Shown here: positions 1-64,000 of the stretch, one piece after another | How the letters are laid out: the number at the start of each line of letters is the position of its first letter | Position numbering within the stretch: position 1 is the stretch's first letter | NCBI GenBank assembly: GCA_964017065.1 | Contig: OZ024786.1 | Span: forward strand, 14,171,764 to 14,235,763 | Origin: Haliclona indistincta | Taxonomy: Eukaryota; Porifera; Demospongiae; Haplosclerida; Chalinidae | Length of the DNA stretch: 64,000 nucleotides | Direction: 5' to 3' | Program-made: the position numbers and the translations under genes | The notes under the pieces: model-generated | Databases searched by the model: none | What the model was told of the DNA's origin: nothing | What the model saw: the letters and a program-made list of their open reading frames with translations, nothing else

Positions 1-473
1 ACCTTAGCTTTCATCTTTGTAACCAGTAACCATAGTTTACTTATACTTTCAATTTGCAACCACAGTTCACACTCACTTACCATGTGCTAACTATCATCTA
101 GAACATCCTCCATTACCACATGTTTTCTCACTCTGTAATAAATAATCATGTCAGTTGTACAGTTCTGTTAGACATTAATATCTGCTCTCAGTAGACATTG
201 ATCGTAACCATCAACGTCTCTACATTGGTGACCCTGATCATGTCTACAGCCTCCTCTACAGCAACTAACATGTTTATAGCACAATAAGCAAAACTGAGCT
301 CGAACCTTTGAAGTTTGACTCATTTGAACAATGAGTAAAATAGCATTTCTTCCACGCCAACTTTGACTTCAAATTAACATGGTTTTTTTAAATGTTAACT
401 AACACATGTCATGTTTTGGCAGGTATAGTGACAAAATAGTGTTGGCATGTGTCAACAACATAATCTACAACGT
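1..473. repeat. Duplicated spacer, no gene seen
   Basis: No ORF with recognisable content. Bases 1-240 match 8325-8540 nearly word for word (the AACCAGTAACCATAGTTT and ACCATGTGCTAACTAT stretches). Bases 300-470 match about 4160-4375 (AACCTTTGAAG, CAAATTAACA, TTCTGGCAGGTA-like words). It is therefore array spacer that was duplicated together with the gene family. Confidence 0.7.
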
Positions 474-643
474 AGCAGTGTGTTGGTGTGGAGGCTCCCT
501 GCTGTACTCACCCCAACATGCCATGGTTCATCAAGACACTCGGTGAGACCACCACTGAGGATATTCAGCTGAGACTGTGTAACAATCGTGGAATTGCTGA
601 TGAAGAAACTCTACTGCAGTTGATATCATTGTATGTACATTAG
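474..643 (+). pseudogene. 3' fragment of fibrinogen-like array gene
   Basis: The reading frame carries VGVEAPCCTHPNMPWF, then the conserved C-terminal helix and LCNNRGIADEETLLQLISLYVH, ending in TAG at 641-643. This corresponds to residues ~275-328 of the full-length genes. Homology stops abruptly upstream of 474 in spacer sequence, so about 80% of the gene is missing. The sequence after the stop (GTGACAAAGACCATAACATTAATGATC) is the same 3' flank found after the 19385, 33537 and 56000 genes, so this is the end of a real copy and not a random match. Confidence 0.9.
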
Positions 644-1215
644 TGACAAAGACCATAACATTAATGATCAAGAAGTGTTTTACGTGTACTTGTACCCCAC
701 CACACCCAAAGATCAAAGGAAAATGGCATGGTATATATCCCATAGTGCGTGGGCGTCCCCATACAAGGCACAGGTGGTATATTTCTCATATTCCACCATG
801 GTGGTATATGAGAAATACACTCCTCAAGGGATTAACCAAGAGGTGTGCCCTGGTCACGTGACCAGGTTGAGGTTGCGCGAGGGCATCCTCCGACAGTTGT
901 TAGCCTTGCAACTAGCAGCACCCAGTTGCAGGGCGAAGATGCGCAGAAGTGGCTGAGATTTATAGCGTACAATCATCCTGACACTAGTGGGTATTAAATT
1001 GGCAAGCATGTGGTAAACCCCGCCCAATTCATGTGCAATGAATACAAGAAAACTTGGCGATCGCTCTTTCGCTCTAGAAGCACAAAGCTGTCCAAGTCTT
1101 TGCTACACACTCTACTCAGGTACGCGTACACACTTGGGGCCTCCTCTCGGCCCGTGACTCACCGCTAAATCGAGATCAACGCGAGCGCGAGCAAGAAGCG
1201 ACGCCCACACACTAA

Positions 1216-1416
1216 GGTATATAACATATGAACCATGGCTTGTCGGTGTGTATGCCGAATATACCACCCTCGGTCTCGGTCATCGAAAGTTTGCAGCCTC
1301 GATAAACCCCTCGCTTCGCTCGGGGTTTATCTCGGCTGCAAACTTCCTCTGACCTCGACCTCGGGTGGTATATTCGGCATACACACCTCCAAGCCATGGT
1401 TTATATATTACATACC
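1216..1416. repeat. 200-bp near-perfect hairpin
   Basis: Left arm (GTGTATGCCGAATATACCACC, then CGATAAACCCC) reads back as the right arm (GGGGTTTATC, then GGTGGTATATTCGGCATACAC) around a small CG-rich loop near 1311-1319 containing CTCGCTTCGCTCGG. Similar open frames appear on both strands because it is a palindrome. No transposase frame and no clear target duplication seen. Probably a hairpin-type MITE. Confidence 0.85.
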
Positions 1417-1871
1417 GAGGAAAATATGGATATTTTCCAGGATATCAAAGTTAAACCTGTCCAATATGGATATTTTCCAGGAAGTGGCAAAGTGGCACTA
1501 GTCCCTTGTCCACACCTGCCCACCCGGCGAAAGTGCGTGGAGCTTTATACCCCACAAAATAGCAGATACTAGTGGGCCATCGTCAATAAATTATCAATAA
1601 ATTTTTGGCGCACGTGTTAACCTTTGGGAAAGGTCAGCCAGCATTGCTGCCTGAAAGCCAAGTTACCGTGCTTTTTTACTGCACAAAAGTTGACGCCAGG
1701 CTTCGTTTGTCGCCCAACTTGAACACGGGCATTCGCCATTATAGACCTGGCGAGTGTGCGCTTGGAGGCGAGTACCCTGGGCTCCCATCGCTCGTAGATC
1801 TTCGCTTACAAGCTACAGAACAGCTACAGCAGCTACAAACACCACGAGAAGACTGGTGGTGGGGTACAAGT

Positions 1872-2010
1872 CAGTTAACTCCCGGTCTCTTCGGCGATCG
1901 GGATAATACCTCGGTGGTTAATTATGCCATCCTCGGGCTCTGCCCTCGAACAGCATAATTGACCACCTCGGTATATATCCCGTATCGCCTCAGAGACCGG
2001 GAGTTAACTA
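1872..2010. repeat. 140-bp hairpin element
   Basis: AGTTAACTCCCGGTCTC at the left pairs with GAGACCGGGAGTTAACT at the right. Inside, GGTGGTTAATTATGC pairs with GCATAATTGACCACC around a CCTCGGGCTCTGCCCTCGA loop. Same architecture as the hairpins at 1216 and 3554: long arms and a tiny CpG-rich loop. Confidence 0.85.
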
Positions 2011-2129
2011 TTACTTGTGCCATAATAGCCTCTAAGATCAAAGGCAACGCCAGAGAAATATATCGTATATTTCCCAGTATGCACACCGGTGTACATACTG
2101 CTAACAGTATTGACCACAATATTACAGAT

Positions 2130-2465
2130 GTATGCTGCACCACTATAAAATAGCGTACAAGCGTTGCTCGGCAAAATCCATGCAACAGATTCTGCACAGA
2201 TGGCAGGAGAGCTTGCTGGAGCAGTTTTAGCTTTGTACAGTTCACACAACTTAAGAAAAATATCCCCAACCGATCGTTCTTGGTTGCCACTGGGCGAGCT
2301 CGTCTTTCCGCTATGGCTAATGCTACGCGGTTGAAACTTGATATGGTAGAAGTCTATCGATAGACAAGCAAACTGCACTCTGCTAGTCTGTCTGTACAAA
2401 TACCCATGGCTAGAAAATAAAGATACTCGCTAAAGTCACGAATATCATTAATTCTGGTAACCCGC
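2130..2465 (+). repeat. Dispersed repeat, family shared with 35035-35360
   Basis: About 330 bases align with 35035-35360 (AATCCATGCAAC, TTCTGCACA.ATGGCAGGAGA, TTTCCGCTATGGCTAA, TAGTCTGTCTGTACAAATA). Ends near CCGCCACCTTAA, the same terminal word as the TTAA-flanked elements at 24799 and 50024, so it may be a decayed right end of that group. No coding content recognised. Confidence 0.65.
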
Positions 2466-3553
2466 CACCTTAACAATTAAAGCCTGCACAGCTACATTCT
2501 AAAGAATAGCTTATCAGGTTAAATTTTCGTTCCACTGGAGTGCAAGAGGGAAATTTCTACACAAGAAAATAGCATTGAGCACATGCATTGTGAGAGGTAG
2601 TCCGTTGAGCTAGACCCATTTTGAAACTAGTGCTGTGTGGTATGGAAGCATTCCATATTTTGGTTACTCTGAGCTACTAAATATTACATCTGTACAAAAT
2701 TACGTTCCAGTTTTTGAACAAGAATCTTGAAAATGAATGGAAAATAATGAATACCACTTGCAAATGCAAAGCATTTCTGAAGCAGAGTTGAACTATTATT
2801 GGTAATTAGAGTATGATACCATACAAGATCAAAGGCGCCGACAGTGCTCTATATTCCATAGTACGCACTGCCCATTGTTCAAACAGTGCTTTATTTTCCA
2901 AAACCCATTGTTCTACAGTGCTCTATTTTCCACCGCAGTGCTCTATCTACCAGGTGTTAACATGCCGATATGCAGTGAATTTAATTACAAAATACATGCG
3001 ATGAAACACAAACAACTTTCATTTTGATAAAAATACTAAAACAATGTCGAACAGAGACTATTCAGTGTCTTTAACAGCGATCAAAAGGCCAGAAGAAAGC
3101 TAGATAGGAGGGCCACGCCGTTAGCAATGTAGCCTGGTGACGTCAGGTTTATCCAGGGCGCTACAGCTTCTCAAAGACAGGATGAAACCGGAAAGTAGCT
3201 ACATGGCAGCGTAGCAAGTAGCTCGGCGTCACTGCTGATGTACGTTTGATGGATACTTTCATCCACGAGGTTCGGTGAAGTCGTTCCTCACTGATTCATG
3301 ATTCCTTCATAGCTTTAGCCCACTGGTAGTGGTAGTTAGATAAATAAGACACGTCTTCTTTTCTGGTGTTGAATTCTCTGCTCCTATCATATTCCCAAGT
3401 CGAAATCACAGCGCTCTCGTCCACAGCTACCTTCCACCATGTGCTCGTGTAACGATTTCCGTAAAATTCCGTAAATTCCCATAATGGTAGCGTTTATCTT
3501 CGGCCTGCTAGCAGTATCCCTTATGGTAACTGTACAAGGTCACACTCTAAACC
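2466..3553. other. Intergenic, no gene recognised
   Basis: Only short, composition-driven ORFs. At 2840-2950 there are four imperfect copies of CAGTGCTCTATTTTCCA, a degenerate micro-repeat whose AGTGCTCTA word also appears in the neighbouring hairpin at 3554. Nothing else stands out. Confidence 0.5.
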
Positions 3554-3714
3554 TGTTAAAGCACCGCTCTTCTCGTGCTCTACGCAATATAATAGCACTC
3601 GGGTCGTGTCTCGAGACAAATAGAGCACTCGCCTTCGGCTCGTGCTCTATTTGCCTCTCGCCACGCCCCTCGTGCTATTATATTGCGTAGAGCACTCGGA
3701 GCGGTGCTTTAACT
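3554..3714. repeat. 160-bp hairpin element
   Basis: GTTAAAGCACCGCTC at the left pairs with GAGCGGTGCTTTAAC at the right. GTGCTCTACGCAATATAATAG pairs with CTATTATATTGCGTAGAGCAC. The loop around 3630-3640 is CGCCTTCGGCTCG. Third member of the hairpin class in the first 4 kb. Confidence 0.85.
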
Positions 3715-4581
3715 AGTACATAATGTGCATCCAATTATATGATCATGTGTGTTATCTTGCTATCAATTATCATTCTTTTTCAATTATTAAGTTTATGGGA
3801 AACACAATGCCCACTTAAAAACAAGCAGAAATGGTTGCCTGAAAAAACGCTTGTAGCATTGTGCATGTTTGTTTGGTTGAACAAAGCATTGCATATCCAG
3901 TCAGAGCAAAGACTGCACTTTGTCGTTTGCAAAAAAACATGGCTAGACGCGTTACCATAGTTCGTTACAAAGTGCACGAAGCAACGAGCAGCTTCATTGA
4001 CTAAGAAATCGAAAATCTTGTTGAGGGCACTCTGTAGCACGACTAGACTTGGCATGCAGCTAGACAGTTATCTAGGGACTGACGGATCCTTTTTTCGATA
4101 TCAGCTTTAGTTGCTCAGTTATGTTCACACACACTCGAAAAGCTTGACAAAGCTAATTTTCGAACGTTCAAACCTTTGAAGTGTGACTCATTGAAATCAT
4201 GAGGAAAATAGCTCAACACCAGCTTTGATTCCAAATTAACAAGGTCACCGCTCATGTTAAGTAACTATGACTACCACACGTTCTGGCAGGTACAGTGACA
4301 ACTGAACAAGCTGTTAAAGGATGATAGAAATGTAATTATTGTGTTAGTATGTGTCAACAACATATTCTACAATATCAAAAAAAACTTGAAAAGAATTTTG
4401 CCATACATATTTAGTAGTCAACATGTAAACAAGGAGCTCTTAATTCCCTAAGACCTCAACGAAAAGGACTTCAAGATCTTTATGAGCAAGTTGCATCACT
4501 TATATTTGCAATTTAAAAAATGCATTTTCAATCTCAAAAAAACGAGTGGATTAAACAAAAGTACTTTAAAATGAGATACGA

Positions 4582-4790
4582 TGAGATACGTGTTCCCAAT
4601 GGCTCACTAGTACAGGTCTACTGTGACATGGAGGGGACCAACTGTGGAGGACAAGGAGGCTGGATGAGAGTGGCCCATGTTAATATGTCACAGGATGGTG
4701 TCAGTTGCCCTCAAGGACTGACACAGAAGACCATGTCAGGACTGGACGTTTTGTGAGGAAATATTAATTTTTCTCTGCACTAAGTCTGAT
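4582..4790 (+). pseudogene. Middle fragment of fibrinogen-like array gene
   Basis: Encodes DEIRVPNGSLVQVYCDME through GGWMRVAHVNMSQDGVSCPQGL and TMSGL (residues ~90-143 of a full copy), still open. At 4743 the frame breaks: about 50 bases are missing and homology resumes with TTCTCTGCACTAAGTCTGAT (full genes have TTCTCTGCACTAGGTCTCAG). Bounded upstream by unrelated AT-rich sequence. Nucleotide identity to live copies is very high, so it is a recent fragment. Confidence 0.9.
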
Positions 4791-5220
4791 CGGATTTCTA
4801 TCATTATCGGCTTGCAGTGTGATCTCTATATTTTAGGAATAATGTAGCTCTTAGAACAAGGACATCAAAAAATACATAATTGTTATAGAAGTGGAGAGGA
4901 TAGGTCTGGAGTTGACAGCAAAAGTTCAAAGATGTGTGCACTTGAACTGATGAAGAAACAATGTCTCTCTCACTGGGTATTACCATTGCAGCTTATAGTA
5001 GTCAAGGAACTTATCATTCCTTGTACATAGACTATTTCTCAGTAGAAGGTTAGGTACATGTCGCATACCTTCTATAGAACTTTATGGATGTAATATCTGC
5101 CTCTGAGTCTCAGATTTCATGACATATTCATGTTTTCCTTGTTATAAGACATCAATTTCTTGCATACATTAAGTGCAGTCGACTTGTTCACCAGAAAAGT
5201 GGAAAGAGAGAGAGGAGACT
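4791..5220 (+). promoter_or_regulatory. Class A upstream region and leader
   Basis: This ~400-base upstream block recurs before the genes at 13837, 16347, 19385 and 22288. Recurring words are TTCAATGATGTGTGCA, CAATGTCCCTCTCACTGGG, CTTTGAGTCTCA, a TTATAA(C/G)ACAT box ~70-80 bases before the ATG, AAATTAAGTGTAGTCGAC, TTCACCAGAAAAGTGGAAAG and a purine-rich GAGAGGAGACT directly before ATG. No in-frame ATG occurs between the leader and the annotated start. Promoter function is inferred from conservation and position only. Confidence 0.5.
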
Positions 5221-6207
5221 ATGGCTACTAAACTAGTCTGTCTACTGATCAGCTCTTACCTGCTGTTGGCTGGTGACTATCATGTAGTGAGTGGGTTCAC
5301 TCCAGTCACCTACTCTTCTCAGAGCTCTACTGCAGAATGTGGTCACAGTGACCCTCTACAAGATGACCAGTTGATGGAAGCACTCAGCCAGATCCATCAG
5401 GAGCTAGGTCCTCCAGGATGCAACCCTCCTCGAAACAGATCTTGTCAGGAGATTCTCCACTGCTTCCCATCAGCTCCCTCAGGCTACCACGAGATACGTG
5501 TTCCCAATGGCTCACTAGTACAGGTCTACTGTGACATGGAGGGGACCAACTGTGGAGGACAAGGAGGCTGGATGAGAGTGGCCCATGTTAATATGTCACA
5601 GGATGGTGCCAGTTGCCCTCAAGGACTGACAGAAAAAGTCAGGTCAGTATCGACTCTCTGTGGACAGAGTGCTACTGGTTGTGAAGGAACATTGTTCTCT
5701 GCACTAGGTCTCAGCTACTCACGAGTGTGTGGCCAGCTACGAGGATACCAGTTTGGTAATCCTGATGCATTTAACCCTGGCGTCTCAATAATTAGTAATT
5801 ATGTTGATGGGGCATCCATCACATATGGTACTACACCAGTCAAACACATCTGGACATATGCTACTGGAATCTCTCTTAGTCAAAGTTGCATTTCTTGTCA
5901 ATGTCCCTGCAATACTGGTGGTAATACTGATCAAGTTCCTCCTTTTGTTGGCAGCGACTACTACTGTGAGACTGGTTTCAATTCGGCTAGTACTTTTAAT
6001 GGTGTCTTTTCCAATACTGATCCTCTGTGGGATGGGCAGCAGTGTCCTGGTGTGGAGGCTCCCTGCTGTACTCACCCCAACATGCCATGGTTCATCAAGA
6101 CACTTGGTGAGACCACCACTGAGGATATTCAGCTGAGACTGTGCAACAATGGCGGAATTTCTCAAGAAGAAACTCTACTGCAGTTGATATCATTGTATGT
6201 ACATTAG
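5221..6207 (+). CDS. Secreted fibrinogen-like/variable-loop protein, copy 1
   Basis: Single exon, 328 aa. Residues 1-25 form a signal peptide (MATKLVCLLISSYLLLAG). Residues 46-66 are the QDDQLMEALSQIHQELG helix-like linker. Residues 75-140 match the N-terminal part of fibrinogen-related domains (CQEI, SGYHEI, VYCDME, CGGQGGWMRV), with N-glycosylation sequons NRS, NGS and NMS. The classical FReD C-terminal calcium site is not seen; instead there is a family-specific Cys-rich half ending LLQLISLYVH. Loops: NPDAFNPGVSIISN (~180-193), ISLSQSCISCQCPC (~217-230), FNSASTFNGVFSNT (~253-266). It is unusual in having KVRSVSTLCG where relatives have TMSGLTLCG, and CPGVEA. The start is the first ATG after the class A leader. 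A poly(A) signal AATAAA lies at 6265. Binding role is inferred. Confidence 0.93.
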   Translation: MATKLVCLLISSYLLLAGDYHVVSGFTPVTYSSQSSTAECGHSDPLQDDQLMEALSQIHQELGPPGCNPPRNRSCQEILHCFPSAPSGYHEIRVPNGSLVQVYCDMEGTNCGGQGGWMRVAHVNMSQDGASCPQGLTEKVRSVSTLCGQSATGCEGTLFSALGLSYSRVCGQLRGYQFGNPDAFNPGVSIISNYVDGASITYGTTPVKHIWTYATGISLSQSCISCQCPCNTGGNTDQVPPFVGSDYYCETGFNSASTFNGVFSNTDPLWDGQQCPGVEAPCCTHPNMPWFIKTLGETTTEDIQLRLCNNGGISQEETLLQLISLYVH

Positions 6208-6580
6208 TGACATTAATAATTAATAACCCCATTAATAATCGAAGAATTTCTTAATTACTTTTACAATAAAATAAAAATGAACAAGAATCATAAGAGCATG
6301 ATGAGGTGTAAACAAAGCATTATTTTAACTAAGGAATTAACATTTCTTATCACAGGCTCACTGTAACACAACTAGACTAGCTAAAAACATGTAAAGACTG
6401 TTTGAAATATAATTATGCGATGGAATGTCTGCTTTTGAGTCTCCAAGTTCATGTCATGTTCATGTTTCCTAATGTTTGATTATTTTGTGGACATTTGTAC
6501 AACAAGTATCTAACAGTTAGCTACGGCTGTCATGAGATTGTCTGGCAGTCTACAGTGGTCATCAAGGTACTGAACACTCC

Positions 6581-6780
6581 GGTACTGGTATTGCTTTTGT
6601 TAATAGCTCCAACATCACCTTCAGGTACATCACTGTCACTAACTGTGGGGCTGACATGACAAGCTTTTGTTGAGAAAGCTTTTTGTGCAATGGTAGTCTT
6701 GGTCTCTTTAGAACTGGTCACACTATTGCATTAGATCATGTTTCTATACAAAATGGGACAAGCAATGGTCTACTGAAGTT
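6581..6780 (+). pseudogene. Relic of beta-helix membrane-protein gene
   Basis: The frame reads GTGIAFVNSSNITF..ITVTNCGADM, then a stop after SFC, then SFLCNGSLGLFRTGHTIALDHVSIQNGTSNGL. This lines up with residues ~104-175 of the 57532 gene (ETGIAFDRSAHITLKNFTISNCGAT, CFITGNGTAIQI, SQGLTFINT). Sequence identity is low, so it is an old paralogous scrap and not a recent copy. No start, signal peptide or membrane part is nearby. It shows that a receptor of this type once lay between array genes here too. Confidence 0.7.
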
Positions 6781-6939
6781 CAAAATGGCGGCGTTATCAT
6801 CAAATTAATGCAGCAAAACTTGTAAGAAAACGGTGAACAAACAAGGTTTGATTTGATAGTTATCACTGCTGCTAGGCAATGATATGTAGGGATGACCGCG
6901 AATTAAGATGGCTGCTACTCATGTGTGAAAAATGAATTT

Positions 6940-7121
6940 TCGCACATAATCATGTTATTGTATCTGATGTAACCAGCCAAAATACCATGAAAGGAATAGG
7001 AAAAAACACTACAACATAGTTGATCAAGATACATGTGTTGATGTTTCCATCATGTACATTCTTTGTTTGCTGCCTTAGTTACATTGTTCAACTTATCCTT
7101 GATCATAGTGGAAAGAAAGCT
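6940..7121 (+). promoter_or_regulatory. Class B upstream region and leader
   Basis: About 180 bases (ATCTGATGTAACCAGCC, CCATGAAAGGAATAGG, ATACATGTGTTGATGTTTCC, TCCTTGATCA, GTGGAAAG) recur before the copies at 31655 and 35894, always ending in AGCTATG. This is a leader type clearly different from class A, so nearly identical coding regions are driven by different upstream sequences. Role inferred from conservation. Confidence 0.5.
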
Positions 7122-8108
7122 ATGGCTACTAAACTAGTCTGTCTACTGATCAGCTCTTACCTGCTGTTGGCTGGTGACTATCATGTAGTGAGTGGGTTCA
7201 CTCCAGTCACCTACTCTTCTCAGAGCTCTACTGCAGAATGTGGTCACAGTGACCCTCTACAAGATGACCAGTTGATGGCAGTGATTAGTCAGGTTCGTCA
7301 ACGGCTAGGTCCTCCAGGATGCAACCCTCCACGAAACAGATCTTGTCAGGAGATTCTCTACTGCTTCCCATCAGCTCCCTCAGGCTACCACGAGATACGT
7401 GTTCCCAATGGCTCACTAGTACAGGTCTACTGTGACATGGAGGGGACCAACTGTGGAGGACAAGGAGGCTGGATGAGAGTGGCCCATGTTAATATGTCAC
7501 AGGATGGTGCCAGTTGCCCTCAAGGACTGACAGAGAAGAACATGTCAGGACTGACTCTCTGTGGACAGAATGCTACTGGTTGTCAAAGAACATCGTTCTT
7601 TGCACTAGGTCTCAGCTACTCACGAGTGTGTGGTCAGTTACGAGGATATCAGTTTGGTACAACTAATGCATTTGCTCTTTACAACAATAAAAATTTTCAA
7701 CTAAATCAAACCTACGTTGATGGAGCATCCATTACATACGACACTAGATCACCTAAACACATCTGGACATATGCTACTGCACAAAAGCTTGGTTTGGGCA
7801 ATAGTACATGTCCCTGCAATACTGGCAGTACTGCTCAGGTTCCTCCCTATGTTGGTAGTGACTACTACTGTGAGACTGGTAATGATAATAATATTGCCAG
7901 TTATGATTTCTTCCTCAATGATCCTCTGTGGGATGGGCAGCAGTGTGATGGTGTGGAGGCAAACTGCTGTACTCATCCCAACATGCCATGGTTCATCAAG
8001 ACACTCGGTGAGAACACCACTGAGGATATTCAGCTGAGACTGTGTATTAATGGACTACCAACTAACGAGGAGACTCTACTGCAGTTGATTGAAATATATG
8101 TGTACTAA
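7122..8108 (+). CDS. Secreted fibrinogen-like/variable-loop protein, copy 2
   Basis: 328 aa, single exon, class B leader; the ATG at 7122 was chosen because it matches the family start and signal peptide, and the frame further upstream opens only with a TTG. The linker is the MAVISQVRQRLGPPGC type rather than MEALSKIHQELG. Loops: TTNAFALYNNKNFQLNQT, AQKLGLGNSTCPC (loop 2 lacks the extra C-x2-C pair present in copies 1, 4, 6 and 8-11), NDNNIASYDFFLNDP. Odd points: QRTSFFALG replaces EGTLFSALG, VEANCC replaces VEAPCC, and GENTTED creates an additional sequon. Ends INGLPTNEETLLQLIEIYVY. Its 3' flank (TAACACAAACATGACTATC) is the type also seen at 22288 and 62803. Confidence 0.93.
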   Translation: MATKLVCLLISSYLLLAGDYHVVSGFTPVTYSSQSSTAECGHSDPLQDDQLMAVISQVRQRLGPPGCNPPRNRSCQEILYCFPSAPSGYHEIRVPNGSLVQVYCDMEGTNCGGQGGWMRVAHVNMSQDGASCPQGLTEKNMSGLTLCGQNATGCQRTSFFALGLSYSRVCGQLRGYQFGTTNAFALYNNKNFQLNQTYVDGASITYDTRSPKHIWTYATAQKLGLGNSTCPCNTGSTAQVPPYVGSDYYCETGNDNNIASYDFFLNDPLWDGQQCDGVEANCCTHPNMPWFIKTLGENTTEDIQLRLCINGLPTNEETLLQLIEIYVY

Positions 8109-8542
8109 CACAAACATGACTATCACATGACTATCGTGCTTCATATTTCTATTAATTAAAGATTGTATATCAGACTTGCTGTATATCAGACTTGCTTTTG
8201 TTTTTTTAATTTAAGAGATTGAAAGATTTAAGAATAGCTCCCTAGTTCATCCCACCATAGACATTACAGTACAGGATAGGAAGCTAAAATATTCTCCAAA
8301 TCAAAACTTAATAAAATTAATAATCATCATAGTAACCAGTAACCATAGTTTTCTTATACTTTCAATTTGCAACCACAGTTCACACACACTTACCATGTGC
8401 TAACTATTTAGAATCAGTCTCCATTGCCACATGTTTTATCACTCTATATACATCAGCACCACATGTCAGTTGTACAGTTCTGTTAGACATTAAAATCAGT
8501 TCTCAGTAGACATTAATCGTAACCACTAACGTCTCTACATTA

Positions 8543-9059
8543 GGGAAACGATCTCTACAACGAGTGGTAGTTTCTACAACGATCTCTACAACGTTTTTTA
8601 TGGGCTCCGCCTTAAACAATGACGACACGACTAATAACCGTAACCTTGTGACGCCACTGGCTCGCACAGTTGTTGATTACTGTTTATCAAAAGTGTCGTC
8701 ATTCTTTTTGAGGCGGAGCCTATGAAAACGTCACTAAACAGCAAGATGGCCATCAAAAAGCAGCTGTTTTGCGAGACAGAGCTTCGTTTGTCGCGATGCT
8801 AAGACGGAGACGCGCCAAGTGAGTTCGTCGTAAATGCACTATGTTTAGCCTTTGTAATAAGCAAGTCTAGGTTCTTAACTAGCACGGACTCTGGAGATCC
8901 TGTCCCTAACGTTGGGCGATGTCGAAAACGCTGTTTTATGCTCCCTCCCTGTTCCCCGACGGCAACTTCTTGCACCGCTCACACGAGTGCATCTGGGACG
9001 AGTGTTTGACTGCAGCTTTAATAGTTCTTAACTACCACTCATTGTAGAGATCCTTTCCC
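8543..9059. mobile_element. TA-flanked DNA transposon, non-autonomous
   Basis: Termini GGGAAACGATCTCTACAACG (left) and the reverse complement of GGGAAAGGATCTCTACAATG (right) form ~30-base inverted repeats, each followed by GAGTGGTAGTT. Both ends abut TA (8541-8542 and 9060-9061). An inner inverted pair (GGGCTCCGCC..GACGACAC and GTGTCGTC..GGCGGAGCC) lies at ~8600-8725. The paralogous spacer at 210-230 lacks the insert. No transposase frame seen. Probably Tc1/mariner-like by its TA target; the superfamily is inference. Confidence 0.75.
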
Positions 9060-9405
9060 TAACGTGGTCTGCTGTGTTGGTGTGTTTACTGCCATCTTTT
9101 ATCACGTGACAGCCATGTGACGCGAAGCCATATGATGTAGTCAACTCCCAAGGATAGACCTTCATGATGGTACATGCTTATGTGCATAGGATCATGTAGT
9201 TCAGAGAAATTGAGCAAATTATCCAAAAATGACTTTTCAATCGTCTTCGTGTGGAACACTGTAGTAGTCCAGTAGTAATATAAGTACTATAAAAGATTAA
9301 ACAGCAAAAATTAAACGATCTAAAGAAAAAACTGATCTAGTTCCTAACACTATCGGCTTGCAGTGTGATTTTGAAAAAAAATTATAGAAACTTCAAAAAG
9401 CTGAA

Positions 9406-9478
9406 CGCCCGGTAAGGGACTCGAACCCGTGACCCTCAGATTAAAAGTCTGATGCTCTACCGACTGAGCTAACCGGGC
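9406..9478 (-). tRNA. tRNA-Lys(UUU)
   Basis: Read on the minus strand: acceptor GCCCGGT/ACCGGGC, D arm GCTC..GAGC, anticodon stem TCAGA/TCTGA with loop CTTTTAA (anticodon TTT, Lys), T loop TTCGAGT, and discriminator G, 73 nt without encoded CCA. A box (TAGCTCAGTCGG) and B box (GGTTCGAGTCC) are intact. One C-T mismatch is visible in the T stem (ACGGG against CCCTT); otherwise the fold is canonical. No intron. Confidence 0.93.
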
Positions 9479-10147
9479 GCTGATGATCATTGTCCAAAAA
9501 GCAACACACAGTCCCAGTGCAAGCACACGGTACATTTCCAAATTTTCTCAGTCTTTAATTTGCAATCCAGCCATTGGTGGTGTGGGTGTGGCATCCAGCA
9601 AAAATGCACACCCAAGCGTTGAACGCCGTATTCGAATTCTCATGTGTGATACACAAACTAAAGCTGTTCTTCAAATTTGTAACAAGAGATGGTTGCAAGA
9701 TGGTCACACTGAGCTAACAAGTATTATATCTGTACAAAATTGTTTCAGATTTTGAACAAAAAACTTGAAAATCAATGGATAATAATGGAATGCAAAGCAT
9801 TACTGAAGTTCCAAACTAATTATCTCTAATCATTATATTGATAATGAAGAGTTGGACTATGATTGATAAATAATGTGCAGCCTTTCTAAATGATAATGTG
9901 TCTTATCTTGTTACTTTAATATTGCTATCTCTACACTTTCATCAATAATGCATGATCTCATTTAGTGCAAAGTACAAAGGCAATACTCCTGTGTTCTTGG
10001 CTCAATAGATATGTACCATACATTGTACTTTGTATCATAGGTTGTTCATTAACATACAAACATATCTATTCAATCAAATGCACATGTCAACGTTTCCTTT
10101 ACACTCTGTATAATATTATTCAACTAATAGTTGTTTAACAAAGAACC
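9479..10147. promoter_or_regulatory. Spacer and class C upstream region
   Basis: 9479-9950 contains no recognisable gene. From ~9960, the words TTTAGTGCAAAGTACAA, TTCTTGGCTCAATAGATATGTA and TTCATCTATTAGTTGTTTAACAA-like sequence recur before the copies at 30238 and 44603. All three genes start MAAR/MATK/MAAK and end their leader in short AT-rich sequence instead of the purine-rich class A box. Regulatory role inferred. Confidence 0.45.
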
Positions 10148-11128
10148 ATGGCTGCTAGACTAGTCTGTCTACTGATCAGCTCTTACCTGCTGTTGGCTGG
10201 TGACTATCATGTAGTGAGTGGGTTCACTCCAGTCACCTACTCTTCTCAGAGCTCTATTGAATGCGGTCTACAAGATGACCAGTTGATGGAAGCACTCAAC
10301 AAGATCCATCAGGAGCTAGGTGCTCCAGGATGCAACCCTCCTCAAAACAGATCTTGTCAGGAGATTCTTTACTGCTTCCCATCAGCTCCCTCAGGCTACC
10401 ACGGGATACATATTCCCAATGGCTCACTAGTACAGGTCTACTGTGACATGGAGGGGACCAACTGTGGAGGACAAGGAGGCTGGATGAGAGTGGCCCATGT
10501 TAATATGTCACAGGATGGTGCCAGTTGCCCTCAAGTACTGACACAGAAGAACATTTCAGGACTGACTCTCTGTGGACAGAATGCTACTGGTTGTGAAGGA
10601 ACATTGTTCTCTGCACTAGGTCTCAGCTACTCACGAGTGTGTGGCCAGCTACGAGGATACCAGAATGGTGCACCTGATGCATTTATGCCTTACAACGACA
10701 ATAACAATCTTGAGGTTAATCAAGGCTATGTTGATGGTGCATCCATCACATATGGTACTACAGTAACTAAACATATTTGGACTTATGCTACTGGAATCTC
10801 TCTTAAACGTGATCCTTATGCCTCTTTGTGCCCTTGTAATACTAATAGTATGACTCAGGTTCCTCCCTATGTTGGTAGTGACTACTACTGTGAGACTGGT
10901 TATAATAATTTTACATTTCTTCATGAATTCCATCCCAATGATCCTCTGTGGGATGGGCAGCAGTGTGTTGGTGAGGAGGCTCCCTGCTGTGATCACCCCA
11001 ACATGCCATGGTTCATCAAGACACTCGGTGAGACCACCACTGAGGATATTCAGCTGAGACTGTGCATTGATCAACCAACTACTGATGAGGAGACTCTACT
11101 GCAGTTGATTGAACTATATGTATCCTGA
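10148..11128 (+). CDS. Secreted fibrinogen-like/variable-loop protein, copy 3
   Basis: 326 aa, first residues MAARLVCLL. Two to three residues shorter than most because SSTAECGHSDPLQDD is replaced by SSIECGLQDD. Differences in the otherwise constant half: HGIHIPNG for HEIRVPNG, CPQVL for CPQGL, and KNISG (an added sequon). Loops: NGAPDAFMPYNDNNNLEVNQ, ISLKRDPYASLCPC (one Cys of the pair lost), YNNFTFLHEFHPNDP. Also VGEEAPCCDHP. Tail IDQPTTDEETLLQLIELYVS. Loops 1-3 are nearly the same as in copy 5 (16347), so these two are closest relatives in the C-terminal half despite different leaders. AATAAA at 11261. Confidence 0.93.
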   Translation: MAARLVCLLISSYLLLAGDYHVVSGFTPVTYSSQSSIECGLQDDQLMEALNKIHQELGAPGCNPPQNRSCQEILYCFPSAPSGYHGIHIPNGSLVQVYCDMEGTNCGGQGGWMRVAHVNMSQDGASCPQVLTQKNISGLTLCGQNATGCEGTLFSALGLSYSRVCGQLRGYQNGAPDAFMPYNDNNNLEVNQGYVDGASITYGTTVTKHIWTYATGISLKRDPYASLCPCNTNSMTQVPPYVGSDYYCETGYNNFTFLHEFHPNDPLWDGQQCVGEEAPCCDHPNMPWFIKTLGETTTEDIQLRLCIDQPTTDEETLLQLIELYVS

Positions 11129-12591
11129 CACATTACTTCAGTCATGTATGATTGATTCTATGTTTGCATAATAGTATTCAGTAAAGTTAACATCTGGTAT
11201 CGACTTGTTAGCGACAGTGGTATGTAGGAATGATCGAGATAGCGGCTACAATGGGCTGTAAATAAACTATTGCATGTATCTTTGCAATATTGAATACTTA
11301 GTGGAGTTTAACAATCTTATCATGCGCTCAAGCACTTGCAAGAAGTCCATTAATGTTACTAACATTGCCTGTTCATTGTTGTAAATCAATATGGCGACTC
11401 TCACCGATTGACACATTCTAGATCTTCACAGTCTTGACATTTCTCGAAACTTGAGGCATTTAGTATTCAGTGGTGATCTCACTGATGATCCACGGCATGT
11501 TGGGGTGAGTACAGCAGGGAGATTCACCACTGCCGTCCATCCCACAGAGGATCATAATCATAAATAGCCATGTCACAGTACAAGGTCACTTGAGGTCAGA
11601 CAGTTGTCATTTGTAGTAGAACAAGTAAACACTGAACTAAACATAGAAATGCAGACACCTGTTTTTGATTGCAATACCTGTACATGACTGAACCTTAAGG
11701 ATGGAATTTATGTTTAAAATCAATAAATTCACAGCAGTAGTCACTACCAACATAGGGAGGAACCTGAGCTATCTATAAGGACACTAACAGGAAGGACAAA
11801 GATCATGTTGAAGAGAGATTCCAGTAGAGTAAGTCCAAATATGTTTAGATACTGTAGTACCATATGTGATAGATGCTCCATCAACATAGCCTTGATTAAC
11901 CTGAAGATTGAGAGTGGAGGCTCCCTGCTGTACTCACCCCAACATACCGTGGTTCATCAAGACAATCAGTGAGACGATATTCAGCTGAGACTGTGTAACA
12001 ATAATAGCTGAGCAGAGATAGAGTCTAGTTGCAGCAGAAGATACTCGAAAGAAGGTCCGCTTCAAAAAGTTATTGGCGGTTACAAAATATAATAAATCTA
12101 CAAATTTTTCAATAATAGCACGTATTCATTTTCTTAAATTTGCGATACAGCTTTGAGTACTATTTTTTTAGCAATTATAATGTCATCACTAAATTTTAAA
12201 ATTAGTACCTGCTAATAATAGTAACACTAAGGGTTGGAGTATAGAGCTATGTGATATTTTAGGAATAATGAGCTCTTAGCACAAAGACAAAAATTATTAT
12301 AGAAGTGGAGAGGAAGGTCTGCAGTTGAAAGCAAAAGTTGAATGATGTGTGCAATTGAACTGATGAAGAAACAATGTCCCTCTCACTGGGGATTACCATT
12401 GCAGCTTATAGTAGTCAACTAACTTATCATTCCTTGTACATAGAGTATTCCTCTGTAGAAGGTCTCAGTACATGTCGCATACCTTCTATAGAACTTTATG
12501 GATGTAATATCTGCCTTTGAGTCTCAAACTTCATGTCATGTTATGTTTCCTCATGTTATAACACATTGATTTCTTGTATAAAGCAAGTGTA
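11129..12591. repeat. Duplicated spacer block, copy I
   Basis: About 1.45 kb that recurs at 14833-16277 and 17334-18790, and in part at 26555-26970. It starts at the gene stop (GACACATTACTTCAGTCATG), carries the inverted gene scraps annotated separately, and runs into class A upstream sequence. Order and spacing are kept in all three blocks, so gene and spacer were duplicated together as a ~3-kb unit. Confidence 0.85.
11471..12006. pseudogene. Scrambled array-gene fragments (two minus, one plus)
   Basis: 11471-11555 on the minus strand matches the DPLWDG..CCTHPNMPW region. 11728-11911 on the minus strand matches from NLQVNQGYVDG through ISLKRD to VPPYVGSDYYC. 11914-12006 on the plus strand matches VEAPCCTHPNMPWFIKT to RLCNN. 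All are broken by indels and stops. The minus pieces resemble the loops of the 10148/16347 type most. The inverted arrangement is kept in the two other spacer blocks. Confidence 0.85.
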
Positions 12592-12595
12592 TTAA

Positions 12596-13195
12596 CCCTT
12601 TAACCCCTAATGACGCCTTTTGGCGTCATAATTGACTCCACCTACTCTAGACGTCATAACTAGTGTGAAAAGTGCTCTAGAAAGGTCAAATCAAGTTTAA
12701 TTGCTAATTAACTGAAAAAACCCACTGTTTTTCGACGCGCCCTCCCCACTAAACCATATAGAACACAGGACGGGGGGATTTTTAAAGGGGGGTGTCCCCC
12801 CTTTAACCCGGGGTTCGAAGGGGCGGAGCCCCTCGCCGCTTTCCGCATTTTTGGGGCTTCAGGGTGCCCGGAAATGCATACTTTGGCATAGAATATGGTC
12901 TAAACTGTGCTGTTTGCTCACCTGGACACCACCAGGTTTTTGTATCAGTCACCAGGGCTAAAGAAAGACCAAAATTGGCTGAAAAATGACGAGGACGCAG
13001 CACTTAAGTGGCTTCAGTTCCGAAGTGGGAGTGGCCAACTCAGACTTTAGTACATGGTCGTAAACTTTGACATGCCAGGAAAAAACAGTGCTAGTTTGGA
13101 ACAGCTAGCGTACTGCATGGTGTAGAAAATCGCAAGACAAACTGTCAGCTTAGAGGAAGTCAAATTTTCGTCAAAATAATTCAGTAATTAAAGGG
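12596..13195. mobile_element. 600-bp TTAA-type non-autonomous element, copy I
   Basis: Left end CCCTTTAACCCCTAATG preceded by TTAA (12592-12595); right end AGTAATTAAAGGG followed by CTAA (one substitution from TTAA). The same terminal pair, in opposite orientation, bounds the element at 62003-62594. Just inside one end is a short hairpin (GACGCC TTTT GGCGTC). No transposase. TTAA target and CCC termini fit piggyBac-like MITEs (inference). Confidence 0.8.
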
Positions 13196-13836
13196 CTAAG
13201 ATGACGGTTACCAGTTTAAGCTAATTAATATTCACAGAATAATAAACGTATGTAGCAGCAAAAGGAAGCATGCTATAACGTTGTGCAGACCATCATTCGA
13301 TGCGCCTGGTCTCCAAAAGTAAAACAAGCAAGCAGCAGATCGAACGTGCTGCCTGGTAGCGGGTAAAACAAATGCGACTAATAAACGCATTTTCTTGCGC
13401 CAATATTCCAGGATAGGTATGGAGTTGAAAGCAAAAGTTTAATGATGTGTGCAATTGAACGGATGAAGAAACAACGTCCCTCTCACTGGGTATTAGAATT
13501 TTTGTTTGTCCCAATGATGTCCGCCTTAGAGGGGCTCCACTGTATAGAACCTCAGGAATGTAATATCTGCCTTTGACTCTCAAACTTCATGACATGCATG
13601 TTCATGTATTACTTATGGATCCATTGCAGCTTATAGTAGTCATATTAAATTTCTCAGTAGAAGGTTAGGTACATCTCGCATACCTTCTATAGAACTTTAT
13701 GGATGTAATATCTGCCTTTGAGTCTCAAACTTCATGTCATGTTCATGTTTCCTCATGTTATAACACATACATTTCTTGCATAAATTAAGTGTAGTCGACT
13801 TGTTCACCAGAAAAGTGGAAAGTGTGAGAGGAGACT
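13196..13836 (+). promoter_or_regulatory. Spacer and class A leader before copy 4
   Basis: 13196-13400 has nothing recognisable. 13410-13600 repeats the class A block, interrupted at ~13494-13555 by a segment containing TGTCCGCCTTAGAGGGG whose relative occurs at ~40360-40380. 13620-13836 repeats the block again, ending in TTCACCAGAAAAGTGGAAAG and GAGGAGACT before the ATG. The upstream region is therefore partly duplicated in tandem. Confidence 0.5.
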
Positions 13837-14832
13837 ATGGCTACTAAACTAGTCTGTCTACTGATCAGCTCTTACCTGCTGTTGGCTGGTGACTATCATG
13901 TAGTGAGTGGGTTCACTCCAGTCACCTACTCTTCTCAGAGTTCTACTGCAGAATGTGGTCACAGTGACCCTCTACAAGATGACCAGTTGATGGAAGCACT
14001 CAGCAAGATCCATCAGGAGCTACGTCCTCCAGGATGCAACCCTCCACGAAACAGATCTTGTCAGGAGATTCTCTACTGCTTCCCATCAGCTCCCTCAGGC
14101 TACCACGAGATACGTGTTCCCAATGGCTCACTAGTACAGGTCTACTGTGACATGGAGGGGACCAACTGTGGAGGAAAAGGAGGCTGGATGAGAGTGGCTC
14201 ATGTTAATATGTCACAGGATGGTGCCAGTTGCCCTCAAGGACTGACACAGAAGACCATGTCAGGACTGACTCTCTGTGGACAGAGTGCTACTGGTTGTGA
14301 AGGAACATTGTTCTCTGCACTAGGTCTCAGCTACTCACGAGTGTGTGGTCAGCTACGAGGATACCAGTTTGGTAGAACTGATGCATTTAACTTTTACAAC
14401 AACAATAATAATCTTCAGGTTAATCAAGACTATGTTGATGGAGCATCCATCACATATGGTACTACAGAATCTAAACACATCTGGACATATGCTACAGGAC
14501 AGTCTCTTAGTAATGCTTGCAGTGCTTGTCTATGTCCCTGCAATACTGGTAGTACTGCTGTAGTTCCTCCCTATGTTGGCAGTGACTACTACTGTGAGAC
14601 TGGTAGGAATGCTGCTAAAGGGTCTACTGAATTCTTTCCCAATGATCCTCTGTGGGATGGGCAGCAGTGTGTTGGTGTGGAGGCTCCCTGCTGTACTCAT
14701 CCCAACATGCCATGGTTCATCAAGACACTCGGTGAGACCACCACTGAGGATATTCAGCTGAGACTGTGTATTAATCAACCAACTACTGATGAGGAAACCC
14801 TACTGCCGTTGATTGAACTGTATGTATACTGA
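13837..14832 (+). CDS. Secreted fibrinogen-like/variable-loop protein, copy 4
   Basis: 331 aa, class A leader. The constant half is standard except RPPGC for GPPGC and GGKGGW for GGQGGW. Loops: RTDAFNFYNNNNNLQVNQ (Asn run coded mainly by AAC/AAT), QSLSNACSACLCPC (full C-x2-C pair), RNAAKGSTEFFPNDP. Tail INQPTTDEETLLPLIELYVY; the Pro in LLPLI replaces the usual Gln. Loops are nearly identical to copy 8 (33537) and close to copy 11 (56000), but the tail and 3' flank are of the 10148/16347 type: a mosaic. AATAAA at 14962. Confidence 0.93.
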   Translation: MATKLVCLLISSYLLLAGDYHVVSGFTPVTYSSQSSTAECGHSDPLQDDQLMEALSKIHQELRPPGCNPPRNRSCQEILYCFPSAPSGYHEIRVPNGSLVQVYCDMEGTNCGGKGGWMRVAHVNMSQDGASCPQGLTQKTMSGLTLCGQSATGCEGTLFSALGLSYSRVCGQLRGYQFGRTDAFNFYNNNNNLQVNQDYVDGASITYGTTESKHIWTYATGQSLSNACSACLCPCNTGSTAVVPPYVGSDYYCETGRNAAKGSTEFFPNDPLWDGQQCVGVEAPCCTHPNMPWFIKTLGETTTEDIQLRLCINQPTTDEETLLPLIELYVY

Positions 14833-16277
14833 CACATTACTTCAGTCATGTATGATTGATTCCATGTTTGTATAGTATTCAGTAAAGTTAACATCTGGTA
14901 TCAACTTGTTAGCGACAGTGGTATGTAGGAATGATCGAGATAGCAGCTACAATGGGCTGTAAATAAACTATTGCATGTATCTTTGCTATATTGAATACCT
15001 AGTGGGGTTTAACCATCTTATCATATGCTCAAGCACTTGCAAGAAGTCCATTAGTGTCACTGACATTGCCTGCTCATTGTTGTAAATCAATATGGCGACT
15101 CTCACCGATCGACACAGTCCAGATCTTCACAGTCTTGACATATATCGAAACTTGAGACATTTAGTATTCAGTGGTGATCTCACTGATGATCCAGGCATGT
15201 CGGGGTGAGTACAGCAGGGAGATTCACCACTGCTGTCCATCCCACAGAGCATCATAATCATAAATAGCCATGTCACAGTACAAGGTCACTTGAGGTCAGA
15301 CAGTTGTCATTTGTAGTAGAACAAGTAAACACTAAACTAAACATAGAAATGCAGACACCTGTTTTTGATTGCAATACCTGTACATGACTGAACCTTAAGG
15401 ATGGAATTTATGTTGAAATTCAATAAATTCACAGTAGTAGTCACTACCAACATAGGGAGGAACCTGAGCTATCTATAAGGACACAAACAGGAAGGACAAA
15501 GATCATGTTGAAGAGAGATTCCAGTAGAGTAAGTCCAAATATGTTTAGATACTGTAGTACCATATGTGATAGATGCTCCATCAACATAGCCTTGATTAAC
15601 CTGAAGATTGAGAGAGGAGGCTCCCTGCTGTACTCACCCTAAACATGCCACGGTTCATTAAGACACTCGGTGAGACGATATCAACTTAGACAGTGTAACA
15701 ATAATAGCTGAGAGGAGATAGAGTCTAGCTCCAGCAGAAGATACTCGAAAGAAGGACAGCTTCAAAAAGTTATTGGCGATAACAAACTTTATCGAATCTA
15801 CAAAATTTTTCAATAATAGCACGTATTCATTTTCTTAAATTTGCGATACAGCTTTGAGTACTATTTTTTAGCAATTATAATGTCATCACTAAAATTTAAA
15901 ATTAGTACCTGCTAATAATAGTAACACTAAGGATTGGAGTATAGAGCTAGTTGATATTATTTTTAGGAATAATGAACTCTTAGCACAAAGACAAAAATTA
16001 TTATAGAAGTGGAGAGGAAGGTCTGCAGTTGAAAGCAAAAGTTGAATGATGTGTGCAATTGAACTGATGAAGAAACAATGTCTCTCTCACTGGGTAATAC
16101 CGTTGTAGCTTATAGTAGTCAAGTAACTTATCATTCCTTGTGCATGGAGTATTTCTCAGTAGAAGGTCTCAGTACATGTCGCATACCTTCTATGGAACTA
16201 TATGGATGTAATATCTGCCTTTGAGTCTCACACTTCATGTCATGTCATGTTTCCTCATGTTATAATACATAAATTTA
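14833..16277. repeat. Duplicated spacer block, copy II
   Basis: Aligns with 11129-12591 over its whole length, but lacks the 600-bp TTAA element that follows copy I, so that insertion came after the duplication or into one unit only. The distal part (from ~15960) is class A upstream sequence of the 16347 gene. Confidence 0.85.
15171..15708. pseudogene. Scrambled array-gene fragments, block II
   Basis: Minus 15171-15256 (DPLWDG to NMPW), minus 15428-15611 (NLQVNQ to GSDYYC), plus 15616-15708 (VEAPCC to RLC). Same order, orientation and breakpoints as at 11471-12006, with a few extra substitutions. No usable frame. Confidence 0.85.
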
Positions 16278-16346
16278 TTGAATAAATTAAGTGTAGTCGA
16301 TTATTTTGCTGACCAGAAAAGTGGAAAGAGAGAGACAGAGGAGACT

Positions 16347-17333
16347 ATGGCTACTAAACTAGTCTGTCTACTGATCAGCTCTTACCTGCTGTTGGCTGGT
16401 CACTATCATGTAGTGAGTGGGTTCACTCCAGTCACCTACTCTTCTCAGAGCTCTACTGAAGAATGTGGTCTTGAAGATAACAAGTTGATGGAAGCGCTCA
16501 GTAAGATCCATCAGGAGCTAGGTCCTCCAGGATGCAACCCTCCTCGAAACAGATCTTGTCAGGAGATTCTCTACTGCTTCCCATCAGCTCCCTCAGGCTA
16601 CCACGAGATACGTGTTCCCAATGGCTCACTAGTACAGGTCTACTGTGACATGGAGGGGACCAACTGTGGAGGACAAGGAGGCTGGATGAGAGTGGCCCAT
16701 GTTAATATGTCACAGGATGGTGCCAGTTGCCCTCAAGGACTGATACAGAAGACCAGGTCAGGACTGACTCTCTGTGGACAAAGTGTCAATGGTTGTCAAG
16801 GAACGTTGTTCTCTGCACTAGGTCTCAGCTACTCACGAGTGTGTGGCCAGCTACGAGGATACCAGAACGGTGCACCAGATGCATTTATGCCTTACAACGA
16901 TAATAACAATCTTCAGGTTAATCAAGGCTATGTTGATGGAGCATCTATCACATATGGTACTATAGTATCTAAACATATTTGGACTTACGCTACTGGAATC
17001 TCTCTTAAACGTGATCCTTGTCCTGCCTGTTTGTGTCCTTGTAATACTAATAGTATGGCTCAGGTTCCTCCCTATGTTGGTAGTGACTACTACTGTGAGA
17101 CTGGTTATAATAATTTTATATTTCTTCATGAATTCTTTCCCAATGATCCTCTGTGGGATGGGCAGCAGTGTGTTGGTGTGGAGGCTCCCTGCTGTACTCA
17201 CCCCAACATGCCATGGTTCATCAAGACACTCAGTGAGACCACCACTGAGGATATTCAGCTGAGACTGTGCATTGATCAACCAACTACTGATGAGGAGACT
17301 CTACTGCAGTTGATTGAACTATATGTATACTGA
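16347..17333 (+). CDS. Secreted fibrinogen-like/variable-loop protein, copy 5
   Basis: 328 aa, class A leader with a slightly longer purine box (GAGAGACAGAGGAGACT). The ATG at 16347 is the family start. Linker unusual: STEECGLEDNKLMEALSKIH. Others: GHYHVV, GLIQKTRSG, SVNGCQGT, TLSETTTED. Loops: NGAPDAFMPYNDNNNLQVNQ, ISLKRDPCPACLCPC (both Cys present, unlike copy 3), YNNFIFLHEFFPNDP. Tail IDQPTTDEETLLQLIELYVY. The 5' half is a class A type while loops are those of copy 3. The poly(A) word seen after copies 3 and 4 is altered here to AACAAA. Confidence 0.93.
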   Translation: MATKLVCLLISSYLLLAGHYHVVSGFTPVTYSSQSSTEECGLEDNKLMEALSKIHQELGPPGCNPPRNRSCQEILYCFPSAPSGYHEIRVPNGSLVQVYCDMEGTNCGGQGGWMRVAHVNMSQDGASCPQGLIQKTRSGLTLCGQSVNGCQGTLFSALGLSYSRVCGQLRGYQNGAPDAFMPYNDNNNLQVNQGYVDGASITYGTIVSKHIWTYATGISLKRDPCPACLCPCNTNSMAQVPPYVGSDYYCETGYNNFIFLHEFFPNDPLWDGQQCVGVEAPCCTHPNMPWFIKTLSETTTEDIQLRLCIDQPTTDEETLLQLIELYVY

Positions 17334-18790
17334 CACGTTACTTCAGTCATGTATGATTGATTCCCTGTTTGCATAATAGTATTCAGTAAAGTTAACATCT
17401 GGTATCAACTTGTTAGCGACAGTGGTATGTAGGAATGATCGAGATAGCAGCTGCAATGGGCTGTAAACAAACTATTGCATGTATCTTTGCTATATTGAAT
17501 ACCTAGTGGGGTTTAACCATCTTATCATGCGCTCAAGCACTTCCAAGAAGTCCATTAGTGTCACTGACATTGCCTGCTCATTGTTGTAAATCAATATGGC
17601 GACTCTCACCGATCGACACATTCTAGATCTTCACAGTCTTGACATTTATCGAAAGTTGAGACATTTAGTATTCAGTGGTGATCTCACTGATGATCCAGGC
17701 ATGTTGGGGTGAGTACAGCAGGGAGATTCACCACTGCTGTCCATCCCACAGAGCATCATAATCATAAATAGCCATGTCACAGTACAAGGAAACTTGAGGT
17801 CAGACAGTTGTCATTTGTAGAAGAACAAGTAAGCACTGAACTAAACATAAAAATGCAGACACCTGTTTTTGATTGCAATACCTGTACATGACTGAACCTA
17901 AAATTTAATGATGGAATTTATGTTTAAAATCAATAAATAAATTCACAGTAGTAGTCACTACCAACATAGGTAGGAGCCTGAACTATCTATTAGTATTACA
18001 AGGACACGTCAAAGATCATGTTGAAGAGAGATTCCAGTAGCGTAAGTCCAAATATGTTTAGATACTGTAGTACCATATGTGATAGATGCTCCATCAACAT
18101 AACCTTGATTAACCTGAAGATTGAGAGTGGAGGCTCCCTGCTGTACTCACCCCAACATGCCATGGTTCATCAAGACACTCAGTGAGACGATATTCAGCTG
18201 AGACTGTGTAACAATAATAGCTGAGAGGAGATAGAGTCTAGCTGCAGCAGAAGATACTCGAAAGAAGGACAGCTTCAAAAAGTTATTGGCGGTTACAAAC
18301 TTTAACAAATCTACAAAATTTTTCAATAATAGCACGTATTCATTTTCTTAAATTTGCGATACAGCTTTGAGTACTATTTTTTTAGCAATTATAATGTCAT
18401 CACTAAATTTTAAAATTAGTACCTGCTAATAATAGTAACACTAAGGGTTGGAGTATAGAGCTATGTGATATTTTAGGAATAATGAGCTCTTAGCACAAAG
18501 ACAAAAATTATTATAGAAGTGGAGAGGAAGGTCTGCAGTTGAAAGCAAAAGTTGAATGATATGTGCACTTGAACTGATGAAGAAACAATGTCCCTCTCAC
18601 TGGGTATTACCAATGCAGCTTATAGTAGTCAAGTAACTTATCATTCCTTGTGCATAGAGTATTTCTCAGTAGAAGGTCTCAGTACATGACTCATACCTTC
18701 TATGGAACTATATGGATGTAATATCTGCCTTTGAGTCTCACACTTCATGTCATGTCATGTTTCCTCAAGTTTTAACACATACATTTCTTC
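17334..18790. repeat. Duplicated spacer block, copy III
   Basis: Third copy of the 1.45-kb spacer. It ends at ~18790, where it does not lead into a gene; instead a further partial class A block (18805-19384) follows, so one gene appears to have been lost between the two upstream copies. Confidence 0.8.
17675..18217. pseudogene. Scrambled array-gene fragments, block III
   Basis: Minus 17675-17758, minus 17941-18124, plus 18126-18217, matching the same three gene portions as in blocks I and II. The plus piece keeps CCCCAACATGCCATGGTTC intact. No usable frame. Confidence 0.85.
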
Positions 18791-18804
18791 AATAAATGAA
18801 GTGT

Positions 18805-19384
18805 ATTCCCAGTTGCAAATTAACAACAATTTTGGTAACAAACTGGTTAAAATATATGACACAAAATTGAACTTCTGATAAGATAGCCATGAGCTGAGAT
18901 AGAGTCTAATTGCAGCAGAAGATACTTGAAAGAATGATAAAAAGGTCAGATTCAAAAACTTAACAAATCTATAAAAATTTTAATTTGCACATAATCACTT
19001 TTCTTAAAGTCGCAATACAATTTGGTTATAAGGTCATCGCCAACATCTAACATTAGTATCTGTAACACAAAGGGTTGGAGTTGATATCTTTAGGAATAAT
19101 GTAGATCTTAGAACAAGGACATTATTACATATTATAGAAGTGGATAGGATAGGTCTGGAGTTGAAAGCAAAAGTTCAATGATACAACTGATATTCATTTC
19201 TCAGTAGAAGGTCTCAGTACATGTCACATACCTTCTATAGAACTATATGGATGTAATATCTGCCTTTGAGTCTCAAACTTCATATCATGTTCATGTTTCC
19301 TCATGTTATAACACATACATTTCTTGCATAAATTAAGTGTAGTCGACTTGTTCACCAGAAAAGTGGAAAGACAAAGAGGAGACT
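18805..19384 (+). promoter_or_regulatory. Second class A upstream block before copy 6
   Basis: 18805-19150 aligns with ~21700-22100 upstream of the 22288 gene (GTTACAAACTGGTTAAAAT, GACACAAAATTGAACTT, GCCATGAGCTGA). 19190-19384 is the proximal class A leader with GTAGTCGACTTGTTCACC and a purine box AGACAAAGAGGAGACT. Role inferred. Confidence 0.5.
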
Positions 19385-20371
19385 ATGGCTACTAAACTAG
19401 TCTGTCTATTGATCAGCTCTTACCTGCTGTTGGCTGGTGACTATCATGTAGTGAGTGGGTTCACTCCAGTCACCTACTCTTCTCAGAGCTCTACTGCAGA
19501 ATGTGGTCACAGTGACCCTCTACAAGATGACCAGTTGATGGCAGTAATCAATCAGGTCCGTCAACGGCTAGGTCCTCCAGGATGCAACCCTCCTCGAAAC
19601 AGATCTTGTCAAGACATTCTCCACTGCTTCCCATCAGCTCCCTCAGGCTACCACGAGATACGTGTTCCCAATGGCTCACTAGCACAGGTCTACTGTGACA
19701 TGGAGGGGACCAACTGTGGAGGACAAGGAGGCTGGATGAGAGTGGCCCATGTTAATATGTCACAGGATGGTGCCAGTTGCCCTCAAGGACTGACACAGAA
19801 GACCAGGTCAGGACTGACTCTCTGTGGACAGAATGCCAATGGTTGTGAAGGAACATTGTTCTCTGCACTAGGTCTCAGCTACTCACGAGTGTGTGGACAG
19901 TTACGAGGATACCAGTTTGGTACAACTAATGCATTTACTCCTAATGTCCCAATAAGAAATGATTATGTTGATGGAGCATCCATCACATATGGTACTGCAC
20001 CACTCAAACACATCTGGACATATGCTACTGGTAATACTATTAGTCATGCTTGCAGTAATTGTCTATGTCCCTGCAATACTGGTAATACTGTTCAAGCTCC
20101 TCCTTTTGTTGGCAGTGACTACTACTGTGAGACTGGTAACAATGCTGCTGGTTCACCTACACCTGGTGATTTCTTTCCCAATGATCCTCTGTGGGATGGG
20201 CAGCAGTGTGTTGGTGCAGAGGCTCCCTGCTGTACTCGCCCCAACATGCCATGGTTCATCAAGACACTCGGTGAGACCACCACTGAGGATATTCAGCTGA
20301 GACTGTGCATCGACAATGGAATTTCTAATGAAGAAACTCTACTGCAGTTAATATCATTGTATGTATATTAG
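19385..20371 (+). CDS. Secreted fibrinogen-like/variable-loop protein, copy 6
   Basis: 328 aa, class A leader but with the MAVINQVRQRLGPPGC linker and CQDILHC, the combination otherwise found in copy 8 (33537). SLAQVYC replaces SLVQVYC. Loops: TTNAFTPNVPIRND (a short loop 1 like copy 1), NTISHACSNCLCPC, NNAAGSPTPGDFFPNDP (longest loop 3). VQAPPF and GAEAPCCTRP are unique. Tail IDNGISNEETLLQLISLYVY with the TAGTGACAAGACCATAAC 3' flank shared with 33537 and 56000. AATAAA at 20426. Confidence 0.93.
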   Translation: MATKLVCLLISSYLLLAGDYHVVSGFTPVTYSSQSSTAECGHSDPLQDDQLMAVINQVRQRLGPPGCNPPRNRSCQDILHCFPSAPSGYHEIRVPNGSLAQVYCDMEGTNCGGQGGWMRVAHVNMSQDGASCPQGLTQKTRSGLTLCGQNANGCEGTLFSALGLSYSRVCGQLRGYQFGTTNAFTPNVPIRNDYVDGASITYGTAPLKHIWTYATGNTISHACSNCLCPCNTGNTVQAPPFVGSDYYCETGNNAAGSPTPGDFFPNDPLWDGQQCVGAEAPCCTRPNMPWFIKTLGETTTEDIQLRLCIDNGISNEETLLQLISLYVY

Positions 20372-22287
20372 TGACAAGACCATAACATTAATGATCAAGA
20401 AGTGCTTTACGTACACATACTGAGCAATAAAACTAAATCATCTTATCACAAAATTTTGTCAAAGTATCTTGGTAAGATAAAATCATAGTTATGAAGGTTT
20501 TATGTTATCAATATCTAATACTCTTCATAATGACATTCACTTGAAGCTACATAACGGACGTTTTGTGTGTGACATCATGAAATCTCATGTACGTGAATCA
20601 TGCTACTAGAAATCACGATGAGGTGTATTCAACTATAATGCTTTGAATCTACATTATGAGGTTCGGAGTATAGAGCAAGTTGATATTAGGAAAAGATTAT
20701 ATTGACTACCCATCTCGTGCGCACACGTACCTGTGCGACCAGTTCAGGGCACACGAGGCAGAGGCACGGCAAATGCATTGGTCAGAGCATGATGCATACA
20801 CACTAGCCTCCAAGCATCGTGCATGCTAGGCTAGGTGAACCATGCTCATCTTGTCATCGCTCTGTCTCCCTCCACTTTAGCAATGGTCTCTGCCGATGTT
20901 CCAGCGTGATGGTATGGGCACGCTGAAGCTCCACCCTCTTCGGTCTACCCTTTTAAAGTGGGCGATCTGGGGCGGAGTCCAAGGTGTGATCAAACCCCTC
21001 GAGCACACTTCTGGCTTTACAGAGGCAGCAGGTAGTGCTACTGGCACGGTGGATTCCCACGGTAGAGCAGAGAATGGCAAGTGGTTAAGGTGGCGGGATA
21101 CCAAAATTAATGATATTCATGATTTTACTGGGTACTGTTATTTTCACGACAAAACTGAACTTGGTGGCTGCTTTTTGCACTCAGTCTTACTCGCGCTGTC
21201 TCTAGGACCTGATTAATGTAAGTTTCGAGCCTATGCTCCCAGCCGTCGCGAAGCTACAAGACCGACAATCGCGAGGATGTTTAAGCAGTTTTTATTGAGT
21301 TGCATGCTCAACGAAGAACTAACAGCTACATGAGCACGCTTACCACCCCAGGATCTAGGACTTCAAGGATGCTTTTTCGATATCTCTCTTTTGTTCGTTA
21401 GATACACGATCGAACGCCAAACAGCCATGAGCTGTATGCTGTATCTAACGAACATAATGTAATATATAATATATAATAATGTAATATATGCCTTTGAGTC
21501 TCAAACTTCATGTCATCTTCATGTATTACTTGGAGATCCATTGCAGCTTAGTCAAATAGTAGAAGGTCTCAGTACATGTCGCATACCTTCTATGGAACTA
21601 TAGAAATGTAATATCTGCCTTTGAGTCTCAAACTTCATGTCATGTTCATGTTTCCTCATGTTTGAACACATCAATTTCTTGCATAAATTAAGTGTAGTAA
21701 CAGTTGTACATTAACAACAATTTCGGTTACAAACTGGTTAAAATAATTATATGACACAAAATTGAACTTGTGATACATTATTTAAAATAGCCATGAGCTG
21801 AAATAGAGTCAAGTTACAGCAGAATATACTCGAAAGAATGATAAAAATGTAAAAGTTAATGATCGAAAAAATGAAGAATCTACCAAAAAATTTGGTTTGC
21901 ACGTAGTCACTTTTCTTAATTTGCGATACAATTTGGAGTAGTATTTTAGCAATTATAATTTCATCGCTAAATTTTAAAATTAGTATCTGCTAATAATAGT
22001 AACACTAAGGGTTGGAGTATAGAGTTAGTTGGAATAATATAGCTCTTATAACAAGGACATTATAGAAGTGGAGAGGATAGGTCTGGAGTTGACAGCAAAA
22101 GTTCAGTGATGTGTGTAATTGAACTGATGCACAAACAACGTCCCTCTCACTGGGTAATATCTGACTTTGAGTCTCAAACTTCGTGTCATGTTCATGTTTC
22201 CTCATGTTTGAAAACATTTATTTATTGCATCAATTTAGTGTAGTCGACATGTTCACCAGAAAAGTGGAAAGAGAGAGAGAGGAGACT
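20372..22287. other. Spacer with unique segment; class A leader of copy 7
   Basis: 20372-20690 is 3' flank shared with ~56996-57130. 20690-21470 is unique in this window and more GC-rich; its longest frame (106 codons at 20896) is unrecognised, without signal peptide or motif. A weak inverted pair (GTTCGTTAGATACA and TGTATCTAACGAAC) sits at ~21395-21450. 21480-22287 is class A upstream sequence, partly duplicated, ending GAGAGAGAGAGGAGACT. Confidence 0.45.
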
Positions 22288-23277
22288 ATGGCTACTAAAC
22301 TCGTCTGTCTACTGATCAGCTCTTACCTGCTGTTGGCTGGTGACTATCATGTAGTGAGTGGGTTCACTCCCGTCACCTACTCTTCTCAGAGTTCTACTGC
22401 AGAATGTGGTCACAGTGACCCTCTACAAGATGACCAGTTGATGGAAGCACTCAGCAAGATCCATCAGGAGCAAGGTCCTCCAGGATGCAACCCTCCTCGA
22501 AACAGATCTTGCCAGGAAATTCTCTACTGCTTCCCATCAGCTCCCTCAGGCTACCATGAGATACGTGTTCCCAATGGCTCACTAGTACAGATCTACTGTG
22601 ACATGGAGGGGACCAACTGTGGAGGACAAGGAGGCTGGATGAGAGTGGTCCATCTTAATATGTCACAGGATGGTGCCAGTTGCCCTCAAGGACTGACACA
22701 GAAGAACATGTCAGGACTGACTCTCTGTGGACAGAATGCTACTGCTTGTGAAGGAACATTGTTCTCTGCACTAGGTCTCAGCTACTCACGAGTGTGTGGC
22801 CAGCTACGAGGATACCAGTTTGGTACTCTTGATGGATTCACACCTTACAACACTAATAATAATCTTCAGGTTAATCAAGCCTACGTTGATGGAGTGTCCA
22901 TCACATATGATGCTGCATCACCCAAACACATCTGGACATATGCTGTCGGGAACAGTCTTGGTCTATTCCTCGGTGCGTGTCCATGTAATACTGGTAGTAC
23001 TGTTCAGGTTCCTCCTTACGTTGGTAGTGATTACTACTGCGAGACTGGTAATGATGCGAATCATGCATTGATTAAATTCTTTCCCAATGATCCTCTGTGG
23101 GATGGGCAGCAGTGTGATGGTGTGGAGGCTCCCTGCTGTACTCACCCCAACATGCCATGGTTCATCAAGACACTCGGTGAGACCACCACTGAGGATATTC
23201 AGCTGAGACTGTGTATTAATGAACCACCAACTAACGAGGAGACTCTACTGCAGTTGATTGAACTATATGTGTACTAA
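22288..23277 (+). CDS. Secreted fibrinogen-like/variable-loop protein, copy 7
   Basis: 329 aa. Constant-half changes: HQEQGPPGC, VQIYC, VVHLNMSQ, NATACEGT. Loops: TLDGFTPYNTNNNLQVNQAY with VDGVSITYDAASP, NSLGLFLGACPC (no extra Cys pair), NDANHALIKFFPNDP. CDGVEAPCC. Tail INEPPTNEETLLQLIELYVY and TAACACAAACATGACTATC flank as in 7122. Loop architecture (GF instead of AF, hydrophobic loop 2, AVG) is shared with copy 12 (62803), making these two a sub-group. No clean AATAAA found within 150 bases of the stop. Confidence 0.93.
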   Translation: MATKLVCLLISSYLLLAGDYHVVSGFTPVTYSSQSSTAECGHSDPLQDDQLMEALSKIHQEQGPPGCNPPRNRSCQEILYCFPSAPSGYHEIRVPNGSLVQIYCDMEGTNCGGQGGWMRVVHLNMSQDGASCPQGLTQKNMSGLTLCGQNATACEGTLFSALGLSYSRVCGQLRGYQFGTLDGFTPYNTNNNLQVNQAYVDGVSITYDAASPKHIWTYAVGNSLGLFLGACPCNTGSTVQVPPYVGSDYYCETGNDANHALIKFFPNDPLWDGQQCDGVEAPCCTHPNMPWFIKTLGETTTEDIQLRLCINEPPTNEETLLQLIELYVY

Positions 23278-24794
23278 CACAAACATGACTATCATGCTTC
23301 ATATTTGTATTTTATGATGTGTACTTTTATTGCTTTGAACACAATATAGCACTTGTTAGATTGATATGACGTGGTGAGTGTTAAAATGGCAGCCAACACA
23401 CTTGTGCTATCTTCCATACAGCACTCTATTCATGCCCATGACAGTCTGTTCAGTACTGTCACACACCGAAAGGAGAACATGTTTACAAGTTATAGAAAAC
23501 ATTATTCTGTTACAATTGAAACTGTGCTTGACACAAAAACTGCTGATGTTAATGTTCGGCGATAAAACCAAGACAAGCACGTTTTTCCTCTCTCTCTGCT
23601 TCTGTCGTGTCTACCTCACTATATCCTCGCCTGCATCAGTCCAAATATTGTCTAACAAGCTTGTCTAATATTGTTGTTGAACGTTGATGACGTCAATGGC
23701 TAGCCTGCAGTGGAGGCATGTACGTAATCGGATCACATTTCTGTCAAGTTGCTTTCCCGAATCAGCACAAAACTCACCGACAACGCAAAAAACGCGTTTA
23801 GATAGCTGCACCCGTCCACATGCAGGTGTATAATGTGAATTTGGATACTTCATTACATCAAAGGGTCATATCACAGTTCCTAATAATTTCCCCTCTAGTA
23901 GCATTCAATAGGTACTAGAAAAACATGATGAACTGCATCCCTATAGACATTGCTTGTCTCAAAACACATATTTTCAGACAATAATTATAGTAGCTAAGGT
24001 AGCAAGGAGCCCATGCATGGATAAAGAAGCGTCAATCTAAACAGTGTGTTTACACACAGTGTAGATAATGTCTACAGGCCTTTTTTACTTCCAAATAAGA
24101 GAGATTTTGAGTTATACCATTTGTTGAGCAGCAAGAGATGATTAAACAAATCACTCACACAATGTGCCCAAAACATTTTAACGCTCACATGAGTGTTGCC
24201 CAGCAACAAGGAAATTAACTAGTTATAACTTGTATGTTAGATTTGTATTAACATCATACCATGCACACTTAAGGCAGTGACAAAATCTTTCCTCAACAAA
24301 TGCAAACAAGACAAGTGATAGACAGTTTCCTCTTTCCACATTGAAACAAACAAGACCACACACAAACACAAATATCTCAATTCCTTGTGATAAAAGAAAA
24401 TTTAAAAGATTTCTAACAAAATCAAAAGGATGTAGCATCAAAAGGATGTAGGGTTGTGAAATCTACCACTGGTCCACACTGCAAACTAACAAGGAACAAG
24501 CATGGAATGGTAACACGATTGACTTGCTAACAGACCATAGATCCCTAAAAAGGCCTACATCAGTGGCTGCTGTGGTTGACTATAGGTATAGTTCAGCTAG
24601 TTGCTGTTGACTGACACCTGACATGTACATTTAGCTTGTGACAAAATATTGATCCCATGATGTTTCATGATACATAATTGCAACTAACCACTGAATAGTG
24701 ACCAAGTATTAGCTAATGTATTGTGGGAGAGCTGCACTATGGGTACATCATTACTGTTGAGGAATACAACCCATAGCGCACCTCCCACCCTACA
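23278..24794. repeat. Spacer shared with receptor-gene flank
   Basis: 23278-23400 matches 63793-64000, the flank of copy 12. 23700-23990 matches 49650-49990 and 61420-61770, the 3' flanks of the two receptor copies (CCTGAATCAG.GCAAAAC-like, GGATACCTCATTAC-like, AGTAGCATTCA). 24180-24400 matches 61930-62000 plus 62599-62700 with no insertion at the TTAA at ~24269, i.e. the empty site for the 62003 element. No gene seen. Confidence 0.7.
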
Positions 24795-24798
24795 TTAA

Positions 24799-25381
24799 GG
24801 GGGCGGTGCATGAATTTATGGGGGACTTTGATGTGCTGCATCTTGTTTTCTGCTTAGCATATATGCACAAAAGTGCTTTTATTGATTAGACCAAGTCTAA
24901 CACTACCTGCCGTGCAACTATGGCGAGCTGGTGACGCTCTCGGGTACGCACAAAAGACCTCGCTTCTGCTACATGGTTTGTACACGTTTTCTCGACTTCT
25001 GAGCTAGAGATCGACGCGCTGTAAACGCAGTACTATTCAGTACCATCTTGCGCAGAAACGTACAGAGCGATTTGTCGATATTCGTTCGCGAAGGTAGCAA
25101 AGCAGCGTTCGTGCACTAGAAAAAACTATGCTGTAAAAAAAGTAAGCGCTATTACGAAAATTCGCTCTGTACGTTTGTGCGCAAGATGCTACTGAATAGC
25201 ACTGCGTTTACAGCGCGTCGATCTCTTGCTCAGAAGTCGAGAAAACGTGTACAAACCATCCGTGTATTATTTCTGCCATACTCTTATGGGAGATCGGTTT
25301 GTTTATAAATAGTTATTCAACCACAATAATGTAACCATGTAACTATGAATAATTTGAATATTAAGTCCTTGCACCGCCACC
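24799..25381. mobile_element. 583-bp TTAA-flanked MITE
   Basis: Ends GGGGGCGGTGCA (left) and TGCACCGCCACC (right), inverted with one mismatch, each bounded by TTAA (24795-24798, 25382-25385). Internally a long palindrome: GTTTGTACACGTTTTCTCGAC at ~24978 pairs with its complement at ~25236, and the words GACGCGCTGTAAACGCAGT and CTGTACGTTTGTGCGCAAGATG are likewise mirrored. No ORF of note. Confidence 0.75.
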
Positions 25382-25658
25382 TTAAAAGGCTAGTTTTGTG
25401 GGAAGCCATAAGATTAACGATCTCATAGATGCCATGGTAACCACTGCTATCATCGGTCACTCCCATGCATTATTCAATCCCAACTAGGCCGAGTTGTATT
25501 TCACGCATCATGATTGATAAGCACGAAATTTGCCGCTTTGACTAGGACACATCTTATATGTGATAACTGTTGGTTGCTACATGTGATATGGTTGCTATGC
25601 ATGATACAGGAAATATCTTGTGGTTGGCGCCTTTCATCCTATGGCTTCTCATGTAAAA

Positions 25659-25732
25659 ATGGCTACTAAACTAGTCTGTCCATTGATCAGCTCTTACCTG
25701 CTGTTGGCTGGTGACTATCATGTAGTGAGTGG
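25659..25732 (+). pseudogene. 5' stub of array gene (25 codons)
   Basis: ATGGCTACTAAACTAGTC start, signal peptide intact apart from one substitution (CTGTCCATTGATC: Leu to Pro), ending after VVSG where homology stops and GAATAAAAAAAC follows. It lacks any known leader class upstream. Only the signal peptide is left. Confidence 0.85.
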
Positions 25733-26115
25733 AATAAAAAAACTTAAAACTTATTGAAACTCGAATGAGCAACAAGGAAATAACTAGTAATAACATGTAT
25801 GTATTAACATCATACCATGCTCACTTAAGGCAGTGACAAAATCTTTCCTCAACAAATGCAGACAAGTTGAAAGCAAGTGATAGACAGTTTCCTCTTTCAA
25901 CATTGAAACAAACAAGACCACACAATCATAAAATACATCTACTTAAAATACATCTACTTAAAATTGTAATCATGTGATCGAGTCTAAGACTGCAACACTT
26001 CCTCCCCCTTAATGTGACACAACTTTGGTCTACTGGACAACGATGCCTTGTTGGATAACGTGTCAGCGGAGGTGACGTTGGTGCTAAAGGAGGAGTAGGT
26101 CAGTGATACTGTTAA
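25733..26115. repeat. Spacer inserted between two halves of broken copy
   Basis: 25765-25960 aligns with 61930-62000 + 62599-62700 (GCAACAAGGAAAT, CATACCATG, TTAAGGCAGTGACAAAATC), again as an empty site for the 62003 element. So upstream-type sequence of copy 12 lies between the 5' stub and the 3' half of this broken gene. Confidence 0.65.
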
Positions 26116-26554
26116 TCTTCAGGTTAATAATCTTCAGGTTAATCAAGGTTATGTTCATGGAGCATCTATCACATATGGTACTACAGTGTCTAAACATATT
26201 TGGACTTACGCTACTGGAATCTCTCTTAAACGCGATGTTTGTCCTAACTGTTTGTGTCCTTGTAATAATAATAGTATGGCTCAGGTTCCTCCCTATGTTG
26301 GTAGTGACTACTACTGTGAGACTGGTTATAATGATGAAGGTTATATAAAACAATTCTTTCCTGATGATCCTCTGTGGGATGGGCAGCAGTGTGTTGGTGT
26401 GGAGGCTCCCTGCTGTACTCACCCCAACATGCCATGGTTCATCAAGACACTCGGTGAGACCACCACTGAGGATATTCAGCTGAGGCTGTGTATTGATCAA
26501 CCAACTACTGATGAGGAAACCCTACTGCAGTTGATTGAACTATATGTGTCATGA
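26116..26554 (+). pseudogene. 3' half of array gene
   Basis: Open from NLQVNQGYVHGASITYG to the natural stop (TGA 26552-26554), ending IDQPTTDEETLLQLIELYVS. Loops: ISLKRDVCPNCLCPC, YNDEGYIKQFFPDDP. The 5' edge has a short tandem duplication (CTTCAGGTTAATAATCTTCAGG). Belongs to the 10148/16347 loop group and keeps their 3' flank (GACACATTACTTCAGTCATG). No start or signal peptide in frame, so not a gene by itself, though a possible donor of loop sequence. Confidence 0.9.
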
Positions 26555-27461
26555 CACATTACTTCAGTCATGTATGATTGATTCCATGTTTGTATATGTA
26601 TTCAGTAAAGTTAACATCTGGTATCAACTTGTTAGTGACAGTAGTATGTAGGAATGATCGAGATAGCGGCTGCAATGGGCTGAAAATAAACTATCGCATG
26701 TATCTTTGAATCACTAGTTGTGTTTAATCCATCTTATCATGCGCTCATGCACTTGCAAGAAGTCCATTAATGTCGCTGAAATTGCTTGCTCATTGTCGTC
26801 AAGATGGCGACTCTCACTGACACATTCCAGATCTTCACTCTTTTGACGTTTCTCAAAACTTCACACATTTAAGATCCTCAGTGGTGGTCTCACCGAGTGT
26901 CTTGATGAACCACGGCATGTTGGGGTCAGTACAACACGCTGTACTACGGCTGTATAAATATCGCGTGGAATAGCAGCCCATATATCTTCTGCTGTTTCAT
27001 GGTAGTATGCCTTTGGATGGAATGTATACAGGATAGTTTAAACAGAACAGATAGTGTAAGTACAGTATTGAGCTCATTATTTACACTCCAAAGTTGTCTT
27101 TTGAACCTTTCCAATGCACTTTACACACTACGACGTCTAAAGTCTGAGAAAAGTACACTTTTGACTATAACTAGTTAAACATATGACATAGTATTACTGT
27201 AATAGTAACTCAGCAACTCAGCGGTGTTCTACTTAACTTAGAACACCTCTGGCTGACCAATTATATTACAAAATTACATTGAAGTATGGTCTAAGCAGAT
27301 GTTGTCATATAGCGTCCTCTTTCATTCACGTAGCGATACGCTAGCCTAGTGAAAAATGGATCAGATTCCAGTTTTTTGGTTGGCTTACAGCATACATGGA
27401 TTTTAACTGTAATGTGGATTGCAATGTCTCACTATACTATGAGATGAGCTGTCATAACAGA
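26555..27461. repeat. Partial spacer block and unique sequence
   Basis: 26555-26880 repeats the start of the 1.45-kb spacer block. 26882-26935 on the minus strand is a scrap of gene sequence (NMPWFIKTLGETT). 26936-27461 is unique; AGTGTTCTACTTAACTTAGAACAC-like sequence at ~27220 resembles 33010 and 37400. No gene. Confidence 0.65.
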
Positions 27462-29480
27462 ATGTTCACAAACACACTATTTACATCCTACAGTAAGAGC
27501 ACACCAGCACATGTTCAAAAACACACTATTTACATCATACAGTAAGAGCACACCAGCACATGGTCACAAACACACTATTTACATCCTACAGCAAGTGCAC
27601 ACCAGCACATGTTCACAAACACACTATTTACATCCTACAGCAAGAGCACACCAGCACATGTTCACAAACACACTATTTACATCCTACAGTAAGAGCACAC
27701 AAGCACATGTTCACAAACACACTATTTACATCCTACAGTAAGAGCACACCAGCACATGTTCACAAACACACTATTTACATCATACAGTAAGAGCACACCA
27801 GCACATGTTCACAAACACACTATTTACATCCTACAGTAAGAGCACACCAGCACATGTTCACAAACACACTATTTACATCATACAGCAAGAGCACACCAGC
27901 ACATGTTCACAAACACACTATTTACATCATACAGTAAGAGCACACCAGCACATGTTCACAAACACACTATTTACATCCTACAGCAAGAGCACACCAGCAC
28001 ATGGTCACAAACACACTATTTACATCCTACAGCAAGAGCACACCAGCACATGGTCACAAACACACTATTTACATCCTACAGTAAGAGCACACTAGCACAT
28101 GTTCACAAACACACTATTTACATCCTACAGTAAGAGCACACCAGCACATGGTCACAAACACACTATTTACATCCTACAGTAAGAGCACACCAGCACATGT
28201 TCACAAACACACTATTTACATCCTACAGTAAGAGCACACCAGCACATGTTCACAAACACACTATTTACATCATACAGCAAGAGCACACCAGCACATGTTC
28301 ACAAACACACTATTTACATCCTACAGTAAGAGCACACCAGCACATGTTCACAAACACACTATTTACATCATACAGCAAGAGCACACCAGCACATGTTCAC
28401 AAACACACTATTTACATCATACAGTAAGAGCACACCAGCACATGTTCACAAACACACTATTTACATCCTACAGCAAGAGCACACCAGCACATGGTCACAA
28501 ACACACTATTTACATCCTACAGCAAGAGCACACCAGCACATGGTCACAAACACACTATTTACATCCTACAGTAAGAGCACACTAGCACATGTTCACAAAC
28601 ACACTATTTACATCCTACAGTAAGAGCACACCAGCACATGTTCACATACACACTATTTACATCCTACAGCAAGTGCACACCAGCACATGTTCACAAACAC
28701 ACTATTTACATCCTACAGTAAGAGCACACCAGCACATGGTCACAAACACACTATTTACATCCTACAGTAAGTGCACACCAGCACATGGTCACAAACACAC
28801 TATTTACATCCTACAGCAAGAGCACACCAGCACATGGTCACAAACACACTATTTACATCTTACAGCAAGAGGACACCAGCACATGGTCACAAACACACTA
28901 TTTACATCCTACAGCAAGTGCACACCAGCACATGTTCACAAACACACTATTTACATCCTACAGCAAGAGCACACCAGCACATGGTCACAAACACACTATT
29001 TACATCCTACAGTAAGAGCACACCAGCACATGGTCACAAACACACTATTTACATCCTACAGTAAGAGCACACCAGCACATGTTCACAAACACACTATTTA
29101 CAACCTACAGTAAGAGCACACCAGCACATGGTCACAAACACACTATTTACATCCTACAGTAAGAGCACACCAGCACATGGTCACAAACACACTATTTACA
29201 TCCTACAGTAAGAGCACACCAGCACATGTTCACAAACACACTATTTACATCCTACAGTAAGAGCACACCAGCACATGTTCACAAACACACTATTTACATC
29301 ATACAGTAAGAGCACACCAGCACATGTTCACAAACACACTATTTACATCATACAGTAAGAGCACACCAGCACATGGTCACAAACACACTATTTACATCAT
29401 ACAGTAAGAGCACACCAGCACATGGTCACATACACACTATTTACATCCTACAGTAAGAGCACACCAGCACATGGTCACAA
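27462..29480 (+). repeat. 49-bp satellite, 41 units
   Basis: Unit: ATGTTCACAAACACACTATTT, then ACATCCTACAGTAAGAGCACACCAGCAC. Starts at 27462 and at 29471 are separated by exactly 41 x 49 bases and every interior start checked (27511, 27560, 27805, 28197, 28589, 28785) stays in phase, so no indels. Variation is limited to a few sites (ATGTT/ATGGT, CCTACAG/CATACAG, GTAAG/GCAAG, AGAGC/AGTGC). A block of ~9 units at 27707-28134 is repeated almost exactly 490 bases later at 28197-28624. Open frames across it are a by-product of a stop-poor unit. Confidence 0.97.
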
Positions 29481-29637
29481 GTTGTAGGAAACATGACTAT
29501 TCTGTAACACTTGAATGACACCATAGATACTACAGTACGGGATAGGAAGCTAAAATTTCCTCCAAATAAAAATACATTATGTGACAAGGTGGTCGATGCG
29601 TATTACCGCGCGTACCAATGATGGAACAGTGCTTACA

Positions 29638-30005
29638 TTAAAAAAATCCAAAGTATCACTACATCAGCGGCTTGAATCGAAGAGGAGGACATAATCTGAT
29701 GAAGCAATTGACGGTTGTAAAAGGACACGGTATAAGAAGAGGATTCCGCATTTGTTTCAGGTCATGACAGCAATTAAGCCGCTAAGTGTAAGGATACTTG
29801 GGACTTTTACTTTTGCAAGCACTGTTCTATATTTTTCCTTTACATTTGCAAGCATCATCCCAACTTGTTCCTTTACTTTTGCAAGCATCATCCCATCTTG
29901 TTCCTCTACTTTTGCAAGTATCATCCCATCTCGTTCCTTTACTTTCGCAAGCATCATCCCATCTTGTTCCTATACTTTCGCAAGAGTCATCCCTATACTG
30001 TTTAG
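29638..30005. mobile_element. Foldback-type element, copy 1
   Basis: Left arm AAGTATCACTACATCAGCGGCTT pairs with AAGCCGCTAAGTGTAAGGATACTT on the right. The right arm continues as about five 30-bp tandem units (TTTGCAAGCATCATCCCATC, TTGTTCCTTTAC). The 122-codon frame over the array (repeats of FASIIPSCS.T) is a consequence of the 30-base period and is not a gene. Followed by the class C upstream sequence of the 30238 copy. Confidence 0.75.
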
Positions 30006-30237
30006 TTTTTTAATTAATTTTTACCTTACTTTTATCAATTTTAGTGCAAAGTACAACCACAATGCTGTTGTTCTTGGCTCAATAGATATGTATCACACAT
30101 TGTACATCAACATTTCCTAACATACAAACATATCAATCAAAAACACCTGTTTCCTTCAATGTTTTGATTATTTTGAGGATTGTGACTAGTCAACGTTTCC
30201 TTTACAGCATATTCATCTATTAGTTGTTCAAAGCGCT

Positions 30238-30369
30238 ATGGCTACTAAACTAGTCTGTCTACTGATCAGCTCTTACCTGCTGTTGGCTGGTGACTATCAT
30301 GTAGTGAGTGGGTTCACTCCAGTCACCTACTCTTCTCAGAGCTCTAATGACATTTTTACAACTCTGTGA
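30238..30369 (+). pseudogene. 5' stub of array gene, 43 codons
   Basis: Starts as a normal copy with class C leader; signal peptide and FTPVTYSSQSS are intact, then ND as in copy 9 (44603), then IFTTL and a stop at 30367-30369. Homology ends at 30350, exactly where the 489-bp foldback element begins; no gene remainder lies beyond it. Could still encode a tiny secreted peptide. Confidence 0.9.
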
Positions 30370-30839
30370 GCTATATATAGATATAGTAGTCTAGCATATG
30401 TGAACGTGCACATCCTCTTGAGGGTAAGGAGTGTGGTTCAAATGTTTAATATTACCAATCACAAGAATAATCATTCAATGAAAGGTTTAAAATAGTTACA
30501 GAGGTTGAGGACGCAGACAGCATAATGCCAAGTCCAGATTCTACTAGGCGTGCTTCTACTATTTAGGCTCGCAGCATCATGAATTGTCAGTACTAGTGCT
30601 AGTCTCTTCCTCATCCATTACAGTACTAACAAGTATCATGTTGTCAAATCATACCTGGACTTGGCATTATGCTGTCTGCGTCCTCAACCTCTGTAACTAT
30701 TTTAAACCTTTCATTGAATGATTATTCTTGTGATTGGTAATATTAAACATTTAAACCACACTCCTTACTCTCAAGAGGCTGTGCACATTCACATCTGCTA
30801 GACTACTATCTATATACTGCTCACAGAGTTGTAAAAATG
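30351..30839. mobile_element. 489-bp foldback with 188-bp arms
   Basis: Left arm 30351-30538 (CATTTTTACAACTCTGTGAG to GCATAATGCCAAGTCCAG) is the reverse complement of 30653-30839, with a ~114-base spacer. Arms are ~90% matched by eye. Position inside the broken 30238 copy. Clear target duplication not seen; no ORF. Confidence 0.85.
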
Positions 30840-30929
30840 AAATAACATCTAACATAGAATACAACTAATAAGTTCAAACTGATAGTGATCAAAAAAGTAA
30901 CAGGAACAAGTAAAGTAAAAAATCTTTAA

Positions 30930-31450
30930 TAAAAACAACTGAAAAGTGTAGGGATGACTCTTAAAAAAAGGAAAGGAACAAGATGGGATGATGCTTGCAA
31001 ATGTAAAGGAACAAGATAGAATAATGCTTGCAAATGTAAAAGTCCCAAGTATCCCTACACCAGCAGCTTGAAGGAGGACGCAGTCCGATGGAGTAATTGA
31101 CGGTTGTAAATAACTAGAGGTATCTGTGATAGGAGAACGCAGTCCGATGAACGGTTGTGAATAACTAGAGGACGCAGTCCAATGAATTAGTTGACAGTTG
31201 TAAATAAGCTGCAGGCGCGGTAGCTGTGTTTGGAGGACGCAGTCCGATGAACTAATTGACGGTTGTAAAAGGTATAGGAAGAGGATTCCACATTTGTCAG
31301 TGGCACGTCGTCGCAGCAAGCCGCTGATGTAGGGATGCTTGGGACTTTTACATTTGCAAGTATTATTCCATCTTGTTCCTTTACTTTTGCAAGCATCATC
31401 CCATCTTGTTCTTTTCCTTTTTTAAGAGTTATCAAAAGACTTTTCAGGTT
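30930..31450. mobile_element. Foldback-type element, copy 2
   Basis: Left arm contains AAGGAACAAGATGGGATGATG repeats, then AAAGTCCCAAGTATCCCTAC; right arm the mirrored GTAGGGATGCTTGGGACTTTTAC followed by the 30-base units in the other orientation. The core has four imperfect copies of GACGCAGTCCGATGAA..AATTGACGGTTGTAAA (about 31072, 31138, 31167, 31229). Same family as 29638 and the split copy around 38290/44201. No transposase. Confidence 0.75.
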
Positions 31451-31654
31451 TTTTTATTTATCATTTTTTACTTTCCTTTAATATTATGTTATTCCATCTG
31501 ATGTAACCAACCAGAAACACCATGAAAGGAATAGGAAAAAACACTACAACATAGTTCATCAAGATACATGTGTTGATGTTTCCATCATGTACATTCTTTG
31601 TTTGCTGCCTTAGTTACATTGTTCAACATATCCTTGATCAGTGGAAAGAGAGCT

Positions 31655-31945
31655 ATGGCTACTAAACTAGTCTGTCTACTGATCAGCTCTTACCTGCTGT
31701 TGGCTGGTGACTATCATGTAGTGAGTGGGTTCACTCAAGTCACCTACTCTTCTCAGAGCTCTACTGCAGAATGTGGTCAGAGTGACCCTCTTACAAGATG
31801 ACCAGTTGATGGTAGTAATCAATCAGGTCCGTCAACGGCTAGGTCCTCCAGGATGCAAGCCTTCTCGAAGCAGATCGAAACCAGATCTCTGCAAATTGAG
31901 TGTGGACATGGTCTATCCGAGTTCAAACCTGACTTGAACCTGGCT
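31655..31945 (+). pseudogene. Truncated, frameshifted array gene
   Basis: Normal start and signal peptide with class B leader. One extra T at ~31791 (CCCTCTTACAAG for CCCTCTACAAG) shifts the frame and gives a stop at 31799-31801 after 48 codons. Homology to the family continues in the shifted frame (LLQDDQLMVVINQVRQRLGPP) to ~31870 and then crosses into the same foreign tail as the 35894 copy (SKPDLCKLSVDMVYPSSN). Two separate lesions, so clearly dead as a full gene. Confidence 0.9.
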
Positions 31946-32060
31946 TTGCACACCAGTGCGAACACATGGCATATACACCACAAACACAAGTTGAGTTCAA
32001 ATGGAGCATTATAATAATTGTAATACAGCAACACTTGTCAGAAAAAAGAGGCTTGACTTG
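31871..32060 (+). repeat. Dispersed repeat after gene breakpoint, copy 1
   Basis: CCGGATCTCTGCA, TATCCGAGTTC, ACCTGGCTTTGCAC and AAACACAAGTTGAGTTC words occur also at 35500-35690 and 36115-36300. In the two gene-joined copies the repeat begins immediately after GAAACAGATCG. Confidence 0.75.
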
Positions 32061-33178
32061 ATAATAACAAGTAATAAAACATTTTAACAAAAATGCAAGA
32101 GATTTAGGGTTGGTACATGTATCGAAAAAGTATGGAAACAAGATGTGAACTTAGCTAAGTAAACAAGATTTAAAATAAAAAGGACTGTAACAATAGCAGC
32201 GTAATGCTACCTCCCTATTAAATTAACTACAACTATAGAAAGCAGTTACAGCAAGAGCACACCAGCACAAGTTCGTTCATTAACACACTATTTACATCCT
32301 ACAGCAAGTCAACACCAGCACATGTTCACAAGTTGTAGAAAACTGTAACAATTGGATGCAGTACAAGTCAGCTACAGCCAGGCATCTTGCATGCAACCTA
32401 GCAACAATGTTGCCTGCAAATATAGCACAGTGTGTCAAAAGCTAATTCAAGGCAAGCTATAGTAGCAGATAATATAAATCAGGCATTTCATTGCCGTTCT
32501 ACGATAGAGGAAAATACTTTTCAATCGTTTGTTATTACGCCAATTGACCATATATTTTTTACGATTGCGATTATACAGTAAACAGAAAAGTATTGATGAA
32601 ATTGTTCTGAACGTGGCTAGCTACTGTGATTGAGTGCTTGAGGTTTGAGCCGTGCAGGGAGCACAATCTTCGCCAAGCATTGCCGATCGATTGATCGGGA
32701 CAATTGTCACTTGCTTCCTGAGAGCTATAAACACTGTGCTGACAGTCATCGCTCAGTTTCTATCTCATGAAATGAGCAAGTGCAGATACGCACTTGCATC
32801 TTGTGAACCATTCTCCGCCCAATCATAGTAACCGCCATTAACCACTTCTGAGCAATTCTTTAAAATCACCACATTAAAACAGCAACTATACGAAATGTTT
32901 ATACAGTCCTCACTGTGGATTAATTATTCACGGCGCGGTTAATTAAAGGTGGTCTAAGTAAACTCATAGATGTTCTACTTGACTTAGAACACTTCTAGAT
33001 GACCAATGAAATTCCAGTATTACATTGAAGTATGGTCTGATGATATACAGTGACGAGTCGCTTCCTAACAACTGCACTAACAATAACTACACGAGATAAC
33101 AAGTTATTAACAATTTCCTCTTTCCACATTGACATCACAGTATCAACATCATAATATCACTGTTCGATAGAGAGAGCT
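32061..33178. other. Spacer: satellite relic and class D upstream sequence
   Basis: 32248-32331 carries two degenerate 49-bp satellite units and the same ACAAGTTGTAG edge that ends the large array at 29477. 32340-32900 has no gene. 33080-33178 (CACGAGAT, AACAATTTCCTCTTTCCACA, ATCATAATATCACTGTT, GATAGAGAGAGCT) is the class D leader also seen before 33537, 37619 and, in part, 62803. Confidence 0.6.
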
Positions 33179-33325
33179 ATGGCTACTAAACTAGTCTGTC
33201 TACTGATCAGCTCTTACCTGCCGTTGGCTGGTGACTATCATGTAGTGAGTGGGTTCACTCCAGTCACCTACTCTTCTCAGAGCTCTTCTCAGTTTTATTT
33301 GCATTTAATTTCCATAATTATTTAG
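33179..33325 (+). pseudogene. 5' stub of array gene, 48 codons
   Basis: Signal peptide with one change (LPLAG for LLLAG), then FTPVTYSSQSS, after which homology ends at ~33289 (GAGCTCT) and 15 foreign codons lead to TAG at 33323-33325. Class D leader intact. The breakpoint is within a few bases of that of the 30238 stub. Confidence 0.9.
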
Positions 33326-33536
33326 TCTGACATAATTATTTGCTGTCAAAGCAATTTTAGTAAAATTCTATAACAAATAGTTTGCATTCCGTCAAACATA
33401 GTGTGTATTCTGTCACAAGGATGCAAACAGAATGTTGAATGATAATCAACATGTCACTACACGAGATTGACAGTTACCTCATTCCACTTTACAACACTGT
33501 ATCCTACTTCGAAACATCACTGTTGGAAAGAGAGCT
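33326..33536 (+). promoter_or_regulatory. Class D leader of copy 8
   Basis: Short spacer between the 33179 stub and a full gene. TCACTACACGAGATTGACAG, CCTCATTCCAC and CATCACTGTTGGAAAGAGAGCT precede the ATG and parallel the leader of 33179, so the stub and the full gene were tandem neighbours with the same promoter type. Confidence 0.45.
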
Positions 33537-34526
33537 ATGGCTACTAAACTAGTCTGTCTACTGATCAGCTCTTACCTGCTGTTGGCTGGTGACTATCATG
33601 TAGTGAGTGGGTTCACTCCAGTCACCTACTCTTCTCAGAGCTCTACTGCAGAATGTGGTCACAGTGACCCTCTACAAGATGACCAGTTGATGGCAGTAAT
33701 CAATCAGGTCCGTCAACGGCTAGGTCCTCCAGGATGCAACCCTCCTCGAAACAGATCTTGTCAAGACATTCTCCACTGCTTCCCATCAGCTCCCTCGGGC
33801 TACCACGAGATACGTGTTCCCAATGGCTCACTAGTACAGGTCTACTGTGACATGGAGGGGACCAACTGTGGAGGACAAGGAGGCTGGATGAGAGTGGCCC
33901 ATGTTAATATGTCACAGGATGGTGCCAGTTGCCCTCAAGGACTGACACAGAAGACCATGTCAGGACTGACTCTCTGTGGACAGAGTGCTACTGGTTGTGA
34001 AGGAACGTTGTTCTCTGCACTAGGTCTCAGCTACTCACGAGTATGTGGCCAGCTAAGAGGATACCAGTCTGGTCGAACTGATGCATTTCACTTTTACAAC
34101 AACAATAATAATCTTCAGGTTAATCAAGACTATGTTGATGGAGCATCCATCACATATGGTACTACAGAATCTAAACACATCTGGACATATGCTACAGGAC
34201 AGTCTCTTGATAATGCTTGCAGTATTTGTATGTGTCCCTGCAATACTGGCAGTACTGCTCAAGTTCCTCCCTATGTTGGCAGTGACTACTACTGTGAGAC
34301 CGGTAGGAATGCTGCTAAAGGGTCTACTGAATTCTTTCCCAATGATCCTCTGTGGGATGGGCAGCAGTGTGTTGGTGTGGAGGCTCCCTGCTGTACTCAC
34401 CCCAACATGCCATGGTTCATCAAGACACTCGGTGAGACCACCACTGAGAATATTCAGCTGAGGCTGTGCATAAACAGTGAAGAAGAAGAAACTCTACTGC
34501 AGTTGATATCATTGTATGTATATTAG
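33537..34526 (+). CDS. Secreted fibrinogen-like/variable-loop protein, copy 8
   Basis: 329 aa, class D leader, MAVINQVRQRLGPPGC linker and CQDILHC as in copy 6. Loops: SGRTDAFHFYNNNNNLQVNQ, QSLDNACSICMCPC, RNAAKGSTEFFPNDP; the last is identical to copy 4. Tail INSEEEETLLQLISLYVY is the most acidic of all and TTTENIQ replaces TTTEDIQ. 3' flank TAGTGACAAAGACCATAAC as in copies 6 and 11. The mixture of copy 6-like front, copy 4-like loops and a different tail is one of the clearest mosaics. Confidence 0.93.
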   Translation: MATKLVCLLISSYLLLAGDYHVVSGFTPVTYSSQSSTAECGHSDPLQDDQLMAVINQVRQRLGPPGCNPPRNRSCQDILHCFPSAPSGYHEIRVPNGSLVQVYCDMEGTNCGGQGGWMRVAHVNMSQDGASCPQGLTQKTMSGLTLCGQSATGCEGTLFSALGLSYSRVCGQLRGYQSGRTDAFHFYNNNNNLQVNQDYVDGASITYGTTESKHIWTYATGQSLDNACSICMCPCNTGSTAQVPPYVGSDYYCETGRNAAKGSTEFFPNDPLWDGQQCVGVEAPCCTHPNMPWFIKTLGETTTENIQLRLCINSEEEETLLQLISLYVY

Positions 34527-35721
34527 TGACAAAGACCATAACATTAATTATCAATAAGTGCTATACATGTACGTAAACTATGATATGAATAATTCTCTTT
34601 GATGTAATGAGGTATCCAAATTCACGTATTTACCTGTGCGTTGGCGGGTGTAAAAAATGGCGCCATCGCACACTAGGCAGCAAACTAAGCGCCGTTCATC
34701 ACGCTATTTGTATGTGTTGTGCCATTTCTGGTAGCTTGCTGGTACAAGAGTGCTGTTTTCTCTCCAGGAAAGTAAAAATCATAGTTTATACTGGTTATAA
34801 ACCTCGGTTTTCGGTGCGTGTGAATTTGGATTCCTTCCGCTTCGCTCTTGGTATCCAAATTCCCATATATACCTCTACCTCGGTGAATAATCACCAAATT
34901 GTGTCAGTGTCTATGTAAGATAAATCGTGTTATCAAGATCTATCAATTGTCTACACAATGACATGAAATATAATTTCTTACGGTACAGTTAACAACTCTC
35001 CTGCCATCTGTGCTTGTGTGCGATATTACACCGAGCTGTGCAGCACCGCTGTAAAATCAATTAGAATCATCGCTCGGCGAAATCCATGCAACGGATTCTG
35101 CACACATGGCAGGAGAACTTGCTGGAGTAGTTTTAGCTTCGTACGCTTCACACAACTTAAGAAAATCTCCCCAAGTCGCCACCAGGCGGGCTCGTCTTTC
35201 CGCTATGGCTAACGCTGCGCAGCTGAAACTTGACATGATTGAAGTCTATTGATAGACAAGCAAACTGCACCCTGCTAGTCTGTCTGTACAAATACCCATG
35301 GCTAGAAAATAGAGCGACATGCTAAATTCATGATTCTGGTAATCCACCACTTTAATATTATTCAATATCTGTGGTAATGCTATCTTCGCCAGGTTGGTTG
35401 TGTAAACACGTGATGTAGGAAATGTCAAATGCTGTCCTAGGGGGTATATTGACAGTTGCATACTCTTAGGTAATGAACTCTTGCATACGTATGTGAGTTG
35501 GCTGAACCCGGGTTCAATGCGGATTTGGCAAAACCGGATCTCTGCAGATCGAGTGCGGAAACGATTTATCCGAGTTCGAACCCGAGTAGAACCTGGCTTT
35601 GCACGCCAGCACGAGCACATCGCATATAGACCACAAACACAAGTTGAGTTCAAATGGAGCATTATCATTGCATGAATACAGCAACATTTGTAAGAAAAAA
35701 GAGGTTTGACTTGACAATAAT
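34527..35721. repeat. Spacer with several dispersed repeats
   Basis: 34607-34800 is the reverse complement of the element at 49660-49850 and 61420-61595. A small hairpin (GAATTTGGATTCC with GGTATCCAAATTC around CGCTTCGCTC) lies at 34820-34865. 35035-35360 is the second copy of the 2130 repeat. 35425-35495 is inverted relative to 51745-51815. 35500-35690 is another copy of the GATCTCTGCA repeat. No gene. Confidence 0.65.
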
Positions 35722-35893
35722 ATTATGTTATTGCATCTGATGTAACCAGCCAAAAATACCATGAAGGGAATAGGAAAAAACAATACAACATAGTTGATCA
35801 GGATACATGTGTTGATGTTTCCATCATGTACATTCTTTGTTTGCTGCCTTAGTTACATTGTTCAACATATCCTTGATCAGTGGAAAGAGAGCT

Positions 35894-36175
35894 ATGGCTA
35901 CTAAACTAGTCTGTCTACTGATCAGCTCTTACCTGCTGTTGGCTGGTGACTATCATGTAGTGAGTGGGTTCACTCCAGTCACCTACTCTTCTCAGAGCTC
36001 TACTGCAGAATGTGGTCACAGTGACCCTCTACAAGATGACCAGTTGATGGCAGTAATCAATCAGGTCTGTCAACGGCTAGGTCCTCCAGGATGCAACCCT
36101 CCTCGAAACAGATCGAAACCGGATCTCTGCAAATTGAGTGTGGACATGGTCTATCCGAGTTCAAACCCGAGTTGA
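35894..36175 (+). pseudogene. Truncated array gene with foreign tail, 93 codons
   Basis: Intact from ATG through signal peptide, linker (MAVINQVCQRLGPPGC) to PPRNRS at ~36115, then SKPDLCKLSVDMVYPSSNPS from the dispersed repeat and a stop. It lacks the fibrinogen-like and Cys-rich parts. Leader class B. Unlike its sister at 31655 the frame is unbroken, so a 93-aa secreted product is possible; coding status uncertain. Confidence 0.8.
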
Positions 36176-37197
36176 ACCTGGCTTTGCACACCAGTGCGAA
36201 CACATCTCATATAGACCACAAACACAAGTTGAGTTCAAATGGAGCATTATAATAATTGTAATACAGCAATACTTGGAAGAAAAAAGAGGCTTGACTTGAT
36301 AATAACAAGTAATAAAACATTTTAACAAAAATGCAAGAGATTTAGGGTTGGTACATGTATCGAAAAAGTATGGAAACAAGATGTGAACTTAGCTAAGTAA
36401 ACAAGATTTAAAATAAAAAGGACTGTAACAATAGCAGCGTAATGCTACCTCCCTATTAAATTAACTACAGCTATAGAAAGCAGTTACAGCAAGAGCACAC
36501 CAGCACAAGTTCGTTCATTAACACACTATTTACATCCTACAGCAAGTCAACACCAGCACATGTTCACAAGTTGTAGAAAACTGTAACAATTGGATGCAGT
36601 GCAAGTCAGCTACAGCCAGGCATCTTGCGTGCAACCTAGCAACAATGTTGCCTGCAAATATCGCACAGTGTGTCAAAAGCTAAATCAAGGCAAGCTATAG
36701 TAGCAGACAATATATATCAGACATTTCATTGCCGTTCTATGATAGAGGAAAATACTTTTCAATCGTTTGTTATTACGCCAATTGACCATATATTTTTTAC
36801 AATTGCGATTATACAGTAAACAGAAAAGTATTGATGAAATTGTTCTGAACGTGGCTAGCTACTGTGATTGAGTGCCTGAGGTTTGAGCCGTGCGGGGAGC
36901 ACAATCTTCGCCAAGCATTGCCGATCGATTGATCGGGAAAAATTGTCACTTGCGTCCTGAGAGCTATAAACACTGTGCTGACAGTCATCACTCAGTTTCC
37001 ATGTCATGAAATGAGCAAGTGCAGATACGCACTTGCATCCTGTGAACCATTCTCCGCCCAATCATAGTAACCGCCATTAACCATTTCTGAGCAATTGTTT
37101 AAAATCACCAAATTAAAACAGCAACTATACGAAATGTTTATACAGTCCTCTACTGTGGGTTAATTATTCACGGCGCGGTTAATTAAAGGTGGTCTTA
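36176..37197. other. Spacer within segmental duplication
   Basis: 36176-36300 continues the dispersed repeat. 36488-36571 holds the satellite relic. 36580-37190 has no recognisable gene; minus-strand frames near 36809-37061 match equivalent frames of copy 1 only because of duplication. Confidence 0.55.
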
Positions 37198-37378
37198 TAG
37201 TGCGTTTACACTAGCAACTTCAGAACTGGGCCAGACTGGTCTAGTTTTATTTTTAAAAGTTGATAGTAGTACAACAACTGGCACTTCCAAAGTACTAGCT
37301 ACTCTATTAATATCAAACTTTGAAAATAAAATTAAACTAGTCTGGCTCGGTTCTAAAGTTGCTAGTGTAAACGCACTA
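37198..37378. mobile_element. 181-bp MITE, TA target, empty site known
   Basis: Terminal inverted repeats start TAGTGCGTTTACACTAGCAA on both strands and extend ~70 bases with mismatches (GGCCAGACTGGTCTAG against AGCCAGACTAGTTTAA). Flanked by TA (37196-37197, 37379-37380). Copy 1 of the segmental duplication reads GGTGGTCTAAGTAAAC without the insert at ~32950, one base short of a perfect pre-integration site. No ORF. Confidence 0.92.
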
Positions 37379-37618
37379 TAAGTAAACTCATAGATGTTCT
37401 ACTTAACTTAGAACACTTCTAGATGACCAATGAAATTCCAGTATTACATTGAAGTATGGTCTATTACGATGATAGAAAGTGACGAGTTGTTTCCTAACAA
37501 CTGCAGTAACAATAGCTACACGAGATTACAAGTGATTAACAATTTCCTCTTTCCACATTGAAATAATAATTAGATCACAGTATCAACATCATAATATCAC
37601 TGTTCGATAGAAAGAGCT

Positions 37619-37957
37619 ATGGCTACTAAACTAGTCTGTCTACTGATCAGCTCTTACCTGCTGTTGGCTGGTGACTATCATGTAGTGAGTGGGTTCACTC
37701 CAGTCACCTACTCTTCTCAGAGCTCTACTGCAGAATGTGGTCACAGTGACCCTCTACAAGATGACCAGTTGATGGCAGTGATCAGTCAGGTCCGTCAACG
37801 GCTAGGTCCTCCAGGATGCAACCCTTCTCGAAACAGATCGTGTCAGGAGATTCTCCACTGCTTTCCATCAGCTCCCTCAGACTACCACGAGATACGTGTT
37901 CCCAATGGCTCACTAGTACAGCTCTACTGTGACCTTTGTTTTACAAAAAATATCTGA
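37619..37957 (+). pseudogene. Truncated array gene, 112 codons
   Basis: Complete signal peptide, MAVISQVRQRLGPPGC linker, CQEILHCFPSAPSDYHEI and NGSLVQLYCD, then homology ends at 37933 (GTGAC) and LCFTKNI plus a stop follows. Notable changes: PSRNRS, SGY to SDY. It retains the first half of the fibrinogen-like module but not the GGW core. Class D leader. Could encode a short secreted protein. Confidence 0.85.
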
Positions 37958-38365
37958 GTCGGTTTATTGTTGACAAAAAAATTTTTATGGTGCAAAAAAA
38001 TACAATTAACAGGGTATTAGTTGCTGCAATGTGATTCTTAAAAACAAGGTCCAATGAGGGAGGAGCCTTGAAAGCACTTCCATTGTGATAGCGAGTACAA
38101 CTATAGCAATGTCTAGTATCAAGCAAACAAACGTTGCTAATAATCATAATGAACTGGTATGAGCTTATGCTTATCCATGCCAACAACATGTTTCTGGAGA
38201 GTAAATATTGTTCACAGTCAGTATTTTCATACTTTGTAAATATTTACCAGATCATTAGTCTTGCTGGAAAACAAGCTATGTGAAAATTCAAGATGGAATA
38301 GTGTTTGCAAAAGTAAAAGTCCTAAGTATCACTACATCAGCGGCTTGACTCGAAGAGAAGCGCAT
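37958..38365. repeat. Spacer and left part of foldback copy 3
   Basis: 37958-38285 shows no gene. 38290-38365 (TTTGCAAAAGTAAAAGTCC, AAGTATCACTACATCAGCGG) is the left arm of a foldback element whose right half resumes at 44201; compare 29638-29700. Confidence 0.65.
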
Positions 38366-38368
38366 AAT

Positions 38369-38502
38369 GAGCATTCATGACGCAAGGCATTAATGCAGTT
38401 AATAAACGAGTGGACACTCCCCCCAGCGTGCTTGCAGTGCGTGTGCGCATCACTTGTAGATCACTCATCCCTGCCACGCTACCTGGTCAGTGTTTGCTTC
38501 TC
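38369..38502 (+). repeat. Direct repeat A1
   Basis: 134 bases from GAGCATTCATGACGCAAGGC to GTCAGTGTTTGCTTCTC, repeated without visible difference at 43369-43502. The frame starting at ATGACGCAAGG is shared by both copies only because of the repeat. Confidence 0.95.
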
Positions 38503-41500
38503 TCTTATCCCCTACTGGCCTTGCTACCTTACAAGAACATCAAGCTTTGGTCCCCGCGCGTGGTTAGAGGCAGCATCGTGTTCACGGGTTGTATTTGCAA
38601 TGCCAATGGTTTATGGCGTTGGCAGGTTGCTGGCTTGTGTCCGTGGGTGCTACCGTTCGGCGCTAGACAGGTATAGGCCATCCACGAGGTGAGTGCCACG
38701 TTGTGGTTCCTTGACTGTTGGCATCGTGCCTACCCACCCATCAAAGCAATATCTGTTTAAGTAAGCTGCATGCGTGTCATGATGGTAGTTATGTGGTTGT
38801 TGAGTTCAGAAATAGCGCGCACACTGTTCGTTCGCCTCAGGAGTTTTGTGGCCTGGTTCGTTCCCATGTTGGTTGATGTTTTATTATTATTTTGTAGCCG
38901 GTTTTTACATGACACTTACAAAGATTGTCCGTATACACAATAATTACCCGTGCGCAGTGTGCACCGGGGTTGTGCGTTTGTGTCCGTCGGTGTGTATGTA
39001 TATATGTGTGTGTGTGTCGTCAGGGGGGCACGCTCGTTTGCGTCTCACCACTCGGGGTTCTCCGCGGGGGCACTCTCTGCAGCTTCTTCGCTGGGTTTGT
39101 GGTCCTGTGGGGGCGTTCTCTGTGCTGGCGGGCCTTGTTCGGACGGCTGGTCCATGGCTGTCTGGGGCTGCGTGTTCTTGTGGGGGCACTTTGCAGTGTT
39201 GTGGGTGTGTTGCCCGGCCTCCTGTCAGTGTCGGTGTCCTCGCTCAGTCTTACATGTACCGTGCGTCAGAGCCATTAAGTAACTTGCGTGTTGCAGTAAT
39301 GCAGGAGTAGTCGTGTTTAGCCCCTAGCTCAGCGCACGGGTGTGTGTTCATTAGAACTCTAGTTACTCAGGTAGCCGTTCTTCTGCCTAGTAGTTGCTCG
39401 AAAGGTATCCTATAGCACTGGCAGAGCTGTTATCGTGCAACTCTGCTTAGTTAGCTGTGGAGAAGTGATGGTACCCCGATAGCTACCAGCTAGAGTGGGC
39501 TATAATTATTTACGTTGCAACGTGTCTTATTATTGTTGTTTTTTTTAGTTTTTTTGTTATTGGTGTGTTGGTGTCCAGCAATTAGGTTCTGGCCATAGTT
39601 TAGGCTCGTAGAGAGTGGCCCAAGTGTACACAATTGCATGAATTCATTAAATGGCTAAGTAGCAAGAAGTTACATCTTTCGCGTCATAGTTTAGTTTCAT
39701 GGCAATCTACGGGTGCGCGGATCTATTGCTAATTCCTCACCCGCATGTTTCATAAGTCAAGCGTATTCCCCTGGTGGAATAGCCATGTATGCTAGTAAAG
39801 TATTTTTAGAATTCTCATGAGGTTGGATAGTTACATGGGCTTAAATCCTGCGGGTCAAGGTACTAAGGATGTACCAAGAGTACCAAGAAGGTAGCAAGAC
39901 TTGGCTGGTTAAGGTAGTTGCACCCCCAAGCCAGCCCATTCATGTGCCTTGGATGATATCTGTATGTGTGGTTACAGTTCTCTTGGTTATTAAGTGCAGT
40001 TGCTGGCGGGTATATTCAGTATGGTATGTGGTTAGCTATCAGCTATCAGTATGTGGTTAGCTACAGTCAGGCTCCCGACTGTTCGAGTCCATAGCATGCT
40101 TAGTGCTCATCACGTTTGCTTGACTTTGATATGATAGTCAACAGCCTATTGGCGTTGAAGAATACATGCCATGTTTATTGATGCATGCTGCGATTACGAG
40201 TTTAATGTTCAGTGCTTCTTAAAGATATACACCTTTTATAAATCCATGATTTTGTTTAACACTACCATTAAAGGGCTTCGAAAGTTGTTGTGTATAATAG
40301 GCCCCTGGCCGGGGGCACCCTCTCCGTAATGGGTGGTTTTGTTGGTCCCAGTGGTGTCCGCCTTGGATGGGGTTCCACCGTAGTCAGTTCTGGCCATTGC
40401 ATTGTCCTTGGGTGTTAGCGACTATGTTTTAGTTTGTTTAGGAGCACTGTGTCCAGTGCCTCTGCCATTTGGTGGGCTCTCATGCATTGTCAGTGGAATT
40501 GTTGTCCAGGAAGCTCCATGTGAGCGTAGTCTATAGCTTACAGGCCTTGAGGCGTTCACCAGGGTTTGTGACTGTGTCTGTCCGCTACCAATCAGAATGG
40601 CTGAACGGCCGCTGATTCAAGGCACATTGCATGAGCATACTGGGGATTCATGTAGTGGGTTGAGCCATGGGGCAGTGTAGTGTTAGCAAAGTGTATAGTA
40701 CTGGATTCGTCAGCCTTACATCTAGCTCCAGGGTATGGGATATCATAGGTGACGAATTTCAGGTGACAGGGTACAATGTGTCGGGTGCTTAGGTCAACTA
40801 TACGGCCATGACATTGGCGTGGTTGCCACCTATAGCTTGATTGGCACCTATAGCTTGTGTATTTGTTGCTATAGTGACTTACCAATTGAGGCATGTTGTA
40901 AACCCAGCTCTGGCCTGTATGTATTTATATAGGTTGGCTGCCAGGTGATAATCACATGTGCCTATGAATAGCACATCTAACCGACGTTAAACAGGCAAAT
41001 CCAAACATATTGTTACTGTTATGATAGAGTGCAACTCTTCGTTTATTAGGTATGTAGTTGAGCCTTATCTAGGATCGTTACCTGGTTTTGAGTTATTGTT
41101 GACTCGAGATTCAGGGGGTATTCCTGTTTTATTTGAGAAACCGAGAGTTGACAGTCGCACCACCAGAACACCTGTTTGTCACTGTTACACTAGCTTAGAC
41201 AGAGGTAGCTAGGTAGCTGATTGAGACATTGCCTTACTATCCCAAAGAAAGTGCCTTACTATCCTAAAGAAAGTGCCTTACTAAGGAAAGTGCCTTACTA
41301 TTCCGAAAAAAATTATTTTCCTTGGAAAGTACCTAAGTGCTTAGTTAGTCAACCCCTGTATCAATTTGCCAGGATCGCGTTGTGAGACTAAAGTAGAGTT
41401 GACGAATAGTGTGTCCGGTTATGTTGGCTGTGCAGTCAGGTACTTGTGTATGAGCACAAGCGCTTCTCCATTGGACAGTGGCCCAAAACGGCTTTGGGTA

Positions 41501-43004
41501 GAGTCACCCTGCAGGCTCGTGTCACATCCATGGAAGATAAACGATAACTCTTACACTTTGCCACTTAGCACTACTGCCCATGGACGAGTGAATGACGGTG
41601 TAATTGGGGATGTATAGCGCTATGCACTATTGGAGGAATTCTCGTGGACTTATACACTCTCAAGTTGCAGGAGACCTAAGGGCGTGCACTCGGGGGTTCT
41701 GCAAGGTGTTGACCTGTCATCGTGCTGCCGGCTGGCCAGGGACTGACACCTACCTGTGGGGTGCTTTGTATTCCTCACTTGCAGTCGCAGGGGCGGAGTA
41801 TGTGTCCCCCCTAGTGTCATGGTGATCTTAGGGGCGAAGGACACCTGCACTGGTTCAGGGTACACTTGTTGTGTCTCTGCGCTGGCTACTGGTTTGGGAC
41901 ACCTATGGCGTCCTGGAACTTACTAGGTTTCCCGGGCAAGTATTATGCTGTGTGGTAGAGTGGTCGCCATTGTACCGCTGCTAGTAGTTGGCGGCAATGC
42001 TGGATGTGCAAGGCACCTTGTTGCTTGGGTTGGCATGTTTTGTATGTCCCAGCAATTGCTGAGGCATGACCCATGAGGTCTACCAAACCCTCTTCCTCTT
42101 GCATGCTGGGATTTTGTGATGTTATCATACTCGCGGCCCACTGAGCATTAGGTAATATTTTCATTAAAGACGAAGTTTGGGCACCTTTCTGATGGTGAGC
42201 ACGTGATCCCGTCATCTCACCACACGTGTGGCCTACTGGCAGCTTGTCATGCTTTTCCTCCTACCCTATCCCCTTCCTTACACGTAAAATAAAATTATAG
42301 CCTGCAGTGTTGTTTGTACATAGTGGGTGTATGTGGGTCTCCCTCAAGTTTAGCTAGGTACCGTAGTTATTTTCAATCAGGGGGTCACGGTAAGAACTGA
42401 TTGTGTTATGATAGGAAGCTCCTAACTTGTACCTCTGGCAGGATGCCTAGGTCCTTCCCATTGGCGGACATTATACAGATGGGATATTATGACATGCTTA
42501 TTAATGATACCTTCTAAATATGTTGCATTCAGTAGTATGATTGTCGTGTGAACGTTCATTTTTATTGCACACCTTGTCCTGAACTTGCTGGCTGTTAAGT
42601 GTATTTATACGTTTTGTCTGTGACTGTCTGTTGCTATCTGCTTGTTTGTATGTGTGCTGTTGTGTTAGCTTTAGTTGTTTGTCTAATACTTCCACTCTGC
42701 GGGTCATGACAAGCGGTCGAGTTGAAATGACAGATCCCTTGGCACACAAGGTTTGCACTGAACACCAGAATGCTTGCCTGCGATACGTACGCATGCCACC
42801 TTCTGATTTAGCAAAGGCGTAGGAGTCGTCCATCTGTGTTTGTATGTGTTGCTTTTACGATTTCTGCTGTGTTTGCTCCCTAAGAAAAGTTATGATAATG
42901 TGTGTCGTATTACGGGAGATGAAGGTATTAGTTGTCGGACTGTTGAGAGGGTAGAGGATGTTGATATTGTTTGAGTGCATGATCATGTTAGTGGGGTATG
43001 GGCC
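38503..43004. other. Interior of split-repeat element, no gene recognised
   Basis: Longest frames are 154 codons (38846, plus) and 110 codons (42501-42833, minus), both without recognisable motifs. A TG-rich microsatellite-like stretch is at 38990-39025. 41231-41310 has three to four imperfect copies of GTGCCTTACTATCC(T/C)AAAGAAA. 40330-40385 (GTCCCAGTGGTGTCCGCCTTG) resembles 13505-13550. I find no Asp-Asp-Glu, YVDD/YADD or Arg-His-Arg-Tyr frame. Confidence 0.5.
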
Positions 43005-43366
43005 ATGCACTCTGATCACGAGGAGGTTAGCAGGAGTGCTGCCATCCTTTGGTGCGTGCCGATACTCAGCAGGCCGCCTGCATGCTTGTTGCGTAGCAGA
43101 TGCACGGTAGAAACGTTCCCCTGCAAGATGTTGCGGGAGCCATTACGTTCCCCCGTGAGAGCAACGGGTGCTCATTGTATGCAATCCCCCGTCATGGTTC
43201 ACGGGAGCACAGGCGTTCCCCTTCTGTTAAGGAGGTGTTTGGCGTTCCCCTTCTGTTAAGGAGGTGTTTATGTTTTGAGCAAAGGGGGAGTGTCCCAAGC
43301 AGCTTACCAATCACCTTCCTGTCCATGTGATGGTGTGGAAGGCTTCACGTCCGCGAAGTTGATTAA
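43005..43366 (+). repeat. Direct repeat B1
   Basis: 362 bases (ATGCACTCTGATCACGAGG to CCGCGAAGTTGATTAA), matching 43837-44198. Contains an internal tandem pair of GGCGTTCCCCTTCTGTTAAG plus GAGGTGTTT. Confidence 0.95.
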
Positions 43367-43368
43367 AT

Positions 43369-43502
43369 GAGCATTCATGACGCAAGGCATTAATGCAGTT
43401 AATAAACGAGTGGACACTCCCCCCAGCGTGCTTGCAGTGCGTGTGCGCATCACTTGTAGATCACTCATCCCTGCCACGCTACCTGGTCAGTGTTTGCTTC
43501 TC
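43369..43502 (+). repeat. Direct repeat A2
   Basis: Second copy of A, directly after B1 with only AAT (last A of B1 plus AT) at the join. The B1-A2 junction is what a circular intermediate joining the two outer ends would contain. Confidence 0.95.
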
Positions 43503-43836
43503 CCCACCCGCCTCCCCGGGGCTGAGAGTCTTTTGGTTTTTTTTTGTTTTTTTTTTTTTCTCTCTCAGGCTGTGATTCCTGTTGTCGTTGCTGCGATTAT
43601 TTTTGTTGTCTGTTTCTGTTCGTGTGTTCGTAGGTCCGTCAGTTTTTCTTCGTTTTTATTATTATTATTTTTTATTGTTGTCTACTATGTTTGTTTGTTT
43701 GTTTGTCCGTCTGTTGTTTTATGTTTGTGTTCTTCTATGTTTGTTTGTCTTCCCTCCACTCTTAGGAGTGTGAGCACTGCTTGGGCTACTGGTGCCAGGG
43801 TTGGCACACACTCCCCCAGGTCAGGTCACAGAGGCT

Positions 43837-44198
43837 ATGCACTCTGATCACGAGGAGGTTAGCAGGAGTGCTGCCATCCTTTGGTGCGTGCCGATACTCA
43901 GCAGGCCGCCTGCATGCTTGTTGCGTAGCAGATGCACGGTAGAAACGTTCCCCTGCAAGATGTTGCGGGAGCCATTACGTTCCCCCGTGAGAGCAACGGG
44001 TGCTCATTGTATGCAATCCCCCGTCATGGTTCACGGGAGCACAGGCGTTCCCCTTCTGTTAAGGAGGTGTTTGGCGTTCCCCTTCTGTTAAGGAGGTGTT
44101 TATGTTTTGAGCAAAGGGGGAGTGTCCCAAGCAGCTTACCAATCACCTTCCTGTCCATGTGATGGTGTGGAAGGCTTCACGTCCGCGAAGTTGATTAA
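43837..44198 (+). repeat. Direct repeat B2
   Basis: Second copy of B forming the right end. Preceded by a spacer (43503-43836) rich in T and TGTTTG runs that has no counterpart after A1. Confidence 0.95.
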
Positions 44199-44200
44199 GT

Positions 44201-44602
44201 CTGATTAAGCAATTGATGGTTGTGAAAGGCCACGGTATAGGAGCATTTGTTGCAGCCCAAGACAGCAAATAAGCTGCTGAGTTTAGGGATACTTGGGACT
44301 TTACTTTTGCAAGCATCATTTCATCTTGTTCCTTTACTTTCGCAAGTGTGATCCCAACAACTTTTAGTCTTTTGTTGCTACTTTTTACTTCCCTTTTATT
44401 ATATTTTAGTGCAAAGTACAACCACAATGCTGTTGTACTTGGCTCAATAGATATGTATCATACCTTGTACATCAACATTTTCATAACATACAAACATATC
44501 AATCAAACACCAACTTCCTTCAAAGTTTTGACTATTTGAGGATTGGGACTAGTAAATGTTTCTATAACAGCATATTCATCTATTAGTTGTTTAACAAGTG
44601 CT
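44201..44602. promoter_or_regulatory. Right part of foldback copy 3, then class C upstream region
   Basis: 44201-44370 (CTGATTAAGCAATTGATGG, GGGATACTTGGGACTTTAC, CAAGCATCATTTCATC) completes the foldback split by the 38366 element. 44400-44602 is class C upstream sequence (TTTAGTGCAAAGTACAACC, CATATTCATCTATTAGTTG). The same foldback-plus-class-C order precedes the 30238 stub, so foldback insertion predates duplication of these two loci. Confidence 0.6.
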
Positions 44603-45583
44603 ATGGCTGCTAAACTAGTCTGTCTACTGATCAGCTCTTACCTGCTGTTGGCTGGTGACTATCATGTAGTGAGTGGGTTCACTCCAGTCACCTACTCTTC
44701 TCAGAGCTCTAACGACTGCGGTCTTCAAGATGACCAGTTGATGGAAGCACTAAGCAAGATCCATCAGGAGCTAGGTCCTCCAGGATGCAACCCTCCTCGA
44801 AACAGATCTTGTCAGGAGATTCTCTACTGCTTCCCATCAGCTCCCTCAGGCTACCACGAGATACGTGTTCCCAATGGCTCACTAGTACAGGTCTACTGTG
44901 ACATGGAGGGGACCAACTGTGGAGGACAAGGAGGCTGGATGAGAGTGGCCCATGTTAATATGTCACAGGATGGTGCCAGTTGCCCTCAAGGACTGACACA
45001 GAAGACTATGTCAGGACTGACTCTCTGTGGACAGAATGCTGCTGGTTGTGAAGGAACATTGTTCTCTGCACTAGGTCTCATCTACTCACGAGTGTGTGGC
45101 CAGCTACGAGGATACCAGTTTAGTACAACTGATGCATTCTTTACTTATCTTCGTACACCCTCTAATGGTCTAAGTACACCTTATGTTGATGGAGCATCCA
45201 TCACATATGATACTGTAACGCCCAAACACATCTGGACATATGCTACTGGACTGGCTCTCGATGATTCTTGCAGTACTTGTCTATGTCCCTGCAATACAGG
45301 CAGCGATATTCAGCCTCCGCTGTTCGTTGGTAGTGACTACTACTGTGAGACTGGTAACAATATGAACAGTGCATCAAATGGTTTCTTTATCAATGATACT
45401 CTGTGGGATGGGCAGCAGTGTGATGGTGTGGAGGCTCCCTGCTGTACTCACCCCAACATGCCGTGGTTCATCAAGACACTCGGTGAGACCACCACTGAGG
45501 ATATTCAGCTGAGACTGTGCCAGAATGGTGGAGTTGACATTGAACAAACTCTACTGCAGTTGATATCATTGTATGTATACTGA
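44603..45583 (+). CDS. Secreted fibrinogen-like/variable-loop protein, copy 9
   Basis: 326 aa, MAAKLV start, short linker form (SSNDCGLQDDQLMEAL) like copy 3. The frame continues 20 codons upstream to a GGATTGGGA region, but the family start at 44603 is preferred because it begins the signal peptide. Loops: STTDAFFTYLRTPSNGLSTP, LALDDSCSTCLCPC, NNMNSASNGFFINDTLWDG (NDT adds a sequon where others have NDP). LIYSRVC replaces LSYSRVC. Tail QNGGVDIEQTLLQLISLYVY. Loops closest to copy 10 (52032). AATAAA at 45739. Confidence 0.93.
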   Translation: MAAKLVCLLISSYLLLAGDYHVVSGFTPVTYSSQSSNDCGLQDDQLMEALSKIHQELGPPGCNPPRNRSCQEILYCFPSAPSGYHEIRVPNGSLVQVYCDMEGTNCGGQGGWMRVAHVNMSQDGASCPQGLTQKTMSGLTLCGQNAAGCEGTLFSALGLIYSRVCGQLRGYQFSTTDAFFTYLRTPSNGLSTPYVDGASITYDTVTPKHIWTYATGLALDDSCSTCLCPCNTGSDIQPPLFVGSDYYCETGNNMNSASNGFFINDTLWDGQQCDGVEAPCCTHPNMPWFIKTLGETTTEDIQLRLCQNGGVDIEQTLLQLISLYVY

Positions 45584-46026
45584 CACAAAAAAACACTAAA
45601 ATTAGCTGTTCTCAATTGCACACAATATGTCAGTACCTATCAGCATTATTTAGTCATTCCAGTAGTTCATTAGCTATGTCATTTTATAGAACATTCACTT
45701 CAAAAAATTTACTGAGATTTTATTGTGCTACTTCAAACAATAAAATCTTCTGTCATTTATTGCTTGCCACAGCGGTGCACTTACTATTGGCTGCTCAAAG
45801 ACTAGTACTGTTGTGAAGGAAATCGTCTGAACACAATAGTTCCAATCTTGAATGTATAAACTAGAAGCGATATTCAAAGTCCAAATCTACGTTGTTCGGA
45901 TAAACGGGTTCGGAAAATCAAGGTTACACTGTAGTATAAGAAGAGTGAGTGGTTGTTGTGAGACTAGCATTGTGCGTTATGTAATGACTTCCCAGAATGT
46001 TTTTTCCTAAACATGATGTATTCTAT
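45584..46026. repeat. 3' spacer shared with copy 10
   Basis: Aligns with 53028-53480 (GCTGTTCTCAATTGCACAC, TTCCAGTAGTTCATTAGCTA, GCTGCTCAAAGA, GGAAATCATCTG-like). No gene. Confidence 0.75.
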
Positions 46027-46342
46027 CAGGAGCGCATAAGGGAAGGAGCGTTTAGCTGTGATTAATCCTGATGTGGCGGCGCTATGCACGTCATAAAACT
46101 TCCACAAGCAGTCGTTCACCGGTTGGTAGCTTTTGATGTGCGTGGTGTTCAGATCGCCAGCAATTCTGTCTGCCTTATCTTTACTGCCTACAAGAAGGCC
46201 CATAGCTCGCAGCAAACAGCTTGAAAATCACAGAAGAAAGTAAGCCTCACATGTGCCGTATGCAGCGTGCGGCGGAGTTTACATTTGGATATTTCCATTG
46301 TGTGCATTGGAGTTGAACGCTCCTTCACCTTATGCGCTCCTG
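46027..46342. mobile_element. 316-bp hAT-like MITE with empty site
   Basis: Ends CAGGAGCGCATAAGG and CCTTATGCGCTCCTG, followed inside by GAAGGAGCGTT and AACGCTCCTTC. Flanks ATTCTAT (46020-46026) and ATTCTGT (46343-46349). The paralogous spacer reads GTATTCTATCAACACATTG at ~53473-53490 without it. CAGG..CCTG ends and a 7-8-base duplication suggest hAT (inference). An 83-codon minus-strand frame (46215-45964) runs through it and into the flank; not recognised. Confidence 0.85.
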
Positions 46343-46439
46343 ATTCTGTCAACACATTGAGATACGTATACAAGTACATATTCACAAAGAATTGTCATTG
46401 TCTCATCAATAGTAGTAAATTGTGAAATCTGTTGCTTTG

Positions 46440-46797
46440 CAGCACAGACACTGCGCACTACACTGCAGTGTAGACGATAAGGTTGACCAAGAACAGCTGA
46501 ACAGGTCTACATTAATTTAGTGTTACTAAAAATAATCGGGTGGCTATGTTTAGATTTTGCCGTATACAGAGAGTAGCATGTTTTTTTGCACACAAAATTC
46601 CTTAGACATTATAAATAAACAATATCGACTAAACTATGAAGCTACAATGCAACAATAATGGGCACAAAAATAACAAAAACCAGTGGTGTTATGTCATAAC
46701 AGCCGATCGGCAAATACAATGTAAAAGTCCTATAGACTAACTATGCAATGTTTGTGATACAAAAAGAGCCACCAGTTAGACGTTTGGATAGAAAGCT
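46440..46797 (+). promoter_or_regulatory. Class E upstream region and leader
   Basis: Matches 55641-55999 upstream of copy 11 (TTTAGTGTTACTAAAAATA, TTTAGATTTTGCCGTATAC, GAGCCACCAGTTAGAC, GGATAGA.AGCT). This shows that the broken copy at 46798 and the intact copy 11 descend from one locus. Promoter role inferred. Confidence 0.5.
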
Positions 46798-47025
46798 ATG
46801 GCTACTAAACTAGTCTGTCTACTGATCAGCTCTTACCTGCTGTTGGCTGGTGACTATCATGTAGTGAATGGGTTCACTCCAGTCACCTACTCTTCTCAGA
46901 GCTCTACTGCAGAATGTGGTCAGAGTGACCCTCTACAAGATGACCAGTTGATGGAAGCACTCAGCAAGATCCATCAGGAGCTAGGTCCTCCAGGATGTCA
47001 CCCTAACTCGTGTCTATTGTTATGA
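46798..47025 (+). pseudogene. 5' part of array gene fused out of frame to receptor gene
   Basis: Normal start to HQELGPPGCHP, then a direct junction at ~46997-47000 to receptor sequence (AACTCGTGTCTATTGTTATGA, equal to 58760-58780). The join is out of frame, giving NSCLLL and a stop at 47023-47025 after 75 codons. Leader is class E as in copy 11, but CGQSDP and CHP agree with copy 12 (62803), another mosaic. One base change (VVNG for VVSG). Confidence 0.9.
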
Positions 47026-49501
47026 GTGTGTATTCAAGAACAATGTTGTGATATCCAAGTCTAATGCAGTTGGAAATAATAACGGCGCATTCTTCATTTC
47101 TGAAGTGCAAGTCAATTTTGCAGGCACAACTAATTTCACAGGAAACAATGGCACGGCTCTGTATCTTGATTCAACCGGTTATTTAAAAGCGATTGCAAAG
47201 TTTGATTCAAAAAGTACTGTTATTTTTAATCTCAACTCTGGCTATAAAGGAGGCGCGATAGTCTTGTCCGGACATTCAGCTCTCTATGTCCATACCAACT
47301 ATGGCCATAGTTCCTTTTATTTTTTGAATAACTTAGCTACCTTCTTTAGCGGAGCCATCAGTGCTTTAACCAGTATTCTGGAACCAAACATGAATGACGA
47401 AAAAGGAAAATCATGTTTTTTATATTTGATGGATAATAAGAACGTTTCCTTCTTTTTTCGCAACAACACAGCCAGCATTGGATACAGTGACTTTTATATA
47501 ACATCTTTAAAGCATTGTAATCACTCCTGCCTTCATACAATCCCTAATATATCTCACTCTATTGAAAACAAATGCTTTGGAATCTTTACAATCACTAGCT
47601 CTGGTAAAAACATTGCTACTTCGCCCAAAAATTATACAATTCAATTCCAAGGTACAGTTTTGCCCGGTATAGAAACTCCTTTGAAAATAACGCAATACGA
47701 TGAGTTTGGTGATGATGTCAGTAAACTGTTCCCCTTCACTGCTAGAGTACAGAGTTCGGGACAAAATGCAAGAGTTGCCTATTATCACAACAACTCGATC
47801 ATGATTATAGGCTTCCCAGGAGATGAGGGAGAACTACAGCTGGAAAGTTCAAAATATACTCTCGCCACAAGATTCAATGTATCCTTTTGTGGTCCAGGGT
47901 TTCAATTTCACAATGAATCACTGAAATGTACTTGTTCCGAAAACTATAACTCGATACAGTGTAAAAATGAATCACCAGTGATAACCAGCAATTATTGGGC
48001 AGGATACATAAACGACACAACACCAGATAGTCTGCTTACTGGACTCTGCGTAACGAAATTATGTAACCCGAATAATTGTGATCACAGTCAGTCGTGTAGT
48101 CTACCTCCAATGGCTGATGAACGTGCGCTAGAGAAACAAATTTGTGGAGACAGTAGACATGGACGATTGTGCGGGAGATGTGATGACAACATGTCAGTGT
48201 ATTATCATTCAGCAAGCTACAAGTGTGGAAACAACACCAGCTGTAGTTATGGTATACCGATCTACATAGTCTCAGAGCTGCTCCCGGTGACTATCATCTT
48301 CCTCGTCATCTTGTTCTTCAATATTAGGATCACATCAGGAGCTGTCTACAGCTTCGTCTTCTATATTCAGATACTATCACGACTAAATTTGACTGCTTTT
48401 AAAACAATCCGTATTGAAGATCGCTTCACACGGTATGCAGTGGATGTCTTTCAAATAGTAATAGGAATTTTCTCTTTTGAAATTCAGAGTGGAGGATTTT
48501 GCATCTTTCAAACTGACACGATTATGAATCTACTGATGATCAAATATGCCACGCTGGCATACGCTTTCTTTCTAGTTCTAGGAACTATCTTGTTCATGAG
48601 AATACACTCGTGTTACAGCTGTGTGAAGCTGTGCAGACGATGTGGTAGGAAGAACATCAGAGGGTCTATAGTAGATGGACTGTCAGCATTCCTAGTGCTG
48701 TGCTACTTCCAATGTGCTGCCATTACGTCATCCATACTAACTCCTTCATATATCTATAGCATATACCATGTATGGTACACAACTGTTCCTATGTTTGATG
48801 GTGAGCTGGATTATCTCAAGGGAACCCATCTCTGGTATGCTCTACCTGCTTTTCTTTGTATTATCTTCATCCTGATTCCTCCACCAACTATCCTCATTCT
48901 GGAACCCATACTCACTAAGCTATTCAGCATGAACTGCTTCACAAGGACACCACCAAAATGGTACTACGACAAACTACGGCTAAAGCTGATGCCATTTCTT
49001 GACTCCTTCCAGGCTTGCTTCAAAGATAGACACCGATACTTTGCTGGACTCTACTTTCTTTATCGCCTGTTGTTCATCACAATAGCCAGCATCATTGTTC
49101 AAGATCCTCAATATTACTATGGTTTGGTAATTGCTTTGTTTATGCTCATAATTCCCCTACATGCGTTTATTCAGCCGTATAAGAAGAAATGGCACGAGCT
49201 ATCCGAGATGTCACTCTTCTTCATCATCGTATCCCTACTAATAATCACTCTTCATAACTTTGCTTTTTATCAATCAAACGGAACGCCTTTAATCATTGTA
49301 CAGTTAATACTGATCTCTCTTTCCATTGGATACATGGTCGTCTACATTATCATTAAGATATACCAGAGGTTGTCTGCACTAAAGATGAAGAAGGAATTAA
49401 CATCAATCTGTCATGAGCGCGAGTTCATTGACGCTAGCGACAGTCTACCTTATCGTCTGATCAATGACAACAACGAAAGAGAAAGCTACAGGACATTTTG
49501 A
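47000..49501 (+). pseudogene. 5'-truncated beta-helix/multi-pass membrane protein
   Basis: Matches 58760-61251 with only scattered substitutions through the stop and beyond. The frame is open for 817 codons from 47048, but its natural start, signal peptide and the first ~410 residues are absent; the first in-frame ATG is at 47390. What remains: the last beta-helix turns, Cys-rich domain (CGPGFQFH..CTC, CGDSRHGRLCGRCDD) and all hydrophobic segments. Lack of any stop or frameshift suggests a very recent origin or conversion with the intact copy. Upstream is the out-of-frame array-gene stub, so translation as a receptor is unlikely without another promoter. Confidence 0.85.
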
Positions 49502-50019
49502 GGATTTTCAACAACTTAGCTTTTGCATGCCTGCATGTAGTTTTGTCTTATGCATGTAAATTGTACCAGATTATCTAAAGCATTATACACATCTATACTA
49601 GCTGTATGTAGCCTAATCATAACATAGTTCCTGACTGTTTTAGGAAGTGTATAACTTTTTGGTGTTGTCCTTTTAAATAATGAATTTTACCTTTCCTGGA
49701 AGCGAAAGAACATTGTTGAGCCAGCAAGCTACCTGAATCAGCGCAAAACTTGCCGACAACACGAAAAACAGCTTTTAAATTGTGCGATGGCAGGCAAGTT
49801 TTTCGCACCCGCCCACGTGCATGTGTATATGGGAATTTGGATACCTCATTACCTCAAAGTGTCATATCACAGTTCATAATAATTTCCACTCCAGTAGCAT
49901 TCATTATGTACTGAATAACATGATAAACTGCATCTCTACAGTCCATTCATTGTTAGTAACGCACTTCTTATCTCAAAATACATATTTTCAGACATGCTCG
50001 CCCAATATTAATTTTGTAG
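49502..50019. repeat. Receptor 3' flank, duplicated
   Basis: Aligns with 61252-61780 (GAGGATTTTCAACAACTT, GAGCCAGCAAGCTACCTGAAT, GGATACCTCATTAC). The part from ~49660 also occurs at 23700 and, inverted, at 34607. No gene. Confidence 0.7.
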
Positions 50020-50023
50020 TTAA

Positions 50024-50741
50024 GGTGGCGGTATACCCGTTTTTATGAATATTAATGAGCGACTTTCTTTTATCTGCAGCTCGTGACAGAGCAACGCTAG
50101 CAGCGTGAAACTCGCTCTGATGCATCAATGAGTGTGTCTCAATGTATAATGCAGCTTGAAACGTTGCACAATATTCTACACCAAGGAATAATGTAGGAAC
50201 AATCGACATCGTACGGATACGCATTTTTCTAGCCAAAAATCTCTCCTGACTAACCGTGCAGCAAAGGTTACCAGCTGAAATTCGACTCTTATAAACCATT
50301 TCTAGGTGCTGACGAAGAGTTTTCTGCATTTACTTTTTCTGATTTTAAGAAAAACACTTTTACATTCTAAATCATGGCTGATTTTGCAGTGACGTCCATG
50401 TTTGTCGATGCATAGAACAGCTACGTTCAGCGTGAGTCAACAAAACTCTTCGTCAGCACCTAGAAATGGTTTATAAGAGTCGAATTTCAGCTGGTAACCT
50501 TTGCTGCACGGTTAGTCAGGAGAGATTTTTGGCTAGAAAAATGCGTATCCGTATGATGTCGATTGTTCCTACATTATTCCTTGGTGTAGAATATTGTGCA
50601 ACGTTTCAAGCTGCATTATACATTGAGACACACTCATTGATGCATCAGAGCGAGTTTCACGCTGCTAGCGTTGCTCTGTCACGAGCTGCAGATAAAAGAA
50701 AGTCGCTCATTAATATTCATAAAAACGGTTATACCGCCACC
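50024..50741. mobile_element. 718-bp long-TIR MITE, TTAA target
   Basis: Arms of ~300 bases: 50024-50326 and 50440-50741 are near-perfect reverse complements (GGTGGCGGTATA at the ends; ATTCGACTCTTATAAACC inward). Spacer ~113 bases. TTAA at 50020-50023 and 50742-50745. The paralogous flank at ~61780 reads CAGTTAAGGTAGC, an empty site. Mirror-image 76-110-codon frames in the arms (MVYKSRISAGNLCC..) are identical by symmetry and not transposase-like. Confidence 0.9.
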
Positions 50742-52031
50742 TTAAGGTTAAGATAAATTAATTCATACATATTGGTGCTTTTATCCGCAACGTCCCCGAA
50801 ATTTCCTTAAGTCACCTGACAACAACGTTCTTTCTATACCGAGAAGTGGATCCATGGTGCCAGTGCGAACACTCTTTAATATGATACTGCTCACAGCTTT
50901 GAGAATATTACATGAACACAGTATTCAATGTTTAGTTAATTAGCTGTGTTTCTGTTTACTACCATTAATTTTGTTATTGTTATTTTTGGTACAATACTGT
51001 TATTCAGTAAAATGTTGTCTAGTCACTATCATGTAGTGAGTGGGGTCACCTTTTACTGAAGAATGTGGTTGAATGATACTCTTCAGGGGGCATTCTCAGG
51101 AAAACAAGTGTTGTAAGGAACGACAAATCCACATGCATGTGTACTACCGGTTGTGCTTCAAAGCAGACAGGTTTAGATGTGCCGGCAGGCAATCAGAGTT
51201 AGGCATAGTTGATTAATATCCATGAGAAAAAATAAGGCGAAAGAGTAGGGAATCAAATTTCAAATGGAGTATGTATACGTCAAGTTTCACATCCAATGCA
51301 TCAATTTTACTAATTGTTAACAAAAGTGTGCATTCAAGTTTATGAGGTACTAAGACCCTTGGTATGGTATGTCACTATGTTGGACGTGACAAATGGTCCA
51401 ACATTTGACTAATCCTTAACCGATAAATCTTTGCCGTACATTTGGTACATGATTACATGGATTATCTCTTTCGTTGTTTCATTGAAGTGTACATTATTAT
51501 TCCACAATTGGTCATGAGTATAAAGTTGTGTTGTACAAGATGGTTAGTACAGACACTAGAAAGATAACTGCTGTGGTCAGCTACAATAGGTGTCTCAGCT
51601 GCCATCATCTTAAATACTTTACTCTGTACACAGACCTCATGTACCAAATGAACGAGACTCGAGCAATATAATTATATTGAATTTGTTCAAAAATTCCAGC
51701 AACAGTTGCTATATTCTCAGCTGGTTAGAGTATTAGAGATCTTAGTCAATGCAAGAGTTCATTACCTAAGAGTATGCAACCGTCAATATACCCCCTAGGA
51801 CAGCGTAACTCTTGTCAATGGGATCTCGATTTTTTTGAAGCCAGTAAAGCCTCAATTGGGCTCTATGTACCACATAGATGCCTAGATCTCTACTGTACAT
51901 AACCACTCCCACTGAGCATGACATTGGTACTTAATAATATGTTTTGCTACCATCTGCTACCATCTGCTCTTTTGTTATTAGTACTTAAGTACAATCAGCT
52001 AGGTTTTTAGTACAATTGGTCAAGTAAAATT
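50742..52031. other. Spacer, mostly unique; copy 10 leader
   Basis: 50746-51015 and 51080-51740: nothing recognised. 51745-51815 is an inverted relative of 35425-35495 (AGAGTATGCAACCGTCAATAT). 51820-52031 is the upstream region of copy 10, which matches none of leader classes A-E (AGCTAGGTTTTTAGTACAA, GGTCAAGTAAAATT). Confidence 0.5.
51018..51072 (+). pseudogene. Tiny array-gene relic
   Basis: GTCACTATCATGTAGTGAGTG corresponds to GHYHVVSG as in copy 5; after an internal deletion of ~35 bases, TTACTGAAGAATGTGG corresponds to STEECG, again specific to copy 5. Only ~55 bases remain, too few for any product. Confidence 0.8.
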
Positions 52032-53027
52032 ATGGCCACGAAACTAGTCTGTCTACTGATCAGCTCTTACCTGCTGTTGGCTGGTGACTATCATGTAGTG
52101 AGTGGGTTCACTCCAGTCACCTACCCTTCTCAGAGCTCTACTGCAGAATGTGGTCACAGTGACCTTCTACAAGATGACCAGTTGATGGCAGTAATCAATC
52201 AGGTCCGTCAACGGCTTGGTCCTCCAGGATGCAACCCTCCTCGAAACAGATCTTGTCAGGAGATTCTCCACTGCTTCCCATCAGCTCCCTCAGGCTACCA
52301 CGAGATACGTGTTCCCAATGGCTCACTAGTACAGGTCTACTGTGACATGGAGGGGACCAACTGTGGAGGACAAGGAGGCTGGATGAGAGTGGCCCATGTT
52401 AATATGTCACAGGATGGTGCCAGTTGCCCTCAAGGACTGATACTAAAAGTCTGGTTTGAATTAACTCTCTGTGGAAAGAATGTTGCTGGTTGTCAAGGAA
52501 CATTTTTCTCTGCACTAGGTCTCAGCTACTCACGAGTGTGTGGTCAGCTACGAGGATACCAGTTTGGTGGTCCTGATGCATTCTATACTTATATGCGTTT
52601 TCCTTCTAATGGTCTAAGTACACCTTATGTTGATGGAGCATCTATCACGTATGATACTGCTGCGCCAAAACACATTTGGACATATGCTACTGGACTGGCT
52701 CTTGAGGATTCTTGCAGTACTTGTCTATGTCCCTGCAATAATGGCAGCGATATTCAGCTTCCGCCTTTTGTTGGTAGTGACTACTACTGTGAGACTGGTA
52801 ACAATATGAACGGTAGATCAAATGGTGTCTTTATCAATGATACTCTGTGGGATGGGCAGCAGTGTGATGGTGTGGAGGCTCCCTGCTGTACTTACCCCAA
52901 CATGCCATGGTTCAACAAGACACTCGGTGAGACCACCACTGAGGATATTCAGCTGAGACTATGCAGCAATGGTGGAGTTTCTGATGAAGAAACTCTACTG
53001 CAGTTGATATCATTGTATGTATACTAA
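52032..53027 (+). CDS. Secreted fibrinogen-like/variable-loop protein, copy 10
   Basis: 331 aa. Start codon context and codons 3-4 differ at silent sites (GCCACGAAA), unlike all others. TYPSQSS and SDLLQDD are unique. Most divergent mid-region: GLILKVWFELTLCGKNVAGC instead of GLTQKTMSGLTLCGQ. Loops: GPDAFYTYMRFPSNGLSTP, LALEDSCSTCLCPC, NNMNGRSNGVFINDTLWDG. CTYPNMPWFNKT replaces CTHPNMPWFIKT and adds a possible sequon. Tail SNGGVSDEETLLQLISLYVY. Sister to copy 9 in loops and 3' flank but with the MAVINQVRQRLG linker and its own leader. AATAAA at 53203. Confidence 0.93.
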   Translation: MATKLVCLLISSYLLLAGDYHVVSGFTPVTYPSQSSTAECGHSDLLQDDQLMAVINQVRQRLGPPGCNPPRNRSCQEILHCFPSAPSGYHEIRVPNGSLVQVYCDMEGTNCGGQGGWMRVAHVNMSQDGASCPQGLILKVWFELTLCGKNVAGCQGTFFSALGLSYSRVCGQLRGYQFGGPDAFYTYMRFPSNGLSTPYVDGASITYDTAAPKHIWTYATGLALEDSCSTCLCPCNNGSDIQLPPFVGSDYYCETGNNMNGRSNGVFINDTLWDGQQCDGVEAPCCTYPNMPWFNKTLGETTTEDIQLRLCSNGGVSDEETLLQLISLYVY

Positions 53028-53499
53028 CACAAACAATGTCTAACAAAAGGCGGAAGCTGAAAGTAGCTGTTCTCAATTGCACACATAATTCAGTACCTAT
53101 CAGTATCATTTAGTCATTCCAGTAGTTCATTAGCTACGTCATTTTATTGAATATTCACTTCAAACATTAATTTTACTGAGATTTACTTGAGCTACTTCAA
53201 GCAATAAAATTTGCTGTCCCTTCTTGCTTGCCACAGCGGTGCACTTCTATTGGCTGCTCAAAGATTAGTACTGTTGTGAAGGAAATCATCTGCTGAACAA
53301 TTTATTTTCAATCTTGAATGTGAAACAATATTCATAAGCCAAATCTTCTGTTCACCAGTGTTAGGATAAATGAGTTCGGAAAATCTAGGTTACATTACAA
53401 GAGTGAGTGGTTGTGACTAGCATCGTGAGTTATGTAATGACTTCCCACAATGGTTTGTTCCTGAACATGACGTATTCTATCAACACATTGAGATACATA
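53028..53499. repeat. 3' spacer shared with copy 9
   Basis: Homologous to 45584-46365 and lacking the 316-bp hAT-like insert. Ends at the TA that borders the large palindrome. No gene. Confidence 0.7.
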
Positions 53500-54794
53500 G
53501 TACAGGCAAATTAGAGTTTGACCTCTGACTAATTGCAACACAAACATTTTCAACTGTTTCCTACACAGAAAAATGTCCTCTATAACATACTAAAAGTCCT
53601 AAGGAATCCCGTGAAGGGAAGTATAAAAATTGTATGTTTTTTAAACCAACATCATTAATAATTCATGAGTTGAGTATTTTGACATAGTCTATAATAACTC
53701 CGGGTTTTTTTATAGCTATAAGCCTCCTAGAAGTTTTTAAACATTCAAAAGGTCAAGTAAAAAGTATTTCTTTGATAATTATTGAAAAATACATGTATAA
53801 TTGTGACAAAGTCCTTTGTCTATGTGTAGCCTGTGGTAAGAGTACTAAGTAGGTGTTTGGTTAGTTGTGTAGTTTTGTGTTATTGTATCTTGGTCTTTAG
53901 TGGTGTGTCTGTCAGTTTTGTATCACTGATTGGTCTGTTTGTGAGTTTTCGTATCTGAGTTGTTAGTATTTAAGTGTGTGTTCTAAGGAATTTTATCAAT
54001 CTAAGTCGCGGAAAACTTGAAATCGCGACAATAATGTTCTCTGTCAATCTGTTTAATCCATACTATCTTCATCATCATGGTCTGAGTTTGTGCAACCAGA
54101 TCCCTTGCTGTTGCCACATGCAGGAGAGAACATTATATTATGCAGTTTACAAGTACACCTCATGCTGCTACAACAGCAAGGGATCTGGTTGCACAAACTC
54201 AGACCATGATGATGAAGATAGTATGGATTAAACAGATTGACAGAGAACATTATTGTCGCGATTTCAAGTTTTCCGTGACATAGATTGATAAAATTCCTTA
54301 GAACACACACTTAAATACTAACAACTCAGATACGAAAACTCACAAACAGACCAATCAGTGATACAAAACTGACAGACACACCACTAAAGACCAAGATACA
54401 ATAACACAAAACTACACAACTAACCAAACACCTACTTAGTACTCTTACCACAGGCTACACATAGACAAAGGACTTTGTCACAATTATACATGTATTTTTC
54501 AATAATTATCAAAGAAATACTTTTTACGTGACCTTTTGAATGTTTAAAAACTTCTAGGAGGCTTATAGCTATAAAAAACCCGGAGTTGTTATAGACTATG
54601 TCAAAATACTCAACTCATGAATTATTAATGATGTTGGTTTAAAAAACATACAATTTTTGATACTTCCCTTCATGGGATTCCTTAGGACTTTTAGTATGTT
54701 ATAGAGGACATTTTTCTGTGTAGGAAACAGTTGAAAATGTTTGTGTTGCAATTAGTCAGAGGTTGACCCATTTTTTTCCATAAATTGCCTGTAC
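53500..54794. mobile_element. 1.3-kb near-perfect palindrome, TA target
   Basis: Arms ~53500-54115 and ~54171-54794, spacer ~55 bases. Outer ends GTACAGGCAA and TTGCCTGTAC bordered by TA (53498-53499, 54795-54796). Arms share CAACACAAACATTTTCAACTG, TCATGAATTATTAATGATG and GATCCCTTGCTGTTG with their complements. The spacer at 46365 (GATACGTATACAAGTAC) is the homologous unoccupied site. Mirror 85-codon frames in both arms (MCVLRNFINL..) are unrecognised; no transposase. Confidence 0.88.
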
Positions 54795-54796
54795 TA

Positions 54797-55999
54797 AATA
54801 TACCATCACATGTTCACAAAGAAATGTCACAGAAATGATGTCTCATCAATAGTAGTAAAGTGTAGAATCCTTCGCTTTGCAGCTCAGACACTGGGCACAA
54901 CACTGCAGATGATGAGTTTGATCATAGATATTACAGTACGGGATGGGAAACTAAAATTTCCTCTAAATCAAAATGTATTACGTGACGTCACGTCGATTGG
55001 TCAATGCATATTACCGTGCGTAGCAGTGACTACAAATTAGCAGGAGACGAGCGCGGTGTAATGTTTTGCCAGTAAAGTTTTCATTAGCTGTCTTTGGCCT
55101 ATTCTAGTGCATTTATTGTTTTGTTGAAGATTGCGTGCTTCATACTACCGGCCTTGAATGGATACCAGTACTGGCACCTGACGGCAAACAAAACATTTGT
55201 GAGTGTAATGGCAGAGATCTGTATACACAAATTCTCGAAGAGGCAAAGGTTCTATGACTTGATTTTGGTACCAATACAAAACCATTAGTCGTCTGTGTGT
55301 ACTGAACCAGTTAGAACGTTGCCAAGAAGCATCCTATAGACTCGAGCTCGTCTCTTAGGTCAGGATTTTGTATACAAAAATTCTTTAAACTAGCTGGATC
55401 AACGGCGCTTTGTAAGTACTAAGCCAGCAGTACATACCCTACGATGTGTACTGGGCTGACAACTAGCTGTTCCTTGACCATGTAAATAGGCAAAGTTCTT
55501 GGTACATTCTTGGCTGTGCTATCAGAGATTCTCCATTTATTTAAAACACGGAGAGCACAATACACAGAACGCAGAAAATACACGAAAATGCAATCGTCAT
55601 GTGACGTCAAGGGTAATGCGCATCGACCATCCAATTAAGTGCAGTTTCCTATCCTGTACTGCAATATCTATGGTTTCACAGAGAACAGCTGAATAAGTAT
55701 ACATTCATTTTAGTGTTACTAAAAATAGTTGGGCGGCTATGATTAGATTTTGCCGTATACAAAGAGTAGCTTGTTTTCTTGCGCACCAAAAATTCTTTAG
55801 GGTACTGTACCAACATTATCATTAAACATTATGGACTAAACAATGAAGCTGCACTACAACAATATGGACACAAGCTACAAACTGACCTGTGTCATGTCAT
55901 AACAGCCCATCCGCAAATGGTATGTAAAGTCTTATAGAATAACTACGCAATGTTTGTGATAAAAAAAGAGCCACCAGTTAGACTTATGGATAGAGAGCT
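54797..55999. promoter_or_regulatory. Spacer and class E upstream region
   Basis: 54800-55640: small frames only, none recognised; GATATTACAGTACGGGAT-like sequence at ~54925 recurs at ~29525 and, inverted, at ~55650, so the segment 54920-55675 is itself bounded by a short inverted repeat and may be an element. 55641-55999 is the class E leader described at 46440. Confidence 0.45.
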
Positions 56000-56995
56000 A
56001 TGGCTACTAAACTAGTCTGTCTACTGATCAGCTCTTACCTGCTGTTGGCTGGTGACTATCATGTAGTGAGTGGGTTCACTCCAGTCACCTACTCTTCTCA
56101 GAGCTCTACTGCAGAATGTGGTCACAGTGACCCTCTACAAGATGACCAGTTGATGGAAGCACTCAGCAAGATTCAACAGGAGCTAGGTCCTCCAGGATGC
56201 AACCCTCCTCAAAACAGATCTTGTCAGGAGATTCTCTACTGCTTCCCATCAGCTCCCTCAGGCTACCACGAGATACGTGTTCCCAATGGTTCACTAGTAC
56301 AGGTCTACTGTGACATGGAGGGGACCAACTGTGGAGGACAAGGAGGCTGGATGAGAGTGGCCCATGTTAATATGTCACAGGATGGTGCCAGTTGCCCTCA
56401 AGGACTGACACAGAAGTCCATGTCAGGACTGAGTCTCTGCGGACAGAGTGCTACTGGTTGTGAAGGAACATTGTTCTCTGCACTAGGTCTCAGCTACTCA
56501 CGCGTATGTGGCCAGCTACGAGGATACCAGTTTGGTAGAACTGATGCATTTAACTTTTACAACAACAATAATAATCTTCAGGTTAATCAAACCTATGTTG
56601 ATGGAGCATCCATCACATATGATACTGCATCACCCAAACACATTTGGACATATGCTTCAGGACAGTCTCTTAGTAATGCTTGCATGAAATGTCTATGTCC
56701 CTGCAATACTGGTAATACTGCTGTTGTTCCTCCCTATGTTGGCAATGACTACTACTGTGAGACTGGTAACAATGCTGCTAGTGGGTCTATTGAATTCTTT
56801 CCTAATGATCCTCTGTGGGATGGGCAGCAGTGTGTTGGTGTGGAGGCTCCCTGCTGTACTCATCCCAACATGCCGTGGTTCATCAAGACACTCGGTGAGA
56901 CCACCACTGAGGATATTCAGCTGAGACTGTGCATCAATGCTATACTTTCCAGTGAAGAAACTCTACTGCAGTTGATATCATTGTATGTATATTAG
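56000..56995 (+). CDS. Secreted fibrinogen-like/variable-loop protein, copy 11
   Basis: 331 aa, class E leader ending GATAGAGAGCT. Constant-half changes: KIQQELGPPGCNPPQNRSC, KSMSGLSL. Loops: RTDAFNFYNNNNNLQVNQT with SITYDTASP, QSLSNACMKCLCPC, NNAASGSIEFFPNDP. YVGNDYYC replaces YVGSDYYC, as only in copy 12. Tail INAILSSEETLLQLISLYVY, 3' flank TAGTGACAAAGACCATAA, AATAAA at 57051. It lies ~540 bases upstream of the receptor gene on the same strand, the arrangement from which the chimeric 46798 locus can be derived by one deletion. Confidence 0.93.
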   Translation: MATKLVCLLISSYLLLAGDYHVVSGFTPVTYSSQSSTAECGHSDPLQDDQLMEALSKIQQELGPPGCNPPQNRSCQEILYCFPSAPSGYHEIRVPNGSLVQVYCDMEGTNCGGQGGWMRVAHVNMSQDGASCPQGLTQKSMSGLSLCGQSATGCEGTLFSALGLSYSRVCGQLRGYQFGRTDAFNFYNNNNNLQVNQTYVDGASITYDTASPKHIWTYASGQSLSNACMKCLCPCNTGNTAVVPPYVGNDYYCETGNNAASGSIEFFPNDPLWDGQQCVGVEAPCCTHPNMPWFIKTLGETTTEDIQLRLCINAILSSEETLLQLISLYVY

Positions 56996-57531
56996 TGACA
57001 AAGACCATAATATTAATGATCAAGAAGTGTTTTACATGTATATACTGTGCAATAAAACTAAATCATCTTATCAGCAAATTTTGTCAAAGTATCTTGGTGA
57101 GATTAAATCGTGGTTATGTGTTATCAATATCTATTAATTATCTACACAATGACATGACATTTAATTTATTACGGTACAGTTAACATTGAGTGACATCAAG
57201 GAAAGTGTTTGCTAATAATACAGCTGTTGCTGAATATTTATAAGTAACAGCTGCATTGAAAGTGTTTACAACAACTTCTCTTTCAAGCAAATTTAGTTGT
57301 CCATAGCATTCTGTTAGTGCTTTCATGCTTCCAATTATGGGACAGTTTCAAAATGCTATCATTTATACTTCTCATTGCCTACAAGCAGCTGTATTCAGCT
57401 ATATACTGTGAATGTACATGTGGTTAGATTTTATATTATGCTATAATGGTCATTGTTTGGAAAATATTTAGAAATCTAGACCATAAATACAAAGTGCTTT
57501 AGTTGTTGATGCAGAAAATCCAAAGCTTAAT
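56996..57531. other. Spacer between copy 11 and receptor gene
   Basis: 56996-57180 is array-gene 3' flank (shared with 20372 onward). 57184-57531 is unique; no splice signals or motifs that I can defend, though the receptor promoter must lie here if the gene is expressed. GATGCAGAAAATCC precedes the ATG. Confidence 0.4.
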
Positions 57532-60500
57532 ATGTGGTTGCTTTTACTGTGTCTTGTGTGCTGGAGCTTTCAGGATGCCGCTGCCAGACAGATCATCATC
57601 TCAGAGAAAGGCAGTGACACTCCATCTTGTCTTGAGGATCAAAACCCGCTGGTCTCCTGTCAGTCTCTGGTCAAGGTCTCTGAGTATGTGACTAGTCACA
57701 AGCTCAACAATGTAACCATCATGATCAATGACACTAACTACACTCTTCAAGGAGTAGCCCTTTTTAGTAGAGTGGAGAACGTGACTATAACTGGGAATGA
57801 CTACTTATCGACTGAAATCAGCTGCAACAATTCAAACACCTCTGAAACTGGAATAGCCTTTGATCGCTCTGCACATATTACTCTCAAAAACTTCACTATC
57901 AGTAACTGTGGAGCGACCATTGTTACATGTTACACAAAACGAAATAATAAATGTTTTATTACTGGTAATGGTACAGCTATCCAAATTACTGACTGCAATC
58001 AAGTCAACGTATTAAGCATTGTGGTGTACAGGAGCATTAGTCAAGGTCTTACGTTCATCAACACCGGATCAACAGTACGAGTGATCGACTCTCGTTTCAT
58101 CAACAACACCGTCTCTCAATCCCATTGGTTGGGTAATGGTGCTTTGCAAGTGATCTTTTACGGAGCAAAAAGTCTAAACGCAAACACTGACTATACTATT
58201 GCGAATAGCAAGTTTATAAACAATGGCAATATCACAACAACAATAGCAGAGGCAATAACGAAACAAAACAAAGTTGATTCTTGGTACTGTGAAAGAGGGG
58301 GCGGAATTCGAATACTTCTTCTCGACCATTATTGCAGAAACTGCAGCGTTACACTTGAAAATAACAGTCTAGTAGGCAACCATGCAGTCTACGGTGGTGG
58401 AGCATTCATTTATGTGAGTGGAAAAACATCAAATAGCACAATTAAACTCTTCAATAATTCTTTCATTGCAAACTCTGTGTCTGCTGATGGAGGAGGTCTT
58501 GAAGTCAGTTACGCTACACACGAGAATCAGCATCCGATCAACAATACCTGCATTGTTCGAAGTTCTTCTTTCGTCAGCAATACTGCTACAAACGGCGGAG
58601 GCTTGTCAACTTACTCTTCTTCTTTAGAGGATTTTAGACACAGGTACAACACTCTGAAATGCATAAAATGTCATTTTGAGAGAAATTTTGCACAATGTGG
58701 TGCAGCAGTCAGTGCTAGTAGAGGAGAATTCTCAAAAGATAAATCAAAGACGATAACTCGTGTCTATTGTTATGAGTGTGTATTCAAGAACAATGTTGTG
58801 ATATCCAAGTCTAATGCAGTTGGAAATAATAACGGCGCATTCTTCATTTCTGAAGTGCAAGTCAATTTTGCAGGCACAACTAATTTCACAGGAAACAATG
58901 GCACAGCTCTGTATCTTGATTCAACCGGTTATTTAAAAGCAATTGCAAAGTTTGATTCAAAAAGTACTGTTATTTTTAATCTCAACTCTGGCTATAAAGG
59001 AGGCGCGATAGTCTTGTCCGGACATTCAGCTCTCTATGTCCATACCAACTACGGCCATAGTTCCTTTTATTTTTTGAATAACTTAGCTACCTTCTTTAGC
59101 GGAGCCATCAGTGCTTTAACCAGTATTCTGGAACCGAACATAAATGACGAGACAGGAAAATCATGTTTTTTATATTTGATGGATAATAAGAACGTTTCCT
59201 TCTTTTTTCGCAACAACACAGCCAGTATTGGATACAATGACTTTTATATAACATCTTTAAAGCGTTGTAATCACTCCTGCCTTCATACAATCCCTAATAT
59301 ATCTCACTCTATTGAAAACAAATGCTTTGGAATCTTTACAATCACTAGCTCTGGTAAAAACATTGCTACTTCGCCCAAAAATTATACAATTCAATTCCAA
59401 GGTACAGTTTTGCCCGGTATAGAAACTCCTTTGAAAATAACGCAATACGATGAGTTTGGTGATGATGTCAGTAAACTGTTCCCCTTCACTGCTAGAGTAC
59501 AGAGTTCGGGACAAAATGCAAGAGTTGCCTATTATCACAACAACTCGATCATGATTATAGGCTTCCCAGGAGATGAGGGAGAACTACAGCTGGAAAGTTC
59601 AAAATATACTCTCGCCACAAGATTCAATGTATCCTTTTGTGGTCCAGGGTTTCAATTTCACAATGAATCACTGAAATGTACTTGTTCCGAAAACTATAAC
59701 TCGATACAGTGTAAAAATGAATCGCCAGTGATAACCAGCAATTATTGGGCGGGATACATAAACGACACAACACCAGATAGTCTGCTTACTGGACTCTGCA
59801 TAACGAAATTATGCAACCCGAATAATTGCGATCATAGTCAGTCCTGTAGCCTACCTTCAATGGCTGATGAACAGGCGCTAGAGAAAAGAATTTGTGGGGA
59901 CAGTAGACATGGACGATTGTGCGGGAGATGTGATGACAACATGTCAGTGTATTATCATTCAGCAAGCTACACTTGTGGAAACAACACCAGCTGTAGTTAT
60001 GGTACACCGATCTACATAGTCTCTGAGCTACTCCCGGTGACCATCATCTTCCTCGTCATCTTGTTCTTCAATATTAGGATCACTTCAGGAGCTGTCAACA
60101 GCTTCGTCTTCTATATTCAGATACTATCACGACTAAATTTGACTGCTTTTAAAACAATACATATTGAAGATCTCTTCACACGGTATGCAGTGGACGTCTT
60201 TCAAATAGTAATAGGAATTTTCTCTTTTGAAATTCAGAGTGGAGGATTCTGCATCTTTCAAACTGACACGATTATGAATCTACTGATGATCAAATATGCC
60301 ACGCTGGCATACGCTTTCTTTCTAGTTCTAGGAACAATCTTGTTCATGAGAATACACTCGTGTTACAGCTGTGTGAAGCTGTGCAGACGATGTGGTAGGA
60401 AGAACATCAGAGGGTCTATAGTAGATGGACTGTCAGCATTCCTAGTACTGTGCTACTTCCAATGTGCTGCCATCACGTCATCCATACTAACTCCTTCATA

Positions 60501-61251
60501 TATCTATAGTATATACCGTGAATGGTACACAACTGTTCCTTTGTTTGATGGTGAGCTGGATTATCTGAAGGGAACCCATCTGTGGTATTCTCTACCTGCC
60601 TTTCTTTGTATTATCTTCATCCTGATTCCTCCACCAACTATCCTCATTCTGGAACCCATACTCACTAAGCTGTTCAGCATGAACTGCTTCACAAGGACAC
60701 CACCAAAATGGTACTACGACAAACTACGGCTAAAGCTGATGCCATTTCTTGACTCCTTCCAGGCTTGCTTCAAAGATAGACACCGATACTTTGCTGGACT
60801 CTACTTTCTTTATCGCCTGTTGTTCATCACAATAGCCAGCATTATTGTTCAAGATCCTCAATATTACTACGGTTTGGTAATTGCATTGTTTATGCTCATA
60901 ATCCCACTACACGCATTCATTCAGCCGTATAAGAAGAAATGGCATGAGCTATCCGAGATGTCACTTTTCTTCATCATCGTATCCCTACTAATAATCACTC
61001 TTCATAACTTTGCTTTTTATCGATCAAACGGAACGCCTTTAATCATTGTACAGTTAATACTGATCTCTCTTTCCATTGGATACATGGTAGTCTACATAAT
61101 CATTAAGATATACCAGAGATTGTGTGCACTAAAGACTAACAAGGAATTAACATCAGTCTGTCATGAGCGCGAGTTCATTGACGCTAGTGACAGTCTACCT
61201 TACCGTCTGCTCAATGACAACAACGAAAGAGAAAGCTACAGGACATTTTGA
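57532..61251 (+). CDS. Large beta-helix, multi-pass membrane protein
   Basis: 1239 aa, single exon. Residues 1-18 are a signal peptide (MWLLLLCLVCWSFQDAAA). Residues ~25-480 show parallel beta-helix/chlamydial-Pmp-like repeats (VYGGGAFIYV, SADGGGLEV, ATNGGGLSTY, NSGYKGGAIVLSG, with F.NN and many N-glycosylation sequons). Residues ~690-825 are Cys-rich (CGPGFQFH..CTCSENY, CGDSRHGRLCGRCDD). From ~827 there are 9-10 hydrophobic segments (IYIVSELLPVTIIFLVILFF; YAFFLVLGTILFM; YSLPAFLCIIFILIPPP; LYFLYRLLFITIASIIV; others), then a short polar cytoplasmic tail ending ERESYRTF. Segment number and lack of DRY/NPxxY argue against a GPCR. Likely a cell-surface adhesion or sensing protein; function unknown. 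Its placement among secreted array genes is notable. Confidence 0.9.
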   Translation: MWLLLLCLVCWSFQDAAARQIIISEKGSDTPSCLEDQNPLVSCQSLVKVSEYVTSHKLNNVTIMINDTNYTLQGVALFSRVENVTITGNDYLSTEISCNNSNTSETGIAFDRSAHITLKNFTISNCGATIVTCYTKRNNKCFITGNGTAIQITDCNQVNVLSIVVYRSISQGLTFINTGSTVRVIDSRFINNTVSQSHWLGNGALQVIFYGAKSLNANTDYTIANSKFINNGNITTTIAEAITKQNKVDSWYCERGGGIRILLLDHYCRNCSVTLENNSLVGNHAVYGGGAFIYVSGKTSNSTIKLFNNSFIANSVSADGGGLEVSYATHENQHPINNTCIVRSSSFVSNTATNGGGLSTYSSSLEDFRHRYNTLKCIKCHFERNFAQCGAAVSASRGEFSKDKSKTITRVYCYECVFKNNVVISKSNAVGNNNGAFFISEVQVNFAGTTNFTGNNGTALYLDSTGYLKAIAKFDSKSTVIFNLNSGYKGGAIVLSGHSALYVHTNYGHSSFYFLNNLATFFSGAISALTSILEPNINDETGKSCFLYLMDNKNVSFFFRNNTASIGYNDFYITSLKRCNHSCLHTIPNISHSIENKCFGIFTITSSGKNIATSPKNYTIQFQGTVLPGIETPLKITQYDEFGDDVSKLFPFTARVQSSGQNARVAYYHNNSIMIIGFPGDEGELQLESSKYTLATRFNVSFCGPGFQFHNESLKCTCSENYNSIQCKNESPVITSNYWAGYINDTTPDSLLTGLCITKLCNPNNCDHSQSCSLPSMADEQALEKRICGDSRHGRLCGRCDDNMSVYYHSASYTCGNNTSCSYGTPIYIVSELLPVTIIFLVILFFNIRITSGAVNSFVFYIQILSRLNLTAFKTIHIEDLFTRYAVDVFQIVIGIFSFEIQSGGFCIFQTDTIMNLLMIKYATLAYAFFLVLGTILFMRIHSCYSCVKLCRRCGRKNIRGSIVDGLSAFLVLCYFQCAAITSSILTPSYIYSIYREWYTTVPLFDGELDYLKGTHLWYSLPAFLCIIFILIPPPTILILEPILTKLFSMNCFTRTPPKWYYDKLRLKLMPFLDSFQACFKDRHRYFAGLYFLYRLLFITIASIIVQDPQYYYGLVIALFMLIIPLHAFIQPYKKKWHELSEMSLFFIIVSLLIITLHNFAFYRSNGTPLIIVQLILISLSIGYMVVYIIIKIYQRLCALKTNKELTSVCHEREFIDASDSLPYRLLNDNNERESYRTF

Positions 61252-62002
61252 GGATTTTCAACAACTTCGCTTTCGTATTCCTGCATGTAGTTTTGCCTTA
61301 TGCATGTAAATTGTGCCGACATTTCAAAACATTGCACGCATTTATACTTTCTGTATTTAACCTAAGTATAATAGTGACTGTTTTAGTAAGTGTATAACTT
61401 TTTTAAACAATGATTTTTTTACCTTGCCTGGAAGAAAAAGAACATTGTTGAGCCAGCAAGCTACCTGAATCAGTGCAAAACTTGCCGACAACACGAAAAC
61501 AGCTTTTAATTGTGCGATGGCAGCCATGTTTTTCGTTCCCGCCCACGTGCAGGTGTACTAGTATATGGATATTTGGATACCTCATTACATCAACGGAAAT
61601 ATTCATTATGACAGTTCATAATAATTTTCAATCTAATTCAATAGGTACTGGAGTTAATCATAAAAACACGATAAACTGAATCCCTACAGTCCATTCATTG
61701 TTTGTACAATATTTCTACACTTGATATCAGCTTGAAATGCATAATTTAAGATTTGCTTGCCCAATGTTAATTCTCCAGTTAAGGTAGCAAGGAACTCATG
61801 GTTAGAGAAGTTATGACAATGGCTTCAAGTCTTTTAAACTCCAAAATAAATGAAAATGAGAGATTTTGAGCTATAATTATTCAGATGATTAAACAAATCA
61901 CTAAGCCCTGACGCTCGCATGAGTGTTCCCAAGCAACAAGGAAATTTACTAGTAATAACTTGTATGTTACATTTGCATAAAGATCATACCATGCACACTT
62001 AA
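61252..62002. repeat. Receptor 3' flank
   Basis: Duplicate of 49502-50019, then of 23990-24270. Includes the unoccupied TTAA matching the 50024 insertion (~61778). No gene. Ends at the TTAA that borders the next element. Confidence 0.7.
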
Positions 62003-62594
62003 CCCTTTAATTACTAAATTATCTTGCTGAAATTTTAACCTCGTAAATGCTGACCACTTCTCTCGTGAATATCTCGTGTGTCTTTTGTGCTACTGGTCTC
62101 AAATTTGCGTCCTTTTACGCCAGTGAGTAGCCGCAATTGTCCACACTCAAGTCAGTCGATATGCCCCTCCCACTTCGAAAGTGAAGCCGATAAAGTGCAA
62201 CGGCCTCGTCAAATTTTGCTCAAAGTTAATACTTTGGGGCTGGATACTGAAAAGTACACACAAATAGCAGTGGTTTTGGTGAGTGCAAAATGTAGCCCAG
62301 ATCATAGAGAATGCACAAAAATGTGTTTCCGAGCACCCTGAAGCCATAAAATGTCCAAAATTTCTTGGCTGCCGTTTTGTTTTTTCTAAAATGTTGTGAA
62401 ATTTGCACTGAAGCCATAGAAATGCCGAAGCCAATACGTTTAGCGCAGGGGGGCGCGCCGAAAACCGGTCAATTTTTTGCGGTTATTTGTATTCTTCAAT
62501 TTAGCTTAATTTCGGAATATTTTAACACTTTTTAATAAAGTTATGGTGTCTGAAGTATGTGTGTCGCCAAAAGGCGACAATAGGGGTTAAAGGG
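62003..62594. mobile_element. 592-bp TTAA-type element, copy II
   Basis: CCCTTTAATTACTAAATTAT at the left, AGGGGTTAAAGGG at the right, both bordered by TTAA (61999-62002, 62595-62598). Ends match those of 12596-13195 in reverse orientation, including the GTCGCC TTTT GGCGAC hairpin. Two empty sites exist in this window: CATGCACACTTAAGGCAGTG at ~24260-24280 and CATGCTCACTTAAGGCAGTG at ~25818. Small internal frames (87-95 codons) are unrecognised. Confidence 0.92.
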
Positions 62595-62598
62595 TTAA

Positions 62599-62802
62599 GG
62601 CAGTGACAAAATCTTTCCTCAACAAATGCAAACAAGTTGAAAACAAGTGATAGACAGTTTCCTCTTTCAACATTGAAACAAACAAGACCACACAATCACA
62701 AAATATCTCAGTTCCTTATGATAATATTCTCAAAATCAATATTATTACATCACAGTATCTTAATTCTTAACATCAGAATATCACAGTTGGATAGAGAGAG
62801 CT
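62599..62802 (+). promoter_or_regulatory. Upstream region and leader of copy 12
   Basis: GGCAGTGACAAAATCTTTCC, AGTGATAGACAGTTTCCTC, then ATATCACAGTTGGATAGAGAGAGCT before the ATG; the last part is class D-like, while the distal part is shared with 24270-24400 and 25825-25960. Regulatory role inferred. Confidence 0.45.
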
Positions 62803-63792
62803 ATGGCTACTAAACTAGTCTGTCTACTGATCAGCTCTTACCTGCTGTTGGCTGGTGACTATTATGTAGTGAGTGGGTTCACTCCAGTCACCTACTCTTC
62901 TCAGAGCTCTACTGCAGAATGTGGTCAGAGCGACCCTCTACAAGATGACCAGTTGATGGAAGCACTCAGCAAGATCCATCAGGAGCTAGGTCCTCCAGGA
63001 TGTCACCCTCCTCAAAACAGATCTTGTAAGGAAATTCTCCACTGCTTCCCATCAGCTCCCTCAGGCTACCATGAGATACGTGTTCCCAATGGCTCACTAG
63101 TACAGGTCTACTGTGACATGGAGGGGACCAACTGTGGAGCACAAGGAGGCTGGATGAGAGTGGCCAATGTTAATATGTTACAGGATGGTGCCAGTTGCCC
63201 TCAAGGACTGACACAGAAGACCAGGTCAGGACTGACTCTCTGTGGACAAAGTGCCAATGGTTGTCAAGGAACATTGTTCTCTGCACTAGGTCTCAGCTAC
63301 TCACGAGTGTGTGGCCAGCTACGAGGATACCAGTTCGGTACAACTGATGGATTCGCACCTTACTTCGAGAATAACAATGTACAACTTAATCAAGGTTACG
63401 TTGATGGAGTGTCCATCACATATGATACTGCATCACCCAAACACATCTGGACATATGCTGTTGGGTATACTCTTGCTCTAGACGCTAGTTCTCGTCCATG
63501 CAATTCAGGCAATGCTGCTTATGTTCCTCCGTATGTTGGCAATGACTACTACTGTGAGACTGGTAACAATGCTGTTAGTCTCTTTAGGGGATTTCTTCCT
63601 GGTGATCCACTGTGGGATGGGCAGCAGTGTGTTGGTGTGGAGGCTCCCTGCTGTACTCACCCCAACATGCCGTGGTTCATCAAGACACTCGGCGAGACCA
63701 CCACTAAGGAAATTCAGCTGAGACTGTGCATTGATGAACTAACTATAAGTGAGGAGACTCTACTGCAGTTGATTGAACTGTATGTGTACTAA
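62803..63792 (+). CDS. Secreted fibrinogen-like/variable-loop protein, copy 12
   Basis: 329 aa. Most altered constant half: DYYVV, CGQSDP, CHPPQNRSCKEIL, NCGAQGGW (Gly to Ala), VANVNMLQDG (loses the NMS sequon). Loops: TTDGFAPYFENNNVQLNQG with VDGVSITYDTASP, YTLALDASSRPCNSGN (CPC reduced to RPC, so two or more Cys fewer), NNAVSLFRGFLPGDPLWDG. TTTKEIQ replaces TTTEDIQ. Tail IDELTISEETLLQLIELYVY. Sub-group with copy 7 in loops and 3' flank. Probably functional, but relaxed constraint on the framework is possible. Confidence 0.92.
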   Translation: MATKLVCLLISSYLLLAGDYYVVSGFTPVTYSSQSSTAECGQSDPLQDDQLMEALSKIHQELGPPGCHPPQNRSCKEILHCFPSAPSGYHEIRVPNGSLVQVYCDMEGTNCGAQGGWMRVANVNMLQDGASCPQGLTQKTRSGLTLCGQSANGCQGTLFSALGLSYSRVCGQLRGYQFGTTDGFAPYFENNNVQLNQGYVDGVSITYDTASPKHIWTYAVGYTLALDASSRPCNSGNAAYVPPYVGNDYYCETGNNAVSLFRGFLPGDPLWDGQQCVGVEAPCCTHPNMPWFIKTLGETTTKEIQLRLCIDELTISEETLLQLIELYVY

Positions 63793-64000
63793 CACAAACA
63801 TGACAATCGTGCTTCATATTTCATCATGTGTACTTTTATTGCTTTGAACACAATATAGCACTTGTTAGATTGATAGTAGTAAGACGTGATGAGTGTTAAA
63901 ATGGCAGCCAGCACGCTTCACGTCAATTTCGATCGACAATATTATAGGTCAACCATGCTTTGACCGATAAATCAGTTAAAGCATGGTAGTTAGTGCTAAC
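63793..64000. repeat. 3' spacer shared with copy 7
   Basis: Matches 23278-23400 (TAACACAAACATGAC, CTTTTATTGCTTTGAACACAA, TTAGATTGATA, TGTTAAAATGGCAGCCA). The window ends here, so the array may continue beyond it. Confidence 0.75.

Follow-up and report, generated by a model that had tools for sequence, protein, structure and literature searches.

Tandem genes for secreted proteins with a short fibrinogen-like motif and four variable loops in the sponge Haliclona indistincta: a candidate recognition repertoire

The window, a stretch of 64,000 nucleotides of Haliclona indistincta DNA, contains 12 intact single-exon coding sequences (CDSs) of one family, all open, all on the plus strand, and all encoding proteins of 326 to 331 amino acids (aa): c1 (positions 5221 to 6207; 328 aa), c2 (7122 to 8108; 328 aa), c3 (10148 to 11128; 326 aa), c4 (13837 to 14832; 331 aa), c5 (16347 to 17333; 328 aa), c6 (19385 to 20371; 328 aa), c7 (22288 to 23277; 329 aa), c8 (33537 to 34526; 329 aa), c9 (44603 to 45583; 326 aa), c10 (52032 to 53027; 331 aa), c11 (56000 to 56995; 331 aa), and c12 (62803 to 63792; 329 aa). 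The listed ORFs of c2 and c7 begin at extra upstream in-frame ATGs, at 7041 and 22204, respectively; the common start is at 7122 and 22288. These are the 12 copies reported in an initial annotation of this DNA, and the features described there recur across the window copies: a near-invariant signal peptide and linker, a fibrinogen-like stretch at the N terminus, and the named anchors. c8 served as the reference for residue numbering and for the AlphaFold models.

Broken plus-strand copies, at least 11 of which had been claimed, numbered 12 by tblastn and 14 by blastn. Two that were located by the blast searches lie to the left of the range given by the initial annotation: the 3' end of a copy (474 to 640) and an internal piece from the N-terminal fibrinogen-like part (4577 to 4768). 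Four minus-strand pieces (11466 to 11921, 15167 to 15621, 17672 to 18134, and 26868 to 26936) were absent from that annotation. The first of these is an inverted loop-region piece that, together with a short plus-strand piece, makes up a scrambled element of mixed orientation behind c3 (11466 to 12026); corresponding elements are found behind c4 (15167 to 15676) and c5 (17672 to 18218), and the inverted piece sits within a 3' module common to c3, c4, and c5. The piece at 26868 to 26936 is a short inverted 3' fragment. Among the other plus-strand fragments, one is a 3' half with loops that is nearest to c5 (26108 to 26551), and the rest are broken 5' ends: one with the signal peptide only (25659 to 25745), one with an upstream flank like that of c9 (30238 to 30351), one that is also frameshifted and has an upstream flank like that of c2 (31655 to 32003), one with an upstream flank of the type found at c2 and the 31655 piece (35894 to 36127), two with a common upstream flank (33179 to 33289 and 37619 to 37936, the latter covering residues 1 to 105), and one that is fused directly to a truncated copy of a neighbouring beta-helix-like gene (46798 to 47004).

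The array extends past the window in both directions (about C4:14.13 to 14.27 Mb), further clusters lie on other contigs, and genome-wide the family is spread over six contigs, at no fewer than 156 places. Approximately 100 copies are open by our reading of the genome matches, and the databases hold 1,498 to 2,041 family members. Uncollapsed haplotypes were ruled out as the source of the copies: the window copies are not duplicate contigs, because they differ by 6 to 20% at the protein level and have unrelated flanks. Near-identical 12.3-kb repeats to the left of the window could be uncollapsed haplotypes. Members of C4 were dropped because of stops (L015 and L033) or because no ORF was obtained with the filter (L034, L037, and L052); the 28-sequence tests excluded L050, L053, and L054, and the 27-gene flank tests excluded these three and L051. 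A search of the open-licence literature yielded no description of the family for a sponge or any other named animal.

The proteins have a signal-peptide-like N terminus, in agreement with the predicted secretion claimed previously, followed by a predicted helix (residues 45 to 62), a fibrinogen-like motif (residues 74 to 120), and a beta-sandwich (residues ~116 to 329) that is modelled confidently by AlphaFold. Fifteen cysteines are conserved in at least 99% of 139 relatives. The motif scored 34.8 bits against the profile for the fibrinogen-like YCDxxxxGGGW domain (NF040941; cut-off, 30), and two further family members scanned also exceeded that cut-off. Residues 64 to 131 matched human intelectin-1 in a PDB profile search (E value, 2.2e-8), that is, the N-terminal fibrinogen-like part of the intelectins, and the PDB relatives found by profile are lectins. 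The full Pfam Fibrinogen_C profile of ~220 residues (PF00147) was not listed at an E value of ≤1 for any of the three window copies scanned and was reached weakly, at an E value of ≤0.1, by 8 of the 139 relatives (best, 0.0047). The canonical FReD/FREP assignment was rejected on these grounds, and the term "fibrinogen-like" used in the initial annotation holds for the short N-terminal motif and not in the sense of a canonical fibrinogen-related domain. The 66 Fibrinogen_C matches in the genome are located elsewhere.

Variation is concentrated in four loops, which in c8 are encoded on the plus strand at 34068 to 34133 (L1, residues 178 to 199; coordinates computed from residue numbers), 34197 to 34235 (L2, residues 221 to 233), 34302 to 34343 (L3, residues 256 to 269), and 34470 to 34490 (L4, residues 312 to 318). 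Three loops between fixed anchors and a variable tail had been described earlier; the tail preceding EETLLQLI constitutes the fourth loop. A count by eye found a CxxC pair within L2 in 8 of the 12 window copies. Among the 139 relatives it is again these loops that vary, with 31 of the 45 positions of highest variability falling within the 56 loop residues, and they also vary in a cluster on another contig, C6 (10 of 12 loci passed the ORF filter; L060 and L062 did not). The proposed fixed scaffold with variable loops is consistent with the confident AlphaFold model, in which the four loops are mostly non-strand: strand was assigned to 4 of 39 variable in-domain positions versus 100 of 225 other positions.

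Among the 12 window copies, replacement divergence (pN) was 0.362 in the loops versus 0.055 elsewhere. However, silent divergence was also 3- to 6-fold higher in the loops; among these copies, pS was 0.439 in the loops, 0.132 outside them, and 0.044 in residues 1 to 39. The expected excess of replacement change in the loops is thus present in absolute terms but not relative to silent change: loop dN/dS was 0.94 over all pairs (95% interval, 0.70 to 1.23) and 1.14 (0.87 to 1.50) among pairs of the same 3' flank class. Two dN/dS estimates for residues 1 to 177 differ: MG94 on a FastTree tree gave 0.87, and counting gave 0.67. Tree length was 4.70 for residues 178 to 269 versus 0.75 for residues 1 to 177, with similar dN/dS. 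The per-site check that had been proposed (FEL; 268 variable codons, 28 sequences) yielded 16 positive and 62 negative sites at P < 0.1 and 12 positive sites at P < 0.05, none of which survived Bonferroni correction, since the smallest positive P value was 0.0025; 45 sites passed Benjamini-Hochberg correction at q < 0.2 with positive and negative directions pooled. The positive sites at P < 0.05 were enriched in the loops (7 of 12 versus 61 of the 268 tested; Fisher P = 0.007). The loops thus appear not to be simply fast-evolving parts on a constrained scaffold: as silent divergence is raised in them too, the fixity of the scaffold would be largely a product of homogenisation and not of constraint alone. 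Silent sites of the framework can change freely from one cluster to another: 4-fold divergence was 0.33 to 0.39 between clusters versus 0.048 within C4.

In many pairs of copies, homology reaches no more than ~10 bp beyond the ATG on the upstream side and no further than the stop codon on the other. For pairs with unlike flanks (27 genes, ungapped), identity was 0.29 at positions -20 to -10, 0.48 at -10 to 0, and 0.91 to 0.94 from the ATG onward, and on the 3' side it was 0.34 in the first 10 bases past the stop codon and about 0.26 to 0.30 thereafter. Residues 1 to 177 are encoded by near-identical DNA, whereas flanks of different types are unrelated, and genes unlike in both flanks share identical tracts of up to 241 bp (median, 119; 292 pairs). 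Retroposition is disfavoured as the origin of this CDS-bounded homology: the copies share no transcript tail, since the match does not continue past the stop codon, and on the 5' side it covers only 10 bp ahead of the ATG. Upstream and downstream flank classes were independent (adjusted Rand index [ARI], 0.044; permutation P = 0.28), whereas the loops go with the 3' flank type. Pairs of the same 3' class were closer in residues 178 to 269 (ratio, 0.60) and 312 to 329 (0.40; each 0 of 1,000 permutations) but not in residues 1 to 177 (0.95; P = 0.19), whereas same-upstream pairs were closer in residues 1 to 39 (0.60; P = 0.002), an effect that fades downstream. Recombination was not formally supported by PHI and silent-site run tests, except for residues 1 to 177 (8 of 200); the run-test result for residues 178 to 329 (0 of 200) gives no information, since diversity is unequal between loops and anchors.

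We favour, with moderate confidence, the reading that these genes make up a germline repertoire whose products are small, lectin-like secreted proteins, rich in disulfides and probably oligomeric, in which a framework homogenised by exchange is combined with persisting loop modules. The framework and signal peptide would be kept alike by exchange among copies within the CDS, for which gene conversion or unequal crossover is the most likely mechanism, while the loops would persist as old, distinct modules because, as we propose, change in them is tolerated or favoured. The exchange itself is probably gene conversion. The nonsignificant PHI and run tests and a loop dN/dS of about 1 count against the reading as a whole. 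Exchange across the common front half would place loop modules under different promoters. The loops form a putative binding surface, and the array may be an innate recognition set directed at glycans of microbes, symbionts, or prey, with self markers less likely. A stronger reading, which we put forward tentatively and consider rather unlikely, is a multi-chromosome recognition repertoire of an early-branching animal in which a DNA-identical coding framework acts as an exchange platform and loop modules with their 3' ends move under different promoters, so that binding specificity and expression site reassort separately in the germline, and possibly somatically, with neither introns nor splicing nor dedicated recombination signals involved.

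Ordinary concerted evolution, in which conversion keeps conserved DNA alike and four solvent-exposed loops drift under relaxed constraint with no recognition role, would accommodate a loop dN/dS interval that includes 1, the few FEL sites, and the generic nature of the beta-sandwich. We nevertheless regard it as unlikely, as the loops are variable family-wide while the 15 cysteines are kept, the nominally positive sites are loop enriched, and the many copies still open would not be so if the genes were relaxed. Constraint on the framework DNA itself, as an RNA or DNA element or through codon use, would need no exchange at all. It agrees with the mostly nonsignificant recombination tests and with the 4-fold divergence between clusters C4 and C9, which is lower in residues 67 to 140 (0.22) than in residues 40 to 66 or 141 to 177 (0.53 to 0.56), but the much greater framework divergence between clusters than within C4, and a reassortment of 5' and 3' flank types beyond what constraint alone can produce, make it very improbable.

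We give hardly any credence to hypermutation targeted at the loop region and affecting its silent sites as well. Silent and replacement divergence do rise together in residues 178 to 269, as does tree length at similar dN/dS; yet the noncoding flanks have diverged like random sequence, so the anomaly is the framework and not the loops, and loop divergence tracks the 3' flank class. The top Foldseek rows, procollagen C-propeptides (E value, 1.7e-5, but with an rmsd of about 10), raise a further alternative, that of matrix or collagen-processing proteins, as do the COLFI (PF01410) matches of 109 of the 139 relatives at an E value of ≤0.1. A precomputed PF01410 call is present on some relatives. 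Against this alternative, three window copies scored 14.9, 17.5, and 15.2 bits, below the Pfam gathering cut-off of 26.2, the short single-exon window proteins have no collagen repeat, and big clusters with diversified loops are uncommon among matrix proteins; such a role therefore seems quite improbable.

The best-known diversified recognition families are those of snails, sea urchins, insects, and chordates. If the favoured repertoire reading is true, a simple animal would inherit a large set of recognisers in which the anchors are fixed, four loops are hypervariable, and promoters and loops reassort. With homology confined to the stretch between start and stop codons, exchange could be read directly from the flanks, which would make this a very clean system in which to follow gene conversion making and guarding diversity. 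What is new here is the raised silent divergence of the loops, the CDS-bounded homology, and the independent assortment of flanks with loops tied to the 3' flank.

Set against published descriptions, the closest architecture is that of the placozoan "intelectins." In the available text on Trichoplax sp. H2, these proteins are small and secreted and have at the N terminus a short FReD of up to 70 aa, followed by a C-terminal part alike among themselves and unlike that of vertebrate intelectins, encoded by up to 31 genes with five clusters of two to nine (PMC6321704); a defence role was inferred there, and expression is covered in PMC11452194. The sponge proteins likewise combine secretion, a short N-terminal fibrinogen-like part, a conserved C-terminal part of their own, and gene clusters, but the family is found at no fewer than 156 places, and the description as available (PMC6321704) mentions neither hypervariable loops nor a homogenised framework. 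Vertebrate intelectins (X-type lectins) share the intelectin-1 match given above. Snail FREPs and ficolins are alike in their fibrinogen-like start and as large, diversified secreted families, but the window family lacks a full Fibrinogen_C domain and the IgSF domain(s) that, in the text available, define snail FREPs together with a fibrinogen domain (PMC7588048); Ig families were not listed at an E value of ≤1 in the three window copies scanned. Gene conversion has been reported for FREP3 variants (PMC7588048). Sea urchin Sp185/333 genes, which encode secreted immune proteins, are likewise similar to one another and clustered in tandem, and gene conversion was proposed to diversify and correct them (PMC5103432); their protein is unrelated, and the available account gives 15 genes in three clusters with almost no pseudogenes, whereas many fragments accompany the sponge array.

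All 12 intact single-exon copies reported in the initial annotation were found in place on the plus strand of the window, encoding proteins of 326 to 331 amino acids. The window also holds 12 (tblastn) or 14 (blastn) plus-strand and four minus-strand fragments of the family. Within a 1.46-kb 3' module common to copies c3, c4, and c5, part of the loop region is present in scrambled, inverted form (positions 11466 to 12026, 15167 to 15676, and 17672 to 18218). When one copy was used as the query against the 144-Mb assembly (46 contigs), 125 matches were obtained, 12 of them with in-frame stops; a distant member gave 113 matches, 31 of which were counted at new places. The family thus occupies at least 156 places on contigs C1, C2, C4 (which carries the window, at 14171764-14235763), C5, C6, and C9, a lower bound from a search that scores only some candidates. 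In the public protein set, two queries had 1498 and 2041 relatives (E ≤ 0.001; 120 listed for each, all of them unnamed).

The three loops and variable tail described initially are a family-wide trait, since 31 of the 45 positions most variable among 139 relatives sit in four stretches covering 56 of 329 residues; the tail represents a fourth loop. Within residues 66 to 329, strand residues account for 4 of 39 variable positions and 100 of the 225 remaining ones. In loop L2 (window positions 34197 to 34235 and equivalents), 8 of the 12 window copies have a CxxC pair. Cysteine occurs at these two positions in only 5 to 6% of the 139 relatives, and the pair may form a disulfide within the loop that is specific to this cluster.

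By counting among the 12 window copies, pS and pN were 0.439 and 0.362 in the loops and 0.132 and 0.055 outside them, with a pS of 0.044 in the signal-peptide part. Silent divergence was also elevated in the conserved anchors between the loops (0.287 at residues 200 to 220 and 0.362 at 234 to 255) and low again at residues 270 to 311 (0.088). With transition weighting, loop dN/dS was 0.94 (0.70 to 1.23) over 351 pairs, 1.14 (0.87 to 1.50) over the 26 pairs sharing a 3' class, and 0.35 to 0.39 for the anchors within the loop region. A codon model with three partitions gave similar dN/dS values (0.87, 0.82, and 0.84) at tree lengths of 0.75 (residues 1 to 177), 4.70 (residues 178 to 269), and 1.90, which points to a young front half and an old loop region.

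Single-linkage grouping of the 300-bp flanks of 27 genes (12 from the window and 15 others on C4) yielded 12 upstream and 13 downstream classes, which were independent of each other (ARI, 0.044; p = 0.28). In ungapped comparisons, pairs with unlike upstream flanks showed chance identity until 10 bp before the ATG and 0.91 to 0.94 from the ATG on, and identity in pairs with unlike downstream flanks fell to 0.34 past the stop codon and then to about 0.26 to 0.30. Pairs of the same downstream class were closer in residues 178 to 269 (ratio, 0.60) and 312 to 329 (ratio, 0.40), each with 0 of 1000 permutations, and not in residues 1 to 177 (ratio, 0.95; p = 0.19). Same-upstream pairs were closer in residues 1 to 39 (0.60; p = 0.002) and 1 to 177 (0.85; p = 0.011), with a faint tie to the loops (0.92; p = 0.046). 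In the 292 gene pairs unlike on both sides, identical tracts reach 241 bp, with a median of 119, and upstream flanks of intact copies recur on several fragments. We read these patterns as exchange inside the coding sequence, which would homogenise the framework outside the loops and join promoter types to loop modules. Our strongest new point is this contrast between a homogenised framework bounded by the coding sequence and old loop modules reassorted among promoters.

DNA-level constraint could also keep the framework similar, and residues 67 to 140 do show lower 4-fold divergence (0.22 for C4 versus C9); this explanation is nevertheless unlikely because framework 4-fold sites diverge by 0.33 to 0.39 between clusters and by 0.048 within C4. 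Incompatibility did not decay with distance in the PHI test, reflecting either exchange frequent enough to saturate or homoplasy, and a run test for exchange was weak (8, 40, and 24 out of 200). The same loops are variable in a C6 cluster (10 of 12 loci usable), where silent divergence was 0.29 at columns 181 to 200, 0.23 at 241 to 260, and 0 to 0.11 in 1 to 180, with no rise at 261 to 280; its flank step is softer than that in C4. Among four C9 genes, the contrast was only weak.

Predicted secretion and disulfides, an N-terminal part related to lectins, expansion in clusters, and diverse loops are consistent with an innate recognition repertoire. Placozoan "intelectins" have the same architecture; secretory epithelial cells express them, and a defensive role is ascribed to them (PMC6321704, PMC11452194). 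In sponges, expression of canonical fibrinogen-domain genes shifts upon microbial cues (PMC6208332). These expression data concern other genes and do not address the function of the array family. Given the family size and lectin kinship, we judge microbe or symbiont recognition more likely than allorecognition. The array and loops of the initial annotation are confirmed, and its interpretation as a recognition repertoire is supported in part. The Fibrinogen_C domain had 66 matches genome-wide and none in the window; canonical clusters lie separately at C8:9.04-9.09 Mb, C5:7.27-7.30 Mb, and C6:0.93-1.00 Mb. Along with hits to fibrillar collagens, these matches indicate an animal genome.

Among neighbouring sequences, a minisatellite at window positions 27462 to 29480 (49-bp unit, 41 copies, 96% matches) also opens a repetitive 174-amino-acid ORF. 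By eye, a 1239-amino-acid ORF at positions 57532 to 61251, matching no Pfam family, has several hydrophobic stretches and an extracellular repeat part. A truncated copy of this ORF (47004 to 49501; 97% identical) is joined at its break to an array-family 5' fragment. Left of the window, loci L049, L048, and L047 (C4:14131000-14171763) contain long stretches of 99.7 to 100% identity, and three partial array-family copies are spaced exactly 12306 bp apart, an arrangement that reflects either recent triplication of the segment or misassembly.
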